This document shows, in pieces, positions 1-64,000 of a DNA stretch of 64,000 nucleotides. Below the pieces are notes generated by a model. It did not search any database. It was not told the DNA's origin and saw only the letters and a list, made by a program, of their open reading frames with translations. Position 1 is the stretch's first letter; each line of letters opens with the position of its first letter. Source of the stretch: a virus; the IMG/VR virus record IMGVR_UViG_3300033992_001502, positions 186,001 to 250,000 of that record, one strand, 5' to 3'. The translations under genes and the position numbers were made by a program.

Positions 1-750
1 TATATCGAGACTCAGCGTGATAAAAACTTCCACGATACTGAATACTTCTTTGTTGGTAAAAATGAAATCAAAAATCTTGGCTCAATTAAAGATGTACCAG
101 GAGGAACAATGGATATTGCTCATCAATACGGTTGGGATTACGCAATCTATCATGAGATCTATAATCTAAAAGATTACGAACATGGAGAAGTTAAGGTTAG
201 ACCCGGCGATGTTGTTGTGGATTTGGGCGGTAATCTTGGAATCTTTACCCGATATGCATATCACATGGGCGCAAGTAAAATTGTAACTTTCGAGCCTGAT
301 CGTCGATACTTTGAAATCTTAAAACAGAATGCTCCAGAAAATGCGGTCCTATTTAATGCAGCAATTGCTGATAACTTGGGAACCTTAACTCTTACTGAAA
401 GTTCTCACCTAGGGGGATCTAACTTATGGCATCATAAAGATCCATTACAGACCCAATACGACGTAAACTTATATACCTTAGATTTCATTCTGGAGAATAA
501 ATTAATCGACCGAATTGACTTTTTAAAGGTAGATATTGAAGGCTCTGAAATTATTGCGCTAAATGGAATAAGCGATGAGAATTTATCAAAGATCAGAAAT
601 ATCGCAGTAGAGTACCATCACGAACACTTAGGGTTTAATGAAGACCTTAGAAACAATTTCGTTAGTCGACTAAATAAACTAGGTTTTAATTCTTACATGC
701 TAATGTGCGGCTACAATAATGCACTACAATTAATCTACTTTTGGAAATAA
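1..750 (+). CDS. FkbM-family SAM methyltransferase (5' end outside window)
   Basis: The reading frame is open from base 1, so the gene starts left of the window; the ATG at 109 is probably internal. The visible 249 residues carry the class I methyltransferase glycine motif (VVDLGGNLGIF) and the FkbM signature KVDIEGSE. FkbM enzymes O-methylate sugars or other hydroxyls using S-adenosylmethionine. It lies 13 nt upstream of a second methyltransferase and a methyltransferase/glycosyltransferase fusion, so the cluster probably decorates a glycan or a glycosylated virion or host protein. The substrate cannot be told from sequence. Confidence 0.85.
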   Translation, partial: YIETQRDKNFHDTEYFFVGKNEIKNLGSIKDVPGGTMDIAHQYGWDYAIYHEIYNLKDYEHGEVKVRPGDVVVDLGGNLGIFTRYAYHMGASKIVTFEPDRRYFEILKQNAPENAVLFNAAIADNLGTLTLTESSHLGGSNLWHHKDPLQTQYDVNLYTLDFILENKLIDRIDFLKVDIEGSEIIALNGISDENLSKIRNIAVEYHHEHLGFNEDLRNNFVSRLNKLGFNSYMLMCGYNNALQLIYFWK

Positions 751-763
751 CCCATACTCTTAT

Positions 764-1429
764 ATGAGATCACTAAATACTATTGCCAAGTCTAAAGGCA
801 CAGACAAATCTTCAGAAATTCACAATTACTGTGAAAAGTACGAAAAATGGTTACCGTTCAATCGATTAGAACCTTTAACCATTCTTGAAATCGGAGTTCT
901 TCACGGAGAATCTCTTTCGACTTGGAGAGAATACTATCCAAATGCAACAATTATAGGAATTGATATTGAACCTTCATGTAAACAATACGAAGACTCTAGT
1001 AAAAATGTTTTTGTTGAAATAGGTTCACAAGACGATCCTCAGTTCTTAAATTGGGTCGCTAAAAAATGGGGACCATTTGATATGGTACTTGATGACGGTT
1101 CACATATCAATCGACATGTAATTATCTCATTTAATAATCTAATTGACTACGTAAAACCTGAAGGAGTCTACGTTATTGAAGATACTTCAACTTCGTATTG
1201 GGAAGATTGGGAAGGCGGCTTTATGCATCCAGGTTCGTCAATTGAATTCTGCAAAAAGCTAGTAGACGATGTTAACTTTAACGGTCAAATGCAGGAAGAA
1301 TTTTGGAACGTTCATGCACGAAGAGAAGACTTCCTAACTAAACAAACAAAAGAAAAAGGTTTGGAAATCAGAACAGATATTGAATCTGTAAATTTCCTAA
1401 ACGGTATAACTATTATAACAAAAAGATAA
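764..1429 (+). CDS. Macrocin/CmcI-type O-methyltransferase
   Basis: The 221-residue protein begins with the GTDKSSEIHNYCEKYEKW segment typical of macrocin O-methyltransferase/MycE-like and cephalosporin-hydroxylase-like proteins. The SAM-binding strand ILEIGVLHGESL and the metal/substrate loop VLDDGSH follow. Known members methylate sugar hydroxyls of glycosides. No Shine-Dalgarno precedes the ATG. It sits between the FkbM gene and the tri-domain glycosyltransferase, 7 nt from the latter, and is presumably co-transcribed. The methylated sugar is unknown. Confidence 0.8.
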   Translation: MRSLNTIAKSKGTDKSSEIHNYCEKYEKWLPFNRLEPLTILEIGVLHGESLSTWREYYPNATIIGIDIEPSCKQYEDSSKNVFVEIGSQDDPQFLNWVAKKWGPFDMVLDDGSHINRHVIISFNNLIDYVKPEGVYVIEDTSTSYWEDWEGGFMHPGSSIEFCKKLVDDVNFNGQMQEEFWNVHARREDFLTKQTKEKGLEIRTDIESVNFLNGITIITKR

Positions 1430-1436
1430 TTAACAA

Positions 1437-4169
1437 ATGGCACATCCTCAACAGCAAGAATTTTGTAAAAAAATGAGTGAAGTATTTCCGCAGTATTTCA
1501 CTGGAAAAAAGGTCCTAGATATCGGATCTCTTGATATTAATGGAAATAACCGATTCTTCTTAACCGATTGTAACTATATTGGATTAGATGTAGGTGAAGG
1601 TCCAAACGTAGACGTTATTCAAGTCGCTCATCTATACGATGCACCAAACGAACAGTTTGATCTTATTATTTCAACTGAAGTATTTGAACACGACATGTTC
1701 TATGAGAAATCGCTACAGAATATTATCCGAATGCTAAAACCTGGAGGAGCATTCATTTTTACATGTGCTTCAACTGGTAGACCTGAACACGGAACTCGCA
1801 GATCAGACGGCAGTTCAGCCGCTCCACTGCTTGCGAATATTTCAGAAGAATGGTCTGACTATTATAAGAATTTAACTGAAGCGGCCATTCGTGAAGTTAA
1901 AGGTTTTGAGCAAGCATTTCCAGACGGAGTCTTTGAATATACAGCTCATCCTGGAGATCTCTATTTCTTTGGAGTAAAGGGCGGAATTAAGAATGACCAA
2001 CTCTATAATAAGCCTACTCCAGAATCCATTATTATTTCCGAAGAATATAAGGATGACATTTTTGTTTTAGACACGTGGCCTAATACTCCAGAAAAAGAGC
2101 AGGACCTAATTGAGTGTATTTCAAAACTTAGAGAATTTGCAGGTATCCCAATCCTATTAGTATCTCACTATGCAATAAAGCCTGAAATTCAAAAATTGGT
2201 TGATTACTATATCTTTGATAAAGAAAATCCACTACTTTTAAATTCAGAATTTGAAGATCATTCAGTATCAAGCGGTAGATGGACCAGATTTGCAGATTAT
2301 CAAGTTGACAATGCAATGCCGTACCATCATGATTATGCAATATGGACATCAATGACGATTGCTTTTAATTTCTGTAAATTCCTAGGAAAGAAAATGATTC
2401 ACTTCATGGAATACGATAACCTAATCGATACATTCCAATACAGACAAGCCTTCTTGGAAAAATCAAAATTGCATGATGCTATTATCTATGAATATCACGA
2501 AGGTTCAAGTGTAGACACTCAATTGTCGCCTTTCATGGCAACTTTCATCTTTTCGATAAAGACGGATATCGCCGTTAAGATGATGGATCAAATAAAAACA
2601 AAACGCGAATACTTTACAAATAAGCCAAAGGGCTGGCAGTTAGAGAGAGTATTTCTTGAATACTTAAGAAAATTTACAACTAACATAGGTCACACCGAGT
2701 ATATTGCGAACTCAAACGAATTAAATACTCAAGCTGTTTGGAATAGAGACGGTATCTTAAGAGATGATGGTAAATTCCAAATCTATCCAGCTGCGAGTGA
2801 TAATGGAAATTTATACCTACACCTAATTTCAGGATTTCACGAAGAAAAAGCAGATAGCGACTATTTACTGGAAGTTAGATACGGTAAATTTGTAAAATTC
2901 GTAACCTTACAGAAAGACGGTTACTCATTAGTTGATCTAGGTAAATACCAAAAGGGATTAACGGCAACCGTTAATTATTTAGGAAAGAGCGTTTATTCTG
3001 AGTTTTTACAAAACGACCTATCTGAATTTATCGTAATGAATCGATTAACCCTTTTCTCAGACGCAGAGAGTCCAACTGTTTATTATAATTTTATGGATGG
3101 AGCCTATGTTGAAATCGAAACATCATCAAGTTTTAAGTACCCAGTTAAATTCATAAATAATGTAACTGGTTCAGAAGAATTTTTAACTACTCTAGGTAAT
3201 AAAACTTGGGCAAAAACCTACTCTAAATACTTTAAAGATTGGAAAATTCAAATACTTGATCAGAACAGCGAAGTCATTGAAGAAATTAATTATAATATTG
3301 CTGGAAAGAAGGTTTATATTTCACTTGACTCTAAGGCGCTAGGTGATAATTTAGCATGGTTCCCTTACGTTGAAGAATTCAGAAAGAAACATAATTGTAA
3401 AGTTGTTTGCTCTACTTTTTGGAATAACTTATTTGCTGAGCAATATCCGGAAATCGAATTAGTTGCACCCGGTTCCAGTATAACAGGCCTTTATGCAATG
3501 TATAAAATCGGATGGTACAATAATAACGAAGTGTTCGATTCAGCAATGAATCCTAGAGATTTTAAGTTGGGTCCATTACAGAGAACTGCTGCTGATATTT
3601 TAGGATTAGACTACACTGAAATCAAGCCTTTAATTAAAACATACGACCGATCTACTGTCACTAAAAAAGTAGGTTTAGGAATTCACGGAACTGCTCAAGC
3701 CAAATATTGGAACAATCCAAATGGCTGGCAGGAGGTTACTGACTGGTTATTACAAAATGGATATGAACCAGTCATTATGTCAAGAGAACACGATGGATAT
3801 ATGGGAAATAGCCATCCAATCGGAGCCGCTAAGTTACCGGAAGGTTCAATCGAGGAGGCTGTTAAAAACATATCTGAGTGTCAAGCATTCATTGGAATAA
3901 GCAGCGGCTTAACTTGGTTAGCGTGGGCAGCAAACGTCCCAACCATTCAAGTATCTGGATTTACTGAACCCTACAACGAACCTGATAATGGAATTGTTAA
4001 ATTAGCTGCCCCGGCTGGTGCATGCTCAGGCTGTGCCAATCGTTTGAGACTTGATGCCGGAGACTGGAATTGGTGCCCTGATCATAAAGGAACTAGTCGC
4101 CAATTTGAGTGTTCTAAATTGATAACTAGCGAACAAGTAATCGCTGAACTTAAGAAAATTCTCGTATAG
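1437..4169 (+). CDS. Tri-domain methyltransferase / GT-A-like / BAHT-type heptosyltransferase
   Basis: A 910-residue protein with three parts. Residues 1-180 are a class I methyltransferase (KVLDIGSL near 25, MLKPGGAFIF near 105). Residues about 200-440 resemble a GT-A-like family of uncharacterised glycosyltransferases (VLDTWPNTPEKE, ILLVSHYAI, DYYIFDKENPLL). Residues about 620-910 resemble bacterial autotransporter heptosyltransferases such as TibC/Aah: DSKALGDNLAWFPYVEEF, GISSGLTWLAW, then Cys863, Cys866, Cys880 and Cys892, matching the four iron-binding cysteines of that family. These enzymes O-heptosylate serines of surface proteins. In a phage the target may be a virion adhesin or a host surface protein; this is inference. 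Confidence 0.75.
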   Translation: MAHPQQQEFCKKMSEVFPQYFTGKKVLDIGSLDINGNNRFFLTDCNYIGLDVGEGPNVDVIQVAHLYDAPNEQFDLIISTEVFEHDMFYEKSLQNIIRMLKPGGAFIFTCASTGRPEHGTRRSDGSSAAPLLANISEEWSDYYKNLTEAAIREVKGFEQAFPDGVFEYTAHPGDLYFFGVKGGIKNDQLYNKPTPESIIISEEYKDDIFVLDTWPNTPEKEQDLIECISKLREFAGIPILLVSHYAIKPEIQKLVDYYIFDKENPLLLNSEFEDHSVSSGRWTRFADYQVDNAMPYHHDYAIWTSMTIAFNFCKFLGKKMIHFMEYDNLIDTFQYRQAFLEKSKLHDAIIYEYHEGSSVDTQLSPFMATFIFSIKTDIAVKMMDQIKTKREYFTNKPKGWQLERVFLEYLRKFTTNIGHTEYIANSNELNTQAVWNRDGILRDDGKFQIYPAASDNGNLYLHLISGFHEEKADSDYLLEVRYGKFVKFVTLQKDGYSLVDLGKYQKGLTATVNYLGKSVYSEFLQNDLSEFIVMNRLTLFSDAESPTVYYNFMDGAYVEIETSSSFKYPVKFINNVTGSEEFLTTLGNKTWAKTYSKYFKDWKIQILDQNSEVIEEINYNIAGKKVYISLDSKALGDNLAWFPYVEEFRKKHNCKVVCSTFWNNLFAEQYPEIELVAPGSSITGLYAMYKIGWYNNNEVFDSAMNPRDFKLGPLQRTAADILGLDYTEIKPLIKTYDRSTVTKKVGLGIHGTAQAKYWNNPNGWQEVTDWLLQNGYEPVIMSREHDGYMGNSHPIGAAKLPEGSIEEAVKNISECQAFIGISSGLTWLAWAANVPTIQVSGFTEPYNEPDNGIVKLAAPAGACSGCANRLRLDAGDWNWCPDHKGTSRQFECSKLITSEQVIAELKKILV

Positions 4170-4179
4170 ATAATTCTAT

Positions 4180-4797
4180 ATGATACTTAATTCTAGACAG
4201 AACAGCTTTTTTATAAACTTTCCAGCAGATTTCTTTAATTCTGCTGTACAGGAGAAGTACAGTAAATATTACAGAAATCTGCTGCTACCTTACAAGTCTC
4301 TTCCGGACTTTATGGCATCCACTGTGCAAAGTGTAAACTTTCCAGGATTTAGTTCAGTTCTTCCTACTCAAACTAGGACACTTGGAAAAACTCAAGAATT
4401 ACAGAGCTCAAAACCAATAGCTGATCAATTTACTAGAGAGTTAAAGGTGACGTTTAAGTTAACAGACGCGTATTTGAATTACTTTATCTTTTTAGATAAT
4501 GCTCTTAACTACTTGGACCCAGCCAATGTTTCTACTGAAAATACTGGAAGAAATTCATTAGGCCAAGCACTATCCGTGCCAGCAATGTCAAATGGAAATC
4601 ACCCGTTCTTTCAGCCAATCAGGCTGACTCTTCTAAACAATGAAGGTTATGCAGTTTCTTCGATTATTTTCAATCGACCAATGCTAACGTCATTAAGTGA
4701 AATGAATTTATCTTATTCATCAATCACTCCACAATTCACAACGTTTACTGCAACGTTTAAGTATTACAATTTCGATTTAGAATTAGACTTTGATTAA
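4180..4797 (+). CDS. Putative tail-tube-fold virion protein
   Basis: A 205-residue protein, aromatic at the N-terminus (SFFINFPADFFNS). The C-terminal half reads as alternating beta strands (IRLTLLNNEGYAVSSIIF, then a stretch ending in TATFKYYNFDLELDFD), the pattern of gp19/gp54-like T4 tail-tube-fold proteins. The family call is by pattern only and could be wrong. It follows the glycosyltransferase by 10 nt and meets the minus-strand sheath-terminator-like gene tail to tail with a few bases of overlap, which fits a tail-morphogenesis position. Confidence 0.45.
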   Translation: MILNSRQNSFFINFPADFFNSAVQEKYSKYYRNLLLPYKSLPDFMASTVQSVNFPGFSSVLPTQTRTLGKTQELQSSKPIADQFTRELKVTFKLTDAYLNYFIFLDNALNYLDPANVSTENTGRNSLGQALSVPAMSNGNHPFFQPIRLTLLNNEGYAVSSIIFNRPMLTSLSEMNLSYSSITPQFTTFTATFKYYNFDLELDFD

Positions 4798-5540
4798 CTA
4801 TTCTGATCAGTCCAACCGCTACCAACCGTTAAGTCTCCACCGTCAATTTTACGGTTTACGTTAATTCGCTCCATTACATTTGAGCTCTTACGTTTAGAGG
4901 TCTTTTCGAAGCTCGGTAAATAGGTCTCAACGTCAACTGAAAGAGTAATATTAATTTTGTTACTATCGGTTAAGCTGAATTTGTACTGTTTATCAATTGT
5001 TTCTGATGCAGGGAATTGCAGTTGAGCTGGAATCCTAACTCCATTGTATTGAAAGTAAACCACCCGGTTTGAGTAGTTAATTGTCAACATATTTTCAGCG
5101 ATTTTAAATGCTTTATTTAAGTTATCACATATAATCTTTACATCGAACTTAACCGCTAATGGAATAGAGAAGAGTTGAGCAGAGTATCCAGTTAAGATAT
5201 TTTGATCGTTTGATCCACGTTCAGTTTCAGTAAAACTACCTCTAACAAATTTGTTAGTCATGTCAGATGATTTTACCTGGAAACTAGAAAGAGTAACGAT
5301 TCCTCTAGGGATAATGTCATAGGTTCCTTCAGCTACCGGAATTCGGCAGTTATCCGGAAGTCCAATATAGAAATCCTTTAGGAATCCCTCGTCAGTTCCG
5401 TAATTATAAACGAATGGAACCTTGAAAGTGTCCTTGTGATCTTCACGGGATAAGCTCATTTCCATTTCACCATTAAGCAGATCAAGCAGAGCAATGGTTA
5501 AATTTCTTAAGAAAATGTCATCAGTATTAAGTGTCTTCAT
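4794..5540 (-). CDS. Tail sheath terminator/stabiliser-like protein (gp15-like)
   Basis: A 248-residue protein whose layout follows T4 gp15: an N-terminal helix (LRNLTIALLDLLNG), a strand VPFVYNYG, a DIIPRGIVTLSSF strand resembling the gp15 ILPRINLHLVDF segment, and a SIPLAVKFDVKIICDNLNKAFKIAENML helix region (cited here only as positions about 125-155) matching the gp15 IYELSIFTRYEDDMFQIVEQIL segment. Gp15-type proteins cap the tail tube and sheath. The C-terminal 30 residues are polar and disordered. Identification is from remembered family pattern, so moderate confidence. Confidence 0.5.
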   Translation of the reverse strand: MKTLNTDDIFLRNLTIALLDLLNGEMEMSLSREDHKDTFKVPFVYNYGTDEGFLKDFYIGLPDNCRIPVAEGTYDIIPRGIVTLSSFQVKSSDMTNKFVRGSFTETERGSNDQNILTGYSAQLFSIPLAVKFDVKIICDNLNKAFKIAENMLTINYSNRVVYFQYNGVRIPAQLQFPASETIDKQYKFSLTDSNKINITLSVDVETYLPSFEKTSKRKSSNVMERINVNRKIDGGDLTVGSGWTDQNS

Positions 5541-5544
5541 ACAG

Positions 5545-5552
5545 TTATTTAT
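5545..5552 (-). promoter_or_regulatory. Late-type promoter octamer ATAAATAA
   Basis: Exact ATAAATAA on the minus strand, only 4 nt upstream of the ATG at 5540. With normal -10 spacing, transcription would begin at or just past the ATG, so the transcript would be essentially leaderless, or the next upstream promoter is used. Confidence 0.5.
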
Positions 5553-5563
5553 TTAGAGTATGA

Positions 5564-5827
5564 TTACGGTATCATTATTGAACTATCTGTCCAAGCCGAG
5601 GTTGCCAAGATAGGTACGATTTGCGAAAACGTGTACTCCTGTGATCGGCTAGTTAATGCCGTAACTGATGAAGGCATCGGCAAGTCGTATTTTACAAAAG
5701 TCAAAGTCCCGTTAACTGACTTTCGAACGGTGTCCGCTGAAGTTTCAAATACTTGATCAAAATCAATTGTTGATAGTTCGCTAACATTAAAGATAACAAA
5801 TCTTCGGTCTTCGTATTGTTCTGCCAT
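5564..5827 (-). CDS. Small uncharacterised virion-region protein
   Basis: An 87-residue protein not recognised. It starts MAEQYEDRRFVIFNVSELST and reads as mixed beta with a Ser/Thr-rich C-terminus. It lies between the sheath-terminator-like gene and the LamG fibre gene on the same strand, so a small tail or fibre-associated role is plausible but not shown. An A/T-only tract of about 25 nt precedes its ATG in place of a Shine-Dalgarno. Confidence 0.6.
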   Translation of the reverse strand: MAEQYEDRRFVIFNVSELSTIDFDQVFETSADTVRKSVNGTLTFVKYDLPMPSSVTALTSRSQEYTFSQIVPILATSAWTDSSIMIP

Positions 5828-5864
5828 TATTGTTTTATTTTATTTTTTTATTTTTAGTTGTGTA

Positions 5865-6845
5865 TTAAAGTCCAAATCTAGCCTTTGTTGTGTTATAGTT
5901 TTGAGTTATTTCATTTTGAGTTAATGCTCTATTATAAACTTTAAATATAGCACATTCCATTGGCATTTGAAATGATGTTTCAGTAGCCCTCCATATTGCG
6001 ATTCTACCGTTACCACTATTAAAGTTTCTAACACTAGCATTTTCAGAAGATAATTGTTGCGATAGTGTTTGAGAAGCCCCGTTAATATAAATTTTATTGT
6101 TGGTGTATGCAACATCACTTCGCATTTCAAAAGTATAATGTTTCCAATTATTAACTAAGCCTAATGCCGAAACTGCGGATGCTGATATACCATAAACATC
6201 GCTTGCTGCCGTATTGAATCCTAAAGTACCGCTACCGCACCAAACATCATAACGGTCCCAACCGAAGAACATTCTACCGCTGTATGCCGCTCCGATTTTA
6301 CACCACATCTCTACGGTAGTCGTAGTCCCTAAGCCTGGTGCAATAAAATCAGCATAGTCATTTGTCCCATCAAAAACAATTGTACCGCTATTTGCGGAAC
6401 TAAACGTAGGGCCGTTTGTCAATATTCCATTTGAATTATTTCCACTTACATCATACCAAGTAGTTCCGGTGGTTGGGTATGACGGTAAAAAACCAGCGTC
6501 TAAATTCAAAACTAACCCACTAGTAACTATTCCCTCATAGTTCGACTTAACCACGATTTTATCTGTTTGCCCAGCAAAATAGGCTAGGCATTGAGCAACT
6601 GTCGTATAACTAGCTCCAGCAATTTGGTTAGTACGTTCAATTAATTTAGCATCATTCTCTGGGCAGTAAATACTTGGTCCCTGTGATGCTTTATTCAAGT
6701 AGATCGTATAACCTCCAGTCGGTGGATCGATACCATTAAAAAAGGTCGACCCGTAATCGGCTGTATTATTGCCGATCAGCATATTGCCTTTTCTGAGGCA
6801 ACCTACTGGTGTCGCACCTACTGAATATTTTATTAGATTTGGCAT
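5865..6845 (-). CDS. Tail fibre/adhesin with one LamG-type lectin domain
   Basis: A 326-residue protein. Residues 1-110 form a module shared almost residue for residue with the next fibre gene: YSVGATPVGCLRKGNML, then GYTIYLNKASQGPSIYCP, a NQIAGASYTT helix and a TDKIVV strand. From about residue 110 a LamG/concanavalin-A-like domain begins with LVLNLDAGFLPSYPTTGTTW, YDVSGNNSNG and IVFDGTNDYADF, the usual signature of Bacteroidetes phage LamG adhesins. The N-terminal module probably docks to the tail; the LamG domain probably binds host surface glycan. Confidence 0.75.
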   Translation of the reverse strand: MPNLIKYSVGATPVGCLRKGNMLIGNNTADYGSTFFNGIDPPTGGYTIYLNKASQGPSIYCPENDAKLIERTNQIAGASYTTVAQCLAYFAGQTDKIVVKSNYEGIVTSGLVLNLDAGFLPSYPTTGTTWYDVSGNNSNGILTNGPTFSSANSGTIVFDGTNDYADFIAPGLGTTTTVEMWCKIGAAYSGRMFFGWDRYDVWCGSGTLGFNTAASDVYGISASAVSALGLVNNWKHYTFEMRSDVAYTNNKIYINGASQTLSQQLSSENASVRNFNSGNGRIAIWRATETSFQMPMECAIFKVYNRALTQNEITQNYNTTKARFGL

Positions 6846-6858
6846 TTATTATAAATGA

Positions 6859-6954
6859 TTATTTGTCTTTAGTACCACAAATCGAACACAAACCTTGATT
6901 ATCCAATGGCCCGTTTGTTTCACATTCTGCACAATTTCCATATACTTGTTCCAT
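6859..6954 (-). CDS. 31-residue zinc-ribbon microprotein
   Basis: A short ORF between the two LamG fibre genes: ATG at 6954, stop at 6859. It encodes two CxxC knuckles (NCAEC and CSIC) 11 residues apart, the geometry of a minimal zinc ribbon. It ends 13 nt before the downstream fibre gene and starts 5 nt after the stop of the upstream one, so it is embedded in the fibre operon. Coding status rests on the paired CxxC motifs and tight packing. Function unknown; a fibre assembly factor is one possibility. Confidence 0.6.
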   Translation of the reverse strand: MEQVYGNCAECETNGPLDNQGLCSICGTKDK

Positions 6955-6959
6955 CTTTA

Positions 6960-8591
6960 TTACATTCTATTTTTTACTGCTGCATAATTAAGAGAGACCT
7001 CGTCTTGAGATATGGTTCTTTCGTATATTCTGCATACTTGAATTTCCATTAAATCGGCTGAGTAATAGTCAAAAAATCTGATAATCGAGTCTCCTGCGGT
7101 TTTAGGATTTGAGGCGCCGACTGTGTTTGTTAAAACGCCATTTATGTAAGTTTTAACGGTGCCTCCTTCTTTTGTTACAACGATATGATAATAAGTATTT
7201 AGGTCAAACTCATCATTAGCTGAGTTCTTTCCAAAATTAGGACCGTTGAATCCTGGAGCGTATTGCCAGTGTATTAGTCTAGCTGACGGAAATCTCCAAA
7301 CGCCCGGTGATCGATCTGAGCCTGCGCTGAAATAACCGAAAAATTGTTCCCAACTGCCAGTGTATCCGTTTGGATAGGTCGCTGAGCCTTTAAACATTAG
7401 CAGAAGTTCTACCGAATGATAGTCATTGTTTAGAATTGGGGAAGATGCAACATCAGCGTCATTTCCATTACTCCATAAGGAATAGTAGTTATTTTTACTC
7501 TTTTGTATATTGCAATTAGTAACAGAGTACTCACTTTGAGTCATATCGTACCAAGTAGAACCGGTTCCGGGATAAGAAACAATATTTGCACCATCTACGG
7601 ATAAGACTAATCCGTCTAGCGCAATATTTCCACCGTAATAGTTTTGAAATACTTCAGTTTCCTCTAGTTGCCTATCGTATATTGAGTAGTTAGCCCCGTA
7701 TCCCATTAAGCTTCTATATACGTCATCATATCGCCTAGAAATTAATACAGAATTATTGTTCGTGAAATCACCGACTCCTCCATCAAAGTTTTCATATTGA
7801 GAGTGGTTGAGATAGAGAAGTTTCCTACCATTTTCATATATAGCGGTGAAGAAATACCAGCGGTCTATTGTTAACGGATCACTATATAGGAAATGAACGT
7901 TATTTGGATTACTATTTCCATTAGTTTCAAAGTAAATTCGATTATCGTTACTTAACCAAACATCCCAACTATTAGAGTACCAATGGCCCTTTCCTATAAT
8001 ACCAGCAGCAGCGCTTGCTCTAGATTTATGATCTCTAATGTTTATAAATCCACAAACTGAAAATTGACTGTCTCTAGTAAATTGAAAAGTTTTATTTGTA
8101 TCAACATAGTCATCGATCCCATCAAATTCAAAATACCCATTCGAATTCCATATTGGGCCATTATAAATTACTCCATTTGAACTATTTCCGCTTATGTCAT
8201 ACCAAGTAGTTCCAGTTTTAGGATATGACGCTGTAAAACTTGAGTCTAACTTTAAAAGTAAACCAGAGGTCGCAATATCAGGATACGCTAAATCGACTAT
8301 TATCTTATCCGATTGCGAGGCTAAATAGCTAAAGCACTGACTTGTTGTTGTGTAATTTGCTCCAGCGATTTGATTAGTTAATCTAATCAGTTCAGCATCA
8401 GTTCGAGGGCAGTGTATGCTTGGACCAGAAGTTGCCTTATTAACGTAAATCGTGTATCCGCCAGCCGGTGGATTAACTCCCGAATAAAAGGACGTCCCGT
8501 AATCTTGCTGCCCGACCGCGAGTAACATATTGCCCTTTCTAAGGCAACCTGCTGGGGTTGAGCCAGTAGAATACTTTACTCCATTTGCCAT
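6960..8591 (-). CDS. Tail fibre/adhesin with two LamG-type lectin domains
   Basis: A 543-residue paralogue of the 326-residue fibre. It repeats the same N-terminal module (YSTGSTPAGCLRKGNML, GYTIYVNKATSGPSIHCP) and carries two LamG domains, at about residues 112-325 (LLLKLDSSFTASYPKTGTTW, YFEFDGIDDYVD) and 330-540 (LVLSVDGANIVSYPGTGSTW, YYHIVVTKEGG). A late-type octamer lies 23 nt upstream of the ATG. Two adhesins on one tail, or alternative adhesins, are both possible. Confidence 0.75.
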   Translation of the reverse strand: MANGVKYSTGSTPAGCLRKGNMLLAVGQQDYGTSFYSGVNPPAGGYTIYVNKATSGPSIHCPRTDAELIRLTNQIAGANYTTTSQCFSYLASQSDKIIVDLAYPDIATSGLLLKLDSSFTASYPKTGTTWYDISGNSSNGVIYNGPIWNSNGYFEFDGIDDYVDTNKTFQFTRDSQFSVCGFINIRDHKSRASAAAGIIGKGHWYSNSWDVWLSNDNRIYFETNGNSNPNNVHFLYSDPLTIDRWYFFTAIYENGRKLLYLNHSQYENFDGGVGDFTNNNSVLISRRYDDVYRSLMGYGANYSIYDRQLEETEVFQNYYGGNIALDGLVLSVDGANIVSYPGTGSTWYDMTQSEYSVTNCNIQKSKNNYYSLWSNGNDADVASSPILNNDYHSVELLLMFKGSATYPNGYTGSWEQFFGYFSAGSDRSPGVWRFPSARLIHWQYAPGFNGPNFGKNSANDEFDLNTYYHIVVTKEGGTVKTYINGVLTNTVGASNPKTAGDSIIRFFDYYSADLMEIQVCRIYERTISQDEVSLNYAAVKNRM

Positions 8592-8614
8592 TTATTGTAA
8601 AACTGAATTTCTAA

Positions 8615-8622
8615 TTATTTAT
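8615..8622 (-). promoter_or_regulatory. Late-type promoter octamer ATAAATAA
   Basis: Exact octamer within GATAAATAATTAGAAA on the minus strand, 23 nt upstream of the two-LamG fibre ATG. It is the only promoter-like element for the fibre/sheath-terminator operon between the tmRNA terminator and the fibre start. Confidence 0.6.
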
Positions 8623-8649
8623 CAGACATTATTCAATTCTACCATTACC

Positions 8650-8680
8650 AAAAAAGCCAATCCCTAGAGACTGGCTTTTA
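8650..8680 (-). terminator. Intrinsic terminator of the tmRNA gene
   Basis: Minus-strand hairpin with arms AAAAGCCA and TGGCTTTT (8 bp, 12-nt loop) followed by a T run (A run 8650-8655 on plus). It begins a few bases past the tmRNA CCA end. Confidence 0.8.
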
Positions 8681-8685
8681 CGAAG

Positions 8686-9052
8686 TGGTGGAGATGGAGG
8701 GATTCGAACCCTCGTCCAAAAAACCTCTAATTAGACCTTCGTTTACACGCTTAGTCCCATTTTCTAACTGGACCAAATATCTTATTCTTTAACGACTTAA
8801 AGCTAAAGTCGGTAACGGTTCGACTTGGCCGTTACGCCATGCTGGTTTTGCAACTTTGGGTTAGTCAAGCAGTTGCCGCTTGGTCACTTATGCAGCTAAA
8901 AGCTCTTCAGTAACAGGAGCGTTAACGCTTTCGTTAACTAGACTCCAGAAATTAGTGTTGCCACTTATAGTTTTAATACATTTTAACGAGTCTTAGCATC
9001 TTCCTCGGCGTGCAGGTGTAACCGATAATTCCTGTCAAATCCGGTCATCCCC
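8686..9052 (-). ncRNA. ssrA: Phage-encoded transfer-messenger RNA
   Basis: A 367-nt tmRNA. The 5' end GGGGATG pairs with CATCTCC just before the discriminator A and an encoded CCA (one G-U), giving a 7-bp acceptor stem. The 5' GACCGGATTTGACAGG segment and the 3' T-arm GAGGGTTCGAATCCCTC are standard tmRNA landmarks. The internal frame ends CTT TTA GCT GCA TAA; reading back gives a probable tag VNESVNAPVTEELLAA, with the resume codon uncertain by one or two codons. The tag start lies in a perfect GTTAACG/CGTTAAC hairpin, which is unusual. tmRNA rescues stalled ribosomes and tags nascent chains for proteolysis. Confidence 0.95.
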
Positions 9053-9063
9053 ATAATAATGTT

Positions 9064-9082
9064 ATTATACTCCTTTATTTAT
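9064..9082 (-). promoter_or_regulatory. tmRNA promoter region: late octamer plus TATAAT
   Basis: On the minus strand ATAAATAA (9075-9082) is followed 5 nt later by TATAAT (9064-9069) in the context GGAGTATAATAAC. The tmRNA 5' end lies 11 nt beyond TATAAT, leaving room for a short leader removed by RNase P. Both promoter classes of this genome are therefore present in front of ssrA. Confidence 0.65.
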
Positions 9083-9118
9083 CAAAAGGCTTCCCTTCAT
9101 AAACGTTTTACTCAACTG

Positions 9119-9126
9119 ATAAATAA
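9119..9126 (+). promoter_or_regulatory. Late-type promoter octamer ATAAATAA
   Basis: Exact octamer in GATAAATAACCTAAAAG, 22 nt upstream of the baseplate wedge ATG. It drives the baseplate-terminase-sigma block. Confidence 0.7.
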
Positions 9127-9148
9127 CCTAAAAGAAGTCACACTTTAA

Positions 9149-10843
9149 ATGGCAGGTCTTACTAATCAAAATACAAACCTCAGGCTGTTCACCAGTCTTC
9201 GCATACGAGTTCGCGATATTCTTAGTGAGAGTATCCAGTTCTTACAAACTACTTTTAAACAGAGTCGCTCAGTATTCACCGCGGCTTCTCCATTCGGTCA
9301 GTTATTGATCGTAGTTGAGAACTTGAGTCAACTTATCTTTTATTACATTGAAGATTCAATCACAGAGCTAAATATCAATGAGGCAAGTAGAGTTTCATCA
9401 ATCTATTCACTAGCTACCCTAGCTGGACACAATCCAAGCAGAGCAGTCGGTGCAACTGGTCAAATTAGAGTAATCAGAAAAACTGGAATAAAGCCTACTG
9501 CCTCAAAGGTCGTAATCAATAATTTATTTAGAATCACCTGTGCAAATAACGGCTTAACTTACGCAATTGAGTTAACGCAAGAAGAGGTTAGACTTGCCTT
9601 GACTGGAACAGAAACTCCTGCTATTTTTAGTATTAGACAAGGTCAAATCGAATCACAAACATTTACGGCAAAGGGAATTCCTTTTGAGAGTTATCAAATG
9701 GGAGCTCCTAACAATTTTTACCTAGATAATTTCATGGTAAACGTTTATATAAATGGTGAAAAATGGCAAAAATACGAGTCTCTTTTGGATATGCCAAGAG
9801 GCGGAAAATGCTTTCTTGCTAAAACCGGTATTACAAATGGATTAGACATCTATTTTGGAAACGGCTCATTTGGAAAGATTCCTAATACTGGATCAACTAT
9901 CGTCGTTGAATACTTAAATACGGACGGCGCTTTCGGAAACGTAAAAGTAGACGACCCAAGACAAGTACAATTTACTTTTACTGATACTGGATTCTCTCCA
10001 ATTGGGGAAGAAATCTTAATGAATGACTATTTTTCAATCGTAACAGTAAGTCCTCCAAATTTTGGAGTTGACCCGGAGGATCCTAACTTAACTAGACTAA
10101 TTGCGCCAAAAGCCTCAAAGAATTTTGCCCTAGTAAATATTGATAACTATGAAGTTCTTTTGCAGAAGATGCAAATGTTCTCAACCATAAAAGTATTCCT
10201 TGATCAGGACGCAAACGGTAATATTCTAGATTCCAGAATGATTAACTTATTCCTAGTGCCAGACGTATCTCAAATGTTTAATAATGGAACTGACTACTTT
10301 AACTTACCGTTAAGTAACTTTAAGTTAACAACATTCCAGAAAAATGAGTTAATGAAGTACATTGAAAAATCAGGTACAAAAATGATTTCGTCTGATCTAA
10401 AAATACTTGATCCTAAGATAAGTAGGTACGCACTAAACGTAAGTATCATTATGTTTGACGATGTTTCTACTGACATTGTTAAGTCTGATATAGCGGACGC
10501 CATCGGTAACTACTTTATTAAATTAAAAAGACATGACCGTGTACCAAAGAGTGATCTTATTTCAGTAATTGAAGCAATTAATGGAGTTGACTCAGTTAAC
10601 GTTAATGTCGTAAGTGAACTTAACGAGCTTGATAAAATAACCAACCCGTCTTCTACTTCGATTATTGGACTTGACGACTTTAACGATATTGTTATTGGGC
10701 TAGACGAATTCCCAGTATTACGAGGAGGTTGGAAAGACAGCCAAGGAAACTCATACGCTGAAGGCCTTTCCGATACTGGATTAGGTGCATTAAATATTCA
10801 AATTAAAGCACAAGTAGTTCGTAAAAATACTGGCATACTATGA
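9149..10843 (+). CDS. Baseplate wedge protein, gp6/J-like
   Basis: A 564-residue protein. Residues about 195-265 carry the hallmark of baseplate J/gp6 proteins: VYINGEKWQKYESLLDM, then GLDIYFGNGSFGKIPNTG and VVEYLNTDGAFGN. The N-terminal third is helical (LRIRVRDILSESIQFLQTTF), and the C-terminal third has the DKITN-type strand-rich arm. Gp6-type proteins form the wedge ring that converts baseplate state to sheath contraction. It heads a tightly packed operon and overlaps the next gene by an ATGA-type junction. Confidence 0.8.
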   Translation: MAGLTNQNTNLRLFTSLRIRVRDILSESIQFLQTTFKQSRSVFTAASPFGQLLIVVENLSQLIFYYIEDSITELNINEASRVSSIYSLATLAGHNPSRAVGATGQIRVIRKTGIKPTASKVVINNLFRITCANNGLTYAIELTQEEVRLALTGTETPAIFSIRQGQIESQTFTAKGIPFESYQMGAPNNFYLDNFMVNVYINGEKWQKYESLLDMPRGGKCFLAKTGITNGLDIYFGNGSFGKIPNTGSTIVVEYLNTDGAFGNVKVDDPRQVQFTFTDTGFSPIGEEILMNDYFSIVTVSPPNFGVDPEDPNLTRLIAPKASKNFALVNIDNYEVLLQKMQMFSTIKVFLDQDANGNILDSRMINLFLVPDVSQMFNNGTDYFNLPLSNFKLTTFQKNELMKYIEKSGTKMISSDLKILDPKISRYALNVSIIMFDDVSTDIVKSDIADAIGNYFIKLKRHDRVPKSDLISVIEAINGVDSVNVNVVSELNELDKITNPSSTSIIGLDDFNDIVIGLDEFPVLRGGWKDSQGNSYAEGLSDTGLGALNIQIKAQVVRKNTGIL

Positions 10844-11085
10844 TAAGAAACTCTCTATACCAAACAGTGTATAATAGAAAAGACCAACGTCTTCATCTAG
10901 GTTACAAATACAAAGATGCCCTAATGAAGCGAGTCCTTTCGAATCAAATGTTTGGAGCAAATCCAGTCTTAGATGAGTTCATTGCCTATTTAGAAGCTTA
11001 TATGTATGAGCATATTGAGGCAGTTAAGCAAATCAAGATCTTCGCTAATCCAGCGCTAGATAAGAATGAAAATCGACTAAACTAA
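10840..11085 (+). CDS. Small uncharacterised baseplate/packaging-operon protein
   Basis: An 81-residue protein starting at ATGATAAGAAAC, with its first 4 nt overlapping the wedge gene stop, implying translational coupling. Basic N-terminal half (YNRKDQRLHLGYKYKDALMKR) and an acidic helix (LDEFIAYLEAYMYEHIEAV). Not recognised. Position between baseplate and terminase genes suggests a morphogenetic role. Confidence 0.7.
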   Translation: MIRNSLYQTVYNRKDQRLHLGYKYKDALMKRVLSNQMFGANPVLDEFIAYLEAYMYEHIEAVKQIKIFANPALDKNENRLN

Positions 11086-11088
11086 TGT

Positions 11089-11832
11089 ATGGCTGGACCA
11101 GTATTCTCCAAAGAAAAGAAGGCTCAAATCAAGGGAGAGCTTGAGTCTCTATTGAGCACCTATTCAGGTGGACCAAATCACGATGAAGATAATATAGACG
11201 ATCAGCTTGCGGAAATCGCAGCAGCTCCTCCATTAGACTTTATTGAAATGAATTCTGAATTTGAAAAGCAGGCAAAGAATATCACAAATTCAATGCTTAA
11301 GTTCTACGTCGATCTTGGCGTACTTGAGAAACATGAATACGTAAAGCAGAAACAGATCCTAGACAATTCAAGTATTCAAAATATCTTCTTTCAGTTAAAA
11401 ACTATCAGAATGGCAATTGAAAAAATTGCTGAAGAAATTAATCAAGGAAACACTCACCCTAGACTGTTTGAGGTGTTTGGGCAATTACAGGACAAGTTAA
11501 CCTCAGTTGTAAAAACTCAAGCAAATTACATGCTATTCCTAGAGGATACGTATAAGAAAGTAAATCAAGATGTTGAACAGAGAGAATCCGGCGGTGGAAC
11601 TACCAGTCGAGCCCTTCCTACCAGCACATCTGACTATTACATAACCGCAGGTACAAAAAATTTAATTAAAGAAATTGACGCAATTGAGATAGAAGATGAC
11701 GATTCAGATTCTCGACACCTAACTCATCCATCGAAAAAAACAGAAGTCATGCTGGAAAGAGGATTATCTAACGTAATCATCGAGGAAGAAGATGGTGAAG
11801 ACTTTTCTGGAGACGTCAATTCGTTAATATGA
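11089..11832 (+). CDS. Putative small terminase subunit
   Basis: A 247-residue protein directly upstream of and overlapping the large terminase by 4 nt. The central region (about residues 65-160) is predicted long helix (MLKFYVDLGVLEKHEYVKQK, IRMAIEKIAEEINQ), and both ends are acidic and low complexity (IEIEDDDSDS, IIEEEDGEDF). A helical core with charged tails and this position match T4 gp16-type small terminases, which recognise DNA and stimulate gp17. No sequence motif proves it. Confidence 0.45.
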   Translation: MAGPVFSKEKKAQIKGELESLLSTYSGGPNHDEDNIDDQLAEIAAAPPLDFIEMNSEFEKQAKNITNSMLKFYVDLGVLEKHEYVKQKQILDNSSIQNIFFQLKTIRMAIEKIAEEINQGNTHPRLFEVFGQLQDKLTSVVKTQANYMLFLEDTYKKVNQDVEQRESGGGTTSRALPTSTSDYYITAGTKNLIKEIDAIEIEDDDSDSRHLTHPSKKTEVMLERGLSNVIIEEEDGEDFSGDVNSLI

Positions 11833-13787
11833 AAGATTTTATAGCAAACAGCGGCGGTAGAACCCAAATGAAATTGTCCAATCTCGATCAAGAGAATAGC
11901 GCAATTTGGACAACCGTTAAGATACAACAATTACTCGATGATTTTGAAAATGGGGTAATTGATATTAAGACAATCCGAAACTCTCCTTTTAAGGACAATG
12001 ATCCAGTTTGGAAAAAAGCTAATATTGTTTTTGAATACACACCCGAAGAGCTTGAGGAATTAAAGAAGTGTAAAGCTGATCCAGTTTATTTCGCTTCCAA
12101 ATACGCCCAAGTAATGACGGAAGACGGAATTCAACAAATTACACTAAGGGATTATCAGGAAGAGATTATTAAATCATTTAAGAATAATCGCTTTAACTGC
12201 CTAATGGCAAGTCGCCAGATCGGTAAGACTGTAATGTCGGGTGTATTTATTGCATGGTACCTAATTTTTCATACTGATAAAAACGTATTAGCTGTAGCGA
12301 ATATTGCATCAACTACTAAAGAGGTATTAGATAAAATTAAATCGGTACTTGAAAACTTACCGTTCTTTCTAAAACCTGGATGTATTTCAAATAACGTAAT
12401 GTCACTTAAGTTCGACAACGGCTGTCGTTTGATCGGTAGAACAACTACGAAAAATACAGGTATTGGTTTTACAATTCACGTACTGTACATTGATGAGTTC
12501 GCCCATATTAATCCATCTTACTTGGACTTCTTCTATCGAGCAATCTATCCGACGATCTCAGCCTCCTCAAATTCCAAGATTATTATAACATCCACTCCGA
12601 ATGGAATGAACCGTTTCTACGAAATCTACATGGATGCACTGAATGGGGATAATACTTACGTTCCGCTACGAGTTGACTGGTGGCAAGTTCCAGGCAGAGA
12701 CGACGCATGGAAGCAGATGACTATTGCCAACCTAGGATCAGAAGAAGATTTTAATCAGGAATACGGGCTGCAATTCTTCTCTTCGGATAAACTATTACTG
12801 CCTTCCAAGGATCTTAGAAAGATATTTACGTTCAGGACGACATACGTCACCCCAGAATGGGCGCAAGCTCCAGACAATATGAATCTATTAGATGGCTTCT
12901 CAGTTCATCCTAACTTTAGCAAGTTAACCCCTGATGATATCCGCAATGACGGTAATATGTACATATTCTCAGTCGATACCGCGTCTGGCGTAGGTCGTGA
13001 TTACTCAGTTATTAATATTTTTAAATTGACTGCTCTACCGTATCGAATGCTTGACCAAGTTAAGGACTTTATTAAAAATGAAGGCGACTTTTTTGGACTG
13101 GTTCAAGTAGCCTCGTTCAGATCAAATAAAAAGGATATTAATGAATTCACTAATGTTCTGGAATACTTAACGTACTCCTTGTTTAATCCTGAAAAAGTCA
13201 GACTCTTAATTGAGTTAGACCATAAAGGGGATTATGTAATGGACAAAATACAGCAGAACGAACTTTTTTGGCCCGGCCAATTAATACATTCAAAACATAC
13301 AATCTCTTCAACTAACTGGAAACCCGGTTTAAAGATGACTGAGACGAATAAATCAAAATATTGCGAACGTTTCAAGTACCTAGCCGCAGTTAATAAAATT
13401 CTTCCTAACGAATTTAAAACAGTTCATGAACTTGGTGCATTTGGAAAATCTTCAAATGGAACATATAGAAGCCAAAACGGCAATGACGACTTGGCAATGA
13501 CATGCGTTTCAACTGCAGCATTCTTTGAATCTCCGAATTTCTGGGAACTCGTTAATGAAGAACTTGACAGATTACCTAAAGACTACTTGGAAAAAGTGTA
13601 CGCCGATTTTCTTGGAGAAACCTATATTAGTTCCTCAAACGGATATGATTATGGGGCTCTTAGAGAATTAAATGCAACTCCAGCAATAAAAAAACCTGGA
13701 GCAACTAAACGGTTTGATGAAAATACGGTTGACCAATACCGTAATTTACTCTCTCAGTTTTACGGAAATAACAATAATGGCGGATGA
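11829..13787 (+). CDS. Terminase large subunit (gp17-like packaging motor)
   Basis: A 652-residue protein with the full T4-type terminase layout. Walker A is ASRQIGKT (127-134), Walker B YIDE (220-223, with catalytic Glu223), coupling motif IITSTPNG (about 250), and the RNase-H-like nuclease acidic residues start at SVDT (Asp383) with a second acidic strand LIELDHKGD (about 463). It pumps DNA into the prohead and cuts concatemers. The 10-residue region before MKLSN could be an extended start. It overlaps both neighbours by ATGA-type junctions. Confidence 0.95.
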   Translation: MKDFIANSGGRTQMKLSNLDQENSAIWTTVKIQQLLDDFENGVIDIKTIRNSPFKDNDPVWKKANIVFEYTPEELEELKKCKADPVYFASKYAQVMTEDGIQQITLRDYQEEIIKSFKNNRFNCLMASRQIGKTVMSGVFIAWYLIFHTDKNVLAVANIASTTKEVLDKIKSVLENLPFFLKPGCISNNVMSLKFDNGCRLIGRTTTKNTGIGFTIHVLYIDEFAHINPSYLDFFYRAIYPTISASSNSKIIITSTPNGMNRFYEIYMDALNGDNTYVPLRVDWWQVPGRDDAWKQMTIANLGSEEDFNQEYGLQFFSSDKLLLPSKDLRKIFTFRTTYVTPEWAQAPDNMNLLDGFSVHPNFSKLTPDDIRNDGNMYIFSVDTASGVGRDYSVINIFKLTALPYRMLDQVKDFIKNEGDFFGLVQVASFRSNKKDINEFTNVLEYLTYSLFNPEKVRLLIELDHKGDYVMDKIQQNELFWPGQLIHSKHTISSTNWKPGLKMTETNKSKYCERFKYLAAVNKILPNEFKTVHELGAFGKSSNGTYRSQNGNDDLAMTCVSTAAFFESPNFWELVNEELDRLPKDYLEKVYADFLGETYISSSNGYDYGALRELNATPAIKKPGATKRFDENTVDQYRNLLSQFYGNNNNGG

Positions 13788-14095
13788 GATACGACATGCT
13801 AATCAACTTCGATTACGAAGGAAACAAGAAACAAATATTCGATATAGTAGTTTCTCATATTCAAGAAGCTCACGAAAGTAAACTACCTAAAATCTTTATT
13901 CGAGAGTTAACTATCATCGACGAAAAGGTCGATGTAATTGCCCAAGAAAAAGATTGGCCAGACTGCTTAACTAAAGCACTAAATTTTTACAAACAGATTG
14001 AAGACTACGAGTCTTGCTCAAAGTGTCAAACTCTATTGGCCAAGATTCAGTCTCCAAATAAAAAAACAAAATCAAATGGCAGAAAGACAAGTTAG
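13784..14095 (+). CDS. Uncharacterised small protein downstream of terminase
   Basis: A 103-residue protein, ATGAG overlapping the terminase stop by 4 nt. It is charged and helical (IFDIVVSHIQEAHESKLPKI), with a CSKC pair near residue 78-81 and a lysine-rich tail. Not recognised. Its 3' end overlaps the PhoH-like start by 20 nt, so the two are probably coupled. Confidence 0.65.
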   Translation: MRYDMLINFDYEGNKKQIFDIVVSHIQEAHESKLPKIFIRELTIIDEKVDVIAQEKDWPDCLTKALNFYKQIEDYESCSKCQTLLAKIQSPNKKTKSNGRKTS

Positions 14096-14789
14096 GAAAA
14101 AACCGCAAATAACAAAAATTGAGTTAAATGAAAAAGACTTACGTCAAATCAGTTTAAAAAATTCGCAAGGAGAGTATCTAGACAAGATTATTTCGAATGA
14201 CATTACGTTTTGCTACGGCCCAGCTGGTACCAGTAAAACGTTTACTGCTTGCCTAGCCGCACTAAAGCTTTACATGGGCGGAAAAATTAAAAAGATTATT
14301 CTTTCAAAACCGATTCAAGAGTCCGGCGAGAAGCTTGGGTTTTTACCTGGCGAAATAAAGGATAAAATTGATCCATTTATGGAAAGTTATCGATCAAATT
14401 TGGTAAAATTACTAAATGATCCGAATAATGTGGGATGGCTTGAAGCCATGGGAGTTATTGAATTTAGACCTCTTGCCTATATGAGAGGAGCAACCTTCGA
14501 TAATTGTTTAATGATATTGGATGAGGCACAAAATGCTGATTTCAAACAACTTATGCTTTTCATTACTCGAATGGGTAAAGATTCAAAAGTATTAATTTGT
14601 GGCGATGTTAGCCAATATGACATCGCAAAGAGTAAAGTAGCTTTACCGGAGTTTATTTCTCTATTAAATGGGATTAATGGATTGGCTATTCACCAATTTA
14701 GAGATGAGGATATTGTCCGAAATAAGATTTTAATACAGATCACGGATCGATACGAGAAATGGAAAGCAAATAATCCCAAACACTTTTAA
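14076..14789 (+). CDS. phoH: PhoH-like P-loop ATPase
   Basis: Start taken at ATG 14076 (MAERQVRKK, 237 residues) because an earlier ATG at 13998 would overlap the previous gene by 98 nt and adds residues unlike the family. Walker A is GPAGTSKT (48-55), Walker B LDEAQ (148-152), and ICGDVSQYD is the PhoH sensor motif. PhoH-like proteins are frequent in T4-type phages and are predicted RNA/DNA-dependent ATPases or helicases; the phage role is not settled. Confidence 0.85.
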   Translation: MAERQVRKKPQITKIELNEKDLRQISLKNSQGEYLDKIISNDITFCYGPAGTSKTFTACLAALKLYMGGKIKKIILSKPIQESGEKLGFLPGEIKDKIDPFMESYRSNLVKLLNDPNNVGWLEAMGVIEFRPLAYMRGATFDNCLMILDEAQNADFKQLMLFITRMGKDSKVLICGDVSQYDIAKSKVALPEFISLLNGINGLAIHQFRDEDIVRNKILIQITDRYEKWKANNPKHF

Positions 14790-14801
14790 CTAAAATACTT
14801 G

Positions 14802-15428
14802 ATGAGCGCGTACGACTTAATTAACAAGCAGCTAAATGACGAAATGCAGAGCCTTGCGGAGCTTATTAAATCTGGCAAATACACGGAAAGAGACAGAAAT
14901 CGACTAGCTTCAATAATGTATCCCAAACTAAAATACTTCATTTGGAAGTTTTTTAATGACCCAGATGAGACGGATGAGGTTTTACATAATACGCTATTTA
15001 AAATCTTTAAGGGACTTGCTTCATACAGCGATAGTTATAGGTTCACTACGTGGATCTATACTATCGCTAAAAACGAAGCCCTACTCCACCAACATAAGTT
15101 AAAAGTTCAATACGCAACCAGCATTGACAATTTAGCAAAACCTCTAAATTTACCAGACGAGTCAGTAAGTACTTTCGAAAAAGAGATTTACATGGACTCT
15201 CTCTACACCATGACTACTTCTGAATTAAACGGGCTCCCTGACTGTATTGAAAAATTTATCCTAATTGACAAGGAATTACATCACATGCGAGGTAATGAAA
15301 TTGCTGAGAAATATGCAATGAATCTAAATACAGTTAAAACCAAAATACGAAAAGCTCGTAAAATGTTAAAGGAAGCTGTTTTAACTAAAAATCCGGAAAT
15401 GGTAGACCGATTAACTGAATACTTTTAA
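14802..15428 (+). CDS. ECF-like sigma factor, candidate late-transcription sigma
   Basis: A 208-residue protein (ATG at 14802). Region 2 spans about residues 30-90 (LKYFIWKFFNDPDETDEVLHN, then FTTWIYTIAKNEAL, the -10 recognition helix). Region 4 spans about 150-195 (GNEIAEKYAMNLNTVKTKIRKARKML), a helix-turn-helix. T4 uses the small sigma gp55 to read TATAAATA late promoters; here a sigma is encoded next to terminase and PhoH in a genome with 23 near-identical octamers. That it reads them is inference. Confidence 0.85.
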   Translation: MSAYDLINKQLNDEMQSLAELIKSGKYTERDRNRLASIMYPKLKYFIWKFFNDPDETDEVLHNTLFKIFKGLASYSDSYRFTTWIYTIAKNEALLHQHKLKVQYATSIDNLAKPLNLPDESVSTFEKEIYMDSLYTMTTSELNGLPDCIEKFILIDKELHHMRGNEIAEKYAMNLNTVKTKIRKARKMLKEAVLTKNPEMVDRLTEYF

Positions 15429-15430
15429 CT

Positions 15431-15937
15431 ATGAAACTATTAAACTTTATAAATCCAGTCATTGCCTTTAATTCGGCTAAGGACATTATCAAGGACCTTA
15501 ATAATTATGTCTTTTATAGAAAGCAGATAAAGAAGATGGAAACTCAAAACTTTTTTAAGGATTTGAATGCCAGAACTGACTTATTGAGACGTGTCTATTA
15601 TGTTCTTAATCTTGAACCTGAAACTCTGTTAGCGACTGGTGATCTAGCTGATCTTGAGAAAAGTCGAGTATTTGAGTCAGTTTCTAAAATACAGGGTCGA
15701 TTCGCCGATCATAATTTAGTTGAAATAATTAATGTGTCCTCTACTCGAATTAAAACAGATGAGTATTACGCGTTCTTAATTCTAATTAAATACGATTCTA
15801 AATTCAAATTTTCAAATCTATTAAGAGTCCTAGGGTTTGCCCTAATCGCCTATTTCGGAATAACTTACATTGGCTATTTAGTTAATAACATCAGCCAAAT
15901 ACAAGAGTCGGCTCTTCAAATTATTAACGGAAAGTAA
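15431..15937 (+). CDS. Single-pass membrane protein, unknown
   Basis: A 168-residue protein, 2 nt after the sigma gene. N-terminal 130 residues are charged and probably soluble, with a hydrophobic helix at about 135-156 (LLRVLGFALIAYFGITYIGYL) and a short tail. Not recognised. Its stop codon precedes a late octamer by one base. Confidence 0.65.
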   Translation: MKLLNFINPVIAFNSAKDIIKDLNNYVFYRKQIKKMETQNFFKDLNARTDLLRRVYYVLNLEPETLLATGDLADLEKSRVFESVSKIQGRFADHNLVEIINVSSTRIKTDEYYAFLILIKYDSKFKFSNLLRVLGFALIAYFGITYIGYLVNNISQIQESALQIINGK

Positions 15938-15945
15938 ATAAATAA
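15938..15945 (+). promoter_or_regulatory. Late-type promoter octamer ATAAATAA
   Basis: Exact octamer in AAATAAATAACTAAAAGAAA, 18 nt before the ATG at 15964; the extension ACTAAAAG recurs at 19781 and, as CCTAAAAG, at 9119. Confidence 0.7.
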
Positions 15946-15963
15946 CTAAAAGAAATAACTTTT

Positions 15964-16263
15964 ATGAAATTCATTAAATTACATTTTGAGAAAATTGTAC
16001 TTGGATTACTGTTAATCCTAATGGTACAACAGTGCAATAATTCAAGTAAAATTGCAAAAGTTGAAAAACAGGAAAAGCTAATGAATCAAAGAATTGATTC
16101 AGTGTATACCTCAGATCTTAAGAAAATGATTGAGGTTGAAGGTTTAAAAGCGTCCAAACGTACACTATACGACTGGAATTCAGTTATTAGAACAACGGTT
16201 AGACCTGATGATCGTATGAACCAATACGATTTAGAAATAGAAAAAATCAGAAATTCTAAGTAA
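15964..16263 (+). CDS. Small N-terminally membrane-anchored coiled-coil protein
   Basis: A 99-residue protein with an N-terminal hydrophobic segment at 10-24 (KIVLGLLLILMVQQC) and a charged helical remainder (SSKIAKVEKQEKLMNQRID). The cysteine after the segment is not in a good lipobox. Size and topology would fit a spanin- or holin-associated protein, but no family is recognised. Its stop overlaps the next ATG by 1 nt (TAATG). Confidence 0.65.
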   Translation: MKFIKLHFEKIVLGLLLILMVQQCNNSSKIAKVEKQEKLMNQRIDSVYTSDLKKMIEVEGLKASKRTLYDWNSVIRTTVRPDDRMNQYDLEIEKIRNSK

Positions 16264-17039
16264 TGTCAAGCAAAGCAACAAAAATCTTTATTATTGGGAC
16301 GTTTGTTACTCTATACTTATTAGTATCAGTAATTTCAACAATCCACGTTATTGATTTCTTTAGTATGTCTAACCCACCATGGTTAGCAATTAGCCTAGCA
16401 ATCGCATTTGAGGTAGGAGCAGCAGCTTCTCTTGCATCAATTATCACATTAGATAAGATGAATAAGGGAATTGTTTGGGCTCTTTTTATTCTATTAACTG
16501 CAATGCAGGCAATGGGAAATACCTATTACACATACGTTCACCTTAAGGATTTTCAAGGATGGATTGAATTATTTGGCCTAGTTGAAGAAGAATTGATATA
16601 CCAAAAACGAGTACTTTCAATTGTTAGTGGAGCAATTCTACCAATCGTTGCATTAGGCTTCATTAAATCACTAGTTGACTACATTAAACCGGCTGATACC
16701 GTAAATGATACCGTAAATGATATAGTAGGTGATCCTGTAAATCCACAAATTACTGACGCTGTTACTCAAGCAATTGAGATACCATCGGATGATCTGTTTG
16801 AGGATTTGGAAAAAATTGAGACTTTTCCTGCTAGCGAGCAAGAAGTATACGAAACCGAACCGGTTGTAATTGAAGAAGACGTGATCACGGATGAAGTAGA
16901 GATTTCTCCAAGTCAAATTGAAGAAATTCCAACTGAAACACAGGTAGATAATAAAGATATACAAATGTCAATCGATGATAAAATAGCCAGAGGCCTTACT
17001 TCACACAAAAGTGGAATATTATTTAGCGACGTTATTTAA
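16263..17039 (+). CDS. Four-helix membrane protein with acidic cytoplasmic tail
   Basis: A 258-residue protein with predicted transmembrane helices at about 8-30, 40-62, 68-90 and 118-136, followed by an acidic, repetitive tail (ADTVNDTVNDIVGDPVN, then Glu-rich). Not recognised. Coupled by TAATG to the previous small membrane protein, so the two may form a complex. A holin or superinfection-exclusion role is conceivable but nothing in sequence decides it. Confidence 0.65.
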   Translation: MSSKATKIFIIGTFVTLYLLVSVISTIHVIDFFSMSNPPWLAISLAIAFEVGAAASLASIITLDKMNKGIVWALFILLTAMQAMGNTYYTYVHLKDFQGWIELFGLVEEELIYQKRVLSIVSGAILPIVALGFIKSLVDYIKPADTVNDTVNDIVGDPVNPQITDAVTQAIEIPSDDLFEDLEKIETFPASEQEVYETEPVVIEEDVITDEVEISPSQIEEIPTETQVDNKDIQMSIDDKIARGLTSHKSGILFSDVI

Positions 17040-17054
17040 AAAAGTCAACCATGA

Positions 17055-17753
17055 ATGTCATACATTAAATTTCAAGACGATCCGATTGCCCAAAGATTTA
17101 ACAATTCATTTGCTAATCTATGCGCGGGCGATCCTACTAAAAAGGTTTTAAAATTACTAGATCGTTGTTTTAAGATTTTTAACAATGGAAAATCTGAAGC
17201 AAGTTTTTGTGATTTAGAGAAATTTCTATATCCAGTAGACGGAAGTCAATCTATTGATTTTGAAGTATGTGGAGGAAACCCTGGCGAAACTTTAGTGATC
17301 TATGATAATTCACTAGATTCAATAATTCCAACTTACCAAGCAAACGTAACTACTCCCACTAATTATCCAGCTGTATCAAATCCATTAGAATACTTTACAG
17401 CAATTCCAGCAGGAACTTCTTCAAGCCCAGCGTATTATCTACTACAGAATGACAGAAATTACGCACGTGGCTGTATCTTGTACATCGACTATCCGAGTCT
17501 TGATAAAAACGGTGAGGCCATTGTGCCAGCCGCTCTATCTTGCGATATAATTATTACGGACTACACAGGTTCGTCTATTTCATATCCAATTTCACAGTTC
17601 TTTTCACAGTTCAGTAATCCTGAGACTCTTAACGCAACTAAGCTGATAAATAAGATAGAGATACATAATCCAAATCTAGACTTTAGTATTAAGGTTAAAG
17701 GCTTGGTAGTATATGTAAAAAGCAACACTGATCCAAACAATTGTGCTTGCTAA
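17055..17753 (+). CDS. Uncharacterised beta-rich virion-region protein
   Basis: A 232-residue protein. Helical first 60 residues (IAQRFNNSFANLCAGDPTKK), then a strand-rich body with Gly/Ser/Thr turns and a CAC C-terminus. Not recognised. Its place among baseplate and structural genes suggests a virion component. ATG at 17055 chosen; a 4-nt-earlier ATG is in another frame. Confidence 0.65.
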   Translation: MSYIKFQDDPIAQRFNNSFANLCAGDPTKKVLKLLDRCFKIFNNGKSEASFCDLEKFLYPVDGSQSIDFEVCGGNPGETLVIYDNSLDSIIPTYQANVTTPTNYPAVSNPLEYFTAIPAGTSSSPAYYLLQNDRNYARGCILYIDYPSLDKNGEAIVPAALSCDIIITDYTGSSISYPISQFFSQFSNPETLNATKLINKIEIHNPNLDFSIKVKGLVVYVKSNTDPNNCAC

Positions 17754-17768
17754 AAATACTAAAATGAA

Positions 17769-18098
17769 ATGAACAATATTGTTGCAAAACTTGTAAAAAA
17801 ACACGGAACCGCTAATAACAGTACAAATTACACGCCGGTCTTTACTACTCAAAGTACTAGAGATACTGCGTCCGATGCAACTACTGGAGTAGGTTACTTT
17901 ACTGATACATGGTTCGGAGTTCACAATCCTCAAACTACTGCACAAACTGTTACGGTATGGACCGTTGACCAAGGAATTGGAGGATCTGGCGTAGACGTAC
18001 GAATTCTCCCAGGAGAAACTTTCTATGCAACTCTTTCTAAATTAACAGTATCTGCTGACATGGTTCTATTAGGTATACCAACAACATTTAGTAGATAA
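17769..18098 (+). CDS. Small beta-rich virion-region protein
   Basis: A 109-residue Thr/Val-rich protein (DTASDATTGVGYFTDTWFGV, QTVTVWTVDQGIGG), probably a single beta-sandwich. Not recognised; could be a decoration or fibre-associated protein. It ends with TAATG overlapping the next gene by 1 nt. Confidence 0.65.
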   Translation: MNNIVAKLVKKHGTANNSTNYTPVFTTQSTRDTASDATTGVGYFTDTWFGVHNPQTTAQTVTVWTVDQGIGGSGVDVRILPGETFYATLSKLTVSADMVLLGIPTTFSR

Positions 18099-18550
18099 TG
18101 ACGCCAATCTTAACATTCGGTCAGAGACAGCAAGCAATGAGAGGTCTTCCTTTTTATGGGAAGGGCGATTTTAATTTTGTTGCATCAAGAAGCGGTTTCT
18201 CAAACGGTATTGCAATTAGTATTTTACCGTTATCCGATTTGTCTAGACCTCAACAGGTTGAAGTAGACGACTTTGTCCAAGATGTTAAGGCTTTAAATCA
18301 AGCATTCAAAAAGGGTTCTAGATTAACTGGAGTTAAGGTTAACTCTACTTTTAAAAACAAGAAACATGAACCTGAAAATATTATCGGAAAGTTTGAAGCT
18401 TTCAAAATTGATAAAAAGCACAAAACCATCAGAGCTTTCATTAGGGATCCAAAAACAATGGAAGTAATTGAAGTTTATCCTGAAACTTTAAATAGACTTA
18501 ATGAGTCTAAATCGTATCTTGCGAAAACCTTCCTAGATTTCGTGATATAA
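18098..18550 (+). CDS. Uncharacterised virion-region protein
   Basis: A 150-residue protein with a basic central region (KGSRLTGVKVNSTFKNKKHE) and mixed alpha/beta pattern. Not recognised. Translationally coupled to the previous gene. Position between small structural genes and the gp26-like gene suggests tail assembly. Confidence 0.6.
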   Translation: MTPILTFGQRQQAMRGLPFYGKGDFNFVASRSGFSNGIAISILPLSDLSRPQQVEVDDFVQDVKALNQAFKKGSRLTGVKVNSTFKNKKHEPENIIGKFEAFKIDKKHKTIRAFIRDPKTMEVIEVYPETLNRLNESKSYLAKTFLDFVI

Positions 18551-18570
18551 TTCTAAAAAACTGTTTATTT

Positions 18571-19599
18571 ATGGGCAACGAACAAGACCGTCCGCTTAAT
18601 CAAGAGGATGAAGTTCAAGCATTCCTTGAATCTGAGGACGCTAAATACGGCAAGAACTCTAATAACTCCAATAAATCAATTGAATCTGAAAAACCAGTCA
18701 CTAGTTTAGGCCAAGCTATCTCAGCCGGACCAATTCAATCGACCATTTCTGGCGCAAATGATAACTTTTGGAAAAACATTCCATTAGAAAATTTACCGTC
18801 ACGTGGACTATTCTACGCTAAAGGCTCTGAGTTAACGGTTAGAGCAGCGACTGTTTCTGAGATTCGACACTGGTCGACTATCGACGATAGCGATGTCTTA
18901 GACATAGACGACAAACTAAATTTTATAATTGAGAAATGTACACGTTTTAAAGTAAACGGCGGACAATCCTGGTTAACTTGGAGAGATATTTCAGAAGTCG
19001 ACCGATTGTACATCATCTTTGTAATTCACGAAATAACTTTTCCAGAAGGACAAAATGAGCTATTTACTAAAATTGCGTGTACTCAAACTTGCTCAGAAGA
19101 CGGTGCTTGGAGCGATGACGTTAAGGTCAGAAGCAACATGTTACAACTATTCGATCTTCCTGAAGAAGTTGAGGTTTGGTATTCTGACGAATATCGATGC
19201 TTTGAAGTAGTTTCCCAGAAGTTAAATGAGACGTTTTACCTGTACATGCCGACTCTCGGTGTAATTGAAAGACTTCGTAAACGAATAGCTGAGTCTAAAT
19301 TAACTGGTCGCCAAATTGATAAATCTTTTATTAAAATTGCACCATACCTTATTCAAGACTGGTCAAAGTTTGGACAGGAACAATATTCATCTATTCAATC
19401 TGAATCATTTTCCTGGAACCTAAATAAATTTACATTTATTACAAAGTTCTCAGAAATGATGCAAGCTTCACGAGATAATTCAATCGGAACAATTTGTCCT
19501 AAATGTGGGTCAAAATTATCCAGTTCAATTTTTTCGTCAGACAGCTTCACGATCAAAGATCTTTTCCTTATTTCAGGTAGACTTAATGAACTTATTTGA
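18571..19599 (+). CDS. Baseplate hub/assembly-like protein (T4 gp26-type)
   Basis: A 342-residue protein. After an acidic, Asn/Ser-rich 65-residue leader, the segment LENLPSRGLFYAKGSELTV and VSEIRHWSTID (about 70-105) matches the signature of T4-like baseplate hub or hub-assembly proteins. A CPKCG pair lies near residue 309. It overlaps the 3' small gene by 14 nt, resembling compact hub-assembly gene pairs in T4-type phages. Family call is from memory of the motif, hence moderate. Confidence 0.5.
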   Translation: MGNEQDRPLNQEDEVQAFLESEDAKYGKNSNNSNKSIESEKPVTSLGQAISAGPIQSTISGANDNFWKNIPLENLPSRGLFYAKGSELTVRAATVSEIRHWSTIDDSDVLDIDDKLNFIIEKCTRFKVNGGQSWLTWRDISEVDRLYIIFVIHEITFPEGQNELFTKIACTQTCSEDGAWSDDVKVRSNMLQLFDLPEEVEVWYSDEYRCFEVVSQKLNETFYLYMPTLGVIERLRKRIAESKLTGRQIDKSFIKIAPYLIQDWSKFGQEQYSSIQSESFSWNLNKFTFITKFSEMMQASRDNSIGTICPKCGSKLSSSIFSSDSFTIKDLFLISGRLNELI

Positions 19600-19756
19600 G
19601 ACAAACCGTCTCTTGGCCGTGAAGCTGAATCAATCGATAACCGAACTGTACACTCTACCGTTCTATGAGTATTTAAGTTACGTTAAATTTCTAGTAGACG
19701 AGTCTGGAGAATCTGTTCAAGAAACATTTGAAATTCAAACAGGACTTGAGGACTAA
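19586..19756 (+). CDS. Small hub-operon protein
   Basis: A 56-residue protein starting MNLFETNRLLAVKLNQ at 19586; a longer frame back to 19505 would overlap the previous gene by 95 nt. Helical with an acidic C-terminus. Its last codons form the 5' arm of the terminator. Overlap with the gp26-like gene suggests a baseplate assembly partner; no family recognised. Confidence 0.55.
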   Translation: MNLFETNRLLAVKLNQSITELYTLPFYEYLSYVKFLVDESGESVQETFEIQTGLED

Positions 19757-19779
19757 TCGACTCAAGTCCTTCTTTTTTT
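19741..19779 (+). terminator. Strong intrinsic terminator
   Basis: Perfect 10-bp stem AGGACTTGAG/CTCAAGTCCT with a 10-nt loop, followed by TCTTTTTTT. The stop codon lies in the loop. A late octamer follows immediately. Confidence 0.9.
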
Positions 19780-19780
19780 A

Positions 19781-19788
19781 ATAAATAA
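19781..19788 (+). promoter_or_regulatory. Late-type promoter octamer ATAAATAA
   Basis: Exact octamer in ATAAATAACTAAAAAG directly after a terminator and 16 nt before the ATG at 19805, so it must supply transcription of the following genes. Confidence 0.75.
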
Positions 19789-19804
19789 CTAAAAAGATTA
19801 CACA

Positions 19805-20932
19805 ATGACTAACCTAGAAAACTCTTCTGCCTTTGAAACTGATCAAGAGTCAGTTCTTCTTGCTGCATTAGATAGAGTTTTCAGTAAAAAAGCTCCAACT
19901 GGCGACGCGATACTCGAAGGTGAACTCTTAAAGAATGTAAATACTCAAGCGACTACTTCAGTTAGATCAGTTCCAATTGAAACTCCTTCGCCCACAGTTG
20001 ATGGAGTTGACTTAAACCCAGTAGATTTAGATAAACCAGTAGTTATTGAACTTAAGCCTATTGAGGTACTTGTAAAACCAACTGACGCTACTTCTGGAAA
20101 AGTCACAACTGCTGAGATTGAGAAAAGCCAATTACAATTAGCTCCAGCTAATACAACTACTGTTAATAATACGTCAATTTCTAATTCTTTACCTAGTCAA
20201 TTAGCAGCAGCTGCCTCAAATTCGTCAGTGAATTCATCTAATATATTAGTAGACTCCAGTAAAAATGTAATGGAGTCAATACAGTCGTTAACTAAAAATT
20301 TGAGCAAGACCGACTCGATCAACTCAATCGTTAACAATTCAGCTCTTATTGAATCGCTTAGATCATTAGCTAACGGGTCGAAGGATGCCGATGCAATTAA
20401 CTTATTAACTAAAGACTCACTAACGAAGGTAACCTCTAATTCTGAAAAATCAAAGGCCGAGTCTTCTAATTTATCTACATTAGAGAGTTCAATACTCTCG
20501 ACGCTTACCGGAAAGTCTGACTCGACTAATACTAAAACCGATGAGGTTACGAATAACTTAACTCAAGTAAAAAGTTCAAAATTAGTTGAGTCGTCAAATG
20601 TTAAAAAAATGCTAGCTCCAGATAAAACGTTAGAAAAAAGCGTAACTAGCTTATCTAAATCTTTACCGGACGCAGTTAATAACTTAAGTAACTCAGTAAC
20701 TTCAATTTCGCCGCAAACCAGCTCGTCAACCTCAGTTATGAATGAAGGGGCAAAGATTGATCAACGTAACCAAACTACGATTAATAGTCCTACTTCTGGA
20801 AATATGAATAAGGCTGAGTCTGCTGACTCTAAGCCAGTAGCTATTGCTCCAGGCATAAACAATGACTATTACTTACAGGCAATATACTCGGCACTAATGT
20901 CTGGAAAAATAAAAGTAACCTTAGGATACTAA
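19805..20932 (+). CDS. Ser/Thr/Asn-rich low-complexity virion-region protein
   Basis: A 375-residue protein. Residues 1-90 are acidic, and 100-340 are dominated by Ser, Asn, Thr and Lys with short helical heptads (SNLSTLESSILSTLTG, SVTSLSKSLPDAVNNLS). The last 22 residues (DYYLQAIYSALMSGKIKVTL) look folded and may be a docking peptide. It could be a head scaffold-like or tail-tip protein; no family recognised. The Ser/Thr content would make it a candidate acceptor for the glycosyltransferases at 1437 and 26883 (inference). Confidence 0.6.
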   Translation: MTNLENSSAFETDQESVLLAALDRVFSKKAPTGDAILEGELLKNVNTQATTSVRSVPIETPSPTVDGVDLNPVDLDKPVVIELKPIEVLVKPTDATSGKVTTAEIEKSQLQLAPANTTTVNNTSISNSLPSQLAAAASNSSVNSSNILVDSSKNVMESIQSLTKNLSKTDSINSIVNNSALIESLRSLANGSKDADAINLLTKDSLTKVTSNSEKSKAESSNLSTLESSILSTLTGKSDSTNTKTDEVTNNLTQVKSSKLVESSNVKKMLAPDKTLEKSVTSLSKSLPDAVNNLSNSVTSISPQTSSSTSVMNEGAKIDQRNQTTINSPTSGNMNKAESADSKPVAIAPGINNDYYLQAIYSALMSGKIKVTLGY

Positions 20933-20936
20933 TAAC

Positions 20937-21164
20937 ATGAAGCACTTTAAAGAAATTAAGCAAATCATATCAGAATACGACCGAATCAATGCAGGTTTAT
21001 CTGAACTTGAAAAAATGACAAATCTTCTTCAGCTTAGAAAAACTGAGTTGGAGCATGCACTAAATTCAAATAAGGAAAAGGAGAAGACTCTAATAGATAA
21101 AATAGTAAAGGAAACAGGCGAACAGCCTGATTACTACAAAATTATGCAAGAATTAAATGTTTAA
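20937..21164 (+). CDS. Small coiled-coil protein
   Basis: A 75-residue, wholly helical protein with heptad pattern (YDRINAGLSELEKMTNLLQL). It overlaps the next gene by 8 nt. Not recognised; a structural adaptor or chaperone is plausible. Confidence 0.6.
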   Translation: MKHFKEIKQIISEYDRINAGLSELEKMTNLLQLRKTELEHALNSNKEKEKTLIDKIVKETGEQPDYYKIMQELNV

Positions 21165-21786
21165 ATCCCTTCTTAAACTAGACATTAAAACTCTATTGCT
21201 TATCGCATTAGTGATTATAATAGTCTTAATGAGATCGTGTGACGGTTCAGGAAAAAACCCCGGAGAAATCATCAATATTGATGGTAAGAAATACGAAGTA
21301 TTAAAACACACAATTGATACGGTAATTGTACCTCATGATACTATTGTATACCGAAAGGGTAAAGATATTTACCATGAAGTCCCAGTGTATCAAGTAGTGC
21401 CAATTGATGTAGACACACTCGCTATACTTAAGGATTTTTATGCAAAGCACGTTTACATCGATACTCTAAAATTAGCCGATTCACTAGGATACATTGTAGT
21501 AAATGATACAATCTCTGAGAATTCTCTTCTCGGTAGACTTTGGACCGCTCAAGTAAATAAAACAACGATCAAGGAACAAATAATCGTTAAGGAACTTCCT
21601 AAAAACCAAGTTTACATTGGAGTAGTTGGAGGATTTGACAAGGTAAATATCGTTAATTTTGCAGGCCCTTCTCTATTATTAAAAACCAAAACCGACAAGA
21701 TTTATAGTGTCGGAGTCGGTTATGCTGGAAGCGGAGCAGTTTCAATCCAAGGAGGAATCTACTGGAAAATTAAATTAAAGAAATAA
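21157..21786 (+). CDS. N-terminally anchored membrane protein with C-terminal beta domain
   Basis: A 209-residue protein with a transmembrane helix at about 11-28 (KTLLLIALVIIIVLMRSC), a periplasmic region rich in Asp/Thr/Val repeats (HTIDTVIVPHDTIVYRKG) and a Gly-rich strand-forming C-terminus (YIGVVGGFD, YSVGVGYAGSGAVSIQGG). The layout resembles the DTI/DTV-rich anchored proteins of Bacteroidetes phages that may act as inner-membrane spanins. Function not established. Confidence 0.6.
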   Translation: MFKSLLKLDIKTLLLIALVIIIVLMRSCDGSGKNPGEIINIDGKKYEVLKHTIDTVIVPHDTIVYRKGKDIYHEVPVYQVVPIDVDTLAILKDFYAKHVYIDTLKLADSLGYIVVNDTISENSLLGRLWTAQVNKTTIKEQIIVKELPKNQVYIGVVGGFDKVNIVNFAGPSLLLKTKTDKIYSVGVGYAGSGAVSIQGGIYWKIKLKK

Positions 21787-21796
21787 TTAAATACGC

Positions 21797-23737
21797 ATGA
21801 CATCAAGGTTTGTAACTCTATCTGACTATTGTATATTGGAGTACATGTTGACTCCAGCGGGCGATCCTGCACCAGAGATAATTAATACGAACTATTATTT
21901 TCTCGAAAATGCTCATGTTGATCTGTTTCAGATTTACAATACTGATGCCTATGCAGCAACGACTAAAAACTCAAGAGGATTAAGTGTAGTACCGGTTGGA
22001 GGATCTAAGCTGATTAGAGTTGACTTAACTGATATTCCAATTTATACTGCATACGATCCAGCAATAAGTGAAACTGAATTATCTAATAGCTATAGTAATG
22101 CTCTAGTCATGGACACTATGCGATTCCATTTTGCATCAGGGTTCAATTTTACAGAAGTTGAAAATATTATATTAGGAGCTCGCCAAAAATTAAATGACTT
22201 AAAGCAGATCCAGCTAGTTAATATTTTAGTGACTTCAGTTACTGCACAAGACCTTTTAACCTTCAACAATAAACCGCTTTTCTTAGCAAATACAATTTAC
22301 GATAAGTACATTGATATTAAAGTCCCAGCATGTTCGTATCTAGATGAAGACTTTACGCAATTCGGGTCAGCTTCCTTTGAACATGCGATTACGAACGGTA
22401 CTGGTTTTATTAAAAACTCACCAATCACCGTATCTTTAAGTGAAGCTGAATATGAAGACCTATTTGCAGATAACGGCGAGCAGTATGAAGCCTACCGCGT
22501 TGTTAATTATTACGAAGGTTCAGTTGCGCAAGTAAATGAATTTGATAGTTTAGGAGCAGTTATTCAAGAAGCAATAGATGGAGACTATATTGAATTCTTT
22601 GCAACATGGAACGGCGCATTCCCAGAAGACTTAATATCTACTCTTAATGCAAAAGGCGTAGATAATGACTGGATCTTAATTCATAACTTACAAGTATACG
22701 AACAGGTTGGAAGTATTATAACTCCTTCTGGAAATTTTCTAGTCTATCAAGAAGACAATTTTGATGTTCCATTATCATACAGACCAATTCTAAAGGATGC
22801 AGGTTTTGCAGTTTCAATGTCAATCGACTATATCGTACGGTTACTTAACAAAAAGACCGGAGATCAAGTAATCAGAACCGGGTCAATGTCTCTGTTTAAT
22901 CCAAATAAGTATGGAAAGCACTTAGCTAAATTGGAACTGGCAGATAAGCCTCAATCTATGAAAGTTTATAATAAAATTGTTCAAAAGAATTTAGAGATAA
23001 GTAACTTATTTACTGGTAAAAAAATACCAACAACAGCTACGCCAACTGCATCAATTGTGTATGTAGACAAACCAGTTAACGTAGCAGTTCCGACTTTTTA
23101 TAAACAGGCAAATATTCGAATCAGCCAAAAGAACGCTCTACTAAAAGCTACTAACGGAACGTCTGAAGTAATTTTTGGACAAGGCGACATGGTTTTACCA
23201 ATTGACCCAACTGACAATTACATTAAGTTTTCAGTGTATGAGGCTAACCCAGCTAAACCTAGCGAGCAGACTCCAGCTAATTTGAATCCCACTTCAACTT
23301 TCACCCTTAACTTCGGTAAAGACTCGAAGTATACATATAATTCACTAAGTGATCCGGCTGTCTCGGAACCAGCTAGTGGAAAACTGGCCTTTCGTATACC
23401 TAAGGATCAAGCGAAACAGATTCTTGAATCGACTGACTCGCTAATGTTTATTTCATTAATTGGAGTAGACGGAAGCGAAACTTTATTATACACAGGAAAA
23501 TGGATGGCTTCTTCTGACTACGGCGCAATTTTAAGAGCAAATGATGCTGCTAAAAATGCACTACTAAATGACCCGTATGAAACAATTGCAACTTTAAACA
23601 AGTCAATTGCGGATCTTACGACCGAGAATGAAAAACTTAAAACCAAGATAGTTAGTTCAAAGAGCGTAAGATACTCAAGGGTTGACGAAACCTCTAAATC
23701 AATCAACCCGATGGCTGGATTTAGGAATGCAACATAA
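21797..23737 (+). CDS. Large virion-region protein with C-terminal coiled coil
   Basis: A 646-residue protein, mostly beta pattern. Segments 430-580 look like an Ig-like or carbohydrate-binding-like module (ANIRISQKNALLKATNG, FTLNFGKDSKYTYNS), followed by a coiled coil at about 590-615 (ETIATLNKSIADLTTENEKL). Not recognised. Size, late operon context and lack of enzyme motifs suggest a structural protein of the tail, neck or capsid exterior. Confidence 0.6.
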   Translation: MTSRFVTLSDYCILEYMLTPAGDPAPEIINTNYYFLENAHVDLFQIYNTDAYAATTKNSRGLSVVPVGGSKLIRVDLTDIPIYTAYDPAISETELSNSYSNALVMDTMRFHFASGFNFTEVENIILGARQKLNDLKQIQLVNILVTSVTAQDLLTFNNKPLFLANTIYDKYIDIKVPACSYLDEDFTQFGSASFEHAITNGTGFIKNSPITVSLSEAEYEDLFADNGEQYEAYRVVNYYEGSVAQVNEFDSLGAVIQEAIDGDYIEFFATWNGAFPEDLISTLNAKGVDNDWILIHNLQVYEQVGSIITPSGNFLVYQEDNFDVPLSYRPILKDAGFAVSMSIDYIVRLLNKKTGDQVIRTGSMSLFNPNKYGKHLAKLELADKPQSMKVYNKIVQKNLEISNLFTGKKIPTTATPTASIVYVDKPVNVAVPTFYKQANIRISQKNALLKATNGTSEVIFGQGDMVLPIDPTDNYIKFSVYEANPAKPSEQTPANLNPTSTFTLNFGKDSKYTYNSLSDPAVSEPASGKLAFRIPKDQAKQILESTDSLMFISLIGVDGSETLLYTGKWMASSDYGAILRANDAAKNALLNDPYETIATLNKSIADLTTENEKLKTKIVSSKSVRYSRVDETSKSINPMAGFRNAT

Positions 23738-23758
23738 CGTAAGTAATTAGGCTATCCT

Positions 23759-23812
23759 ATAAATAATATAGACGATAGCAGATAAATAAACTTATCAAAA
23801 ACGGATAAATAA
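23759..23812 (+). promoter_or_regulatory. Triple late-type promoter, octamers every 23 nt
   Basis: Three exact ATAAATAA copies at 23759-23766, 23782-23789 and 23805-23812, each exactly 23 nt apart, fill the 95-nt gap before the ATG at 23833. Tandem promoters of this kind would give very high late expression. Confidence 0.75.
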
Positions 23813-23832
23813 TAAAAAAGACAAGCGTTTCA

Positions 23833-25371
23833 ATGAACGGTCTCATACAAGAACTAACTAACGAGCTCAAAAATAATTCGAGCGTAAATTCTAGCATTGC
23901 TGCTAAAGTAGTATTAGAATCAATTAACAACTCACTAATGTTGGGGGTTGCAAATGATCAGATTTTAGAAAACTCTCTAAATACACTAGATCAATTCGCT
24001 ACTGAATTGGTAAACGAGAATATTAAAGAAGTGGTAGCTAAATTCAAAAAAATGGCAGAAAAACCAACAAGCCGTCTTCAAAACATGGCTAAAGAAGCAG
24101 GTCTTTCTATCAAGATTCAAGCTATCAAAGAGGCACAAATTTACAAAGATCCAGTAGTTAAGCATACAGTTGCTAGACTAGAGGAAGCTGTTAAATCTAT
24201 GCCTGAATTTAGAGCAATCCATTTCTTCTTTGAAGGTCTATCTAAGTTTAACTACGATACGACTGTTTCTGAAGTTTTAGAATCATTATCAACTTACGTT
24301 AATGAGAATCGTATTAAACTTGAAATCTTAAATTCAATTTTCGAAATGAGAGTAACTGGTGCAGTTCTTTATAAAGATGCATGTTCTCTATTGGAACAAG
24401 CTCTATTGGAAAATGTACAGACAGCTGATTCATTAAAAATGAAATTACGTTCTCATTCTAATTTGCCAGTAGTTAACCAATTGATTAATAAAATTAGCAT
24501 GCTAGAATCTAAAGAAACTGGTTCGTTTAATTTAGGTATTGGTAACGGCGATGCATTCGTAAAACCTATTATTGCTCCTTTTTATAAAGTTAGCGAAAAC
24601 TCAGCACTAATCTTTGTAGATAATAAATTTATCAAAGTATCGGAAGATGCGGATCCTACTCAAGTATCAGCAGACGATGCAAAAGACTTTCCAGATTTCT
24701 TTGAAACTTGCGAAGCCTTCAGTGCCCTAAACTTCAAAGAGAAGAGCACAGAATTAGTATCAGCTAGTAGAAATTTAACAGTTGCTTTTGGAATTAACGA
24801 AAACGGCTCATTGAACCTAAAAATCAATGGTTCAGTAATTGATAATATCGATTCAGTTAAATTTTCAGAAATCGTATTAATGGAGACCATTGATACTCGT
24901 AATGCTCTTACTAAAATCTTCAAAAACTTAGACCTAATCGTTAATTTAGAGTTTGGAAAAACAATCGTTAATGAAAGACTTGGTAAAGAATCGATCGTTT
25001 TAAATTTCGGAGAAGATATTTACGTATTCGAGAAATTAGCTGAGACTAGAATTCTTAAGAAAATGAAAGGTTTAACTTTCCATAATTATGTTATGGAAAA
25101 CTTCAAATACGATGTTAGCGAAATGTACTCTATTCAATTGGAGGAAAGAGAAGCCAACCTTAAATCACTTGATGCTGAAAAAGTTACGATTGAGCAAAAT
25201 CTTGCTAAATTAGAAACTTCAATCTCTCAAATTCAAGAGGCCTTAACTGATACATCTCTTACGGCAGACTATCGTGAGAAACTTAATGAACTTAAGATGT
25301 CAATCGAGAAGAACGTTAATGCTCTTAAGAATCAATACATTTTAGTAGACCAGTCCAAAAAAAAAGCCTAA
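23833..25371 (+). CDS. Abundant virion protein candidate, C-terminal coiled coil
   Basis: A 512-residue protein with no recognised family. Helical N-terminal half, a mixed middle (about 230-390), and a coiled coil at about 430-505 (YSIQLEEREANLKSLDAEKV) ending in KKKA. It follows a triple late promoter and uses more GAA/CGT/CTT-type codons than neighbours, suggesting high expression. The frame ends right after a nine-A run, and the -1 frame continues into the following 87-codon ORF (see the slippery-site entry), so a longer form may exist. Confidence 0.7.
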   Translation: MNGLIQELTNELKNNSSVNSSIAAKVVLESINNSLMLGVANDQILENSLNTLDQFATELVNENIKEVVAKFKKMAEKPTSRLQNMAKEAGLSIKIQAIKEAQIYKDPVVKHTVARLEEAVKSMPEFRAIHFFFEGLSKFNYDTTVSEVLESLSTYVNENRIKLEILNSIFEMRVTGAVLYKDACSLLEQALLENVQTADSLKMKLRSHSNLPVVNQLINKISMLESKETGSFNLGIGNGDAFVKPIIAPFYKVSENSALIFVDNKFIKVSEDADPTQVSADDAKDFPDFFETCEAFSALNFKEKSTELVSASRNLTVAFGINENGSLNLKINGSVIDNIDSVKFSEIVLMETIDTRNALTKIFKNLDLIVNLEFGKTIVNERLGKESIVLNFGEDIYVFEKLAETRILKKMKGLTFHNYVMENFKYDVSEMYSIQLEEREANLKSLDAEKVTIEQNLAKLETSISQIQEALTDTSLTADYREKLNELKMSIEKNVNALKNQYILVDQSKKKA

Positions 25372-25400
25372 CTGAGTCTGAGGACATTACTATAGTGTCC
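25357..25400 (+). promoter_or_regulatory. A9 slippery run plus hairpin: possible -1 frameshift signal
   Basis: Nine A residues (25357-25365), read as AAA AAA AAA, lie two codons before the stop at 25369-25371. The -1 frame is open across this point and runs on to 25658. A hairpin of 8 bp with a 3-nt loop (GGACATTA/TAGTGTCC, one G-U) sits at 25382-25400, 16 nt after the run. Alternatives are transcriptional slippage or a one-base homopolymer error in the sequence; one more A would fuse the frames. Confidence 0.5.
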
Positions 25401-25658
25401 GCGACCGCAGCTAAGTACGTAACTGGCCAAAAGGTCATGTTAAAGTCTGGGCAAAGTGCTACAATTGTTGGAATCGATCCAGTAGGTCAAACCTATAAAG
25501 TAATGGGAGCAGACAATCAATATAAATCAGTAAAACCTGATGAGATTGATAAACTCGATACTGGTAAATTTACCGATTATCAAGCTTCAGGACCTGATCC
25601 AAAGAATCCAGACGAACTCTCAATTAAAACAAAGGACGTTGCCGTAGACCAAAAGTAA
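25395..25658 (+). CDS. KOW/SH3-like small protein or frameshift extension
   Basis: An 87-codon ORF whose only early start is GTG at 25395, inside the hairpin; the next ATG would remove the first strand. It reads as a small beta barrel of KOW/SH3 type (GQKVMLKSGQSATIVGIDP, GQTYKVMGADNQYKSVKPDEI) with a charged tail. The missing ATG and continuous upstream -1 frame suggest that it is made mainly as a C-terminal extension of the 512-residue protein. If independent, it initiates at GTG. Confidence 0.55.
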   Translation: MSATAAKYVTGQKVMLKSGQSATIVGIDPVGQTYKVMGADNQYKSVKPDEIDKLDTGKFTDYQASGPDPKNPDELSIKTKDVAVDQK

Positions 25659-25668
25659 GTATCTGTAG

Positions 25669-25674
25669 TATAAT
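25669..25674 (+). promoter_or_regulatory. TAGTATAAT-class promoter
   Basis: TGTAGTATAATTACTAA, with TATAAT at 25669-25674 and 19 nt to the FkbM ATG at 25694. It starts the modification-gene cluster. Confidence 0.6.
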
Positions 25675-25693
25675 TACTAAAAGAAACTTACAA

Positions 25694-26506
25694 ATGGCTG
25701 ACGTATTATGCTCAATTGAAGAGGCTCGCGAAAATGGCACCCTTCAGGTTTTCGAAAAGAAGACCAAATATCACGATTATCAATTCTTAGTTAGATCTTC
25801 TGAAGAGATTAAATTTAACGTGTCTCAGAATATCTCTACTAAACCTACTGGTGGAGAATACTTCAAACCTCTGTTCATACCGCATTATGCACAAAACGGC
25901 GGCCCTATGCTCTTAGAAGACTTGGACCACGAAGACGTTTGGTTGGATGCAGGCGGCCACATTGGCATATTTGCAACTCGTTTACTAACGCAATTTCCAA
26001 AAGTAAAGAAAGTATACTCATACGAACCTTTCCATAATAACGTGGAGTTCCTAGAACAAAACCTTCAAATGAATAGTGTTGAAGATCGTTGTGAAATTAT
26101 CGAAAAAGCAATTGTCGCGGACGATTCAACTGAAGTTGAATTCTACTTATCACAAGATTCAGGTAAGCATAGCGTCCATCACATTAGAGGTCGTCAGGTC
26201 ACCACCGTACCTGCTGAGAATATTAACACTATAATCAAAGAAAAGGGTATCACTGCGATCAAGATGGATATTGAAGGTCTTGAATACGATATGATTAAAG
26301 CTTTAAATCAAGAAAGTTTAGATCAAATCAGGTTATTCATAGTTGAATACCATTTTCACTACAGCTGGTTATTGGAAAATCGCTCAGCGAAATTTACAGA
26401 GATCCTAGATATTTTTAGAGCTAACTTTGGAGAACTCTTCGTTAACCCTAAAACAATAAACGGCAAACACTTTATTACTCACTTCGCAGGATTTAAAGGA
26501 CGTTAA
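25694..26506 (+). CDS. FkbM-family SAM methyltransferase
   Basis: A 270-residue protein with the SAM motif VWLDAGGHIGIFATR (about 80-94) and the FkbM signature KMDIEGLEYDMI (about 191-202). It is a distant paralogue of the FkbM gene at the left edge. It ends TAATG overlapping the HhH glycosylase start by 1 nt, so the two are translated together. Known FkbM enzymes methylate hydroxyls of sugars; the acceptor here is unknown. Confidence 0.85.
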   Translation: MADVLCSIEEARENGTLQVFEKKTKYHDYQFLVRSSEEIKFNVSQNISTKPTGGEYFKPLFIPHYAQNGGPMLLEDLDHEDVWLDAGGHIGIFATRLLTQFPKVKKVYSYEPFHNNVEFLEQNLQMNSVEDRCEIIEKAIVADDSTEVEFYLSQDSGKHSVHHIRGRQVTTVPAENINTIIKEKGITAIKMDIEGLEYDMIKALNQESLDQIRLFIVEYHFHYSWLLENRSAKFTEILDIFRANFGELFVNPKTINGKHFITHFAGFKGR

Positions 26507-26925
26507 TGAGCCCATACGAACTTTTACAGGAAATTTATCATGATGACCCGTGGAAGTCGCAAGTCTGCTGTATTCTATTGAATTGTACTCGTAGAAAACA
26601 GGTAGACCGAATAAGAGAAGAACTATTTAACACATATCGAGACGCGGCTGAGTTATCAAACGCTGATCCTATTCAATTGGCCGAAGTAATTCGGCCTCTT
26701 GGTTTTTATAATCGCAGGTCACGATCATTAATTAAGTTTAGTACTGAGTGGATTACAAAAGAGTGGGATCATCCTCGAGAACTTCATGGAATTGGGCAGT
26801 ATGCAGCAGACTCATGGGATATTTTTTACAATAATAGACTTGACATAGAACCCAATGATGGAGTTCTAGTAAAATACTTAGAATGGAAAAGACAAAATCA
26901 TTATACTGCTACTTTGGCGAACTAG
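26506..26925 (+). CDS. MBD4-like HhH-GPD DNA glycosylase
   Basis: A compact 139-residue HhH-GPD protein. DPWKSQVCCILLNCTRRKQV (about 14-33), IRPLGFYNRRSRSLIKF (62-78), the HhH element ELHGIGQYAADSW (92-104) and the catalytic-Asp region EPND (Asp118) followed by YLEW match MBD4 C-terminal domains, which remove T or U from G mismatches. It lacks the iron-sulfur loop of endonuclease III. Overlaps the next gene by 43 nt. It might repair deaminated phage DNA or act on a modified base. Confidence 0.8.
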   Translation: MSPYELLQEIYHDDPWKSQVCCILLNCTRRKQVDRIREELFNTYRDAAELSNADPIQLAEVIRPLGFYNRRSRSLIKFSTEWITKEWDHPRELHGIGQYAADSWDIFYNNRLDIEPNDGVLVKYLEWKRQNHYTATLAN

Positions 26926-27941
26926 GAATTTTTGAAGAAAATATCCCAGGCCATACTTTTTATCAAATTGGATTACTTGATGCAATCTCTGAAAAATACG
27001 GAAACGAGAATTTCGATTTCTATAATTACATGGACACAGAACGTGCATTTGCCGTTAGGCCGATATATCCAGACGGAATACTTGGACAGGTGTTTGAGGG
27101 TTTTACTCAACACTTAATCAAGGAGTATCGAATTGGCTATGAGGATGTTCTTCTGAATATGTCAAATAAAGAATACGATAAAATTTTCTTAAAGGCTAGA
27201 TTCAGAAATCTTTCAACTCTCCAAAAGAAGTTAAAGGATGCTCAGAGATTTGAGACATTTATAAAACATGCATTGGCTTGCGGATACGCTCCATCTGACA
27301 TCGTTATTTTAGATACTGACTTATCTCTAAGTCCGGAATTCTTAGAAACGATTGAGAATCTTGGGATAACTAGAGAAATTGTCTCAGTAACTATTCCAGG
27401 AATAGGATCAAAATTCTTAGATTCGTGTTTGTCTGTGCATGAGAACTCAATAAAGCCGACTGTTAACAGCTTACTATATTACGGAAATCTGTCATTTGAT
27501 AATTATAAAGAAGGTCACACAAAAAACCCAATAATAAATGATATTATTACTCAGGTGGAAAATGTGAAAATGTTCAACGGTGATACTTTTCAATTAACTG
27601 TATCGGCTAAAGAAACTGAGGACTTAACTAATTGGATCAATTCATTAGATCGAGCGTACTTGATTCCTAGACAGAATCGTGAAGCGATTTGGAATTCATT
27701 CACTAACTCGCTCGTATCAATTAATGTAAGTAAAGATCTTTATTTACAGGCAGGTTTTACTCCAGCTAGAGTGTACGAATCCATTATTTTTGGAGTAATT
27801 CCAGTTTCATATATGAAAGGCCACCATTCAGCAATGACATTTGAAACAGTAGATGACTTCTTTGAGATTTGCAAGTTCCTTTCCGAGTGCTCATCGGGTG
27901 ACTATTTTAAAATACTTCGAGAAATCGCAAAGGCGCTTTAG
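26883..27941 (+). CDS. Putative GT-B-type glycosyltransferase
   Basis: A 352-residue protein. The C-terminal segment FTPARVYESIIFGVIPVSYM (about 298-317) matches the donor-binding P-x-R-x-x-E-x-x-x-x-G-x-x-P motif of GT-B enzymes. The N-terminal half includes YCYFGELGIFEENIPGHTFYQIGLLDA. No named family is certain; T4-type phages encode comparable DNA or protein glucosyltransferases. The 43-nt overlap with a DNA glycosylase suggests DNA modification, while the FkbM neighbour suggests a glycan; both remain open. Confidence 0.55.
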   Translation: MEKTKSLYCYFGELGIFEENIPGHTFYQIGLLDAISEKYGNENFDFYNYMDTERAFAVRPIYPDGILGQVFEGFTQHLIKEYRIGYEDVLLNMSNKEYDKIFLKARFRNLSTLQKKLKDAQRFETFIKHALACGYAPSDIVILDTDLSLSPEFLETIENLGITREIVSVTIPGIGSKFLDSCLSVHENSIKPTVNSLLYYGNLSFDNYKEGHTKNPIINDIITQVENVKMFNGDTFQLTVSAKETEDLTNWINSLDRAYLIPRQNREAIWNSFTNSLVSINVSKDLYLQAGFTPARVYESIIFGVIPVSYMKGHHSAMTFETVDDFFEICKFLSECSSGDYFKILREIAKAL

Positions 27942-27956
27942 CATCAGGGCCCACGA

Positions 27957-27964
27957 ATAAATAA
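27957..27964 (+). promoter_or_regulatory. Late-type promoter octamer ATAAATAA
   Basis: Exact octamer in GAATAAATAATAAGAAA, 22 nt before the ATG at 27987. Confidence 0.7.
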
Positions 27965-27986
27965 TAAGAAATTACTATTTTTATAA

Positions 27987-30257
27987 ATGTCATACGTAGT
28001 TTCGTCCCAACAGTTTTTTGAATCGTTATCGACTTCAGGAAACTCTACTGATAAGCTGACCCAATACTTTAATCAAATACCTGCTGCCTTTTTTGAGGCT
28101 CTAGATAAAGTTGATTTTAGTATTTTGGCAACGCCAGTTACAATCAAAAGAAAACATTCTGAATCAGAAGTTTTTGCTCACCAAGTATACTTATTTGAGA
28201 ATTTTGAAGATATTCAAGATATTATTCGAAAGGAAGATTTTTTAGCTCGAGCTGGATATGATACGATTGAATTAAGAATCAATGAATCTTATTTAGAAAC
28301 AATTGAAACTCTTAACGAGGGTCTATTAGGGTCTATTGGAGACTTCTTAGCTAGCCTAGTAAGTGATCCGGATCCAGTAGAAATGGGTCTTAATATCTTA
28401 CGTCTTGTGCTGGATATTATTGGACTTGTGCCATTCACATGGGTAGGTTTTCCTATTGATATTGTTGCAAACGTTCTATCTGCTCTAATTTCATTGTATA
28501 AAGGGGAGTACGTCTCAATGGTATTAAGCCTTCTTTCAGCAATTGATATTACTCAAGCCTCTGATGTATTGAAGATAGTACTAAAACCAGCAATGCCGTT
28601 ATTGGAAAAAATTCTACCTCTCATATTTAGATCTGGGAAGGACGTTGTTGCTCTAGAAAAAGGAGTAATTGCACTAAAAGATGGAATTATCCGAATCGGC
28701 GGAAAGAGTTTATTAGACAATGTGATTAGCTTATTTAAAGGACTTGCTAAGTTTTTCCTAAACACCGCAGTCTCAGTAGTTAGAATGATCGCCGGGTTTA
28801 TGGATACTGCGATTAATCTTGCAACCTTTGGTATGGCTGGAAAATTTGGATTTAAAATTTCAAAATTAGTAGACTCTATTGTAGTGAACGTCTCGATGAT
28901 TGGTAGAAATTTCGATACAGCTACTCAAATTCTTACAAAGCCTGGAGTAGGAAAAGAAATTGCTCAAAGTGCGGATGACTTGGCTAAAGCTGCTCGTAAA
29001 GAAGTTGCCCTAGGTGCTCAAGATCAAGCTCTTAAAGCTGGAAAAACTTCATCTGAAGTCGGAGCAGATATCAGTGCAGCACTTAAAGACTTTGATGCAA
29101 CTCAAGCAGATAAGTACATTAGAGCTAGAGGAGGTTACTTAAGTGATCTAAAGCAGACAGTTACTTCAAATACGAAATTCATGGATTCAATTAGCCAATT
29201 ATCTTCCAAGCAGAAAGACATTGCGATCGCTGCAAAAATGGAAAATGAATTAATTGGACAAGCTAAACTGTCAGTTGATAGGATAATGAAAGATCCTGAG
29301 GCAGTTAAACTGTTAGGTGCAGCCGGCTGGAGACCAGGTGGAGATCACTTAATTAGATTAGCTAGAGGAGGAAACCCTCAAGAAGTTAAGAAATTCTTTG
29401 AAGTGTTCTTAACTAATCCAGCAATAGCTAAGAACTTATCTAAATCTGAAATTAGAGCATTTGCACCGTTTGTTGCTAAGCCGGAAGCATTCATCGAGGG
29501 AGTTGCTAAATTTAATGGTAGCGTTAAGACTCTTGAAATTCTCACAAAGAAAGGCGGCGCTATTGGAATGAGAGCCGTACCTTTCAAGCGAGTTCTTAAC
29601 CTGGTAGCTAGATTAGTTTGGCAAAAATACGGATCACTTGAATGTATTATCCAAGCCGGCGCAAATAAAGCAGGAGATGTAGCTCTTGGCGCAACTTCAT
29701 CGTTAGTTAGAACAGGAATATCTGCATTGGAAGAAGCAGAAGAAAGTTCAAACCCACAAAGGACTGTCGCAAAGGTAGATTGCGGATTACAGGCGGCGGC
29801 TGTTCAAGCAACAACCGGCTCATTCGTTGCAGATTTTCCAGGAAGTACTGCAAATTTAGGAGGAACTGCTAACATGGGAGAAGATCCTGCACAAGCAGCT
29901 GAATTCCAAAAGAAGAGCACAGACTACTCAAAACAGGTACTAGCTTCACTAGGATTAGATACATCAATTGATGTTCAACATGCTCTTGACTATAATGAGC
30001 CTGTCGTCCAAGCCTATTTCGCAGATGTTTACGATCCTGAATCTGGAGTAATTAATGTAAATCTAGTCGATAAGTCTCGGTTAGACAGCACCATTCAAGA
30101 GATGGTTCGTATGGGAAAAATCCGACCGGAAGAGGCTGCTGGTATAAAAGCAGAAGCCTTGAAACTTATTCAATCGGGCGAAGAACCTGAAATTAAGTTA
30201 CCTCCAGTAAACGAAGGGCTCTTCTCAGTTAAAGGCCTTTCATTCGGAAATAAATAA
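27987..30257 (+). CDS. Large amphipathic internal or structural virion protein
   Basis: A 756-residue protein. N-terminus SYVVSSQQFFESLSTSG is a weak capsid-targeting-like sequence. Residues 108-118 (TIETLNEGLLG) and the C-terminus (PVNEGLFSVKG) carry L/V-N-E-G sites like T4 prohead-protease sites. A hydrophobic stretch spans about 120-230 (LRLVLDIIGLVPFTWVGF), followed by long helices. Hydrophobic, helical, late and possibly processed, it could be an ejection or channel-forming internal protein. No family is recognised. Confidence 0.6.
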   Translation: MSYVVSSQQFFESLSTSGNSTDKLTQYFNQIPAAFFEALDKVDFSILATPVTIKRKHSESEVFAHQVYLFENFEDIQDIIRKEDFLARAGYDTIELRINESYLETIETLNEGLLGSIGDFLASLVSDPDPVEMGLNILRLVLDIIGLVPFTWVGFPIDIVANVLSALISLYKGEYVSMVLSLLSAIDITQASDVLKIVLKPAMPLLEKILPLIFRSGKDVVALEKGVIALKDGIIRIGGKSLLDNVISLFKGLAKFFLNTAVSVVRMIAGFMDTAINLATFGMAGKFGFKISKLVDSIVVNVSMIGRNFDTATQILTKPGVGKEIAQSADDLAKAARKEVALGAQDQALKAGKTSSEVGADISAALKDFDATQADKYIRARGGYLSDLKQTVTSNTKFMDSISQLSSKQKDIAIAAKMENELIGQAKLSVDRIMKDPEAVKLLGAAGWRPGGDHLIRLARGGNPQEVKKFFEVFLTNPAIAKNLSKSEIRAFAPFVAKPEAFIEGVAKFNGSVKTLEILTKKGGAIGMRAVPFKRVLNLVARLVWQKYGSLECIIQAGANKAGDVALGATSSLVRTGISALEEAEESSNPQRTVAKVDCGLQAAAVQATTGSFVADFPGSTANLGGTANMGEDPAQAAEFQKKSTDYSKQVLASLGLDTSIDVQHALDYNEPVVQAYFADVYDPESGVINVNLVDKSRLDSTIQEMVRMGKIRPEEAAGIKAEALKLIQSGEEPEIKLPPVNEGLFSVKGLSFGNK
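30250..30257 (+). promoter_or_regulatory. Late-type promoter octamer ATAAATAA
   Basis: Exact octamer overlapping the stop codon of the 756-residue gene, 21 nt before the ATG at 30279. Confidence 0.65.
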
Positions 30258-30278
30258 TTAAAATAATAACAGAAACAA

Positions 30279-31283
30279 ATGACCTTTGTTAAAACATTTG
30301 AAAGCTTTAGAGCAACTTCGTTAACTGAAGCAGTCGATAAAGCAAACATAACTAAGATTTCACCAGAAGCCGGCGAACTTGCTAGATGGAAAGTTGTACT
30401 AAAGAGTGGATCTGCTGATTCAATCAGCAATGCAACACCAATTCAGTCGATTATCGACAGTTTAGTAATGAACGGCGATTTTAAAAATTGGTGGACTACT
30501 ACTAAATTTGAAGGAACTCCTGCGAGCATGACCCTTGGTATTGTGTACAGTGGAGTTATGAACAAGACGAATTTAGTTGGAAAAGAGGTAGCTAAAGCTG
30601 AAATTGCCTTTGTTACGTATAGAAGACAACACACAGGCGAATCTGCTGGAGTTGACAAACCTGCAGCCGACGTATTCTATGATGTAACTAAAGCTGAACC
30701 AATCGCAACCGCGACCGTTTCAGGTTCAAAGATTCCGTTAGCTGTATGGCATCAAGAAAAATTAATTGATATTAAGTTGGCGCAGCCAGTACCAGCAAGG
30801 GATAAATCGGGCAAGCTTATTGAAATCGATAAAGTTTATCCGTCTTACATGAAAAGCGAAGGCCAATCAGCTACTGATAAACCTACGACTACTGATACAA
30901 CGACAGTTTCACCTACTACTTCTACACAAACGGTCGACTCGCCACAAGGCTCTCAATCGAACTCAACTACCTTCGTTGATCTTAAGAAAGCCCCAGGATT
31001 TAATCAAAAGGTTCAAGATCTACAGAAGAAGATCAAGACACTAGGCGGAGACGCAGCAACGGCTCTTGGTAAATTCGGAGCAGACGGTAAATATGGAAGC
31101 GGTACAGCTAATGCAATTGGAAAACTTGTAAATAACGGTACTCCAGTTGACTCAATTAATGCAGAGATTTCTGCTAAATTAGATGCAGCCTTTGTGAACT
31201 TAACTCAAGCTCAAATCGATGCAGCTAATAAGAAAGTAGAAAAGCCAGTCGACCGTAAAGTTCAAAGGCCTAGTCCATTTTAA
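30279..31283 (+). CDS. Putative internal protein with capsid-targeting peptide and PG-binding-like C-terminus
   Basis: A 334-residue protein beginning MTFVKTFESFRATSLTEAVD, a candidate targeting peptide with cleavage after SLTE. A folded domain spans about 25-185; a Thr/Ser-rich linker (about 195-230) follows, then about 235-300 reads VQDLQKKIKTLGG, DGKYGSGTANAIGKL, resembling the repeats of peptidoglycan-binding domains. It could bind the host wall after ejection. The domain match is by pattern only. Confidence 0.55.
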   Translation: MTFVKTFESFRATSLTEAVDKANITKISPEAGELARWKVVLKSGSADSISNATPIQSIIDSLVMNGDFKNWWTTTKFEGTPASMTLGIVYSGVMNKTNLVGKEVAKAEIAFVTYRRQHTGESAGVDKPAADVFYDVTKAEPIATATVSGSKIPLAVWHQEKLIDIKLAQPVPARDKSGKLIEIDKVYPSYMKSEGQSATDKPTTTDTTTVSPTTSTQTVDSPQGSQSNSTTFVDLKKAPGFNQKVQDLQKKIKTLGGDAATALGKFGADGKYGSGTANAIGKLVNNGTPVDSINAEISAKLDAAFVNLTQAQIDAANKKVEKPVDRKVQRPSPF

Positions 31284-31289
31284 TAAAAA

Positions 31290-31297
31290 ATAAATAT
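31290..31297 (+). promoter_or_regulatory. Late-type promoter, one-base variant ATAAATAT
   Basis: AAATAAATATACTAC, 10 nt before the ATG at 31308. It differs from the octamer in the last base only. Confidence 0.45.
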
Positions 31298-31307
31298 ACT
31301 ACAACAA

Positions 31308-32306
31308 ATGAATATTTCAAATTACGCGCTTATTTTAGAGAAAAAGTCTCATGGCTACTTACTGGTCAATGAGGCCGCTGATATGCAAACAGCTGACGGT
31401 TTAACTAAACTATTATCTGGTCAAAATGGAGGACCTTATGCAAACCAATGGAACCAATTCATGGATGAAGTTGAATCAAAGAAGGCAGCTGGTAACTATA
31501 CGTTCATGGTTAAACACGATAACGGAAAAGACATGATTAACGTCGCTTATCAAATCGGAACAGACTTAAAGCCAGTAAAAGGAAGTCTTAAGCTAGCAGC
31601 GGCAACCTCGTCGTCTCCAGTTTCCGGCTCATCTATTGACATTAATAAGATTGCCGAATATGACCCAAAGGGTAAAATGTATGAATTTATTGCTGCATTA
31701 ATCACAATATCGATTCAAAAATTCGGAAAGGCATGGACTCCTGATCATATTAAATGGGTTACTGCTCAAACCAATAAGGTTAAAGCATTAGGCGGCTCCT
31801 TCGCAGGAATCGAAAAAGCAGCAAATGCCAGCTTTTTACTAGGTGACGGTAATATCGCAGACAATTGGATTAAGCTGACCGGTGGAGATTTACCTACACA
31901 AGTAACCACAATTACCTCAAAATACAAGAAAGCCGGCTCAGTTGAGTCAGATGCTGATATTAAGATGATCATGGACGCAGTTGATCTTAAGCTAAATGAG
32001 ACAGTTACATCATTTGCTGATAGTGCAGCTATGCACGGTTTGTACATGCTAATTTCACCAAAATTCTCCGCTGATCAACTTGCCAAGATGTGGACAGCGT
32101 CCGGTAAATCTGGCGGTTTTTTAACAGGTATTGCTGGGGAAATCGACGAGATTATGGGTACTACCCAAAAATGGCCTGAAAAATTTGCGGCCTGGACAGT
32201 TGGAATAAGAGGTCTCACGCTTTGGTCCGGTTTTTACACAGCATACAGATTCGATACGGTCACGTATACTGAGAGTATCGCAGCAATAAAGGCAGCTTTA
32301 GTATAA
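31308..32306 (+). CDS. Putative internal protein with capsid-targeting peptide
   Basis: A 332-residue protein. The N-terminus reaches YLLVNEAADMQ, a longer version of the targeting peptide with a V-N-E-A site near residue 23. The body is helical with Ala/Lys/Gly composition and few motifs (FGKAWTPDHIKWVTAQTNK). Not recognised. It is flanked by two other proteins carrying similar N-termini, and its last codons contain the TATAAT promoter of the NUDIX gene. Confidence 0.6.
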   Translation: MNISNYALILEKKSHGYLLVNEAADMQTADGLTKLLSGQNGGPYANQWNQFMDEVESKKAAGNYTFMVKHDNGKDMINVAYQIGTDLKPVKGSLKLAAATSSSPVSGSSIDINKIAEYDPKGKMYEFIAALITISIQKFGKAWTPDHIKWVTAQTNKVKALGGSFAGIEKAANASFLLGDGNIADNWIKLTGGDLPTQVTTITSKYKKAGSVESDADIKMIMDAVDLKLNETVTSFADSAAMHGLYMLISPKFSADQLAKMWTASGKSGGFLTGIAGEIDEIMGTTQKWPEKFAAWTVGIRGLTLWSGFYTAYRFDTVTYTESIAAIKAALV

Positions 32307-32307
32307 T
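32302..32307 (+). promoter_or_regulatory. TAGTATAAT-class promoter, leaderless spacing
   Basis: TTTAGTATAATAACTAA with TATAAT ending 6 nt before the NUDIX ATG at 32314, overlapping the upstream stop codon. Transcription would start at about the A of ATG. Confidence 0.55.
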
Positions 32308-32313
32308 AACTAA

Positions 32314-32784
32314 ATGAAGATTAAAGCATTCTCTGAATTCTTAGCTGAGTCATCAGCTGGCCACGATACGGCCGGTGTAGCAATATTATACAATCAAAAA
32401 ATTTTACTAGTTCATCCAACTAATGGAAGTTGGGTTAGACCAATCATGGGAATTCCAAAGGGCAAGGTCGAAGCTGGCGAAGACCTAATGAATGCTGCTC
32501 TACGAGAACTTAGCGAAGAGACAGGAATCTATCTTTCTCCAGATAAATTAGAATTGCCCGTGCAGACAGTTGAAGTTTACGATAAAGACGGCAAGTACAA
32601 GAATGCACTACACTATTTCGTTTTCCGAATTGAGGATCTATCTGAGATTGAGCTGGAGTCATTAACTATTCCAAAGAGCCAACTTCAGGCAGAAGAGATT
32701 GACTGGGCCGGATTCATCGATATCAAAGAGGCTTACTCAAAAGTTTCGCGAGCCCAACTTATAATTTTAGACAGACTTTCCTAA
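32314..32784 (+). CDS. NUDIX hydrolase with capsid-targeting-like N-terminus
   Basis: A 156-residue protein. The Nudix box is complete: Gly50, Glu56, Arg64-Glu65, Glu68-Glu69 and Gly71 (GKVEAGEDLMNAALRELSEE, then TGI). NUDIX enzymes hydrolyse nucleoside diphosphates linked to another group, such as NADH, ADP-ribose, Ap4A or RNA 5' ends. The first 12 residues MKIKAFSEFLAE match the T4 targeting peptide MKTYQEFIAE in spacing and key residues, so this enzyme may travel in the capsid. Substrate unknown. Confidence 0.9.
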   Translation: MKIKAFSEFLAESSAGHDTAGVAILYNQKILLVHPTNGSWVRPIMGIPKGKVEAGEDLMNAALRELSEETGIYLSPDKLELPVQTVEVYDKDGKYKNALHYFVFRIEDLSEIELESLTIPKSQLQAEEIDWAGFIDIKEAYSKVSRAQLIILDRLS

Positions 32785-32837
32785 AACTAGTTCAAGTTTC
32801 CTAGTAGAATAATAATCTAAACAATATCTTTATTCAA

Positions 32838-33404
32838 ATGGAAAACTCACAAGAACTAGCAACCGACTTATTAGTTGAAGAAACTGTAATGGTCGAAGAA
32901 ACTTCTCCAGAAATGGAACCAACACAAGAAGGCGGCGAAGAGCCTGTACAAGAAATGTCAGAACTTGACATGCTTATCAATCGTCGTACTGGATACTTCC
33001 CAGTTAAATTAGAATTAGCTGATCTTAAATGGATCAAAAATGCATGCAATGGAGGTAAATTTACTTTCACTGGCCCTAATGAAGCATTCATGGTAATGAA
33101 TTGTTTCTTGGGATTCTCTTCTGCAATTGCGCGATTGGAGCAGGAACAGGACGAAAACACTGAATCGAGTGGAGCAGTTCAAATTCAGGCATCTGCCCTA
33201 GAAGCTGCAGCAATTCTACTTAACAAGTTCGAAGGATCTAGCCTTGAATCAGCACAACGTGTATTTCGTATCGCAGTAGCTCTTAACACTTCAGTAATGG
33301 AAATGAAAGAGCTTGATCGTATTATCCAAACTATCAAAGTTGGAATGGCGAAACAAGACGAACTTGATAACTTGGCTAACGAAGAGGTTGTAAACCCTAG
33401 CTAA
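32838..33404 (+). CDS. Uncharacterised protein with acidic N-terminal tail
   Basis: A 188-residue protein. Residues 1-45 are highly acidic (VEETVMVEETSPEMEPTQEG), and the rest is helical (LELADLKWIKNACNGGKFTF, AARLEQEQ-like). Not recognised. A TAGAATAATAAT sequence lies about 25 nt upstream and may be a promoter. A terminator follows. Frequent CGT/GAA codons suggest good expression. Confidence 0.65.
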   Translation: MENSQELATDLLVEETVMVEETSPEMEPTQEGGEEPVQEMSELDMLINRRTGYFPVKLELADLKWIKNACNGGKFTFTGPNEAFMVMNCFLGFSSAIARLEQEQDENTESSGAVQIQASALEAAAILLNKFEGSSLESAQRVFRIAVALNTSVMEMKELDRIIQTIKVGMAKQDELDNLANEEVVNPS

Positions 33405-33422
33405 TAATTTATAAATTTTATG

Positions 33423-33448
33423 AAAAAGCCGCGACAGCGGCTTTTTTT
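33423..33448 (+). terminator. Intrinsic terminator
   Basis: Hairpin AAAAGCCGC/GCGGCTTTT with loop GACA and a T7 run. It lies between the acidic protein gene and the ligase promoter, and rules out the upstream ATG at 33420 as the ligase start. Confidence 0.9.
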
Positions 33449-33454
33449 GTTTAG

Positions 33455-33460
33455 TATAAT
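33455..33460 (+). promoter_or_regulatory. TAGTATAAT-class promoter, leaderless spacing
   Basis: TTTAGTATAATAATCAAT, TATAAT ending 7 nt before the ligase ATG at 33468 and immediately after a terminator. Confidence 0.7.
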
Positions 33461-33467
33461 AATCAAT

Positions 33468-34757
33468 ATGAAAACATCAGATTTTAAACAGGTTGCCGAG
33501 TTCATTGAAGAAATGAAGGCTACTTCTTCAACCAACGATAAAAAGGAGATACTTAAAAAGTATGATACCTCGACCTTGCGTAAGTTATTTGAATACGTAT
33601 ACTCTCCGTTTAAGCAGTACTACGTTACCTCAGATAACTTGAAAAAGCGTCAAGATCTTACTGTCGATAGTTACGATAACTTGTTTCAATTACTTGACGA
33701 TCTGAATGAACGTCGTGTCACTGGCCATAATGCTATACAGGTAGTTAATGGTTTTATTGCCAAGAATCAGGAGTTCGCAGATGTGATCTATGATGTGATA
33801 GATCGTAACTTAAAGACTAGAGCTACGGCTACTTTAATTAACTCAGTAATGCCCGGAACGGTTCCTACTTTTGATGTCGCTCTCGCTGAGAAGTTTGACG
33901 GAAATGAAAAGAAGGTAAATTTCGAATCTGGAGAATGGTGGGCAAGTCGTAAGCTTGATGGAGTTCGGTGTATTACAATAATTGACGAACACGGAGAACC
34001 TAAATTTTATTCACGAGCGGGCAATGAATTCTTAACTCTTTCAGTTTTAGCAGAGGACATTAAGAAACTTGGTCTCAGAAACAAAGTATTGGACGGAGAA
34101 GTTTGCGTTATGAAAGAAGGTGGACTTGAAGATTTCCAAGGAATTATCAAGGAGATCGGCAGAAAGAACCATACGATTCAGACTCCAAAGTATTACGTAT
34201 TTGACTTCTTAGAAATGGCTGAATTTAATAATCAAGCAGGGGAAGTTTCTCTTTCAGCTCGATTAATTATCTTAAATGCAATCGTAACTGACTTAACCTA
34301 TGCAGAACCACTTCCACAATTTCAAATAAAATCGGTTGACGAATTTGAAAAGATTGTAGCTGATGCAACTGAAATGGGTTACGAAGGAGTAATGATGCGT
34401 AAGGATATTGGTTACGAAGGCAAACGCTCAAAGAATCTGCTTAAAGTTAAAAAGATGCACGATGCAGAATACGTCGTAATTGATCTTGAATCTGACGTAA
34501 ATCGTATCATTGACATGGGAAAAGAGGTTGAGGAGGTCATGTTGAAAGCAGTAATCGTAGAGCATAAAGGCAATACAGTTAGAGTGGGTTCAGGTTTTAA
34601 TATTGAACAGCGAAGATACTATCACAAAAACCCAAATGAAATTTTAGGTAAAACAATTACCGTTCAATTCTTTGAAGAAACTACTGATCAACACGGAGCT
34701 CATTCCCTAAGATTTCCAGTATTCAAAGCAATCCACGGTCAAAAGAGAGAATTTTAA
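33468..34757 (+). CDS. ATP-dependent DNA ligase
   Basis: A 429-residue protein. The adenylated lysine is Lys162 in KLDGVR; downstream motifs DGEVCV (near 208), YVFDFLEM (motif IV region), EGVMMRKD and KNLLKVKKM (motif V) are all present, followed by an OB-fold domain ending with FPVFKAIHG. It seals nicks in phage replication and repair, as T4 gp30 does. Start at 33468 is set by the terminator and promoter upstream. It begins a four-gene DNA metabolism operon with guanylate kinase, an SSB-like protein and an exonuclease. Confidence 0.95.
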   Translation: MKTSDFKQVAEFIEEMKATSSTNDKKEILKKYDTSTLRKLFEYVYSPFKQYYVTSDNLKKRQDLTVDSYDNLFQLLDDLNERRVTGHNAIQVVNGFIAKNQEFADVIYDVIDRNLKTRATATLINSVMPGTVPTFDVALAEKFDGNEKKVNFESGEWWASRKLDGVRCITIIDEHGEPKFYSRAGNEFLTLSVLAEDIKKLGLRNKVLDGEVCVMKEGGLEDFQGIIKEIGRKNHTIQTPKYYVFDFLEMAEFNNQAGEVSLSARLIILNAIVTDLTYAEPLPQFQIKSVDEFEKIVADATEMGYEGVMMRKDIGYEGKRSKNLLKVKKMHDAEYVVIDLESDVNRIIDMGKEVEEVMLKAVIVEHKGNTVRVGSGFNIEQRRYYHKNPNEILGKTITVQFFEETTDQHGAHSLRFPVFKAIHGQKREF

Positions 34758-34764
34758 TTTATAT

Positions 34765-35244
34765 ATGAGCAAACGAATAATTGTAGTCGGCAGAGCCGCA
34801 AGCGGAAAAGATTTTCTTCGTAAAAAATTCGAAGATAGAGGTTTTAGGTACGCAGTAAGTTACACAACACGCCCTCCACGCGAAGGGGAAGTTGAAGGAA
34901 GAGATTACTTCTTCTTAAGTCCAGAACAGGCAGCTGATCTAATTAAAAATGACGAGTTCTATGAATACGTTGAGTTTAATGGCTGGATTTACGGAACTAC
35001 TCGTGACCAATTCGATGAGGATGACGTATTCATCATGACACCTAGTGGCTTAGCTCACCTGTCTGATGATGCGCGTAAAGAGTCATTGGTAATATTCTTT
35101 GATATTGCTGAGGATGTTAGGCGTCAACGTATGATGGACCGAGACATGCCCGGTGATTCAGTAGACAGACGATTAGAGGCCGATCGTAAAGATTTTGAAG
35201 GCTTCACAAATTATGATATAAAAATAACTAACCACGATTTCTAA
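34765..35244 (+). CDS. gmk: Guanylate kinase-like nucleotide kinase
   Basis: A 159-residue protein with P-loop GRAASGKD (9-16) and the guanylate-kinase GMP-binding features VSYTTRPPREGEVEGRDYFF and FYEYVEFNGWIYGTT. The lid region has RRQRMMDRD. It is a bit shorter than bacterial Gmk (about 200), lacking part of the C-terminus. It would supply GDP/dGDP for phage DNA synthesis. No Shine-Dalgarno; 7 nt after the ligase. Confidence 0.9.
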   Translation: MSKRIIVVGRAASGKDFLRKKFEDRGFRYAVSYTTRPPREGEVEGRDYFFLSPEQAADLIKNDEFYEYVEFNGWIYGTTRDQFDEDDVFIMTPSGLAHLSDDARKESLVIFFDIAEDVRRQRMMDRDMPGDSVDRRLEADRKDFEGFTNYDIKITNHDF

Positions 35245-35245
35245 T

Positions 35246-35674
35246 ATGGCATTTGAACTAAACGGAATAATCATTGAGATTTTCCCAGCACAGACTTTCA
35301 ATAAAGGCTTTCGTAAGAGAGAATTTGTAATTGAATCGGGAGATAAGTACCCGCAAAAAATTGTATTTGGACTTGTACAGGACAAATGTGACATGATTGA
35401 TTCTTATGGAATCGGAGATACTGTCTCAGTTGCGTTTGATGTAAAAGGCCGAGACTGGACAGACAAGTCAGGTCAGACAAAATACTTTAATAGCCTTGAG
35501 GCTTACCGAATCAACGGACAGCAGAGAGCTAACGTAAGTAAACCTGCTTCTGATTTTAATGATGAGGACGATGACGAAATCTTCCGTAGCCTTGGAATTG
35601 AGACCTCTGCACCAAAAAAATCAACATCGACTCAGTCTACTTTGACTGATGACGATTTACCATTCGACTTTTAA
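35246..35674 (+). CDS. SSB-like OB-fold protein (DUF3127-type) with acidic tail
   Basis: A 142-residue protein. The first 95 residues match the DUF3127 OB-fold pattern of Bacteroidetes (LNGIIIEIFPAQTFNKGFRK, FVIESGDKYPQKIVFGLVQD, YGIGDTVSVAFDVKGR, NSLEAYRI). The C-terminus DDDLPFDF mimics the SSB tip that recruits replication and repair proteins. It probably replaces gp32/SSB in this phage. Packed 1 nt after the guanylate kinase and 2 nt before the exonuclease. Confidence 0.8.
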   Translation: MAFELNGIIIEIFPAQTFNKGFRKREFVIESGDKYPQKIVFGLVQDKCDMIDSYGIGDTVSVAFDVKGRDWTDKSGQTKYFNSLEAYRINGQQRANVSKPASDFNDEDDDEIFRSLGIETSAPKKSTSTQSTLTDDDLPFDF

Positions 35675-35676
35675 TT

Positions 35677-36303
35677 ATGAAATACGTATCGATTGATATT
35701 GAAACGACGGGTCTTGATCCAGAGACCTGTCAAATTTTACAGATTGGAGCTGTCATTGAGGACACCCTAAATCCAGCCTCATTGGAAGAACTACCTAAAT
35801 TTCAGTGTATTGTGGAACACACTACGTATGTAGGAAGTCCATTTGCCCTATCTCTAAACTCTTGGATTCTAAAAATTCTTGGCGGTTTAGAGAATCTAAC
35901 AAAGGACGAACGTCTCGCATACCGAAAGTATCATAACATTTTACCGGTTGGACTAGTAGCCCACTCATTTCAAATGTGGCTAGCTTCAAATGGTATCCCA
36001 GCTGAGGCGACTGGTTGCGTAAAAATTAATGCAGCAGGTAAGAACTTTGCAAGTTTTGACAAAGTATTTCTGCAGAAACTTCCAAACTGGAGTTCAAACG
36101 TGCAGATTAGACAGAGAATCTTGGATCCAGCCATTCTGTTAATGAATTGGAAAACTGACGAGAGCTTACCTAATTTACAGACGTGCATGGATCGATGCCA
36201 ATTATCTGGAGAAGTAACCCATGATGCTCTGCAAGATGCATTAGATGTAGTTAGAGTCATCCGAACTGTAACTAGTAATTATAACTTTGTTAATATTAAT
36301 TAG
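35677..36303 (+). CDS. DEDDh 3'-5' exonuclease (DnaQ/RNase T-like)
   Basis: A 208-residue protein. ExoI motif is SIDIETTGLD (Asp7, Glu9), ExoII lies in AAGKNFASFDKVFL, and ExoIII is HDALQDALDVV, giving the DEDDh set. Such enzymes proofread or trim 3' ends. The SSB-like protein upstream may recruit it by its acidic tip. Last gene of the ligase operon. Confidence 0.85.
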   Translation: MKYVSIDIETTGLDPETCQILQIGAVIEDTLNPASLEELPKFQCIVEHTTYVGSPFALSLNSWILKILGGLENLTKDERLAYRKYHNILPVGLVAHSFQMWLASNGIPAEATGCVKINAAGKNFASFDKVFLQKLPNWSSNVQIRQRILDPAILLMNWKTDESLPNLQTCMDRCQLSGEVTHDALQDALDVVRVIRTVTSNYNFVNIN

Positions 36304-36339
36304 GCTGAAATAGATAACATTATAAAAATATTACGTGTT

Positions 36340-36930
36340 ATGATTAAGACCTTTAAAACTTTTACAAATGAAGCACTTAGTCCAGCTATTTTAACTAGTT
36401 CAATTAATGAGTGTACAGCTAATCAACTTAAGAGTATTTCTGAATTTAAAAGTACTTATAAAACTGAGTTAGATAAAGCAAATAAGATTGTTAACGTATA
36501 CCAGGTAATTGATAAATTTAGTACCTGGCTAGTTGGTAAAACTCCAGCAATGGTCCAAGCTGCTCTATTAAATTCGCCAGGAACTGCTGATAAACTGGTA
36601 ATTGAGGCATATACTTTCATTTATATGGAAATACAAAATCAATTAAAGTCAATTGGTACACTTAAAAAATCAGCACTTAAATTACTGGCTCCATCCGCTG
36701 CTGACTTTGATTCGCAAAAAACTGACTCAGACTTAGTGAATCAAATTATACAATTAGTGGAATCGTTATTTGATGTAGGCTTTATGATTGGTTACAAATT
36801 TGACAGTAAGTCAATTGAGGCAAATAATGCTTCAAACTGGTCAGTTTCTTTTACCAAATCTCTTAATTCTAGGAAATCTTTAATATTCAAAAATATTAAA
36901 CTATTAATTCGTAACTTTTTATATAACTAA
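36340..36930 (+). CDS. Putative internal protein with capsid-targeting peptide
   Basis: A 196-residue protein starting MIKTFKTFTNEALSPA, a close match to the targeting peptide with cleavage after TNE. The rest is helical and Ser/Lys/Asn-rich (KTELDKANKIVNVYQVIDKF) with no recognised family. No exact octamer precedes it; an AT-rich stretch (TATAAAAATATTACG) lies about 15 nt upstream. Confidence 0.6.
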   Translation: MIKTFKTFTNEALSPAILTSSINECTANQLKSISEFKSTYKTELDKANKIVNVYQVIDKFSTWLVGKTPAMVQAALLNSPGTADKLVIEAYTFIYMEIQNQLKSIGTLKKSALKLLAPSAADFDSQKTDSDLVNQIIQLVESLFDVGFMIGYKFDSKSIEANNASNWSVSFTKSLNSRKSLIFKNIKLLIRNFLYN

Positions 36931-36936
36931 TTGTCT

Positions 36937-37209
36937 ATGACAAAATTAAAAGAATGTTTATTATTATTTGCAATTCAGCTTGTACTGTATGGAATTTTAT
37001 GCATAAATTTTAGAGCAGTTGCTGAAACTCAATATCACTTAGCAGCAGTTAGTGATTTTACAATAGCTTCACTAAATTTTTTCGTAATCCGAAAAATTGC
37101 AAAGAGCGAAGATTCACTACACCAATGGTTTGGTTATGTTACTGGCTCAGTAGCCGGGTCATATTTAGGAATTTGGTTATCGGTTCAACTAGCCAATACA
37201 ATTTTGTAG
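36937..37209 (+). CDS. Small three-helix membrane protein
   Basis: A 90-residue protein (ATG 36937; a TTG 6 nt earlier adjoins the previous stop). Predicted membrane helices at about 6-24, 38-52 and 68-88. Charged residues cluster between helices 2 and 3 (RKIAKSEDSLHQW). Function unknown. Its stop codon overlaps the spacer of the uvsE promoter. Confidence 0.6.
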   Translation: MTKLKECLLLFAIQLVLYGILCINFRAVAETQYHLAAVSDFTIASLNFFVIRKIAKSEDSLHQWFGYVTGSVAGSYLGIWLSVQLANTIL

Positions 37210-37215
37210 TATAAT
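37210..37215 (+). promoter_or_regulatory. TAGTATAAT-class promoter, leaderless spacing
   Basis: TTGTAGTATAATAACTAC with TATAAT ending exactly 6 nt before the uvsE ATG at 37222. Confidence 0.7.
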
Positions 37216-37221
37216 AACTAC

Positions 37222-38196
37222 ATGAAAGATACTAACGTCCGTTTGGGTTACTGTTGCATTAACTTGTCTCTAGCCGACCAAAAAATTACAGCCAATCGAG
37301 GTATGATCCGTAAAACCTTTCAAGAAAAGGGCGTTTCATATTGTGCTGAGCTTGCGCATCAAAATATAAAAGATGTTCTAAAAATTCTACAATGGAATTT
37401 AGCTAATGGCATTTACGTATATCGAATGTCAAGCGATATTTTTCCATGGATGTCAGAGTACGAAATTACTCAGCTTCCAAACTTTATGGAAATCTTGCCA
37501 GACATGCAGGCAATCGGCAAGTTTGTAATTGCAAACGGCATGCGAATCTCAATGCATCCAGGCCAGTTCGATGTTCTGCCATCTCCCAATCCAGCGGTTG
37601 TCACAAAAACAGTCAAGGATCTGGACCAGCATGCGCAAATTATGACCTTAATGGGCTTGCCAATTGACCATAATTATCCAATTAACATTCATGTCGGTGG
37701 GACCTATGGCGATAAGGAGTCCGCTGCTCAACGATTCTGTCAGAATTTTCAACGTCTCCACGAAAATACTAAGGCCAGGCTTGTTGTCGAAAACGACGAT
37801 AAGGCTACACAGTACTCGGTACTCGATCTTTTTCAATTAGTCTATACGAATATTGGCACGCCAATTACATTTGATTTCCATCATCACCGTTTTAACACCA
37901 GCGATCTTACTGAGGAAGCTGCACTCGCCCTAGCTGCCACTACCTGGGGACGCGTGACTCCGCTCACTCATTACTCTAGTAGTAAAAAAACATTTGAAGA
38001 TCCGTCAGTTATTGCCAGATCCCATGCTGATTACGTTTACGAACAGATAAATACTTATAATCGCAGTTTCGATATTGAGATAGAGGCCAAGGCAAAAGAC
38101 CTAGCCGTACTTAAGTATCGTGACTCTTCTGTGAGTCTTCTTGAAAACTACTTGGAGTTCGATGATAAAAGATACTTTGAAAAAATAGCAGACTAA
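37222..38196 (+). CDS. uvsE: UV damage endonuclease (UVDE/UvsE)
   Basis: A 324-residue TIM-barrel endonuclease. Signature segments are all present: LGYCCINLSL, RMSSDIFPW, MHPGQFDVLPSPNP, INIHVGGTYGDK, LVVENDDK and FDFHHHRFN, which carry the His, Asp and Glu ligands of the three metal ions. UVDE cuts 5' to UV photoproducts. T4 uses DenV for this job, so this is a non-homologous replacement. Its probable leaderless promoter suggests early or middle expression. Confidence 0.95.
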   Translation: MKDTNVRLGYCCINLSLADQKITANRGMIRKTFQEKGVSYCAELAHQNIKDVLKILQWNLANGIYVYRMSSDIFPWMSEYEITQLPNFMEILPDMQAIGKFVIANGMRISMHPGQFDVLPSPNPAVVTKTVKDLDQHAQIMTLMGLPIDHNYPINIHVGGTYGDKESAAQRFCQNFQRLHENTKARLVVENDDKATQYSVLDLFQLVYTNIGTPITFDFHHHRFNTSDLTEEAALALAATTWGRVTPLTHYSSSKKTFEDPSVIARSHADYVYEQINTYNRSFDIEIEAKAKDLAVLKYRDSSVSLLENYLEFDDKRYFEKIAD

Positions 38197-38457
38197 ATGA
38201 CTGATCAAACTACTGAAGACTGCGGATGCGGTTCAACGCCAGCAACTCCAAAACCTACGGTACTTAGCCGAATCATCGATAAAGTGTTTGTTAGTGAAGA
38301 TCTAAAGAATCACCGAATGTCCATTTGCAAACAGTGTCCTCATTTTGGAGAGACCCTATCCCAATGTGGAATATGCGGCTGTTTTCTTGAAGCAAAGACT
38401 CGACTGGTAGGATTTCACTGCGCGCTAGATCAAATAGGCGAGCAACCTAAGTGGTAA
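38197..38457 (+). CDS. Cysteine-rich zinc-binding protein (DUF6171-like)
   Basis: An 86-residue protein directly abutting uvsE. CGCG near residue 9, then CKQCPHFGETLSQCGICGCF (about 45-64) form a zinc-knuckle cluster as in DUF6171-type phage proteins. Function unknown. Its stop codon runs into a late-type octamer. Confidence 0.65.
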   Translation: MTDQTTEDCGCGSTPATPKPTVLSRIIDKVFVSEDLKNHRMSICKQCPHFGETLSQCGICGCFLEAKTRLVGFHCALDQIGEQPKW

Positions 38458-38464
38458 TAAATAA
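38457..38464 (+). promoter_or_regulatory. Late-type promoter octamer ATAAATAA
   Basis: GTAATAAATAATCTTG beginning in the stop codon of the Cys-rich gene, 51 nt before the ATG at 38516. Weaker support because of the long leader. Confidence 0.45.
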
Positions 38465-38515
38465 TCTTGAAATTTACTTTTAATTTCCTAGAGTCAATCA
38501 CTGACTCTTTGAAAA

Positions 38516-38773
38516 ATGATAACCCTATGGACAGTGAGAGTCAAAACTTGGAGACAAACCTTAATGGCCAACCTGGCAACATGGTGCATGATGATCGCAC
38601 TGTTCTTCAATCCGTTCGGTTTCGATATCGTACAGTATTGGCTAATGCAGGTAACTGGCAGTTTATGGAGAGCCAACTTCGTTTTGTACTGCATAGCGGC
38701 ACTATTCTTTGGCTGCTCTTTCTACTTTCGTTGGCGATATAAAAAACTTGTTAAACAAAAAAGGACTCTTTAA
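38516..38773 (+). CDS. Small two-helix membrane protein
   Basis: An 85-residue protein with two predicted membrane helices (about 20-45 and 54-72) and a basic C-terminus (RWRYKKLVKQKRTL), following positive-inside logic. This frame is preferred to an overlapping frame from a TTG at 38467 because its stop lies in the terminator hairpin and its hydrophobic pattern is coherent. Size and topology are compatible with a class II holin; not proven. Confidence 0.55.
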   Translation: MITLWTVRVKTWRQTLMANLATWCMMIALFFNPFGFDIVQYWLMQVTGSLWRANFVLYCIAALFFGCSFYFRWRYKKLVKQKRTL

Positions 38774-38785
38774 GAGTCCTTTTTT
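38756..38785. terminator. Bidirectional intrinsic terminator
   Basis: AAAAAAGGACTC and GAGTCCTTTTTT arms around a short AT loop, between a plus-strand membrane gene and the 3' end of the minus-strand fibre gene. It works in both directions. Confidence 0.9.
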
Positions 38786-38803
38786 GTTAGTTATATTAAC
38801 CGA

Positions 38804-39946
38804 TTAAACTGTATACAGACTACTTACAATTGGATAATTAGCGGAATGTAAAAGTTGCTGTAAATCCCTATGGCCAGCAGCTGAATCATTAGCTAAGTGT
38901 ATTTTAAAAGACTTAACGGTCTGTACTTGCTCACTATATGTTCCAGCATTTAAATGTGATCCAACTACCCATTTAGTAGTGTTTGTCCAGGTAATAGGCG
39001 TAATTACTGATAAATTGCGGCTCTCTCCGCCGTTCGCTCGAATGATCGGAGTTTCTCCAGCTTTATGAGCGAAGGTAATGTACGTGGACGGTTGAGTTAG
39101 AGCCAAGTCATAGTCGACTTGATAACAAATCGATCCACTGATATTCAACACCTGAATACCTGAATCAGCTGTTCGAACTTGGTAAATTGCTTTATTTGCG
39201 ACAGTGTCATATAATTCAAAAAGTGTTTTGTCAGGTACAAGTTCTCCAAATACTCCCTCAAATACAAAGCCATTCGAGTAAACGCTTGCAGCCGTTGCTG
39301 TGGTCTGTACAAGACCGCCTGCTCCTCCTAATACAAATCCGCCCTCCGAGCCAAGGCCGTTACCATTTGGGGTGACTCCAGTCGCGCTAATTAAATTAAA
39401 ATCTTTAACTTTGAATGCAGCTGGAGCGTGTGTTCCAAATCCAACGGATGTTGTGGGATTTGCTAAGTTAAACATTTCAGTGTCTCCTCCGCCGTAATAG
39501 CTTCCCAAGTAACCTGATTCAATATTCGCAACCGTTTGACAACCAGTCAGTGACTCTGCGAACGTATATTCTGGGTAATCACAGTTAATTAGTGCATATT
39601 TGCCGCTGGCCTTTAACCAGGCAAGTGTCTCTGTGTAACTCATCAGTGCATAATTATTTGCACTTCGGTCAGGTAGTCTACTTACTAATTCGGCGATTTT
39701 GTCAGTGTAGGTTCCAGTTCCATCGATCCACCAGATACGCGGTACTGCATTATCTTCGGTGTCTATTCCTCTACTAAAAGTATCTGAATACAGAACTATA
39801 TTTGTGTTTGGAGAAATACCCGCTCTCCATTTTCGAGCAGTGTCCGCTCGGTAATCCTTAGGAGTAAGTCCCAAAGAAACGGTTCCTATATGAATCGCTG
39901 CCGGTGATTGGCTAAGGCGATTATAACATACTGGATTTGGTGTCAT
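38804..39946 (-). CDS. Third tail fibre/adhesin-like protein
   Basis: A 380-residue protein. Residues 1-125 echo the N-terminal module of the two LamG fibres in order and spacing (KDYRADTARKWRAGISPNTN, then an IWW strand, a helix DKIAELVSRLP, ALMSYTETLAWLKASGKYAL), at lower identity. A Gly-rich hinge (GYLGSYYGGGD) leads to a beta-sandwich-like C-terminal domain (about 165-380). It lies far from the other fibres, amid DNA metabolism genes, with its own late promoter. Confidence 0.55.
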   Translation of the reverse strand: MTPNPVCYNRLSQSPAAIHIGTVSLGLTPKDYRADTARKWRAGISPNTNIVLYSDTFSRGIDTEDNAVPRIWWIDGTGTYTDKIAELVSRLPDRSANNYALMSYTETLAWLKASGKYALINCDYPEYTFAESLTGCQTVANIESGYLGSYYGGGDTEMFNLANPTTSVGFGTHAPAAFKVKDFNLISATGVTPNGNGLGSEGGFVLGGAGGLVQTTATAASVYSNGFVFEGVFGELVPDKTLFELYDTVANKAIYQVRTADSGIQVLNISGSICYQVDYDLALTQPSTYITFAHKAGETPIIRANGGESRNLSVITPITWTNTTKWVVGSHLNAGTYSEQVQTVKSFKIHLANDSAAGHRDLQQLLHSANYPIVSSLYTV

Positions 39947-39967
39947 AGTGTATAAAATTATTTGAAT

Positions 39968-39975
39968 TTATTTAT
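39968..39975 (-). promoter_or_regulatory. Late-type promoter octamer ATAAATAA
   Basis: CAAATAAATAAATTC on the minus strand, 21 nt upstream of the fibre ATG at 39946. Confidence 0.65.
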
Positions 39976-40025
39976 TTGCGAAAGTTTAGCAAGTCTTCGA
40001 TGTAACCTTTTATTCTCTACTGTAG

Positions 40026-40031
40026 TATAAT
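40026..40031 (+). promoter_or_regulatory. TAGTATAAT-class promoter, leaderless spacing
   Basis: CTGTAGTATAATAATAGC with TATAAT ending exactly 6 nt before ATG 40038; divergent from the fibre promoter 50 nt to the left. Confidence 0.7.
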
Positions 40032-40037
40032 AATAGC

Positions 40038-40277
40038 ATGAGCTTTAATAAATATTTTATTCCAGAACCAGAAGTGGTTGCTGATCTAGTAAAGAAGAAA
40101 GGGCCAAAGGCTTTTATCTCCAGAAAAATAGATGCAGTGATCGGAAATCCAGTCAGCATAGATATACTAGATCACATCTATGAAGAGGTGACCTTAGGTA
40201 AAGATGATGCAACTGTGATGCAGAGCTTGCGTAAAAAATTTCCAACCTATTTCAATGGCGAGTCCGTTAAGAGCTAA
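40038..40277 (+). CDS. Uncharacterised small protein
   Basis: A 79-residue mixed-charge protein (EPEVVADLVKKKGPKAFISR, LDHIYEEVTLGKDDATVMQS), helical. Not recognised. It heads a three-gene overlapping operon of small proteins driven by a leaderless-type promoter, so it is probably an early or middle host-interaction gene. Confidence 0.6.
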   Translation: MSFNKYFIPEPEVVADLVKKKGPKAFISRKIDAVIGNPVSIDILDHIYEEVTLGKDDATVMQSLRKKFPTYFNGESVKS

Positions 40278-40542
40278 TGATGTCTGTTTAGTAACACTAA
40301 GAGTTGGTGAAACTGAAGTACATAGCGGAGTTTCAAGCACATTCCGGTCAGCCTATAAACTTGCACTATTTGAGCAGGGCATCTCATTCCCAAATCTGCC
40401 AGAGCGTGCAGCCCTAACTGTAATGAACCGAAACGGTCAAGTATTTCTTTGGGATACTGGGAAATTTCAATACGAGGAGGAGGCCAGATGGTCGCCAGTC
40501 GGTAAAATGGCAATAATTCAAAAAATAAAAGTAAAGAGATGA
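40255..40542 (+). CDS. Uncharacterised small protein
   Basis: A 95-residue protein with strand-rich pattern (VCLVTLRVGETEVHSGVSS, ALTVMNRNGQVFLWDTGKF). Not recognised. It overlaps the previous gene by 23 nt and the following gene by 4 nt (ATGA), indicating coupled translation. Confidence 0.55.
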   Translation: MASPLRANDVCLVTLRVGETEVHSGVSSTFRSAYKLALFEQGISFPNLPERAALTVMNRNGQVFLWDTGKFQYEEEARWSPVGKMAIIQKIKVKR

Positions 40543-40796
40543 ATTTAGAAAAACACGTAGTTATTTGTGACTGTCACTGTCCAGAACACCAGTTTATCCT
40601 AATCAAGGACACCACTGATCAAGAGGTTTGGTTGGAGGTCCACCTATGTCCAACTCCAGGCTTCTTTCGGAGATTATGGGCAGGCTTAAGGTATGCATTT
40701 GGCTACCGGTCCAGGTATGGACACTTTGATAATATCCTGGTAACGCCAGAAGATCAGGCAAAAATAGTTGACTTGTTACAAACTAAACCACAATAA
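40539..40796 (+). CDS. Small Cys/His-containing protein common in large phages
   Basis: An 85-residue protein with CDCHCPEHQF near the N-terminus, EVHLCP mid-protein and the helix FRRLWAGLRYAFGYRSRYGHFD, a layout I recognise from uncharacterised T4-type and Bacteroidetes phage proteins. The Cys/His set could bind one zinc. Function unknown. Followed at once by a strong terminator. Confidence 0.6.
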   Translation: MNLEKHVVICDCHCPEHQFILIKDTTDQEVWLEVHLCPTPGFFRRLWAGLRYAFGYRSRYGHFDNILVTPEDQAKIVDLLQTKPQ

Positions 40797-40822
40797 AAAA
40801 GGGAGCAAGTGCTCCCTTTTTT
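40795..40822. terminator. Bidirectional intrinsic terminator
   Basis: Perfect 12-bp stem AAAAAAGGGAGC/GCTCCCTTTTTT with loop AAGT, between converging genes; functional in both directions. Confidence 0.95.
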
Positions 40823-40841
40823 CTTTTTAATATCTGTAAAC

Positions 40842-41039
40842 TTATTCAATAAGTCCCAATATTCTTGATTCCTGAACTGCCTCTAACTGACATGGGGAAA
40901 TTCCTTCTCCAAATCTGTCAAGTAATTTCTGTTCAGCTTCTCCTACTGAGCTTGCCTCAACTAAGTACTGTTCACGAATCTTTTTTGTTTTGCCGTTGTC
41001 GTCTTCCGACTCGAATCTTAATTTTGCTAAGTAATACAT
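40842..41039 (-). CDS. Small DUF4494-like protein
   Basis: A 65-residue protein: YYLAKLRFESEDDNGKTKK, then EQYLVEASSVGEAEQKLLDR. This is the pattern of DUF4494 proteins of Bacteroidetes and their phages (a strand-turn-strand with KKxxEQYLVxAxSxxEAE). Function unknown. ATAAATTTATAAATT precedes the ATG. Confidence 0.6.
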   Translation of the reverse strand: MYYLAKLRFESEDDNGKTKKIREQYLVEASSVGEAEQKLLDRFGEGISPCQLEAVQESRILGLIE

Positions 41040-41084
41040 AATTTATAAATTTATAGAGTGTTATACTGAGAATCTGGATTAGGT

Positions 41085-41561
41085 TTACTGTTTAGCAGCT
41101 GCTTGATTAGATCTCATCGATAACCTTTTACCAGGAGACTCAAAACTAGATTTTACAGGATTGGCTTGCATAATTTTATTATCCTTTACCTCTTTGTCCT
41201 TCTTGAATACTTTATCGCCATTCATTTTCTTGGTCTTCTTCTTTTCGTTAAGATCAGAACCTTCTGCATACTGAGCCAATAGAGTATCAGCTTCATCTGC
41301 GAATTCTTCAGCAATTGCCTCTCCCATTTCGTCATTAATCATAACAATTAAGTCATTCTCAAGGTCTGTTAATCGGGTAGCAGTGCCGTATTTTTCAGAG
41401 TAAGGGTCAATATCAATGCCTGCTGAGCTGTATTGATTCGCCAATTCAATTAATTCTCTAGCCGTTTCGTGATAGAATCGGTCTGACTTCATATCCGCTT
41501 TTTGGTGAAAATCGTCAAAGCTTTCTTCGAAACTTTCAAATAGTGCAACGTATCGTTTCAT
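41085..41561 (-). CDS. Putative internal protein with capsid-targeting peptide
   Basis: A 158-residue protein beginning MKRYVALFESFEESFDDF, a variant targeting peptide with an E-E-S cleavage-like site. The middle is acidic and helical, and the C-terminal 45 residues are strongly basic (EKKKTKKMNGDKVFKKDKEV), which would suit packing with DNA in the head. Not recognised. A late octamer lies 27 nt upstream. Confidence 0.6.
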   Translation of the reverse strand: MKRYVALFESFEESFDDFHQKADMKSDRFYHETARELIELANQYSSAGIDIDPYSEKYGTATRLTDLENDLIVMINDEMGEAIAEEFADEADTLLAQYAEGSDLNEKKKTKKMNGDKVFKKDKEVKDNKIMQANPVKSSFESPGKRLSMRSNQAAAKQ

Positions 41562-41588
41562 TATGTTTTTGGTATAATTTTAATAAAT

Positions 41589-41596
41589 TTATTTAT
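41589..41596 (-). promoter_or_regulatory. Late-type promoter octamer ATAAATAA
   Basis: GGATAAATAAATTTATT on the minus strand, 27 nt from the ATG at 41561; back to back with the fpg start at 41599. Confidence 0.65.
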
Positions 41597-41598
41597 CC

Positions 41599-42405
41599 AT
41601 GCCAGAAGGACCTGAATGTAGAAGAGTGTACGAAGGAATTGCCGAATTTTCCAAAGGAAAGACGGTTACTCAATTTGAAGTATTAGGCGGCCGCTTCCTA
41701 AAGAGAGCACCGGACCTAGTCGTTAGCCCCAGTTTACCCACCAGAGTAGTGGGCGGTGGAGTTAAAGGCAAATTCATTTGGCTTGAATTAAGTGACGAGA
41801 CCTGCCTCTGGATAACACTGGGAATGAGCGGGTTCTGGTCAACTGACTTGAGACCACACAGCCATTTCCGTATAGGCTTCGATGATGGCACTTCGTTATA
41901 TTTCGTTGATCAACGCAGATTCGGTACACTAAAGTTCATGCAAACTTCAGATCTTGCAAAAAAACTGGCCGGCTTGGGGCTTGATATGCTAAACGATCAG
42001 ACCTCAAGCATGTACGATTTTGTTAGAAAAGTTGAGTTACCTAAGGCTCAGAAGAAAACTGTAGCTGAAGCTTTAATGGACCAGTCGCTATTTGCCGGGG
42101 TCGGTAACTATATCAAATGTGAAATGCTTTACCGGTGCAGAATATCCCCATATCGACTGGTCAGCGACCTAACTCAGGAAGATATTTGTGGATTATGGAA
42201 TTGGGGAAAATTAATCATGCGATCTTCCTATACACAAGGCGGCGCCAGTATCCGAAATTATCGACAGGTAACTGGTGAGTCAGGTGGATTTACCTTTGAC
42301 TTTGAAGTGTATGCACAAAAGACCGATCTATTGGGCAATCTGGTGGTTAGGGAAGAAACCTTAGACGGAAGAACCACTCATTGGGTTCCAAGTCTACAAT
42401 TATAG
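41599..42405 (+). CDS. Fpg/Nei-family DNA glycosylase with zincless finger
   Basis: A 268-residue protein starting MPEGPECRRV, which exposes the catalytic Pro2-Glu3 after Met removal. H2TH helices lie about 150-190 (LMDQSLFAGVGNYIKCEMLY). The usual four-cysteine zinc finger is missing: the region FEVYAQKTDLLGNLVVREE to GRTTHWVPSLQ keeps the strand and arginine but not the cysteines, as in zincless-finger Fpg/NEIL1 types. It excises oxidised bases. With UvsE and the MBD4-like enzyme it makes a base-repair set. Confidence 0.92.
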   Translation: MPEGPECRRVYEGIAEFSKGKTVTQFEVLGGRFLKRAPDLVVSPSLPTRVVGGGVKGKFIWLELSDETCLWITLGMSGFWSTDLRPHSHFRIGFDDGTSLYFVDQRRFGTLKFMQTSDLAKKLAGLGLDMLNDQTSSMYDFVRKVELPKAQKKTVAEALMDQSLFAGVGNYIKCEMLYRCRISPYRLVSDLTQEDICGLWNWGKLIMRSSYTQGGASIRNYRQVTGESGGFTFDFEVYAQKTDLLGNLVVREETLDGRTTHWVPSLQL

Positions 42406-42411
42406 TATAAT
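42406..42411 (+). promoter_or_regulatory. TAGTATAAT-class promoter, leaderless spacing
   Basis: TTATAGTATAATAGTAGC with TATAAT ending exactly 6 nt before ATG 42418, starting right at the fpg stop codon. Confidence 0.7.
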
Positions 42412-42417
42412 AGTAGC

Positions 42418-42777
42418 ATGAAAGATATTATCGACCTCGGAAATGAGGTATTTAGTCATCTAATAAAACAACACAGGGAACTTGAAGAGTCTCGTACGCT
42501 ATTCCTGTATGGAATTACAATGGGAAATACGTGGTTTGTAATTGATTCAGCTAATTGGATTATAGTAGAAGAAGCAGGTTTAACCTATAATTTTGAGGAT
42601 CCTGAAATTGCCAAATTAGATGCAGCCTGGAAGGACTCTAAATTTCAAAAAGAGTTAATCGCGGCTCAACGGATAATGAAGGAGATTAGCCCTCAATCCA
42701 GAAACGTTAATCCACAGGACGGAGATACTTTTGAATTTTGGAATAATGAAACTCCTTGGCGAGAAATAAACTTATAG
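42418..42777 (+). CDS. Uncharacterised small acidic protein
   Basis: A 119-residue protein with a helical N-terminus (DLGNEVFSHLIKQHRELEES), a central strand pair (LFLYGITMGNTWFVIDSANW) and a Trp/Glu-rich tail. Not recognised. It precedes the 2OG oxygenase by 2 nt and is probably co-transcribed from the leaderless-type promoter. Confidence 0.6.
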   Translation: MKDIIDLGNEVFSHLIKQHRELEESRTLFLYGITMGNTWFVIDSANWIIVEEAGLTYNFEDPEIAKLDAAWKDSKFQKELIAAQRIMKEISPQSRNVNPQDGDTFEFWNNETPWREINL

Positions 42778-42779
42778 CA

Positions 42780-43469
42780 ATGGCAATAAACCTTTTTAAT
42801 GTAGAAAAGATACGTCAGCAATGGATCGAAAAAAACTTCATTTCTTTTGAGGATTTTTTGGTGGATGCTGATGCTGAGCAAATTCAACAATATTACTTTA
42901 ATAAGCCTGCTGATTATTGGGATTTGGCAATTTATCCAGACCAATATAACTTGTCAGCAGCCTATCCAATTTATAGATGCAAGCCTGGAGATCCTTCCAT
43001 TCCAGAAAGATTAGCATACATTAGGGAATTAAATGATCAAAACCAATTCTCCTACACGTATAGAAGAACAGAAGATCATCATTATAACTTGGAAGTTTTT
43101 AAATCAGCTGAATTCATTGAAGCTCTTGAGTACATTACTGGATATTCTGGAATTACGCTTGATCCTAATTACACGTTTATGAATTGCTATGAGGAAGGCC
43201 ATTACAATGGACCTCATACTGATGGAGTAAATGGCCGAATTGCGTTTGTGTATCACCTTTCCAAAAATTGGAAACCGTGGAACGGTGGACTTTTTGTTAG
43301 AATGGATTGGGATTGGAAAAACGCGGATGCAATAGTGGTTCCTAAATTTAATAACTTGGTTATGTTTAATGTATTTGGAAATGCAGCTAGTGGAGCTCCG
43401 CATTTCGTTACTGAAATTGCTCAAGGTTGCAAAAATAAAAGAATCAGCTTTACTGGCTGGTACAAATAA
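42780..43469 (+). CDS. 2-oxoglutarate/Fe(II)-dependent dioxygenase
   Basis: A 229-residue protein (ATG 42780). Iron ligands His146-x-Asp148 (GPHTDG) and His208 (APHFVTEI) and the 2OG-binding Arg221 (KRISFTGWY) make a complete prolyl-4-hydroxylase-type jelly roll with the G-G-L-F strand (NGGLFVRMDWDW) between. Such phage enzymes hydroxylate protein side chains or, in other lineages, methylated bases. Substrate not indicated by sequence. Confidence 0.85.
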   Translation: MAINLFNVEKIRQQWIEKNFISFEDFLVDADAEQIQQYYFNKPADYWDLAIYPDQYNLSAAYPIYRCKPGDPSIPERLAYIRELNDQNQFSYTYRRTEDHHYNLEVFKSAEFIEALEYITGYSGITLDPNYTFMNCYEEGHYNGPHTDGVNGRIAFVYHLSKNWKPWNGGLFVRMDWDWKNADAIVVPKFNNLVMFNVFGNAASGAPHFVTEIAQGCKNKRISFTGWYK

Positions 43470-43477
43470 TTATAATT

Positions 43478-43711
43478 ATGGCAGACTTAGATACTCAAAT
43501 AGAACAATTTGAAAACGTTAGCTACCGAATGAGAGCTGAAGGTATGCACTATTGCTTTGAGCACTATTCAAGTTTCGAAGAGGTAAAGGATCCTAAATTC
43601 CATGAACTTAGAGAGGCTTACTTAAAAGCGGCTAGCGAATTAAAGAGTTACGTAGATACTCGAATTGAAGAATTAAACCAAGAGTCCAATGGATTGGACG
43701 ATTTATTATAA
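43478..43711 (+). CDS. Small helical protein, conserved-looking phage ORF
   Basis: A 77-residue helical protein (QIEQFENVSYRMRAEGMHYC, LREAYLKAASELKSYVDTRI). Not assigned; the pattern resembles small T4-type accessory proteins. Starts with A-rich spacer and no Shine-Dalgarno, 8 nt after the oxygenase. Confidence 0.6.
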   Translation: MADLDTQIEQFENVSYRMRAEGMHYCFEHYSSFEEVKDPKFHELREAYLKAASELKSYVDTRIEELNQESNGLDDLL

Positions 43712-43731
43712 ACCTAAAAAATAGAAAAAGT

Positions 43732-43881
43732 ATGACACCAGATCAAGCAAAGGATGCACTAATCGAGGTATTGATGGACCAAGTTGCAGACCTAACAATA
43801 ATGTCTAAAATTGAATTAGGCGATGATGTAATTGCAGAAATTAAAAGATTAAGAGAAATTATCAATGAACCGACTCGATAA
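43732..43881 (+). CDS. 49-residue helical protein upstream of thyA
   Basis: ATG at 43732 preceded by an A-rich stretch (AAAAAATAGAAAAAGT). Acidic helical protein (TPDQAKDALIEVLMDQVADL) with no internal stop until 43881, overlapping the thyA start by 17 nt. Coding assignment rests on composition, tight packing and a start context like that of its neighbours. Confidence 0.5.
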   Translation: MTPDQAKDALIEVLMDQVADLTIMSKIELGDDVIAEIKRLREIINEPTR

Positions 43882-45031
43882 ACAATACACCGATCTTCTT
43901 CAATCGATTTTAGATTATGGAGTGGAGAAGAGTGACCGAACCGGTACTGGAACAATTTCAGTATTCGGTAGACAGATCCGTCATAAAATGAGTGAAGGGT
44001 TTCCTTTACTTACAACTAAGAAGATGCCATTCAAAACAATTGTAACTGAATTATTGTGGTTCTTGCGTGGTGATACAAATATTAAGTATTTGGTTGACAA
44101 TAATTGTCATATTTGGGATGGTGATGCTTATAAGAAATACAAAAGTACAGCAGACCATACATTATCAATAATGGAGTTTATTGATACAATAAAAAATGAT
44201 TCGTTAAGAGCAAAGACCTGGGGTGAATTAGGTCCAATTTATGGTAGACAATGGAGAAATTGGGGCGCTATATTTGATGGAGGAGTAGACCAAATCCAAA
44301 ACCTAATCAACGACCTTAAAACAAATCCAGACTCAAGACGATTAATGGTAAATGCATGGAATGTAGGTGAATTAGACCAAATGACACTTCCACCTTGTCA
44401 TTATGGATTTCAATGTTATACAAGAGAATTAAGTTTAGAAGAAAGAAGATCCTTAGTCAGTCAAGAAATGTTTAATCAAATCTATAATGGAGGTGGGCCG
44501 GATACCTTATCCCATTCTGAAATCAATCAATGGAATGTTCCAACCAGAGCAATCTCCCTTATGTGGAATCAACGTTCAGTAGATACATTCTTAGGCCTTC
44601 CGTTCAATATTGCAAGTTACGGACTTCTTCTAGAAATCATTGCAAAAGAAGTTAATATGATTCCTGATGAATTGATTGGAAACTTAGGAGATACTCATTT
44701 ATATTTGAACCACATTGAACAAGCAAAGGAACAAATTGGTAGAAAGTATACACCAGAAGAAAGGGAGACCATGTTAAAGGATGCTATGAGCTTGCGTTTA
44801 TATAACAAAGCAGTTAATGAACTGATGCCATTCGGTGGAGGTATGTCTGAGTACTACGATGCTTATAAAATTCCGTACCGTACAAGAGAACCATTTGAGT
44901 TACCTAAGTGCAATATCAAATTGCATTTTAAAAACGAACCATCATTCACGCCAGAACATTGGTTAATTGATGATTTTGAATTAGTCGATTATCAATCACA
45001 CCCATCAATTAAAGCACCACTAAGTAACTAA
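43865..45031 (+). CDS. thyA: Thymidylate synthase with two insertions
   Basis: A 388-residue ThyA (about 265 in most bacteria). Catalytic Cys178 lies in LPPCHYGFQC; RTGTGTISVFG, GELGPIYGRQWRNW, DSRRLMVNAWN, NQRSVDTFLGLPFNIASYG and GDTHLYLNH are intact. Extra segments lie at about 184-232 (after the Cys loop, before the dUMP-binding RSVD) and about 290-345. It makes dTMP from dUMP with methylenetetrahydrofolate. Similar long forms occur in some Bacteroidetes and large phages; the insertions do not disrupt catalysis. Confidence 0.93.
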   Translation: MNRLDKQYTDLLQSILDYGVEKSDRTGTGTISVFGRQIRHKMSEGFPLLTTKKMPFKTIVTELLWFLRGDTNIKYLVDNNCHIWDGDAYKKYKSTADHTLSIMEFIDTIKNDSLRAKTWGELGPIYGRQWRNWGAIFDGGVDQIQNLINDLKTNPDSRRLMVNAWNVGELDQMTLPPCHYGFQCYTRELSLEERRSLVSQEMFNQIYNGGGPDTLSHSEINQWNVPTRAISLMWNQRSVDTFLGLPFNIASYGLLLEIIAKEVNMIPDELIGNLGDTHLYLNHIEQAKEQIGRKYTPEERETMLKDAMSLRLYNKAVNELMPFGGGMSEYYDAYKIPYRTREPFELPKCNIKLHFKNEPSFTPEHWLIDDFELVDYQSHPSIKAPLSN

Positions 45032-45032
45032 C

Positions 45033-45164
45033 ATGAAAACTGAAACTTTATCCAGGATCAAAAGACTTGAACAGTTTTGGGATTTGTACATTGGCTGGTT
45101 TTTCGTAAACGGTCGTAAGCAGGATCAGTACTTTATTAAAATTAAAAACAAATGGAATCTATGA
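45033..45164 (+). CDS. 43-residue basic protein
   Basis: Starts 1 nt after the thyA stop (ATG 45033). Aromatic and basic (RIKRLEQFWDLYIGWFFVNG, FIKIKNKW). Overlaps the next gene by 13 nt. Not recognised. Support is the absence of any other gene in the gap and the packed context. Confidence 0.45.
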   Translation: MKTETLSRIKRLEQFWDLYIGWFFVNGRKQDQYFIKIKNKWNL

Positions 45165-45511
45165 TACTAGTAAAATTTAGAGACATTGACCCAGATACTG
45201 GATCAATTAGTCAAGAAGGAACCGTTGCAACGTGTGCGGATGAACAATTAGCTAACTGGGTTAAGTCTGCTCTTGGGAGAGATAACGCTGAGAACGGCGA
45301 TCCTAATCGTGAATTCTATTTAGACGATCAAGCGAATCGCGAAGCTACATACGAAGAGAGAGTTGCATGGTTCGTTGCAAACTATTACGAAACTGGAATG
45401 GAGTATGATGCTCTGCTTGAATCAATGAAAGAGGTTAACCTTGACTCATTCGAATGGTATGATGAAACGATAAGTATTCCAACTCACTTTAAGAATTACC
45501 GCTTAAATTAA
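45152..45511 (+). CDS. Uncharacterised acidic protein
   Basis: A 119-residue acidic protein (ILVKFRDIDPDTGSISQEG, YYETGMEYDALLESMKEVN). Not recognised. Its 3' end overlaps the convergent minus-strand muralytic gene by 4 nt. Confidence 0.65.
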   Translation: MESMILVKFRDIDPDTGSISQEGTVATCADEQLANWVKSALGRDNAENGDPNREFYLDDQANREATYEERVAWFVANYYETGMEYDALLESMKEVNLDSFEWYDETISIPTHFKNYRLN

Positions 45512-46761
45512 GCAACTTCTGCATCTAGGCTCTTAGCGAAGGCGCTTGCTTTCGCTATAGCTTCTCTACCGACAGTTGATCCCAATGAAGAGCCCCATCC
45601 GGCATTTGCCTGAACGTAGTCTTGTACTGCACTGTCTAAGTCAGTATATGCATTTGGATCTTTTCCTTTGCGATCAAACGAATCAATGAAATAAATTACT
45701 GCGAATTCTGCTGCAACTTCAGGTTTTTCCAATTCTTCAGGATTCTCAACAATATTAACTTTTCCAAGTTTAGCTCCCATTTGGTCGTATATTCTTTGAA
45801 GATTTTCGTAATTTCCTTTAAACGTTATTCCATTAAATCCACGGCCTCTATACTTAGCTCCGTCTCCTGGAGAAACGTTTCCGTATTTTCCACCGTATAC
45901 TGCTTCCCAAAATAGGCTATCGAATAATTCTTGGCCTTGGGTCCTCCAACCCTCAATTTGTTCATCGGTGTATTGGGATAATTTGCTTGGAAATACCTCA
46001 CGTATTCTTGAAATAGGGGTACCGAAATAAGAAATTTCACTAGTTAAATTAGGAGACTCTTTTGAAATAACTCCAAGTACTGCCTTTCTAGCAAATTCAT
46101 TAGTTATTCCGTTTTGATCCATCGCCTTTAGTAAGGCATCCATATTTTCTTCAGGGAATTTTGAGGTAGATTTAAAATTCTGCCCTTTTCCTGGGGTAAG
46201 AGTTGTGTGTTTATCTAGATCAGCTTGTGAAAAGTTTTTATCTTTAAGGGCTGTGATTAGTCGGTTAATAAGATTTGCATCAATTAAAACAGAGTCAGTA
46301 GTTCGACCGGCTCCCTCTTTACCAGTCTTTGCAAATTCAACGCTGCCTTTGTGTTCCCAATGCCAAGACTCTCTTGGAATATTTGTGAATCCATAAGTTG
46401 CAGCATTGTCCTTCAACCACTGAAGAGCTTCAGCACTAAGGTCTAAGTCAAGAGCGCTTCCCCATCCGTGATTGGAAGTTCCAGGAACTGCCGCAAGTCC
46501 TCCATTTTTATAGAGACCTTTACGTGCAGCGACATCAACTTGCGAATCGTAATCTCTGTACGAGTCAGTAATTCCCCAAGTTATTCCGTCTGCTTCGGCA
46601 GCAGCTCTCATTTCTTCGTATGCTTTCGCTGCAATTGAATTTAATTTATGACCTTTAGTCGGTTGTCCTGCACCAGCGATAGGTTCTAATCCAGTAGTAT
46701 CAAGTCGGCCATTTGCGGCTTCAGTTAAAAACTGTTTGAAATTTAATATCTTATTTTCCAT
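45508..46761 (-). CDS. VanY-type peptidase plus GH19-like muramidase, with capsid-targeting peptide
   Basis: Start set at ATG 46761 (417 residues). MENKILNFKQFLTEAANG is a targeting peptide with cleavage after LTE. Residues about 20-150 are a VanY/Hedgehog-like D,D- or L,D-peptidase: GITDSYRDYDSQ, SNHGWGSALDLD (His and Asp ligands) and HWEHKG. Residues about 195-400 are GH19/lysozyme-like: ISKESPNLTSEISY, GDGAKYRGRGFNGITFKGNY. It would cut both peptide and glycan of peptidoglycan. It overlaps the PG-binding gene by 11 nt. Confidence 0.85.
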   Translation of the reverse strand: MENKILNFKQFLTEAANGRLDTTGLEPIAGAGQPTKGHKLNSIAAKAYEEMRAAAEADGITWGITDSYRDYDSQVDVAARKGLYKNGGLAAVPGTSNHGWGSALDLDLSAEALQWLKDNAATYGFTNIPRESWHWEHKGSVEFAKTGKEGAGRTTDSVLIDANLINRLITALKDKNFSQADLDKHTTLTPGKGQNFKSTSKFPEENMDALLKAMDQNGITNEFARKAVLGVISKESPNLTSEISYFGTPISRIREVFPSKLSQYTDEQIEGWRTQGQELFDSLFWEAVYGGKYGNVSPGDGAKYRGRGFNGITFKGNYENLQRIYDQMGAKLGKVNIVENPEELEKPEVAAEFAVIYFIDSFDRKGKDPNAYTDLDSAVQDYVQANAGWGSSLGSTVGREAIAKASAFAKSLDAEVA

Positions 46762-47116
46762 TATCTGAAGTGCTGATTTTTGTAGTATCCTCATTGAATT
46801 TCTGAATAGCTATTGCTGTTTCTGGTCCAAAATAACCATCAACTCCGTGTTCAGGTAATTCGTAACCTAAGAACTCTAGCGCTGCTTGAATGTCTTCTAC
46901 TAATTTAGAATAGGTATAGGTTCCGCCGTTTTGGACAGCTACTGATTTTCCAGAATTTGCAAAATCCTCCAATGTAGCATAGAACGCTTCGACCTTATCG
47001 TCTAGGAGTGTGCCGTCTTCTTTTTTCTGAGCAGAGGTCTCTTCCTTCTTGCCGGTAAGCCAGTCCCAAAAACCCTCATTTGTTTTTTCTGTGAATTGAT
47101 TAAAATTATGAATCAT
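46751..47116 (-). CDS. Peptidoglycan-binding protein with capsid-targeting-like N-terminus
   Basis: A 121-residue protein. N-terminus MIHNFNQFTEKTNEGFWDWL has the F-x-x-F pattern and a T-N-E-G site. Residues about 65-110 are a PG_binding_1-type domain (LVEDIQAALEFLGYELPEHG, VDGYFGPETAIAIQKF). It precedes and overlaps the VanY-GH19 gene, so the pair looks like a split binding and cutting system for the cell wall. Confidence 0.8.
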   Translation of the reverse strand: MIHNFNQFTEKTNEGFWDWLTGKKEETSAQKKEDGTLLDDKVEAFYATLEDFANSGKSVAVQNGGTYTYSKLVEDIQAALEFLGYELPEHGVDGYFGPETAIAIQKFNEDTTKISTSDNGK

Positions 47117-47154
47117 GTTAAACTTTACCTGTTTATTTTGTAATAGATACTAAA

Positions 47155-47162
47155 TTATTTAT
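47155..47162 (-). promoter_or_regulatory. Late-type promoter octamer ATAAATAA
   Basis: GGATAAATAATTTAGTA on the minus strand, 38 nt upstream of the PG-binding ATG. Confidence 0.65.
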
Positions 47163-47167
47163 CCTTA

Positions 47168-47923
47168 ATGAGTGAGAAAATAAAGAGAGTAGAGTTAAAC
47201 GGATTTAGGTATTACGAAGTATCTGACTCATCTGGGATAATTGGCACATTCCCAAGCGTCACTTCAGTTCTTGGAGAAACCTCCGATAAGACAGGTCTTG
47301 ATGCTTGGCGAAACCGGGTAGGACATGAGGCAGCTGATCGAATAGGTCGAGATGCCGCCAATCGCGGAACGGTCATGCACAGGTTGTGTGAACTCTATTT
47401 AAGTTTGCCCGCGTCTATGAAACCCAAGGATCGATTAGAAGAGTGTCTTTTGCTATCTAGGTTAGACGATGAAATTGACGAGTTTGACAGTAGAGCCAAA
47501 ATTGTGGGTGGAATGTTATTCTACAACTTCGTTAAGTCAAACTCATTCGATGAAATAAAGAGAGTAATTGCACAAGAAAGATTTCTATGGACTCCAAGAG
47601 ACGGCGGTTATGCTGGCACAGTCGATAATGTTTCTGAGTTAATAACTAATGACGTTGCAATAGTTGATTTTAAAACAGCGCGTAAACCCAAGGAAGAGAA
47701 ATGGATTGAGGATTACAAGCATCAGGTCGCTGCGTATTCAGTTGCCGTTTGGGATAGAATGCAGATCAAAGCTGTTACTTGCCGAATTTGGATCTCAAAC
47801 GAAATGCACCTTCAACCCCAGTACTTTAGAATGGACCAGGTCGAAATGCGTGAGTACTATTATAAATTCAGAGAAAGATTAGCTGACTTTTATAAAAAGA
47901 ATCCTCCTATTACAATTCAATAG
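47168..47923 (+). CDS. PD-(D/E)XK exonuclease (RecB/Cas4-like)
   Basis: A 251-residue nuclease-fold protein: RGTVMHRLCELYL (His, about 66), GGYAGTVDNVSEL (Asp, about 143), VAIVDFKTARKP (Asp-x-Lys, about 160-164) and YKHQVAAYSVAV (motif with Gln/Tyr). These define the RecB/Cas4 branch of PD-(D/E)XK nucleases found in many T4-type phages, often called exonuclease. Likely role in recombination or host DNA breakdown. Convergent with the next gene, overlapping 14 nt. Confidence 0.85.
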   Translation: MSEKIKRVELNGFRYYEVSDSSGIIGTFPSVTSVLGETSDKTGLDAWRNRVGHEAADRIGRDAANRGTVMHRLCELYLSLPASMKPKDRLEECLLLSRLDDEIDEFDSRAKIVGGMLFYNFVKSNSFDEIKRVIAQERFLWTPRDGGYAGTVDNVSELITNDVAIVDFKTARKPKEEKWIEDYKHQVAAYSVAVWDRMQIKAVTCRIWISNEMHLQPQYFRMDQVEMREYYYKFRERLADFYKKNPPITIQ

Positions 47924-49880
47924 GCTGACCTGATACTTTACGTAAAAGATCTAATCTAACTGGTGTAGGTCGAGTAGCTCCACCGAATGTATTTAAGTAG
48001 ATAAATGGCTGATTTGCTGTATTTCGGGTAGTGTAATCGCAACTAGCAAAGATTCCCCAATTATTCATGTGATTAGCGATATAGTAACGGTCTCCTGCTC
48101 TAGCTCTTAATTTATCTTCCTCAGTTACTGTTTCCAATTCGTATGCCATCAGTCCAAGACCAGCAAATGGTCTTTCGATAATATGGCCAGTTACAACGTT
48201 TATTAATTTAGCATCGTAACCAGTGCGGTTCAATAGGTCGTCAACTGAATCTACTGGACGAATTGATCTTCCTGCTCTACTGAATGCTACATAAACTGGG
48301 ATACCAAAAGATGATCTAAACGCTTCTCTCTCTTGAGGACCTAGTACAATGAACTTAGCAAAGTCGCCGGTTCTAATCTTTTTCAATAAGTCAAGTTCCG
48401 GTAAGAGTCCACGTGCTTCAACTCGACGTTTAAGATCAGATCCGCTCTGTGGCATTTCCGCAAATACTCCAGGTCGAGTAGCTCGTTCTGCATTTTGAGT
48501 ACGTTCAGCTTCTCTTCTAGTAATAGCAGCCTGTCTTTCAGTTTCTCGACGTCTTTCAATTTCCTCAGGATCAATGAATGATCTCATGTACTCTTGTTCA
48601 ACTGTTGATAAATTAACACGACTAAGATCCGGAATTGCTTCTGGGATTACTTTAATCCATTGTGATTTATCGGTAGTCGTTCTAGTATCTCCAGCATTTC
48701 CTGGCTCAAGGTTACCATTGTCAATCTGTATAGCATTAGAAATTGAGGCAGCGACATACGAACCATTTCTATCTAAAATAACTCGTCGAATTGGTAGAGA
48801 CGAATATGATGCATCGTATAAGTAGCTCTTAACTACGATAAAGTCTCCAACGTTCCATTCAGCATCAGGATCTGCTCCGTATTGTGTAATTCGGTCAGCT
48901 AGTCTTTGACGAGTTGCTGCCTCTTCACGAGTTCTACGTTCAGCTGCTTCAACTCTTTCACGTTCTCTTTGTTCTTCTTCTCTTCGTTGAGCCTCAGTTC
49001 GTGCAGCCAAGATAGCCTGAACTCTTTCAGGTGTTAATCGATTATCCGTAACTAATGAATTAAGATAATCTCTATTTAATAGAACTAGTGATTCATCGGG
49101 TAAAATTGCAAGTAATTCATCGTCCATATCAAAACGATCAGGCTTTGTTTTATCTCTACCAATTACTCTTTCAATAAATCTGTTAGCCACATCAATTTTT
49201 GCAGCGGTTGACATGGATTTATCCATTGCCATCCAGTTGCCTGCGCCGATAATTGCGTGAGCATCATCTTCTGATGGAGAGCCATCTGGGTTGGATTTGT
49301 AAGTCAACATTGATCCCCATGCTTTATCCTTCTCAGTAGTACCAGATGGATTAGACGAAATATAGTCTGCGTATTTTAATAGAGTTCGGTACATTTTATA
49401 ACCCAAACCAGCTCCTCTTAATCCGCTTGGAATACCTCCATTTGGAAAGTGGCTTCGTTGAAAATCCGAAGGTCCTTCAGTACGAAAGTGAATTGCATTA
49501 TCGTCTCCTGGGTAAACGTCTCTCCATCTTCCGAATTCATTAGCGAATCGGCTAGCGTCAACATTTTTAAGTTCAGCCATTAAGTCAACGATAGGTTGTG
49601 GAAATTTAGGGTAATAATCTCTGGAGTTTGAAGGTTTTTCCATTGTAATATCCAATCGTCGAACTCCCTTAAGGGCTCTAACTAGATCTACTGAAATTTC
49701 CGCAAACGATCGGGTCTCTGGCCTGTTTGCTAATTGTTGATTTCTGTCAATTGTTGATTGTCTAACTCTACCCATGTGACTTTGAGCAAGTCTCTCTGGT
49801 CGTTTAACTCCCATTTCGCCAACCAGGCCGTCTTGATTAAAAGCGGACTCGTTAACTATGTCTCTTAAGGAATTTATCAT
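47910..49880 (-). CDS. Large putative internal protein with capsid-targeting peptide
   Basis: A 656-residue protein beginning MINSLRDIVNESAFNQDGL, a targeting peptide with a V-N-E-S site. Residues about 140-170 contain SGLRGAGLGYKMYRTLLKYA, similar to the acyl-CoA loop of GNAT proteins but without the rest of the fold. About 295-345 and 435-470 are very Arg/Glu-rich helices (RREEEQRERERVEAAERRTR). Two globular modules with KOW-like strands follow. A late octamer lies upstream. Function unknown. Confidence 0.65.
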   Translation of the reverse strand: MINSLRDIVNESAFNQDGLVGEMGVKRPERLAQSHMGRVRQSTIDRNQQLANRPETRSFAEISVDLVRALKGVRRLDITMEKPSNSRDYYPKFPQPIVDLMAELKNVDASRFANEFGRWRDVYPGDDNAIHFRTEGPSDFQRSHFPNGGIPSGLRGAGLGYKMYRTLLKYADYISSNPSGTTEKDKAWGSMLTYKSNPDGSPSEDDAHAIIGAGNWMAMDKSMSTAAKIDVANRFIERVIGRDKTKPDRFDMDDELLAILPDESLVLLNRDYLNSLVTDNRLTPERVQAILAARTEAQRREEEQRERERVEAAERRTREEAATRQRLADRITQYGADPDAEWNVGDFIVVKSYLYDASYSSLPIRRVILDRNGSYVAASISNAIQIDNGNLEPGNAGDTRTTTDKSQWIKVIPEAIPDLSRVNLSTVEQEYMRSFIDPEEIERRRETERQAAITRREAERTQNAERATRPGVFAEMPQSGSDLKRRVEARGLLPELDLLKKIRTGDFAKFIVLGPQEREAFRSSFGIPVYVAFSRAGRSIRPVDSVDDLLNRTGYDAKLINVVTGHIIERPFAGLGLMAYELETVTEEDKLRARAGDRYYIANHMNNWGIFASCDYTTRNTANQPFIYLNTFGGATRPTPVRLDLLRKVSGQPIEL

Positions 49881-49903
49881 AATGTAATAAAAATTTCTTT
49901 GAG

Positions 49904-49911
49904 TTATTTAT
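49904..49911 (-). promoter_or_regulatory. Late-type promoter octamer ATAAATAA
   Basis: GAATAAATAACTCAAAGAAA on the minus strand, 23 nt upstream of the ATG at 49880. Confidence 0.7.
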
Positions 49912-49962
49912 TCATGAATCCGGTGGTACTAATGTAGTAAAATAGATAAACAAAACGAAATT

Positions 49963-50673
49963 ATGCAAAAGATCACATTCCATAAGAAATCCATTCAAGT
50001 CTCCTTCTGGGATGAAACGGCAGAAGACTGGCAAGACCGAGATATTTCCAAATCTGAATTACCTATTACTTGGTACTTACCGTACGAAGTATTCGTTGAG
50101 GAAGGTGTAACCATTCGGGAGGTACTTACTCTATTAAAACCTTACGCTGAACAAATTAATTTTGTTTTTATTAATTATCTAAAAACAGTTTCATTTGAGG
50201 GTCTACTAGATTCATTATTTGGAGCGGACCGTGAAGACTCAATTGAAGAGGTTGGTTTAATTTGTATGTTGTGGGTCGGCCAAGTTAAGCCACTCGACGA
50301 GGAAGATGCTGAACTTGACGCGTATCCTACTCTGATGGCACTAGATGAATCTGGCGATGAAGGCTCTGATGAAGATGAATTCATCAGCATCCACGAAATA
50401 TCAATCACCCAGCTATTAGACAAGCCTCTGGTCATCGATGATCTTCTTGAGTACGTTGACGAATCTATGGAATCGCAGTTCGGTGGAATTACGAGCTGGA
50501 GCCTTTTTGATTTTATCAGAACCCTAGCGAATGAGTTAACCACTTATTCATTTGTTACTGGCGTTTTTCCAAAATCTGACCTGGATAATTTACCTCCACT
50601 TAGTTCAACTGAACTATTCGAGCACATGGAAGACTTGGACGATTTTTTTAAAAATAAGAATATTCGAAGCTAA
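49963..50673 (+). CDS. Uncharacterised acidic protein
   Basis: A 236-residue, strongly acidic protein (LDESGDEGSDEDEFISIHEI; LFEHMEDLDDFFKNK). No recognised fold. High negative charge is typical of DNA-mimic or host-inhibitor proteins but this is only a possibility. TGTAGTAAAATAGATAA lies about 30 nt upstream, similar to the TAGTATAAT class. Confidence 0.6.
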   Translation: MQKITFHKKSIQVSFWDETAEDWQDRDISKSELPITWYLPYEVFVEEGVTIREVLTLLKPYAEQINFVFINYLKTVSFEGLLDSLFGADREDSIEEVGLICMLWVGQVKPLDEEDAELDAYPTLMALDESGDEGSDEDEFISIHEISITQLLDKPLVIDDLLEYVDESMESQFGGITSWSLFDFIRTLANELTTYSFVTGVFPKSDLDNLPPLSSTELFEHMEDLDDFFKNKNIRS

Positions 50674-50700
50674 TTCACGAAGTCTATTGGTAGAATACAG

Positions 50701-50727
50701 AAAGCCTGATATTAATCGGGCTTTTTT
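50701..50727 (+). terminator. Intrinsic terminator
   Basis: AAGCCTGAT/ATCGGGCTT stem (9 bp with one T-G pair), loop ATTA, then TTTTTT. Confidence 0.85.
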
Positions 50728-50757
50728 GGTATATTATATTTAACAAAAGACCTAATT

Positions 50758-51753
50758 ATGCGATCTACTAAAATAAAGACGTTTTATAATCCAAAGCAGG
50801 TTTTACAAAACGATAAAACTTCAAATTACAGCAAGTCTCCATTAAAGCCTAAGCTTTTATTGGAATACCTTGAAATGCACGGACTAATTGATAATTTTGA
50901 AATTACTTCAGAGTTTAATCCATATTCGAATGCTGATTTCAGAATTGCCCATGAAAAAAGTTACGTGAAAGACTTTTTCAAAGGAAGGGGTCGATACTGT
51001 TCTAATGGATTGTCTTGGTCACCTCAATTCGCTGAATCAATAAGATACACAAACTCTTCGTTGTACTCAGCGATCAGAAATTCAATCGTAAATCCAGATC
51101 AAGTAAGCTTCAGCCCAACCAGTGGATTTCACCATGCTCGCCCAAGCGGAGGCAGCGGTTTCTGTACGTTTAGTGGACAGGTAATTGCATCACTTAAAAT
51201 ATACGAAGAGTTTGGATTAAGCGGAGCGTACTTTGATCTTGACGGTCATTTCGGAAATTCAATTGAGGACAGCCGAACTTTTTGCAAAGACTTAAATAAG
51301 GCAGTTCCTAGAGATTTCAATATTAATCCAATAGGCCATGATGATCGATACTTAGAAGATTTGGCAATTTGGTTGGAACGAACAAAGGCGGCGATCCTTG
51401 CCGGTAAAATTGGCTATGTTGTTTGGTGTCACGGAGCGGATTCTCATGCAGATGACAACTTAGGAAGCCAATGCGAAACTGATTATTGGGTTGCTTGCTC
51501 TACTCTTTTTTGGAGATGGGTAAAAGAAATGGACGAATTATTGGGAAAACCTCTACCGGTTTCATGTGCTCTTTTTGGAGGTTATCGGGATGACCATTAC
51601 GACTCTGTTCTAAGTCTACACACAGCGGATTTCGTTGAATGCATTACTGAATTACTTGGATCCAAGGTTAAATATACTATAGAGGTACAGCCTCGCCAAA
51701 AATTCGGGTACAGTCATGGCAATCGATATAGCAAACGAGAGAGAATGGACTAG
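50758..51753 (+). CDS. Histone-deacetylase-superfamily amidohydrolase
   Basis: A 331-residue protein of the arginase/HDAC fold. Tandem active-site histidines are His125-His126 (SGFHHARPSGG), zinc ligands Asp162 and His164 (FDLDGHFGN) and Asp228 (HGADSHADDNLG), and the catalytic tyrosine is Tyr276 (LFGGYRDD). The set is complete, so the enzyme should be active. Bacterial relatives deacetylate polyamines or acetoin-related amides, or protein lysines. Its presence in a phage is unusual. It is followed by an overlapping 62-codon ORF. Confidence 0.88.
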   Translation: MRSTKIKTFYNPKQVLQNDKTSNYSKSPLKPKLLLEYLEMHGLIDNFEITSEFNPYSNADFRIAHEKSYVKDFFKGRGRYCSNGLSWSPQFAESIRYTNSSLYSAIRNSIVNPDQVSFSPTSGFHHARPSGGSGFCTFSGQVIASLKIYEEFGLSGAYFDLDGHFGNSIEDSRTFCKDLNKAVPRDFNINPIGHDDRYLEDLAIWLERTKAAILAGKIGYVVWCHGADSHADDNLGSQCETDYWVACSTLFWRWVKEMDELLGKPLPVSCALFGGYRDDHYDSVLSLHTADFVECITELLGSKVKYTIEVQPRQKFGYSHGNRYSKRERMD

Positions 51754-51904
51754 AAAGTATAAAGATGTCGATAAAAAAGGAATCACATCCGCCTACTGGA
51801 ATGAAGTCCTAGATATAATTAAGTACTTGGAAAGCAAGGAAGAATACGAAAAGTGCCAAGAGTTATGGGCGTATTACAAAGAGATTACTGGTCATATCAA
51901 ATGA
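51716..51904 (+). CDS. Small uncharacterised protein overlapping the deacetylase gene
   Basis: A 62-residue charged, helical protein (REWTRKYKDVDKKGITSAYW, YLESKEEYEKCQELWAYYKE). Starts 38 nt inside the deacetylase 3' end in another frame. It ends just before a terminator, which supports it being real. Not recognised. Confidence 0.55.
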   Translation: MAIDIANEREWTRKYKDVDKKGITSAYWNEVLDIIKYLESKEEYEKCQELWAYYKEITGHIK

Positions 51905-51914
51905 CTTCACACAA

Positions 51915-51943
51915 CAATCGCCCCATTGGGGCGATTGCTTTTT
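51915..51943. terminator. Bidirectional intrinsic terminator
   Basis: Perfect 10-bp stem CAATCGCCCC/GGGGCGATTG with loop ATT, followed by CTTTTT, between converging genes. Confidence 0.9.
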
Positions 51944-51946
51944 AAA

Positions 51947-52255
51947 TTAAGAATTTAAAGGTTCAGGTGAAGTAGGTTCTTCTTTAGCCTTAACCTTTTT
52001 CCCATTAACTATGTTCTTAACTCCAAGTAGAGCTGCTCCAATTGTAGTGAACATTACTGATTGATTAATAATGTCAATAGACTTGTCTATAAACATTTTG
52101 TCAATGCAACCTAGAAAAAAACAGATTCCTCCAATAAAAATGATGTAAAGTCCAGCGCTTGATGTTCCAGATGTTTTACCGCTGTCGTTTGATGTCATTT
52201 CACCGAATGAAAACTTCTTAATGTCTCCGAGATTTTGAATTTTCATATTAGCCAT
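51947..52255 (-). CDS. Small two-helix membrane protein
   Basis: Start set at ATG 52255 (102 residues), because the longer frame runs back into the metallopeptidase gene. N-terminus MANMKIQNLGDIKKFSFGEM has a weak F-x-x-G-E targeting-like site. Two predicted membrane helices at about 37-55 and 66-84. The C-terminus is charged (KKVKAKEEPTSPEP). Holin-like topology but no family match. Confidence 0.55.
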   Translation of the reverse strand: MANMKIQNLGDIKKFSFGEMTSNDSGKTSGTSSAGLYIIFIGGICFFLGCIDKMFIDKSIDIINQSVMFTTIGAALLGVKNIVNGKKVKAKEEPTSPEPLNS

Positions 52256-52262
52256 GATTTTT

Positions 52263-53060
52263 TTAGTTGACGTAATCTTGAAGTGCCACTTCAAGTGTGT
52301 CTGTGTTCTCAAGTTCTGACGATTGCTCGTCATAGTATTCGTTATATCGTTTCTCTAAAATTGCAGAAGCTTCACCGTATCCTAAATTCTCTAGGATTCG
52401 GATAGCTAACCAGTCAGCTTCTCTCTCCTGTCTCTCGTCGTAAGCTGCCATTCCTCGGTCAGAGCCTCCGTGATTTAGTAGTGAATGCGAAATTTCATGT
52501 GCTTCGATTGCCAACAGATGGTCGTCTCCTAGATTCTGAGACTCAACTTCCTGTCCATCGACGAATATTGTTTTTGAAACCATATCAGCGAAAGCAATTC
52601 CTAAGCTATCAAATATTTTTGCAACTTTTGCATAGAGCTCATCGTCCGAGAAAAGAACAATGACTGTCCATTCGGGATCAATTTCGCTTTTCCAAACCGC
52701 ATCCTCTGCGCTTTCAGATAAGTTATACTTCTTCATTTTTGAAGCACGTTGACCAGTTAAGTCTCTCCATAATTCTCTGACGTCTGGCTGGGCAAGTGTA
52801 TCTGCCTGAACCATTGAGTAAAATTGATTATCTGAATTCTGCATCATTGCGAACCATTCTTCAAGGCTAGGTTTTTTAGACAGAGCCTCAATTCGAGGTT
52901 TTAGTCTTCTAAACATTGGAAATAGCTCAGTTTCGTACTTATCTCCAGTTTGTGGATTACGTCCGAATTTTCTGTTAATATCAAGTTCCGTTAACTTCCT
53001 TAGGGGTCTTGGATTATGATTTTCATTTAACCAATCGCTATATGTTGATAAAAGTTTCAT
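52263..53060 (-). CDS. Zincin metallopeptidase with capsid-targeting peptide
   Basis: A 265-residue protein starting MKLLSTYSDWLNENHNP, an almost ideal targeting peptide with cleavage after LNE. The zinc motif HEISH (His188, Glu189, His192) is followed by EREADWLA, whose Glu is the probable third ligand, as in ImmA/IrrE- and gluzincin-like peptidases. It could cleave a host protein after ejection. Late promoter 7 nt upstream of the ATG. Confidence 0.85.
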   Translation of the reverse strand: MKLLSTYSDWLNENHNPRPLRKLTELDINRKFGRNPQTGDKYETELFPMFRRLKPRIEALSKKPSLEEWFAMMQNSDNQFYSMVQADTLAQPDVRELWRDLTGQRASKMKKYNLSESAEDAVWKSEIDPEWTVIVLFSDDELYAKVAKIFDSLGIAFADMVSKTIFVDGQEVESQNLGDDHLLAIEAHEISHSLLNHGGSDRGMAAYDERQEREADWLAIRILENLGYGEASAILEKRYNEYYDEQSSELENTDTLEVALQDYVN

Positions 53061-53067
53061 TACAGGT

Positions 53068-53075
53068 TTATTTAT
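53068..53075 (-). promoter_or_regulatory. Late-type promoter octamer ATAAATAA (minus)
   Basis: GGGATAAATAAACCTG, 7 nt before the metallopeptidase ATG at 53060; divergent partner of the plus-strand octamer at 53087. Confidence 0.65.
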
Positions 53076-53086
53076 CCCAAGCGCAG

Positions 53087-53094
53087 ATAAATAA
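53087..53094 (+). promoter_or_regulatory. Late-type promoter octamer ATAAATAA (plus)
   Basis: CAGATAAATAACAAGAAAA, 17 nt before the ATG at 53112; the two octamers are 11 nt apart, back to back. Confidence 0.7.
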
Positions 53095-53111
53095 CAAGAA
53101 AATCATAAGTA

Positions 53112-53573
53112 ATGATTCATAAATATCAACAATGGCTTGATGAATCTGAGAAACTAGAGGCAGTTGATACGCCGGTAACACCAGACGCTCCAGTTGAAGC
53201 TCCAGCAGAAGTTCCAGCGGAACCGGTTGCAGAAGTTCCAGCTGAGACTCCAGTTGATGCCGGGATTCCAGCAGAGGCTCCGGTTGAAGACGACACAGCC
53301 GAATCAGAAATTGAAAAGTATCAAGAACTAGACACAGCTAGAAGAGATGCAATTAAAGCCTTTAAAAAGAAACAAGAAGAATTTTTAGAAATTCCTAATG
53401 AGATTCGTAAGAGTCCAGTCGAAGAGGCTGATAAAACAAAGGTCGAGACATTAAAGAGCGAATTAGTTGAACTTAATAAGACAATGAAAGACTCTATTAA
53501 AGCTTGGGACAACTTTAATTCTGAAGCCTTAGGGTTAGCAGATGATGAGACCTCTGAAGAGTACGAACCTTAA
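53112..53573 (+). CDS. Putative internal protein with Pro-Ala-Glu-Val repeats
   Basis: A 153-residue protein beginning MIHKYQQWLDESEKLE, a near-perfect targeting peptide (compare MKTYQEFIAE). Residues 20-65 are imperfect repeats of A-P-V-E-A-P/E-V-P-A, an extended acidic linker. Residues 70-145 are a charged helical hairpin (ARRDAIKAFKKKQEEFLEIP). Not recognised. It resembles small internal head proteins in size and composition. Confidence 0.65.
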   Translation: MIHKYQQWLDESEKLEAVDTPVTPDAPVEAPAEVPAEPVAEVPAETPVDAGIPAEAPVEDDTAESEIEKYQELDTARRDAIKAFKKKQEEFLEIPNEIRKSPVEEADKTKVETLKSELVELNKTMKDSIKAWDNFNSEALGLADDETSEEYEP

Positions 53574-53593
53574 AAAATATCAACTCTGGTAAC

Positions 53594-53782
53594 ATGAAAA
53601 ATTTAGTTAACAGTTTTACGAAATTCGTAAACGAGAGCTGGGATCCAAGTGATGCTTTCTCTGGTGAGACTTCAAACTGTTGCGGTGCTCCTATTATGAT
53701 GGGCGATATTTGCTCTGATTGTAAAGAACATTGTGAAGCAGAAGAAGACGAAGAAGATTACGAAGACGATTATCAACACTAA
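53594..53782 (+). CDS. Small zinc-knuckle protein with capsid-targeting peptide
   Basis: A 62-residue protein: MKNLVNSFTKFVNESWDP (targeting-like, cleavage after VNE), then a CCGAP/CSDC cysteine set and an extremely acidic tail (EEDEEDYEDDY). After removal of the leader only about 46 residues remain. Function unknown. Followed by a terminator. Confidence 0.6.
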   Translation: MKNLVNSFTKFVNESWDPSDAFSGETSNCCGAPIMMGDICSDCKEHCEAEEDEEDYEDDYQH

Positions 53783-53819
53783 TAACGGACTTAGGACCGT
53801 AAAGTTACGCAAGTAACAC

Positions 53820-53858
53820 AAAATCCGAGAAAAGTGTCGCTACCGATCTCGGATTTTT
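53820..53858. terminator. Bidirectional intrinsic terminator
   Basis: Stem AAATCCGAGA/TCTCGGATTT (10 bp) with a 16-nt loop and a T7 run. The stretch from here to 53943 contains no convincing gene. Confidence 0.85.
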
Positions 53859-53943
53859 TTATGTGATTAGAATATTATGGGAAAGGTTTGGGTGTGGCCA
53901 GTGTGATCTAGTGAGTGACTGTACTGGTTACAGTAACCAAATA

Positions 53944-54147
53944 TTAGCCGAATTTTGCAATGCTCTTGTACCGCTTCTTAATATCTTCGATCTCGGCCAT
54001 TGCTGCGTTAAACTTGCCCTTGATCTCATCGTTTACTGTGAAGTCTAATATAACTTGACAGTTCGGGCAAACCGATACAGGATGTTGCATTATGAATTGT
54101 AGGTCGATACCTAATGGAGTTCTACATGCTGGACAAGGTAATGCCAT
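53944..54147 (-). CDS. Zinc-ribbon protein
   Basis: A 67-residue protein with CPAC (5-8) and CPNC (27-30) knuckles separated by 18 residues, then a coiled helix (NDEIKGKFNAAMAEIEDIKK). Likely one bound zinc and dimerisation through the helix. Function unknown; it follows the DUF2589-like gene by 1 nt, in the same operon. Confidence 0.7.
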   Translation of the reverse strand: MALPCPACRTPLGIDLQFIMQHPVSVCPNCQVILDFTVNDEIKGKFNAAMAEIEDIKKRYKSIAKFG

Positions 54148-54148
54148 A

Positions 54149-54862
54149 TTAAGAGGTTTTGTCAGTATGACCTACATCATCTAATTTTTGAATTAACATC
54201 TCAACCAGTCTGGAAACGGCTTCAGGTTTTTCGTCCTTTTTGAATTTAACTTTCACGGTTGCCATGCCAGCTTTGCTATCAGAGTTTGGTGCATTACTGT
54301 CAACTGAAATATTGGTTACAGTATGCGTGTAGTCAGACGCAGTTGAGACTCCAAGCAGTTTGCAAGTCTCGTCGTCTGCTTCACCAGTCTGCGGAATCCT
54401 GTTTTTTAATTGGTAACGCATTAGGGCTTCTCTACATTTTGGGCCAATAACTCCGTCAACTCCATTCTTCTTGGCGCCGGTTTTCCCAAGTAGAGTCTTA
54501 TATGGCTCTCCTAATTTAACTAGAGCCTCTTGAACTCCACGAATAGTTTGATCCTCAATCTTCTTAAAAATCGGTAAAATATTCTCTTTAAGACTGGATG
54601 GTGTCTTATCGTCTGATGCAAGTAATCTGATATCAAAGTCTATTTCCAGTTCTTCTAGTCCCATTGACGAATGGTCAGCTAAGATATAGAGAGGAATTTC
54701 CAAGGTCTTGTCTCCGAGCAAAAATGTTTTAGTCAGAGGTTCGCCTTCCGGTGTAAAGTACTTTGAAATAGTATTAATGTGTTGTCTTTCCTGAATACCG
54801 AGAACGATTAACGCTGCTTCTTGTAGACCGCCGAGTAATTCTTCTAGATTAATTTTAGCCAT
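54149..54862 (-). CDS. DUF2589-like protein with inserted peptidoglycan-binding domain
   Basis: Start at ATG 54862 (237 residues). The N-terminal half (INLEELLGGLQEAALIVLGI, EIPLYILADHSSMGLEELEI) follows the DUF2589 pattern, and the C-terminus (ATVKVKFKKDEKPEAVSRLV) resumes the DUF2589 end. Between them, about 115-175 form a PG_binding_1 domain (TIRGVQEALVKLGEPYKTLL, NGVDGVIGPKCREALMRYQL). DUF2589 proteins are common in Bacteroidetes, function unknown. The insertion suggests a link to the cell wall. Confidence 0.65.
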   Translation of the reverse strand: MAKINLEELLGGLQEAALIVLGIQERQHINTISKYFTPEGEPLTKTFLLGDKTLEIPLYILADHSSMGLEELEIDFDIRLLASDDKTPSSLKENILPIFKKIEDQTIRGVQEALVKLGEPYKTLLGKTGAKKNGVDGVIGPKCREALMRYQLKNRIPQTGEADDETCKLLGVSTASDYTHTVTNISVDSNAPNSDSKAGMATVKVKFKKDEKPEAVSRLVEMLIQKLDDVGHTDKTS

Positions 54863-54914
54863 AGTTGTGCGATTTGTATTAATAATTATACTACTCAAGC
54901 TGAATCGGTTTAAA

Positions 54915-54942
54915 CAAAAAAGAGACCAGATAAACTGGTCTC
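54915..54942 (-). terminator. Intrinsic terminator
   Basis: Minus-strand hairpin GAGACCAG/CTGGTCTC with a 5-nt loop and a T run (A run 54916-54921 on plus), ending the 54970-55566 transcript. Confidence 0.85.
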
Positions 54943-54969
54943 CTTAGGGGTTTATTGTCCGATTACTGA

Positions 54970-55566
54970 TTACTTGTTTGGATCAGCCGTAAGAGGAATT
55001 AAAGTTGGCTCTAACATTTGAGTCAAATAGTCAGAAAGCTTTAACATACCTTCAGTTGCAGGTAATTGCTCAGCGTGTACTTTTACATTGTACTTTGCAG
55101 AGTTATCTGTGCTACGTGTGTTCTCTTTGTGAGTCGCAACTTTACCAGCCATGCTCACCGAGTACTTCATTCCCCAGAATCCGCCAGAAGCAGAAGCTTG
55201 AATTGAAGATTCAGTATCAGTGCTTGATTTGTCTACTTCAGAAGTTTTTACTTCCATTGAGAATTCAATATCAGCTGATGTGATAGCTAATGAAGGAAGT
55301 GGAACTAAAGGTAACATAGGAACCTTTGAGTATAAAGTTTGAACTGTTTGTTCGCCGGTTGTACCGTCAGTAACAACTCGGTTCATTTCTACATCCAAAG
55401 AACGAGCTTGAGTTTTGCCGTCTTTGTCTGTTACGAATGCAACTTCAGAAATATATTTCCACGTTACATCGTTTAATTTTGCTTGCCCTTTTGCCATACC
55501 TACAATCGGAGACACAATAAGGTCTTCAATTGGTAATCCAGCAAATTGTTGTGCGATGTCTGCCAT
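54970..55566 (-). CDS. DUF2589-family protein
   Basis: A 198-residue protein with the DUF2589 pattern: FAGLPIEDLIVSPIVGMAKG, VTWKYISEVAFV, VPMLPLVPLPSLAITSADIE, then a long polar hairpin (TDTESSIQASASGGFWGMKY) and a KYNVKVHAEQLPATEGML end. The family has no established function. Ordinary Ala/Val/Lys codons and its own late promoter and terminator suggest abundant expression. Paralogue of the neighbouring PG-domain-containing protein. Confidence 0.75.
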   Translation of the reverse strand: MADIAQQFAGLPIEDLIVSPIVGMAKGQAKLNDVTWKYISEVAFVTDKDGKTQARSLDVEMNRVVTDGTTGEQTVQTLYSKVPMLPLVPLPSLAITSADIEFSMEVKTSEVDKSSTDTESSIQASASGGFWGMKYSVSMAGKVATHKENTRSTDNSAKYNVKVHAEQLPATEGMLKLSDYLTQMLEPTLIPLTADPNK

Positions 55567-55585
55567 TTGTAATCTGGTTTTTTTA

Positions 55586-55593
55586 TTATTTAT
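55586..55593 (-). promoter_or_regulatory. Late-type promoter octamer ATAAATAA
   Basis: TGGATAAATAATAAAAAAAC on the minus strand, 19 nt from the DUF2589 ATG. Confidence 0.7.
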
Positions 55594-55611
55594 CCAAACA
55601 CAGTTTCATTA

Positions 55612-56265
55612 TTACTTAACCTTGAACCTATATCCTGTCAATTTCTCTACATCAGCTGGTTTAACCTTCCATTTATCAAGACCCACCGGTTTGTCGGGTG
55701 TATTATTAAAAATATAAGCCTCAAACGTTTTTGTCCTCTTAATAAAAATAACTTTCCAACATTTAGTCGGCACTGACGTCGTTCCAATTTTCTTGGCTGC
55801 TCCGACTGAACCGCACCATACCATAACTGAATCGTATTGGCTAGCAAGTTCTCTGGTTCGGACCTCTAATCTTTTCCAGTCTCCAGCATTTAAGGAATGG
55901 TATTGAGGAGCCATGTTTGAAAAGTAGAAGCACTCTTCTTGTAGAACTGGGCTGCACTGGTTATCTGCAGCCGGGCACATGTGACCTCTATCGGTTCCTG
56001 AACCTACATAATCTTCCATAAGATCAGTTTCAGCTGGAAGTAATGGATCTGGCGCGAATCTGTCCTTGCGTGCAACCTTTGAGCCTGGACATTCAAGACG
56101 GGCTTTTGTGTCCCACCATTCAACCTTAAGAGAATAGTGTAACTGCTTACTATAATAAGCAGTATAGCCTTTGTGTTCTAATTTAACAGTAGTTGGCTCT
56201 GGAACAAAGCCAGTAGCCGTAATTAATAAAATTAGTGATACTATGAATAATTTAACGGTTTTCAT
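55612..56265 (-). CDS. Secreted DNA/RNA non-specific endonuclease (NUC1/NucA type)
   Basis: A 217-residue protein with an N-terminal signal peptide (about 1-20, MKTVKLFIVSLILLITATGF). The beta-beta-alpha-metal core has DRGH (92-95, His95 general base) and the magnesium-binding Asn126 in SLNAGD. These enzymes degrade extracellular or periplasmic nucleic acid. A signal peptide on a phage nuclease suggests periplasmic action against incoming rival DNA or release of nucleotides at lysis. It follows the patatin gene by 5 nt. Confidence 0.9.
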   Translation of the reverse strand: MKTVKLFIVSLILLITATGFVPEPTTVKLEHKGYTAYYSKQLHYSLKVEWWDTKARLECPGSKVARKDRFAPDPLLPAETDLMEDYVGSGTDRGHMCPAADNQCSPVLQEECFYFSNMAPQYHSLNAGDWKRLEVRTRELASQYDSVMVWCGSVGAAKKIGTTSVPTKCWKVIFIKRTKTFEAYIFNNTPDKPVGLDKWKVKPADVEKLTGYRFKVK

Positions 56266-56270
56266 ATTCT

Positions 56271-57233
56271 TTATTTAAGGAAATTTTTAATATTAGTCAT
56301 TGTTTTTTTATTACTAATAATATCTTTATTTACTTTATCAACAATGTATTGAGTAGTAGCCGGTCTTGAATCTGACATGTCGCTTTTCTTTTCATCATCA
56401 ATCTCTAATTGAACTCTTAAATACTTTTCTAATATTTGTTGACATTCGTAAACAACTGATTTAGAAGAGGCTTGCATCATAACTGTTGTTATAGGTTGTG
56501 CCCAATTAGCTATACCCCAACTTTCAGTTTTAATACCTAACGATTCTGAATGATTTCCGGTGCCTAACGATAAGCATTCAATATCTTCTATCTTAATACC
56601 CGGTCTTGTTTTAAGAACTTCAGCAACTGCTGCCATTGCTGGATTGTTAATGTAAACACCACCATCCACTAAGATCCGGTCTTTGCCATCAAACACCATT
56701 TCGTATGACGGTAAGTAGGTCGGCGCGGCTGACGTAGCCCGACAAACATCTTTTAATCTAACATCAAATCGTTCTTTAGACCATTTAGCAGTTCTAGTTT
56801 TAAACATAATAACTTCATTGTTCTTTAGGTCATACGAACTAACGATGATAGGCTTTAGTGATTGCGATATCATCATATCACCAAAATAATTTTCCAATAA
56901 ACCGTCTAAACCTTTTGGAGAGAATTTAGGATTAAATACTGAATTAACTCCTCTAATTACTTTAGCTAATATATTTTTACTATAAGGGAAAATAACATTA
57001 CCTTTAGTTGTGTAAAGTTCTATTAGCTGGTCGATTGTTAAATAAGGATTAACTCCGTCTTTCGTACAAGTTAATCCGCATGCAATAATACCGCCAGTTG
57101 AGGTACCTACTATGACATCAAATAATTCGTGTATTTTTTTACCTTGCTGATTTTCAATTTCTTTAAGGATAAGTAATGGAACGATTCCTCTTAATCCACC
57201 ACCGTCTATTGATAATATTCTAACTTTACTCAT
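56271..57233 (-). CDS. Patatin-like phospholipase
   Basis: A 320-residue patatin. Oxyanion loop DGGGLRG (10-16), nucleophile Ser45 in GTSTGG and catalytic Asp190 in DGG complete the Ser-Asp dyad. The closest pattern I know is the CapV-like bacterial patatin group (ILSIDGGGLRG, LLILKEIE, ELFDVIVGTSTGGI). It would hydrolyse membrane phospholipids. Preceded by a late promoter and followed by the secreted nuclease, it may aid lysis; there is no cyclase or nucleotide-sensor gene nearby, so a defence role is not supported here. Confidence 0.9.
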   Translation of the reverse strand: MSKVRILSIDGGGLRGIVPLLILKEIENQQGKKIHELFDVIVGTSTGGIIACGLTCTKDGVNPYLTIDQLIELYTTKGNVIFPYSKNILAKVIRGVNSVFNPKFSPKGLDGLLENYFGDMMISQSLKPIIVSSYDLKNNEVIMFKTRTAKWSKERFDVRLKDVCRATSAAPTYLPSYEMVFDGKDRILVDGGVYINNPAMAAVAEVLKTRPGIKIEDIECLSLGTGNHSESLGIKTESWGIANWAQPITTVMMQASSKSVVYECQQILEKYLRVQLEIDDEKKSDMSDSRPATTQYIVDKVNKDIISNKKTMTNIKNFLK

Positions 57234-57264
57234 ACGTGTATTTTTATTTTTATTTTTTACTAGG

Positions 57265-57272
57265 TTATTTAT
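57265..57272 (-). promoter_or_regulatory. Late-type promoter octamer ATAAATAA
   Basis: GGATAAATAACCTAGTAAAA on the minus strand, 31 nt before the patatin ATG. Confidence 0.7.
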
Positions 57273-57284
57273 CCGGATTTTAAG

Positions 57285-57290
57285 TATAAT
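57285..57290 (+). promoter_or_regulatory. TAAGTATAAT promoter, leaderless spacing
   Basis: TTTTAAGTATAATAACTAT with TATAAT ending exactly 6 nt before ATG 57297; only 12 nt separate it from the divergent late octamer. Confidence 0.7.
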
Positions 57291-57296
57291 AACTAT

Positions 57297-57842
57297 ATGA
57301 AAAAGCTAATACATATCATACTTTTTAGTTTTGCGATTAGCGCAACTGCTCAAGATTCTGAAAATAAAATCTTTTTAGAATTGGTGAATGCTCACAGAGC
57401 AAGTCACGGGCTTAGTCCAGTAGAATACTCAGCTACTCTCGACTCTGCTGTAACTCTTCATGTCAATTGGATGATACGTGCTGACACATTGGAGCACTAC
57501 GAATATCCATTAACTCCAGATGGAATTTACTACACCGGCCCTCTTACCCGAATTGAAAAATTTGATCAGGACTGGAAGAAACACTTTTCACGATATAGTT
57601 TCAGAGAAAATGTCGGTGCTCATTATAAAATCAGCAGTAATTATAACTCACTAAAATCGGTTAACGTTGATAAATCAACCGTTATTATAATATTCAACGA
57701 ATGGGTTAAATCAGCTAGTCATAATGCAGCGCTGCTCGACCCAAAAGTAACAGTAGCAGCATTCGATATAAACGGCGGCTATGATACTCAAAAGAACCGA
57801 TTCTCAGCATACGCAAACTGTCTGTTTGCGGTTAAGCTATAA
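57297..57842 (+). CDS. Secreted CAP-superfamily (SCP/PR1) protein
   Basis: A 181-residue protein with a signal peptide (MKKLIHIILFSFAISATAQ) and a CAP domain: FLELVNAHRASHGLSPVEYS, an ALxxHxxWM-like helix (VTLHVNWMIRADTLEHYEYP), and ENVGAHYKIS with NEWVKSASHNAALLD. Typical CAP histidines appear to be kept. CAP proteins are extracellular; functions in bacteria are mostly unknown. Two CAP genes in one phage segment is unusual. Confidence 0.8.
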   Translation: MKKLIHIILFSFAISATAQDSENKIFLELVNAHRASHGLSPVEYSATLDSAVTLHVNWMIRADTLEHYEYPLTPDGIYYTGPLTRIEKFDQDWKKHFSRYSFRENVGAHYKISSNYNSLKSVNVDKSTVIIIFNEWVKSASHNAALLDPKVTVAAFDINGGYDTQKNRFSAYANCLFAVKL

Positions 57843-57843
57843 C

Positions 57844-57872
57844 AAAAAAGCCGAACTAGGTTCGGCTTTTTT
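57844..57872. terminator. Bidirectional intrinsic terminator
   Basis: Perfect 13-bp stem AAAAAAGCCGAAC/GTTCGGCTTTTTT with loop TAG, between converging genes. Confidence 0.95.
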
Positions 57873-57888
57873 CTGGTGTAAATTAGTA

Positions 57889-59508
57889 TTAAAATATCGG
57901 GCATGCAGTAGAGCTTCCACCTTTATACATTGGTACTTTAGGTAAAGCGGTTCCGAATTGAATTCTAGGTAACTCAATTTGGAATGATTCATCAGACCAT
58001 GTAATTACTGAGTTCCATTCTCCACTAGGAGTTGCAGTTGACTTAACTGGAGTAGGTTCGGTTGATGTGATTGTATACGTTAACTGGAAGAACGCAACTG
58101 CATATCTCCATGGTCCGTAAGTTGCTTGGTACTCTGGAGTTCTTGCTCCAGGTTTACCCCACTTAGCATCAGTTTTATCTTTATCAGTCCAGTCAGGACC
58201 TCTATTCGGTTCAGCTAAATTTTTAGCATCAACGGTTGGTGCAATAGTTATTCCGTTTTCAGTAAGAGCGGCAGCTAGCGCGCTATTAATAGACGCAAGT
58301 CTATCGTTTGCTAACGCAACGTTATTTTCCTTCTTTGAGGTTTTATCAGCTGACTTGTAAGTCGTTCCTACTTGTGAAGTACTTGCATAACCCCAAGTTG
58401 AAACAGCTGTAATTGTACCGCCGGCTGCTTTAACTGCATCTACTGCAGATTTAACAGTTGCGGCTAATTCAGCTTGAGCAGTAGGTTGAATAGTCACTCC
58501 ATCATCTGGAAATAACTGTAAACCCTTTTGGAAAGCTGGGCTCTTAGCGTTACCGTTTGCACTTTCAGGATATGAAAAAGCCTGAACAACTGGGGCAGCT
58601 GGTGCAGCTGGTGTTCCAGCGACAACTGTAATTTTTTCGTTCTTTGGTGCAATGTATAAATTCGTAGCAACTAAAATTGCTTTATCGAAAGTTACATTAG
58701 GATCCTTTTTACGAGCAGCATACGCTTCAGCTTTTGCTTTAAAGTTATCTAGCATAGACTTCTTTTCAGTATCGCTTAACGACATTGAGGCTATCCAGTA
58801 TTGACTGACTGTTGCTTTATTGGTTCTCTGTGCAATCAGGAATTTAGCAGAAGTTAAAGGATCTACCATTAATTCCTTGCTTGCATTAGTATTTAATCGG
58901 TAAGCAGTTAGTGCTTTCTTAAGAGTATCCATGACCTGAGGCTTGGCTAGTTCAGCAATCACATCAATTTTTTTACCGCCAGTATCGAATACTCCATCAG
59001 TTAGAGCACCTGGTATAATTGAACCGAATAGAGCTGATGTTCTTAATTCGAAACCTTCAGTCTTTGCAGTCTTTAATAAGTCAACCGCTTGTTTAAGTTG
59101 AGCTAGCTTTTCTGGAGTTACCCCAGCCTTTGCACCGTTTGCAATAATTGAATCTGCTACTTTATAAAACATATCTGCTCTAGGAGCTGCACCCTTAACC
59201 GTACCGCCGCCTGTCCAGTAATATATCGATTTTAGGGAACGTAATCTGTCAGTTTTAGCAGATGAACTCTTTTTAAGAAGCGATTTGAATAAGTTGAGGT
59301 CGCCCTCTCCGTTTTTCCACCATTGCATTACAGATTCGTAAGCTGGGTGAGCTTTTATTTCAGCAGAGTCTGCTGCCATTGCTGCATTTACTAAACCTGC
59401 ACGATCGCCAGCTTTGTAAAGAGCACCAATATCAGTTCCTTCAGCTTCTGCGATTAACAAGTTTTCGTTTAACCAGCTAGAGTAGCCTTTAATAATTGAA
59501 TGTTTCAT
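57889..59508 (-). CDS. OmpA-like protein with capsid-targeting peptide
   Basis: A 539-residue protein starting MKHSIIKGYSSWLNENLL (cleavage after LNE). Residues 30-300 are helical, Ala/Lys-rich. Residues about 320-520 resemble an OmpA-like peptidoglycan-binding fold (KGLQLFPDDGVTIQPTAQAE, GGTITAVSTWGYAS, VALANDRLASINSALAAALT), with long insertions. Homologous in layout to the 417-residue gene at 60169. Together they may contact the wall or form head-internal scaffold. Late promoter upstream. Confidence 0.7.
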   Translation of the reverse strand: MKHSIIKGYSSWLNENLLIAEAEGTDIGALYKAGDRAGLVNAAMAADSAEIKAHPAYESVMQWWKNGEGDLNLFKSLLKKSSSAKTDRLRSLKSIYYWTGGGTVKGAAPRADMFYKVADSIIANGAKAGVTPEKLAQLKQAVDLLKTAKTEGFELRTSALFGSIIPGALTDGVFDTGGKKIDVIAELAKPQVMDTLKKALTAYRLNTNASKELMVDPLTSAKFLIAQRTNKATVSQYWIASMSLSDTEKKSMLDNFKAKAEAYAARKKDPNVTFDKAILVATNLYIAPKNEKITVVAGTPAAPAAPVVQAFSYPESANGNAKSPAFQKGLQLFPDDGVTIQPTAQAELAATVKSAVDAVKAAGGTITAVSTWGYASTSQVGTTYKSADKTSKKENNVALANDRLASINSALAAALTENGITIAPTVDAKNLAEPNRGPDWTDKDKTDAKWGKPGARTPEYQATYGPWRYAVAFFQLTYTITSTEPTPVKSTATPSGEWNSVITWSDESFQIELPRIQFGTALPKVPMYKGGSSTACPIF

Positions 59509-59538
59509 TAACTATGTCTATTTTTATTTTGTACTAGG

Positions 59539-59546
59539 TTATTTAT
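59539..59546 (-). promoter_or_regulatory. Late-type promoter octamer ATAAATAA
   Basis: GAATAAATAACCTAGTACAAAAT on the minus strand, 30 nt before the ATG at 59508. The 3' context CCTAGTA is shared with the octamer at 57265. Confidence 0.7.
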
Positions 59547-59559
59547 TCGAGTTTTTAGG

Positions 59560-59565
59560 TATAAT
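59560..59565 (+). promoter_or_regulatory. TAGGTATAAT promoter
   Basis: TTTTAGGTATAATAACTATAT, 28 nt before the CAP gene ATG at 59594; divergent from the octamer with 13 nt between them, as at 57265-57290. Confidence 0.6.
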
Positions 59566-59593
59566 AACTATATAACCAAGTAATAAACAAGCC

Positions 59594-60097
59594 ATGAAAA
59601 AATTAGCAATCCTATTCGCAATCCTAATCTCAATCTCTGCCCAAGCGCAACAAGTTAGATCTAGTAGATTAGACTCTTTGATCTGGCAAGAAATTAACGT
59701 GTACCGTTTGGGCTTGGGTGGTTCACCAGTAACCAAATTCAATAATGGTGCTTTACGTAAAAGAAGTTATCAGTTAACTAATCTTAATGCAGGTAGACCT
59801 GAAATTGATCATACCCGTGGAGACAGTACTTTTGTTGGATATAATACTGAGTGTATCTACATGTATAAGACTAGTGGGACAACTGTTTCTAAAAAATACA
59901 GTGTGAATGCTTTAACTGATGAGGTATTGCAGGAAATCGCAAAAATTGTGGTACAGGCTTGGATCGATTCGCCTAATCATAATTTTAGAATTGCAAGTAA
60001 ATTTGCAGCTGAGTCAACGATTACCACAGTTATGGAATTTGGCAAAGACTCATTTAGAGTAACTGCATCTTACCATGCACTAGATAAAAAGTATTAA
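59594..60097 (+). CDS. Secreted CAP-like protein
   Basis: A 167-residue protein with signal peptide MKKLAILFAILISISAQA. The body follows the CAP layout (LDSLIWQEINVYRLGLGGSP, ALRKRSYQLTNLN, then AWIDSPNHNFRIAS) but is more divergent than the gene at 57297 and lacks some of the usual histidines. The pair arose by duplication or double acquisition. Extracellular or periplasmic after export; function unknown. Confidence 0.65.
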   Translation: MKKLAILFAILISISAQAQQVRSSRLDSLIWQEINVYRLGLGGSPVTKFNNGALRKRSYQLTNLNAGRPEIDHTRGDSTFVGYNTECIYMYKTSGTTVSKKYSVNALTDEVLQEIAKIVVQAWIDSPNHNFRIASKFAAESTITTVMEFGKDSFRVTASYHALDKKY

Positions 60098-60115
60098 GTA
60101 AAACACTAATCAAAT

Positions 60116-60149
60116 AAAAAAGGGACTGATATTTCTATCGGTCCCTTTG
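60116..60149. terminator. Bidirectional intrinsic terminator
   Basis: 12-bp stem AAAGGGACTGAT/ATCGGTCCCTTT (one T-G pair), loop ATTTCT, A/T runs on both sides, between converging genes. Confidence 0.9.
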
Positions 60150-60168
60150 TGTATTAAGTTTAAACTTA

Positions 60169-61422
60169 TTATTTAGCGGCTGCTGCAGTTAAAGTAAGTT
60201 TCAATTCAAAGAATTGAGCTTTTCCTCTAACGTTAGTAGTTGCATTTCCAGTTGAAACAGCAGTAGTCTTAGTAGTTTCTACAGCTTTAGGCTTAACTGC
60301 ATTTTTTTCAATGTTTAGGTCAACGAAACGGTCAGCTGCATTTGCAGGTTGACCACTTGCACCGATTGACCATGCAACTTCGTATGCATCAAAACCTGGA
60401 TGTCCTTTTGCTTTAAGTCCAGAGTTAAGAGCATTCATGAAAGCAACACCACGACGGTAAGCAAGATCTTGATTTTTAGTTGCATCATCCTTTGGAGTTA
60501 CTGCACCAGTTCCGTCAGCCTTAGGCATTTGTTTACCGTTCCATTCAGTACTTGCACCAGAAGTTAAAGTAAATTTATCAGGGCGTGATCCTGCTGGGAA
60601 TTTAGCTAAACATAACTCTACTGCTTTTGCAACCTCAGCTTGAATAGCTGGAGTAACTTGGTCAGAACCAGCTGCGAATTCTGCAGCGAATTTGCCAGTA
60701 ACTGCATCGGAACCTCCAGTTTGAGCAACGTCTACTTTAAGATCCTTACCTGCAGCAAGGTCGCCAAGTAATTGTTGAGTGTACAAATATAGATTGTCAG
60801 CGTCTACTACTGGAGTAGTTGTAATATCTAGGTAACCGTCTTCTCCCATTCTTTGGCTCAAGATGAATTGACCTTGACCCATTTCAAATGCATTTTGGTT
60901 ATATGCGTTAACAAATCCCAACAACATACCTGTACTAGAGGTTGCTTTACTCCAACGTGGATCAGTATCAATTTCCAGTGAATTAATCCCAATTCGACCC
61001 TGAGTCATGATTCTACCTGTACCGTCAGCTCCAGGATTGTAGTCCACCGTTGTTTTGCTGTAGGCAATTTTTGATTGACCTGCAATCAAACTATCAAGAG
61101 TAGCGGTAACTACTTCGTCTAGGCTCTTACCGCCAAAGATTCCCAAGAAACCTTTTTTAGCCGTTTGGCCGTGTTTAGCAAGGCTTCCCAAAATTTCTTG
61201 ATGAGCCTCTTTCTTTTTAATGTTTTGGATGTTAGACTTTGCAACCTCTTGCGTGAATAGTCTAAATTGTGCTCCAGCTTGACTTGCGATGTACTGATCG
61301 TATTTTGCCTCGTCAATGCTAAAGTCATCAGTACTGAGAGTAACTGAATCGATTGACCAGTTTTCGTTTATAGCGTTTAGGTTTTCGTTTAACCATTGGC
61401 TATAGCCTTTAATTAAGTTCAT
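60169..61422 (-). CDS. OmpA-like protein with capsid-targeting peptide
   Basis: A 417-residue protein starting MNLIKGYSQWLNENLNAI (cleavage after LNE). Residues 30-230 include ITTTPVVDADNLYLYTQQLL and a KKGFLGIFGGKSLDEVV element; residues about 240-385 are OmpA-like (KFAAEFAAGSDQVTPAIQAE, FTLTSGASTEWNG, NQDLAYRRGVAFMNALNSGL, DRFVDLNIEK). Frequent GCA/GAA codons and a late promoter suggest abundance. Same layout as the 539-residue protein. Confidence 0.7.
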   Translation of the reverse strand: MNLIKGYSQWLNENLNAINENWSIDSVTLSTDDFSIDEAKYDQYIASQAGAQFRLFTQEVAKSNIQNIKKKEAHQEILGSLAKHGQTAKKGFLGIFGGKSLDEVVTATLDSLIAGQSKIAYSKTTVDYNPGADGTGRIMTQGRIGINSLEIDTDPRWSKATSSTGMLLGFVNAYNQNAFEMGQGQFILSQRMGEDGYLDITTTPVVDADNLYLYTQQLLGDLAAGKDLKVDVAQTGGSDAVTGKFAAEFAAGSDQVTPAIQAEVAKAVELCLAKFPAGSRPDKFTLTSGASTEWNGKQMPKADGTGAVTPKDDATKNQDLAYRRGVAFMNALNSGLKAKGHPGFDAYEVAWSIGASGQPANAADRFVDLNIEKNAVKPKAVETTKTTAVSTGNATTNVRGKAQFFELKLTLTAAAAK

Positions 61423-61443
61423 AGTATACTAAAATATTTTAAG

Positions 61444-61451
61444 TTATTTAT
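61444..61451 (-). promoter_or_regulatory. Late-type promoter octamer ATAAATAA
   Basis: AAGATAAATAACTTAAAATA on the minus strand, 21 nt before the ATG at 61422. Confidence 0.7.
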
Positions 61452-61687
61452 CTTGAGCAGGTTCCCATTTTTTTATTACCTGAACAGCTTTCCGACTGAT
61501 TAGGCGACCGTCTCACCGGTACATAATAGTCACGGGTCTTCCGCAGCTTCACAGAGGTCTCCACGTCGCGGCCCCGCCTAGGGGGTTTTTGCGGCGGTGC
61601 AGGCACGCCCAATCTTTTTCAGGCCGGGCGACCAATTGCCGGGATTCTTTGGTACCTTAACCTTAAATCAAAAATAATTTGTTTAAC
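61452..61687. other. GC-rich intergenic tract, possible structured RNA
   Basis: About 235 nt without a gene. From 61490 to 61640 it is far richer in G and C than the genes to the left, with possible hairpins (CCCCGCCTAGGGG followed by TTTTT near 61573-61590; CCGGGCGACCAATTGCCGGG near 61624-61643). A plus-strand RNA ending at the TTTTT run is possible. I recognise no known RNA family in it. Confidence 0.35.
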
Positions 61688-62068
61688 ATGAGAAAATCAA
61701 AAGCAACCGCAGCTACCAAGGTATCTGCACCAGCGGTAAAGGCCGCAACTCCTTCAACAACAAAGACCGCAAAAACTGCGAAGTCTAAAAAATCTACTGG
61801 GTCTACTGTTTCAGCGGTAACCGTAACAGCTACCGTTTCAACGGGTCGTAATGCTGGCCGTAAAGGTATGAGTTACGCAAAGTTAACTCCAGCTCAAAAG
61901 TTAGAGGTAATCTCTGCTCGCAAACGTCGTGGAGATAACTCAATGGTAGCTACGAAATTAGGGGTAGACTCTAAATTGGTAAGCGCTGTCGTAACTGGCC
62001 GTAAGTCAGACATGCGAGTTATGAATGCCCTATACAATACTGTACGTGGCCGTAAGGTAACTGCATAA
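61688..62068 (+). CDS. Histone-H1-like tail fused to small helix-turn-helix
   Basis: Start at ATG 61688 (126 residues; a TTG lies 9 nt upstream). Residues 1-70 are Lys/Ala/Thr/Ser-rich (KAATPSTTKTAKTAKSKKST), like bacterial histone H1/HU-tail proteins. Residues 70-126 form a compact basic helical domain (LTPAQKLEVISARKRRGDNS, KLGVDSKLVSAVVTGRKSDM), resembling a helix-turn-helix. A DNA-coating or nucleoid-remodelling role is likely. Terminator follows. Confidence 0.65.
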   Translation: MRKSKATAATKVSAPAVKAATPSTTKTAKTAKSKKSTGSTVSAVTVTATVSTGRNAGRKGMSYAKLTPAQKLEVISARKRRGDNSMVATKLGVDSKLVSAVVTGRKSDMRVMNALYNTVRGRKVTA

Positions 62069-62091
62069 CACAACACTTAGCCCAAAACAAA

Positions 62092-62124
62092 GAAAGGGGA
62101 TCCTCAGAAGGGATCCCTTTTTGG
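62092..62124 (+). terminator. Intrinsic terminator
   Basis: AAAGGG(G)ATCC/GGATCCCTTT stem with one bulged G, 7-nt loop and a TTTTT run. Confidence 0.8.
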
Positions 62125-62141
62125 GGTATATAGATAACTTC

Positions 62142-62234
62142 ATGAAAACGGTATATGTGTGGCTGGGGGTTACCCTGTGGTTCCTAGCTATTATAGTCTA
62201 CTCCGGATTGAAGAGGATAGAACGTAGAGGTTAA
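62142..62234 (+). CDS. 30-residue single-pass membrane microprotein
   Basis: ATG 62142 to TAA 62232-62234: MKTVYVWLGVTLWFLAIIVY followed by a basic tail. One clear transmembrane helix with positive-inside C-terminus. It ends 2 nt before the convergent stop at 62237. Coding is inferred from the perfect helix-plus-basic-tail pattern and lack of any other feature. Confidence 0.5.
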   Translation: MKTVYVWLGVTLWFLAIIVYSGLKRIERRG

Positions 62235-62236
62235 GG

Positions 62237-62668
62237 TTATCTTAAGAGATCCAGTCGGGGTACAGATCGCCCGCTGGGTACTTCCCGCCAGGTCTTGTCT
62301 CCCAATTCCCAAATAAGATCTACATCGTGTTCTTTAGCTAGATTCATGATAAACCCGTCAACAAACTCAACATCTCCAGGCTCGTCGGCCTTGACCATGC
62401 GAATAAGTTCAGCCGGTGGATACTCGTACCAAGAGTCCTCACCGTCAGCATTGGGAGCCGGATAGGCCTCCATGAACCAACACTTCATAAAGGTTTCTAG
62501 ATTACCGGAAAAATCCTTTCGACCAATCTTTTCCCAGTCTACCCGGACTATCAGCACACGAAACCCAGGAATGGGAATCCCCAGCCTATGGAGTTCCATC
62601 TGATCGGTGTAATTCTGAGCCGACTCAGTTAGCGCAAATCCATTGAAATCGGTAATATAATTCTGCAT
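62237..62668 (-). CDS. Putative internal protein with capsid-targeting peptide
   Basis: A 143-residue protein beginning MQNYITDFNGFALTESAQNY (cleavage after LTE). The body is acidic with an alternating alpha/beta pattern (FRVLIVRVDWEKIGRKDFSG, GDVEFVDGFIMNLAKEHDVD). Not recognised. Codons are more GC-rich than those of genes left of 61 kb. The promoter upstream is the T4-perfect form TATAAATA. Confidence 0.65.
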   Translation of the reverse strand: MQNYITDFNGFALTESAQNYTDQMELHRLGIPIPGFRVLIVRVDWEKIGRKDFSGNLETFMKCWFMEAYPAPNADGEDSWYEYPPAELIRMVKADEPGDVEFVDGFIMNLAKEHDVDLIWELGDKTWREVPSGRSVPRLDLLR

Positions 62669-62672
62669 GTGG

Positions 62673-62680
62673 TTATTTAT
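62673..62680 (-). promoter_or_regulatory. Late-type promoter octamer, T4-like TATAAATAA
   Basis: CTGTATAAATAACCAC on the minus strand, 4 nt before the ATG at 62668. Includes the exact T4 late consensus TATAAATA. Confidence 0.65.
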
Positions 62681-62891
62681 ACAGCCCCTACCCGGGGGAG
62701 AATTTGCTCCAGGCAGAGAGTCTAGCTCGGGGAGAATTTCTAAAAAGCTATTAGGTAGACGAGGTTTCCTCGGGTAGTTTAGACCGGGAATCCGCAGATA
62801 CCAAGGACCTCGACGGAAATCGGCTGCATTGGCCAGAGCGCTATTCCCAGGCCGTGGAGAAATCAGAAGAAAGTAAAGTGCAGCACACCGC

Positions 62892-63024
62892 CTCCTGGAG
62901 TACTTTTTTTATGTCAGCAAGGTCACTCCTGGAGCACTTATTCAGCTGCCCGGTACCACTCCTGGAGTCACCTGGGTACTGCTCCTGGAGTCACCTGGCC
63001 GGTGACCCTGGCCGGCTCCTGGGG
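62892..63024. repeat. CTCCTGGAG iteron-like array in GC-rich non-coding tract
   Basis: CTCCTGGAG occurs at 62892, 62926, 62959 and 62982, and as CTCCTGGGG at 63016, spaced 34, 33, 23 and 34 nt. Each is nearly self-complementary around its central base. CTGGCCGG is interspersed at 62995, 63008 and 63031, with a further copy at 63118. The whole stretch 62681-63286 holds no convincing gene. Such arrays occur in origins and operator regions; the role here is unknown. Confidence 0.6.
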
Positions 63025-63160
63025 GCTGTCCTGGCCGGTACTATTCAGCCGGTACTGGACCGGTCCGGCTACTGATCTGGTCCGGACTCCGGCAGATCTT
63101 AGCTAGTTCGGATCCAGCTGGCCGGGTCTAGAGCAGGCTAGTCGTTATTCCGCCCGGCCA

Positions 63161-63213
63161 AAAGTTGTTAGACCCCGCCGAAAGTTGTTAAGCCCCGCCG
63201 AAAATTAGCAACT
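63161..63213. repeat. 20-nt tandem repeat with alternative hairpin
   Basis: AAAGTTGTTA-GACCCCGCCG (63161-63180) is repeated as AAAGTTGTTA-AGCCCCGCCG (63181-63200), followed by AAAATTAGCAACT. The final TTAGCAACT (63205-63213) can pair with AGTTGTTAA of the second repeat (9 bp, one G-U), or more weakly with the first, so mutually exclusive hairpins are possible just upstream of the promoter at 63269. Confidence 0.6.
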
Positions 63214-63268
63214 ACCCGTCTTTCTGCTCTAGAGCTTAGAACTTTGGTCTACCGCTGTGTATAAGAAA

Positions 63269-63274
63269 TATAAT
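63269..63274 (+). promoter_or_regulatory. TATAAT promoter
   Basis: AAGAAATATAATTACAG with TATAAT 12 nt before ATG 63287, giving a leader of about 5 nt. Confidence 0.5.
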
Positions 63275-63286
63275 TACAGATTAGAG

Positions 63287-63598
63287 ATGAGTCAAGTTAC
63301 AGAGTATTTAGTTGCGGAATTCCTAAGAATTCTAGACCGCAGCGGCCGGGACTGGCACCGTATCCAATGGGCAATACGCGGATTGGAAGCAGAGGTCCGG
63401 GCGTCAATCGCCCAGGACGATCCTTGGTCCGAGGAGTTAGAAGAGTATTTAGAGTCCAGAATCGTGGAAGCCCTGGTCCTCGCAAGAACCGAGGCAATAG
63501 GCTTAGAGGAGTTTGAATGGGCGCATGAAATAACGGCCAGGCTGGTAGAGCTTGGAATAGAACCTAAAAAAACCGAATCTGAATATGTACAATGCTAA
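63287..63598 (+). CDS. Small acidic helical protein, GC-rich codons
   Basis: Start at ATG 63287 (103 residues); a GTG 30 nt upstream is less likely because it overlaps the promoter. Contains FLRILDRSGRDWHRIQWAIR (about 13-32), a W-x-x-I-Q element also present in the next gene, then EVRASIA and acidic helices. Not recognised. Codons such as GTC, CGG and GCG differ clearly from the AT-rich genes elsewhere. Confidence 0.6.
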   Translation: MSQVTEYLVAEFLRILDRSGRDWHRIQWAIRGLEAEVRASIAQDDPWSEELEEYLESRIVEALVLARTEAIGLEEFEWAHEITARLVELGIEPKKTESEYVQC

Positions 63599-63782
63599 CC
63601 GACCGGATGTTATAGACCAAGAGATAATTCTCGAGCTTAACGGGCCGGGTCTAATTGACTGGACCGGAATACAGGCCAGACTCCTGGACAAGAAGATAAA
63701 TGTAGAACGCGGACTTCTGCATAGACGTTGCAAAGAGCTGTTACGCTCTAGAGCCAGGGAACCTTGGCTATGGAGAGAGTAA
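63585..63782 (+). CDS. Small basic protein, possibly Myb/SANT-like
   Basis: A 65-residue protein overlapping the previous gene by 14 nt. ILELNGPGLIDWTGIQARLL, then VERGLLHRRCKELLRSR, resembles a Myb/SANT-type helix-turn-helix (W-x-x-I-x-A-x-L ... R-x-R-C-x-x-L-L). It shares the DW-x-x-IQ element with its neighbour, suggesting duplication. A DNA-binding regulator is plausible; unproven. Confidence 0.55.
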   Translation: MYNANRPDVIDQEIILELNGPGLIDWTGIQARLLDKKINVERGLLHRRCKELLRSRAREPWLWRE

Positions 63783-63785
63783 GAT

Positions 63786-63791
63786 ATAATA
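63786..63791 (+). promoter_or_regulatory. TATAAT promoter
   Basis: GTAAGATATAATATTATT with TATAAT 29 nt before ATG 63821, just after the previous stop. Confidence 0.5.
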
Positions 63792-63820
63792 TTATTAAAC
63801 AAAAATAACCCATAGGATTA

Positions 63821-64000
63821 TGAATTCAAAAAGAACAGAACAGATTGCAACTATACTTGGAGCTCTAGCGATTGGCTTGCTGGCTTCTATCGTTGTTGCT
63901 TTTCCAGTAAAATGGTTGTGGAACTGGTTGGTACCCGAAATTTTTGGTGCTAAACCAATTAGCGCAGTGCAGGCTTGGGGTCTAGTATTCCTTGCCCATC
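63821..64000 (+). CDS. Membrane protein (3' end outside window)
   Basis: The first 60 residues are visible: a charged start (MNSKRTEQI), a membrane helix (ATILGALAIGLLASIVVAF), then VKWLWNWLVPEIFG and the start of a second helix (PISAVQAWGLVFLAH). This is a pattern I know from small Bacteroidetes and phage membrane proteins. Composition returns to AT-rich here. Cut by the window end. Confidence 0.65.

Follow-up and report, generated by a model that had tools for sequence, protein, structure and literature searches.

A set of unrelated proteins in a T4-like jumbo phage begins with the same short element, an aromatic pair [YF]xx[FWY] followed directly by [LIVT]xE. It is very probable (about 0.85, judging from sequence) that this N-terminal peptide is a capsid-targeting sequence of the T4 type, which by mimicking a repeat of the scaffold would dock cargo on the scaffold core and would then be cleaved after its Glu. 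The tag-bearing proteins belong to no common Pfam or PHROGs family. The phage is represented by a 271-kb record, of which one stretch of 64 kb is referred to here as the window; motif counts cover 194 kb, namely the window and 130 kb outside it.

The original prediction had described this element at the starts of 14 proteins in the window, and all of the N-termini listed were found at the corresponding gene starts. Eight of them fit the strict pattern, [YF]xx[WF][LVT]xE[NSAG] within the first 25 residues, four are variants (two of these split like the tag of T4 IPI), and two are weak. The gene at 27987, where the predicted interval began, carries no tag. The 14 are as follows, with a slash marking a cut site here and below.

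32314..32349, plus strand: tag MKIKAFSEFLAE of a Nudix hydrolase (gene 32314-32784); strict motif; NUDIX E 8.9e-15.
36340..36372, plus strand: tag MIKTFKTFTNE of a 196-aa protein (gene 36340-36930) without a Pfam match; strict motif.
46720..46761, minus strand: tag MENKILNFKQFLTE, beginning at the second Met of a VanY peptidase (gene 45508-46794); strict motif; VanY E 1.4e-12; C-terminal region endolysin-like (PDB endolysins, best 1.3e-5).
53022..53060, minus strand: tag MKLLSTYSDWLNE of a metalloprotease-like protein that contains HEISH (gene 52263-53060); strict motif; phrog_87 metallo-protease E 2.6e-4.
53112..53144, plus strand: tag MIHKYQQWLDE of a 153-aa Pro/Ala/Glu-rich protein (gene 53112-53573); strict motif.
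53594..53635, plus strand: tag MKNLVNSFTKFVNE of a 62-aa Cys-rich protein (gene 53594-53782); strict motif.
59464..59508, minus strand: tag MKHSIIKGYSSWLNE of a 539-aa protein (gene 57889-59508); strict motif; a second possible site, LIAE/A, directly behind the tag.
61384..61422, minus strand: tag MNLIKGYSQWLNE of a 417-aa protein (gene 60169-61422) without a Pfam or PHROGs match; strict motif.
49848..49880, minus strand: variant tag MINSLRDIVNE of a 656-aa protein (gene 47910-49880), from sequence; Leu replaces the first aromatic.
62624..62668, minus strand: variant tag MQNYITDFNGFALTE of a 143-aa protein (gene 62237-62668), from sequence; one residue longer.
30279..30329, plus strand: split tag MTFVKTFESFRATSLTE (gene 30279-31283), T4 IPI-like in sequence; PG_binding_1 only at E 0.07.
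47075..47116, minus strand: split tag MIHNFNQFTEKTNE of a peptidoglycan-binding protein (gene 46751-47116), from sequence; PG_binding_1 E 1.2e-6.
31308..31373, plus strand: weak candidate MNISNYALILEKKSHGYLLVNE (gene 31308-32306), from sequence.
41523..41561, minus strand: weak candidate MKRYVALFESFEE (gene 41085-41561), from sequence.

In the two split tags the aromatic pair stands apart from the cleavage-like xxE, as it does in T4 IPI (MKTFKEFTSTTTPVSTITE/A). Among orthologues of the 539-aa protein, which are 47-52% identical, IIKxYxxWLNE is invariant. An OmpA-like C-terminus suspected by eye in this protein found no Pfam support; its AlphaFold model has a pLDDT of 54, and Foldseek gave no match below E 0.1.

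The strict pattern gave nine matches, compared with 0.40 expected from its rate within the same proteins. A second pattern, [YF]xx[FWY][LIVT]xE within residues 1-20, was derived from T4 mutational data and fixed beforehand. With the scaffold ORF excluded, it occurs in 11 proteins of the 194 kb (1.25 expected, p 9e-8), with eight in the window (0.56 expected) and three in the 130 kb outside it (0.70 expected). A deoxyribonucleotidase gene at L004:16012 and tagged genes at L003:17709 (adjoining the capsid gene) and L005:8592 were missed originally because they lie outside the window. 'Genome-wide' is a fair description, though the tagged set is densest at 30-63 kb of the window. ATAAATA, the T4 late promoter core, is modestly commoner upstream of tagged genes than of other genes in this phage (p 0.04) and in its 70%-identical relative G001 (p 0.005); no enrichment was seen before the tagged genes of a 642-kb phage.

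The gp21-like protease that had been sought elsewhere in the genome is present outside the window as a Peptidase_S77 (gp21-type) prohead protease (PF03420, E 1.2e-10, above cut-off). Its GELxHP and SSR motifs, which we take to be catalytic, are invariant in 11 relatives and also present in T4 gp21. The protease is fused to the scaffold in one 673-aa ORF, and the adjoining gene encodes a gp23-like major capsid protein (E 1.5e-41) with a candidate propeptide cut, SINE/S, that has no aromatic pair. Since the genome holds both the protease and the capsid protein, the absence of a prohead protease, named originally as evidence against targeting, does not arise. Together with the position-by-position match to T4 and the tag sets of relatives, they support a T4-type targeting sequence served by a gp21-like protease.

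The scaffold comprises 11 tandem repeats of exactly 14 residues, Y-S-x-Y-[LIV]-x-E-N, which contain the tag motif. The same exact spacing, in 10-12 copies, is found in 12 phages of up to 735 kb. An AlphaFold model of the protease-scaffold is of low confidence (pLDDT 42) and hints at long helices over the repeats; the C-terminal scaffold part is probably a long helical rod. A PDB profile search with the protease-scaffold found nothing. No separate scaffold gene homologous to gp22 was found; the scaffold here is the protease-fused 14-residue repeats.

The kinship of tag and scaffold repeat, which the original prediction missed, is the strongest point. When a profile was built from the scaffold repeats alone, leaving aside the non-repeat units, 13 of its top 50 matches were N-terminal (3.9 expected), a number reached by none of 400 column-permuted profiles. 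The aromatic pair occurs at 29 of 347 N-terminal [LIVT]xE sites (p 1e-10) and at 26 of 115 such sites in scaffolds (p 5e-20), each compared with 46 of 2897 other internal sites. Because the pair favours N-termini and scaffold, the likeness of tag and repeat exceeds a shared cleavage site. This bears on a rather unlikely alternative, that the element is just an extended prohead-protease cleavage consensus and that head entry depends on another signal or interaction. In its favour, the protease probably acts on scaffold repeats as well as on tags, and bare [LIV]xE[ASNG] is itself enriched at N-termini (28 vs 16.5 expected). However, most other [LIVT]xE sites have no aromatic pair, and neither has the probable cut site of the capsid protein. 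The equivalent residues of the T4 IPIII tag are divided by function, with 4 and 7 driving targeting and 8 and 10 processing (PMC9026906). The G001 orthologue of the Nudix protein retains the FxxF pair (as FDNF) and has lost the xxE, so cleavage is not universal.

If the peptide is a targeting sequence, cargo would be made late in infection with an N-terminal extension of 10-17 residues, and its aromatic pair would dock it onto a prohead core that is made of the protease ORF's own C-terminal region with its 11 repeats. Since every scaffold repeat carries the tag motif, cargo most likely enters the core by imitating a repeat. The [LIVT]xE behind the pair would be the cut site of the phage's own S77 protease; maturation would cut scaffold repeats and tags together, and this later cleavage would free the cargo inside the head. 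We infer that the tagged proteins dock by mimicry, are cleaved, reside in the virion and are ejected into the host. A more specific proposal, for which we judge the odds to be about even, is that the tag is a copy of the 14-residue repeat and the fusion a docking rod of 11 sites, in which cargo replaces one of the repeats of the core, after which a single protease step would dissolve both rod and tags; the same loading code would serve phages of 250 kb to 640 kb, each lineage with its own interchangeable cargo set. Such mimicry is not general: the scaffold of phage pT24 does not clearly carry pT24's own tag form, and the scaffold candidate of phage PAU has single sites only, with no clear match to PAU's own tag. 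T4 gp22 has neither an aromatic-pair site nor 14-residue repeats.

The tagged set includes Nudix, deoxynucleotidase, VanY/endolysin-like, CHAP, peptidoglycan-binding and metalloprotease-like proteins. It had been described as enzymatically rich, which is supported in part: five or more members are enzymatic or bind the wall, but about half of the set has no recognisable domain. The tagged proteins could instead be transient components of the core of the prohead, or processed components of the shell or vertex, rather than cargo delivered to the host. T4 core proteins are likewise cut at xxE sites (PMC9026906), and L003:17709 and L003:18095, which adjoin the capsid gene and have tag-like N-termini, may be core proteins. 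This is quite unlikely, since many members of the set have enzymatic or wall-binding domains (Nudix, deoxynucleotidase, VanY, CHAP, PG_binding) and are better understood as cargo than as scaffold.

Among known systems, the closest likeness is to the gp21-cut tags of T4 IPI, IPII, IPIII and Alt, in length, N-terminal place and unrelated carrier proteins. There is an aromatic residue at i and i+3, a hydrophobic one at i+4, Glu at i+6 and a small residue behind the cut; MKTYQEFIAE/A of IPII and IPIII and FGSFLTE/A of gp23 fall in the same register. An S77 protease and the split form seen in IPI are also shared. In contrast to T4, the set of cargo proteins is larger and different (Nudix, deoxynucleotidase and peptidoglycan enzymes; T4's own Nudix is untagged), the protease is fused to the scaffold, and the 11 tandem tag-like units are absent from gp22. 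Giant phages of the phiKZ/SPN3US kind also have several internal proteins and removal after xxE by a gp21-like protease, which is predicted here; however, their propeptides are mostly longer than 100 residues, with no short common tag, and among the giant phages reviewed there was no confirmed scaffold of the gp22 kind (PMC5694885). PAU, another T4-like jumbo phage, has its own recurrent N-terminal tag, MKxLxxLYE, ending in a likely xxE site, but this has a Leu pair and an LYE consensus, the protease and scaffold genes are separate, and no tandem repeat scaffold was seen. In herpesviruses the maturation protease is encoded in one chain with the scaffold (assemblin and assembly protein); the likeness is one of layout, and they are not known to use a comparable short tag on cargo.

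Tag sets were found in relatives, as the original prediction had suggested. The T4 pattern occurs 10 times in G001 (1.5 expected) and eight times in the 642-kb phage (1.2 expected). PAU has 14 N-terminal [LI]xxLYE elements (0.3 expected), and three of the genes so tagged are annotated as internal capsid protein. The PAU capsid protein is matured from 585 to 520 residues, as determined by N-terminal sequencing (PMC5646251), at a point within one residue of ALME/N. A literature search found no paper describing the tag of PAU and none describing its internal proteins.

Jumbo phages of other groups sort proteins within the cell, and several tagged genes have no assigned function, so the tag might send proteins to a phage nucleus, a membrane or a replication site instead of the capsid. 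This is very improbable given the register-by-register agreement with the T4 tag, its kinship to the scaffold repeat, the protease site and the internal-capsid annotation of tagged PAU proteins.

An unbiased search for three-residue gapped patterns recovered the tag in G001 (KxFxxF, FxxFxxE, FIxE) and the 642-kb phage, and a different form of it in PAU; in this genome alone the search is not decisive, since its best p of about 2e-7 comes from a very large number of patterns. Chance or N-terminal composition bias has next to no probability, for although the pattern was originally read from this window, chosen after the data were seen, and the unbiased test is indecisive here, the T4 pattern was set in advance, independent G001 and LR756502 are equally enriched (PAU, 0 vs 1.3 expected, and pT24, 1 vs 1.0, are not), and a DNA pattern encoding IKxYxxWLNE[ND], run across the collection, matches ORF starts in this phage group, with the exception of one unrelated protein seen five times.

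In the literature found, the partner of the T4 targeting peptide is not pinned down beyond 'the core'. In this phage the likely partner can be recognised from sequence, since the tag's own motif is arrayed there in tandem, and the loading mechanism can therefore be tested with peptides and one protein. The tag would provide a sequence rule for predicting the internal cargo of uncultured jumbo phages and megaphages, and the tag-scaffold pair may offer a means of bringing proteins of choice into the heads of laboratory phages.

Otherwise unrelated proteins of this phage share a short N-terminal tag, and the tag is a genuine feature. Two patterns were applied, the strict one of the original prediction and [YF]xx[FWY][LIVT]xE, fixed beforehand from T4 mutational data; expected counts are the rates of each pattern inside the same proteins. 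At N-termini the strict pattern occurs 9 times (0.40 expected), and the T4-derived one 11 times (1.25 expected) in 194 kb of this record. The latter is found at 10 N-termini (1.5 expected, 159 kb read) in G001, a relative with a 70% identical protease, and at 8 (1.2 expected, 168 kb read) in the 642-kb phage LR756502. It is not enriched at N-termini of Sphingomonas phage PAU (0 vs 1.3) or of a further comparison phage, pT24 (1 vs 1.0). These have N-terminal forms of their own, [LI]xxLYE in PAU (14 vs 0.3) and [LI]xxY[LIVT]xE in pT24 (8 vs 0.7), which, unlike the T4-derived pattern, were picked after inspection of the N-termini. An unbiased tally of all three-residue gapped patterns recovered the tag signals unaided in G001, PAU and LR756502; the signal was not decisive in this genome taken alone. 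A DNA pattern for IKxYxxWLNE[ND] matched 14 stretches among 2.9 million viral contigs, and the translated ones lie at ORF starts of this phage group, except for one unrelated protein seen five times.

Every N-terminus named in the original prediction is present. Eight of its 14 examples fit the strict pattern, and the others grade as follows.

49880 and 62668: close variants of the tag pattern
30279 and 47116: aromatic pair set apart from a cleavage-like site, T4 IPI-like
31308 and 41561: weak candidates

Outside the window there are three more tagged genes, one of them encoding a 5'(3')-deoxyribonucleotidase (phrog_2643, E 1.8e-23).

The proposed likeness to the T4 targeting sequence cut by gp21 is borne out. 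Mutational work on T4 IPIII assigns targeting to residues 4 and 7 and processing to 8 and 10, and gp21 to L/I-x-E sites (PMC9026906); IPII, IPIII and gp23 are cut after Glu. The tag keeps exactly the four equivalent positions, targeting and processing alike. Its register equals that of IPII and IPIII, which start MKTYQEFIAE/A (slash, cut), and of the gp23 site, FGSFLTE/A. The split form of IPI, MKTFKEFTSTTTPVSTITE/A in the T4 record, has the same separation of parts as 30279 and 47116.

The window is bases 186,001-250,000 of a 270,962-base virus record, and a search of that record located the predicted gp21-like protease outside the window, as a Peptidase_S77 match (E 1.2e-10). Adjoining it is a gp23-like major capsid protein (E 1.5e-41) with a candidate cut, SINE/S, at a plausible position. 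Relatives of the capsid protein occur in phages of Bacteroidota hosts (Lak/Prevotella, Tenacibaculum, Flavobacterium, Chryseobacterium, PAU) and in several uncultured phages of 462-735 kb. Together with the S77 protease and the gp23-like protein, these relatives point to a T4-like jumbo phage, probably with a Bacteroidota host. The capsid gene has a tagged neighbour too (L003:17709-18074, outside the window); its 121-aa product consists of basic repeats (PxMAxLPKGKGSxSxK) and may condense DNA as an internal protein.

A single 673-aa ORF encodes the protease in its N-terminal part and, in its middle, 11 repeats spaced exactly 14 residues apart, e.g., IKYSDYLGENLNKG. This scaffold array is kept in relatives and is more regular still in 636-735 kb phages (YSEYIAENLDKNIA). 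The tag motif recurs in nearly every repeat, whereas the T4 gp22 scaffold has no aromatic-pair site; the unit YSEYIAEN is identical to the T4 tag YQEFIAEA at 5/8 positions. Tag, protease, scaffold and capsid protein are all visible in the sequence.

Three tests (profile, aromatic pair, pT24) asked whether tag and repeat are alike beyond a shared cleavage site. A profile trained on scaffold repeats alone was scanned over three phages, scaffold ORFs excluded; 13 of its top 50 matches lay within 20 residues of a protein's N-terminus (3.9 expected), a count reached by 0/400 column-permuted controls. An aromatic pair precedes [LIVT]xE at 29/347 N-terminal sites and 46/2897 other internal sites (p 1e-10), and at 26/115 scaffold sites (p 5e-20 against the same internal sites, inflated because repeats within one scaffold are related). 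In pT24, N-termini lack this tag form and so does the scaffold (aromatic pair 1/35). These comparisons give statistical support to docking by scaffold mimicry in this group. Such mimicry is not clearly general across phages: T4 gp22 counts against it, as do pT24 and PAU, whose own tags have no clear presence in their scaffolds.

In PAU (JQ362498) about 13 genes start MK[TS][LI]xxLYE, several then having xLNE[AS]; gp142, gp154 and gp199 are annotated as internal capsid proteins. PAU gp152, annotated 'scaffolding', bears the PAU tag and may be cargo, gp155 being the likelier scaffold. N-terminal sequencing showed the PAU capsid protein shortened from 585 to 520 residues (PMC5646251), a point within one residue of ALME/N. 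In LR756502, an uncultured phage, 8 proteins in 168 kb have the strict tag, and a looser form is carried by many others (e.g., MKHLKRFSELNEG, MIKKWKQFNELYVQ); several dozen may be present in the genome as a whole. Flavobacterium phage MaF61 has a 1404-aa protease ORF (L050:7920-12134) in which many LNE-type sites separate domain-like stretches; it resembles a polyprotein that joins protease and scaffold, and perhaps cargo as well.

The cargo had been predicted to be enzymatically rich, and this stands for part of it. Besides the deoxyribonucleotidase, tagged proteins include a Nudix hydrolase (T4 nudE has no tag), a VanY peptidase with an endolysin-like C-terminal region, a peptidoglycan-binding protein and a metalloprotease-like protein with HEISH (phrog_87); about half match nothing in the domain and family searches. 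The G001 set includes a CHAP hydrolase. Cell-wall enzymes recur among the cargo, which would suit delivery during entry. The G001 Nudix orthologue (L059:7867-8346) and its neighbour (8537-9268) start FDNF/FDDF without the xxE cleavage residue; since the Nudix protein retains FDNF, docking and cutting appear separable in evolution. An untagged DUF2589 protein with a peptidoglycan-binding domain (54149-54898) adjoins the tagged cluster. Interleaved with tagged genes, and unusual for a phage, are a patatin-like phospholipase (56271-57233, E 4.3e-25), a CAP-domain protein whose start resembles a signal peptide (57297-57842) and another short gene whose product begins in a similar, secretory-type way (59594-60097).

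The T4 late promoter core is ATAAATA. Within 110 bases upstream of the gene start it is found for 5/11 tagged genes here against 34/185 others (p 0.04), for 6/10 in G001 (p 0.005) and for 0/8 in LR756502, which hints weakly at late expression. A T4-late-promoter-like element also recurs in the window some tens of bases before start codons.

[GA][AGT]ATAAATAA: upstream of genes 41085, 46751, 47910, 52263, 53112, 57889, 60169 and 62237

Most likely, tagged cargo would be synthesized late and dock on the scaffold rod through the aromatic pair, and the prohead would assemble around the rod. The S77 protease would then cut scaffold repeats, capsid propeptide and tags, and the trimmed cargo would share the head with the DNA; the cutting, packaging and ejection steps are expected by analogy with T4. 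Capsid-targeting sequences are already known. Among the open-access papers searched, where absence is not proof, none described the tag in this phage group, a protease-scaffold fusion with tandem tag-like repeats, or tag sets in 640-kb phages. Scaffold mimicry, if confirmed, would be one new mechanistic idea.
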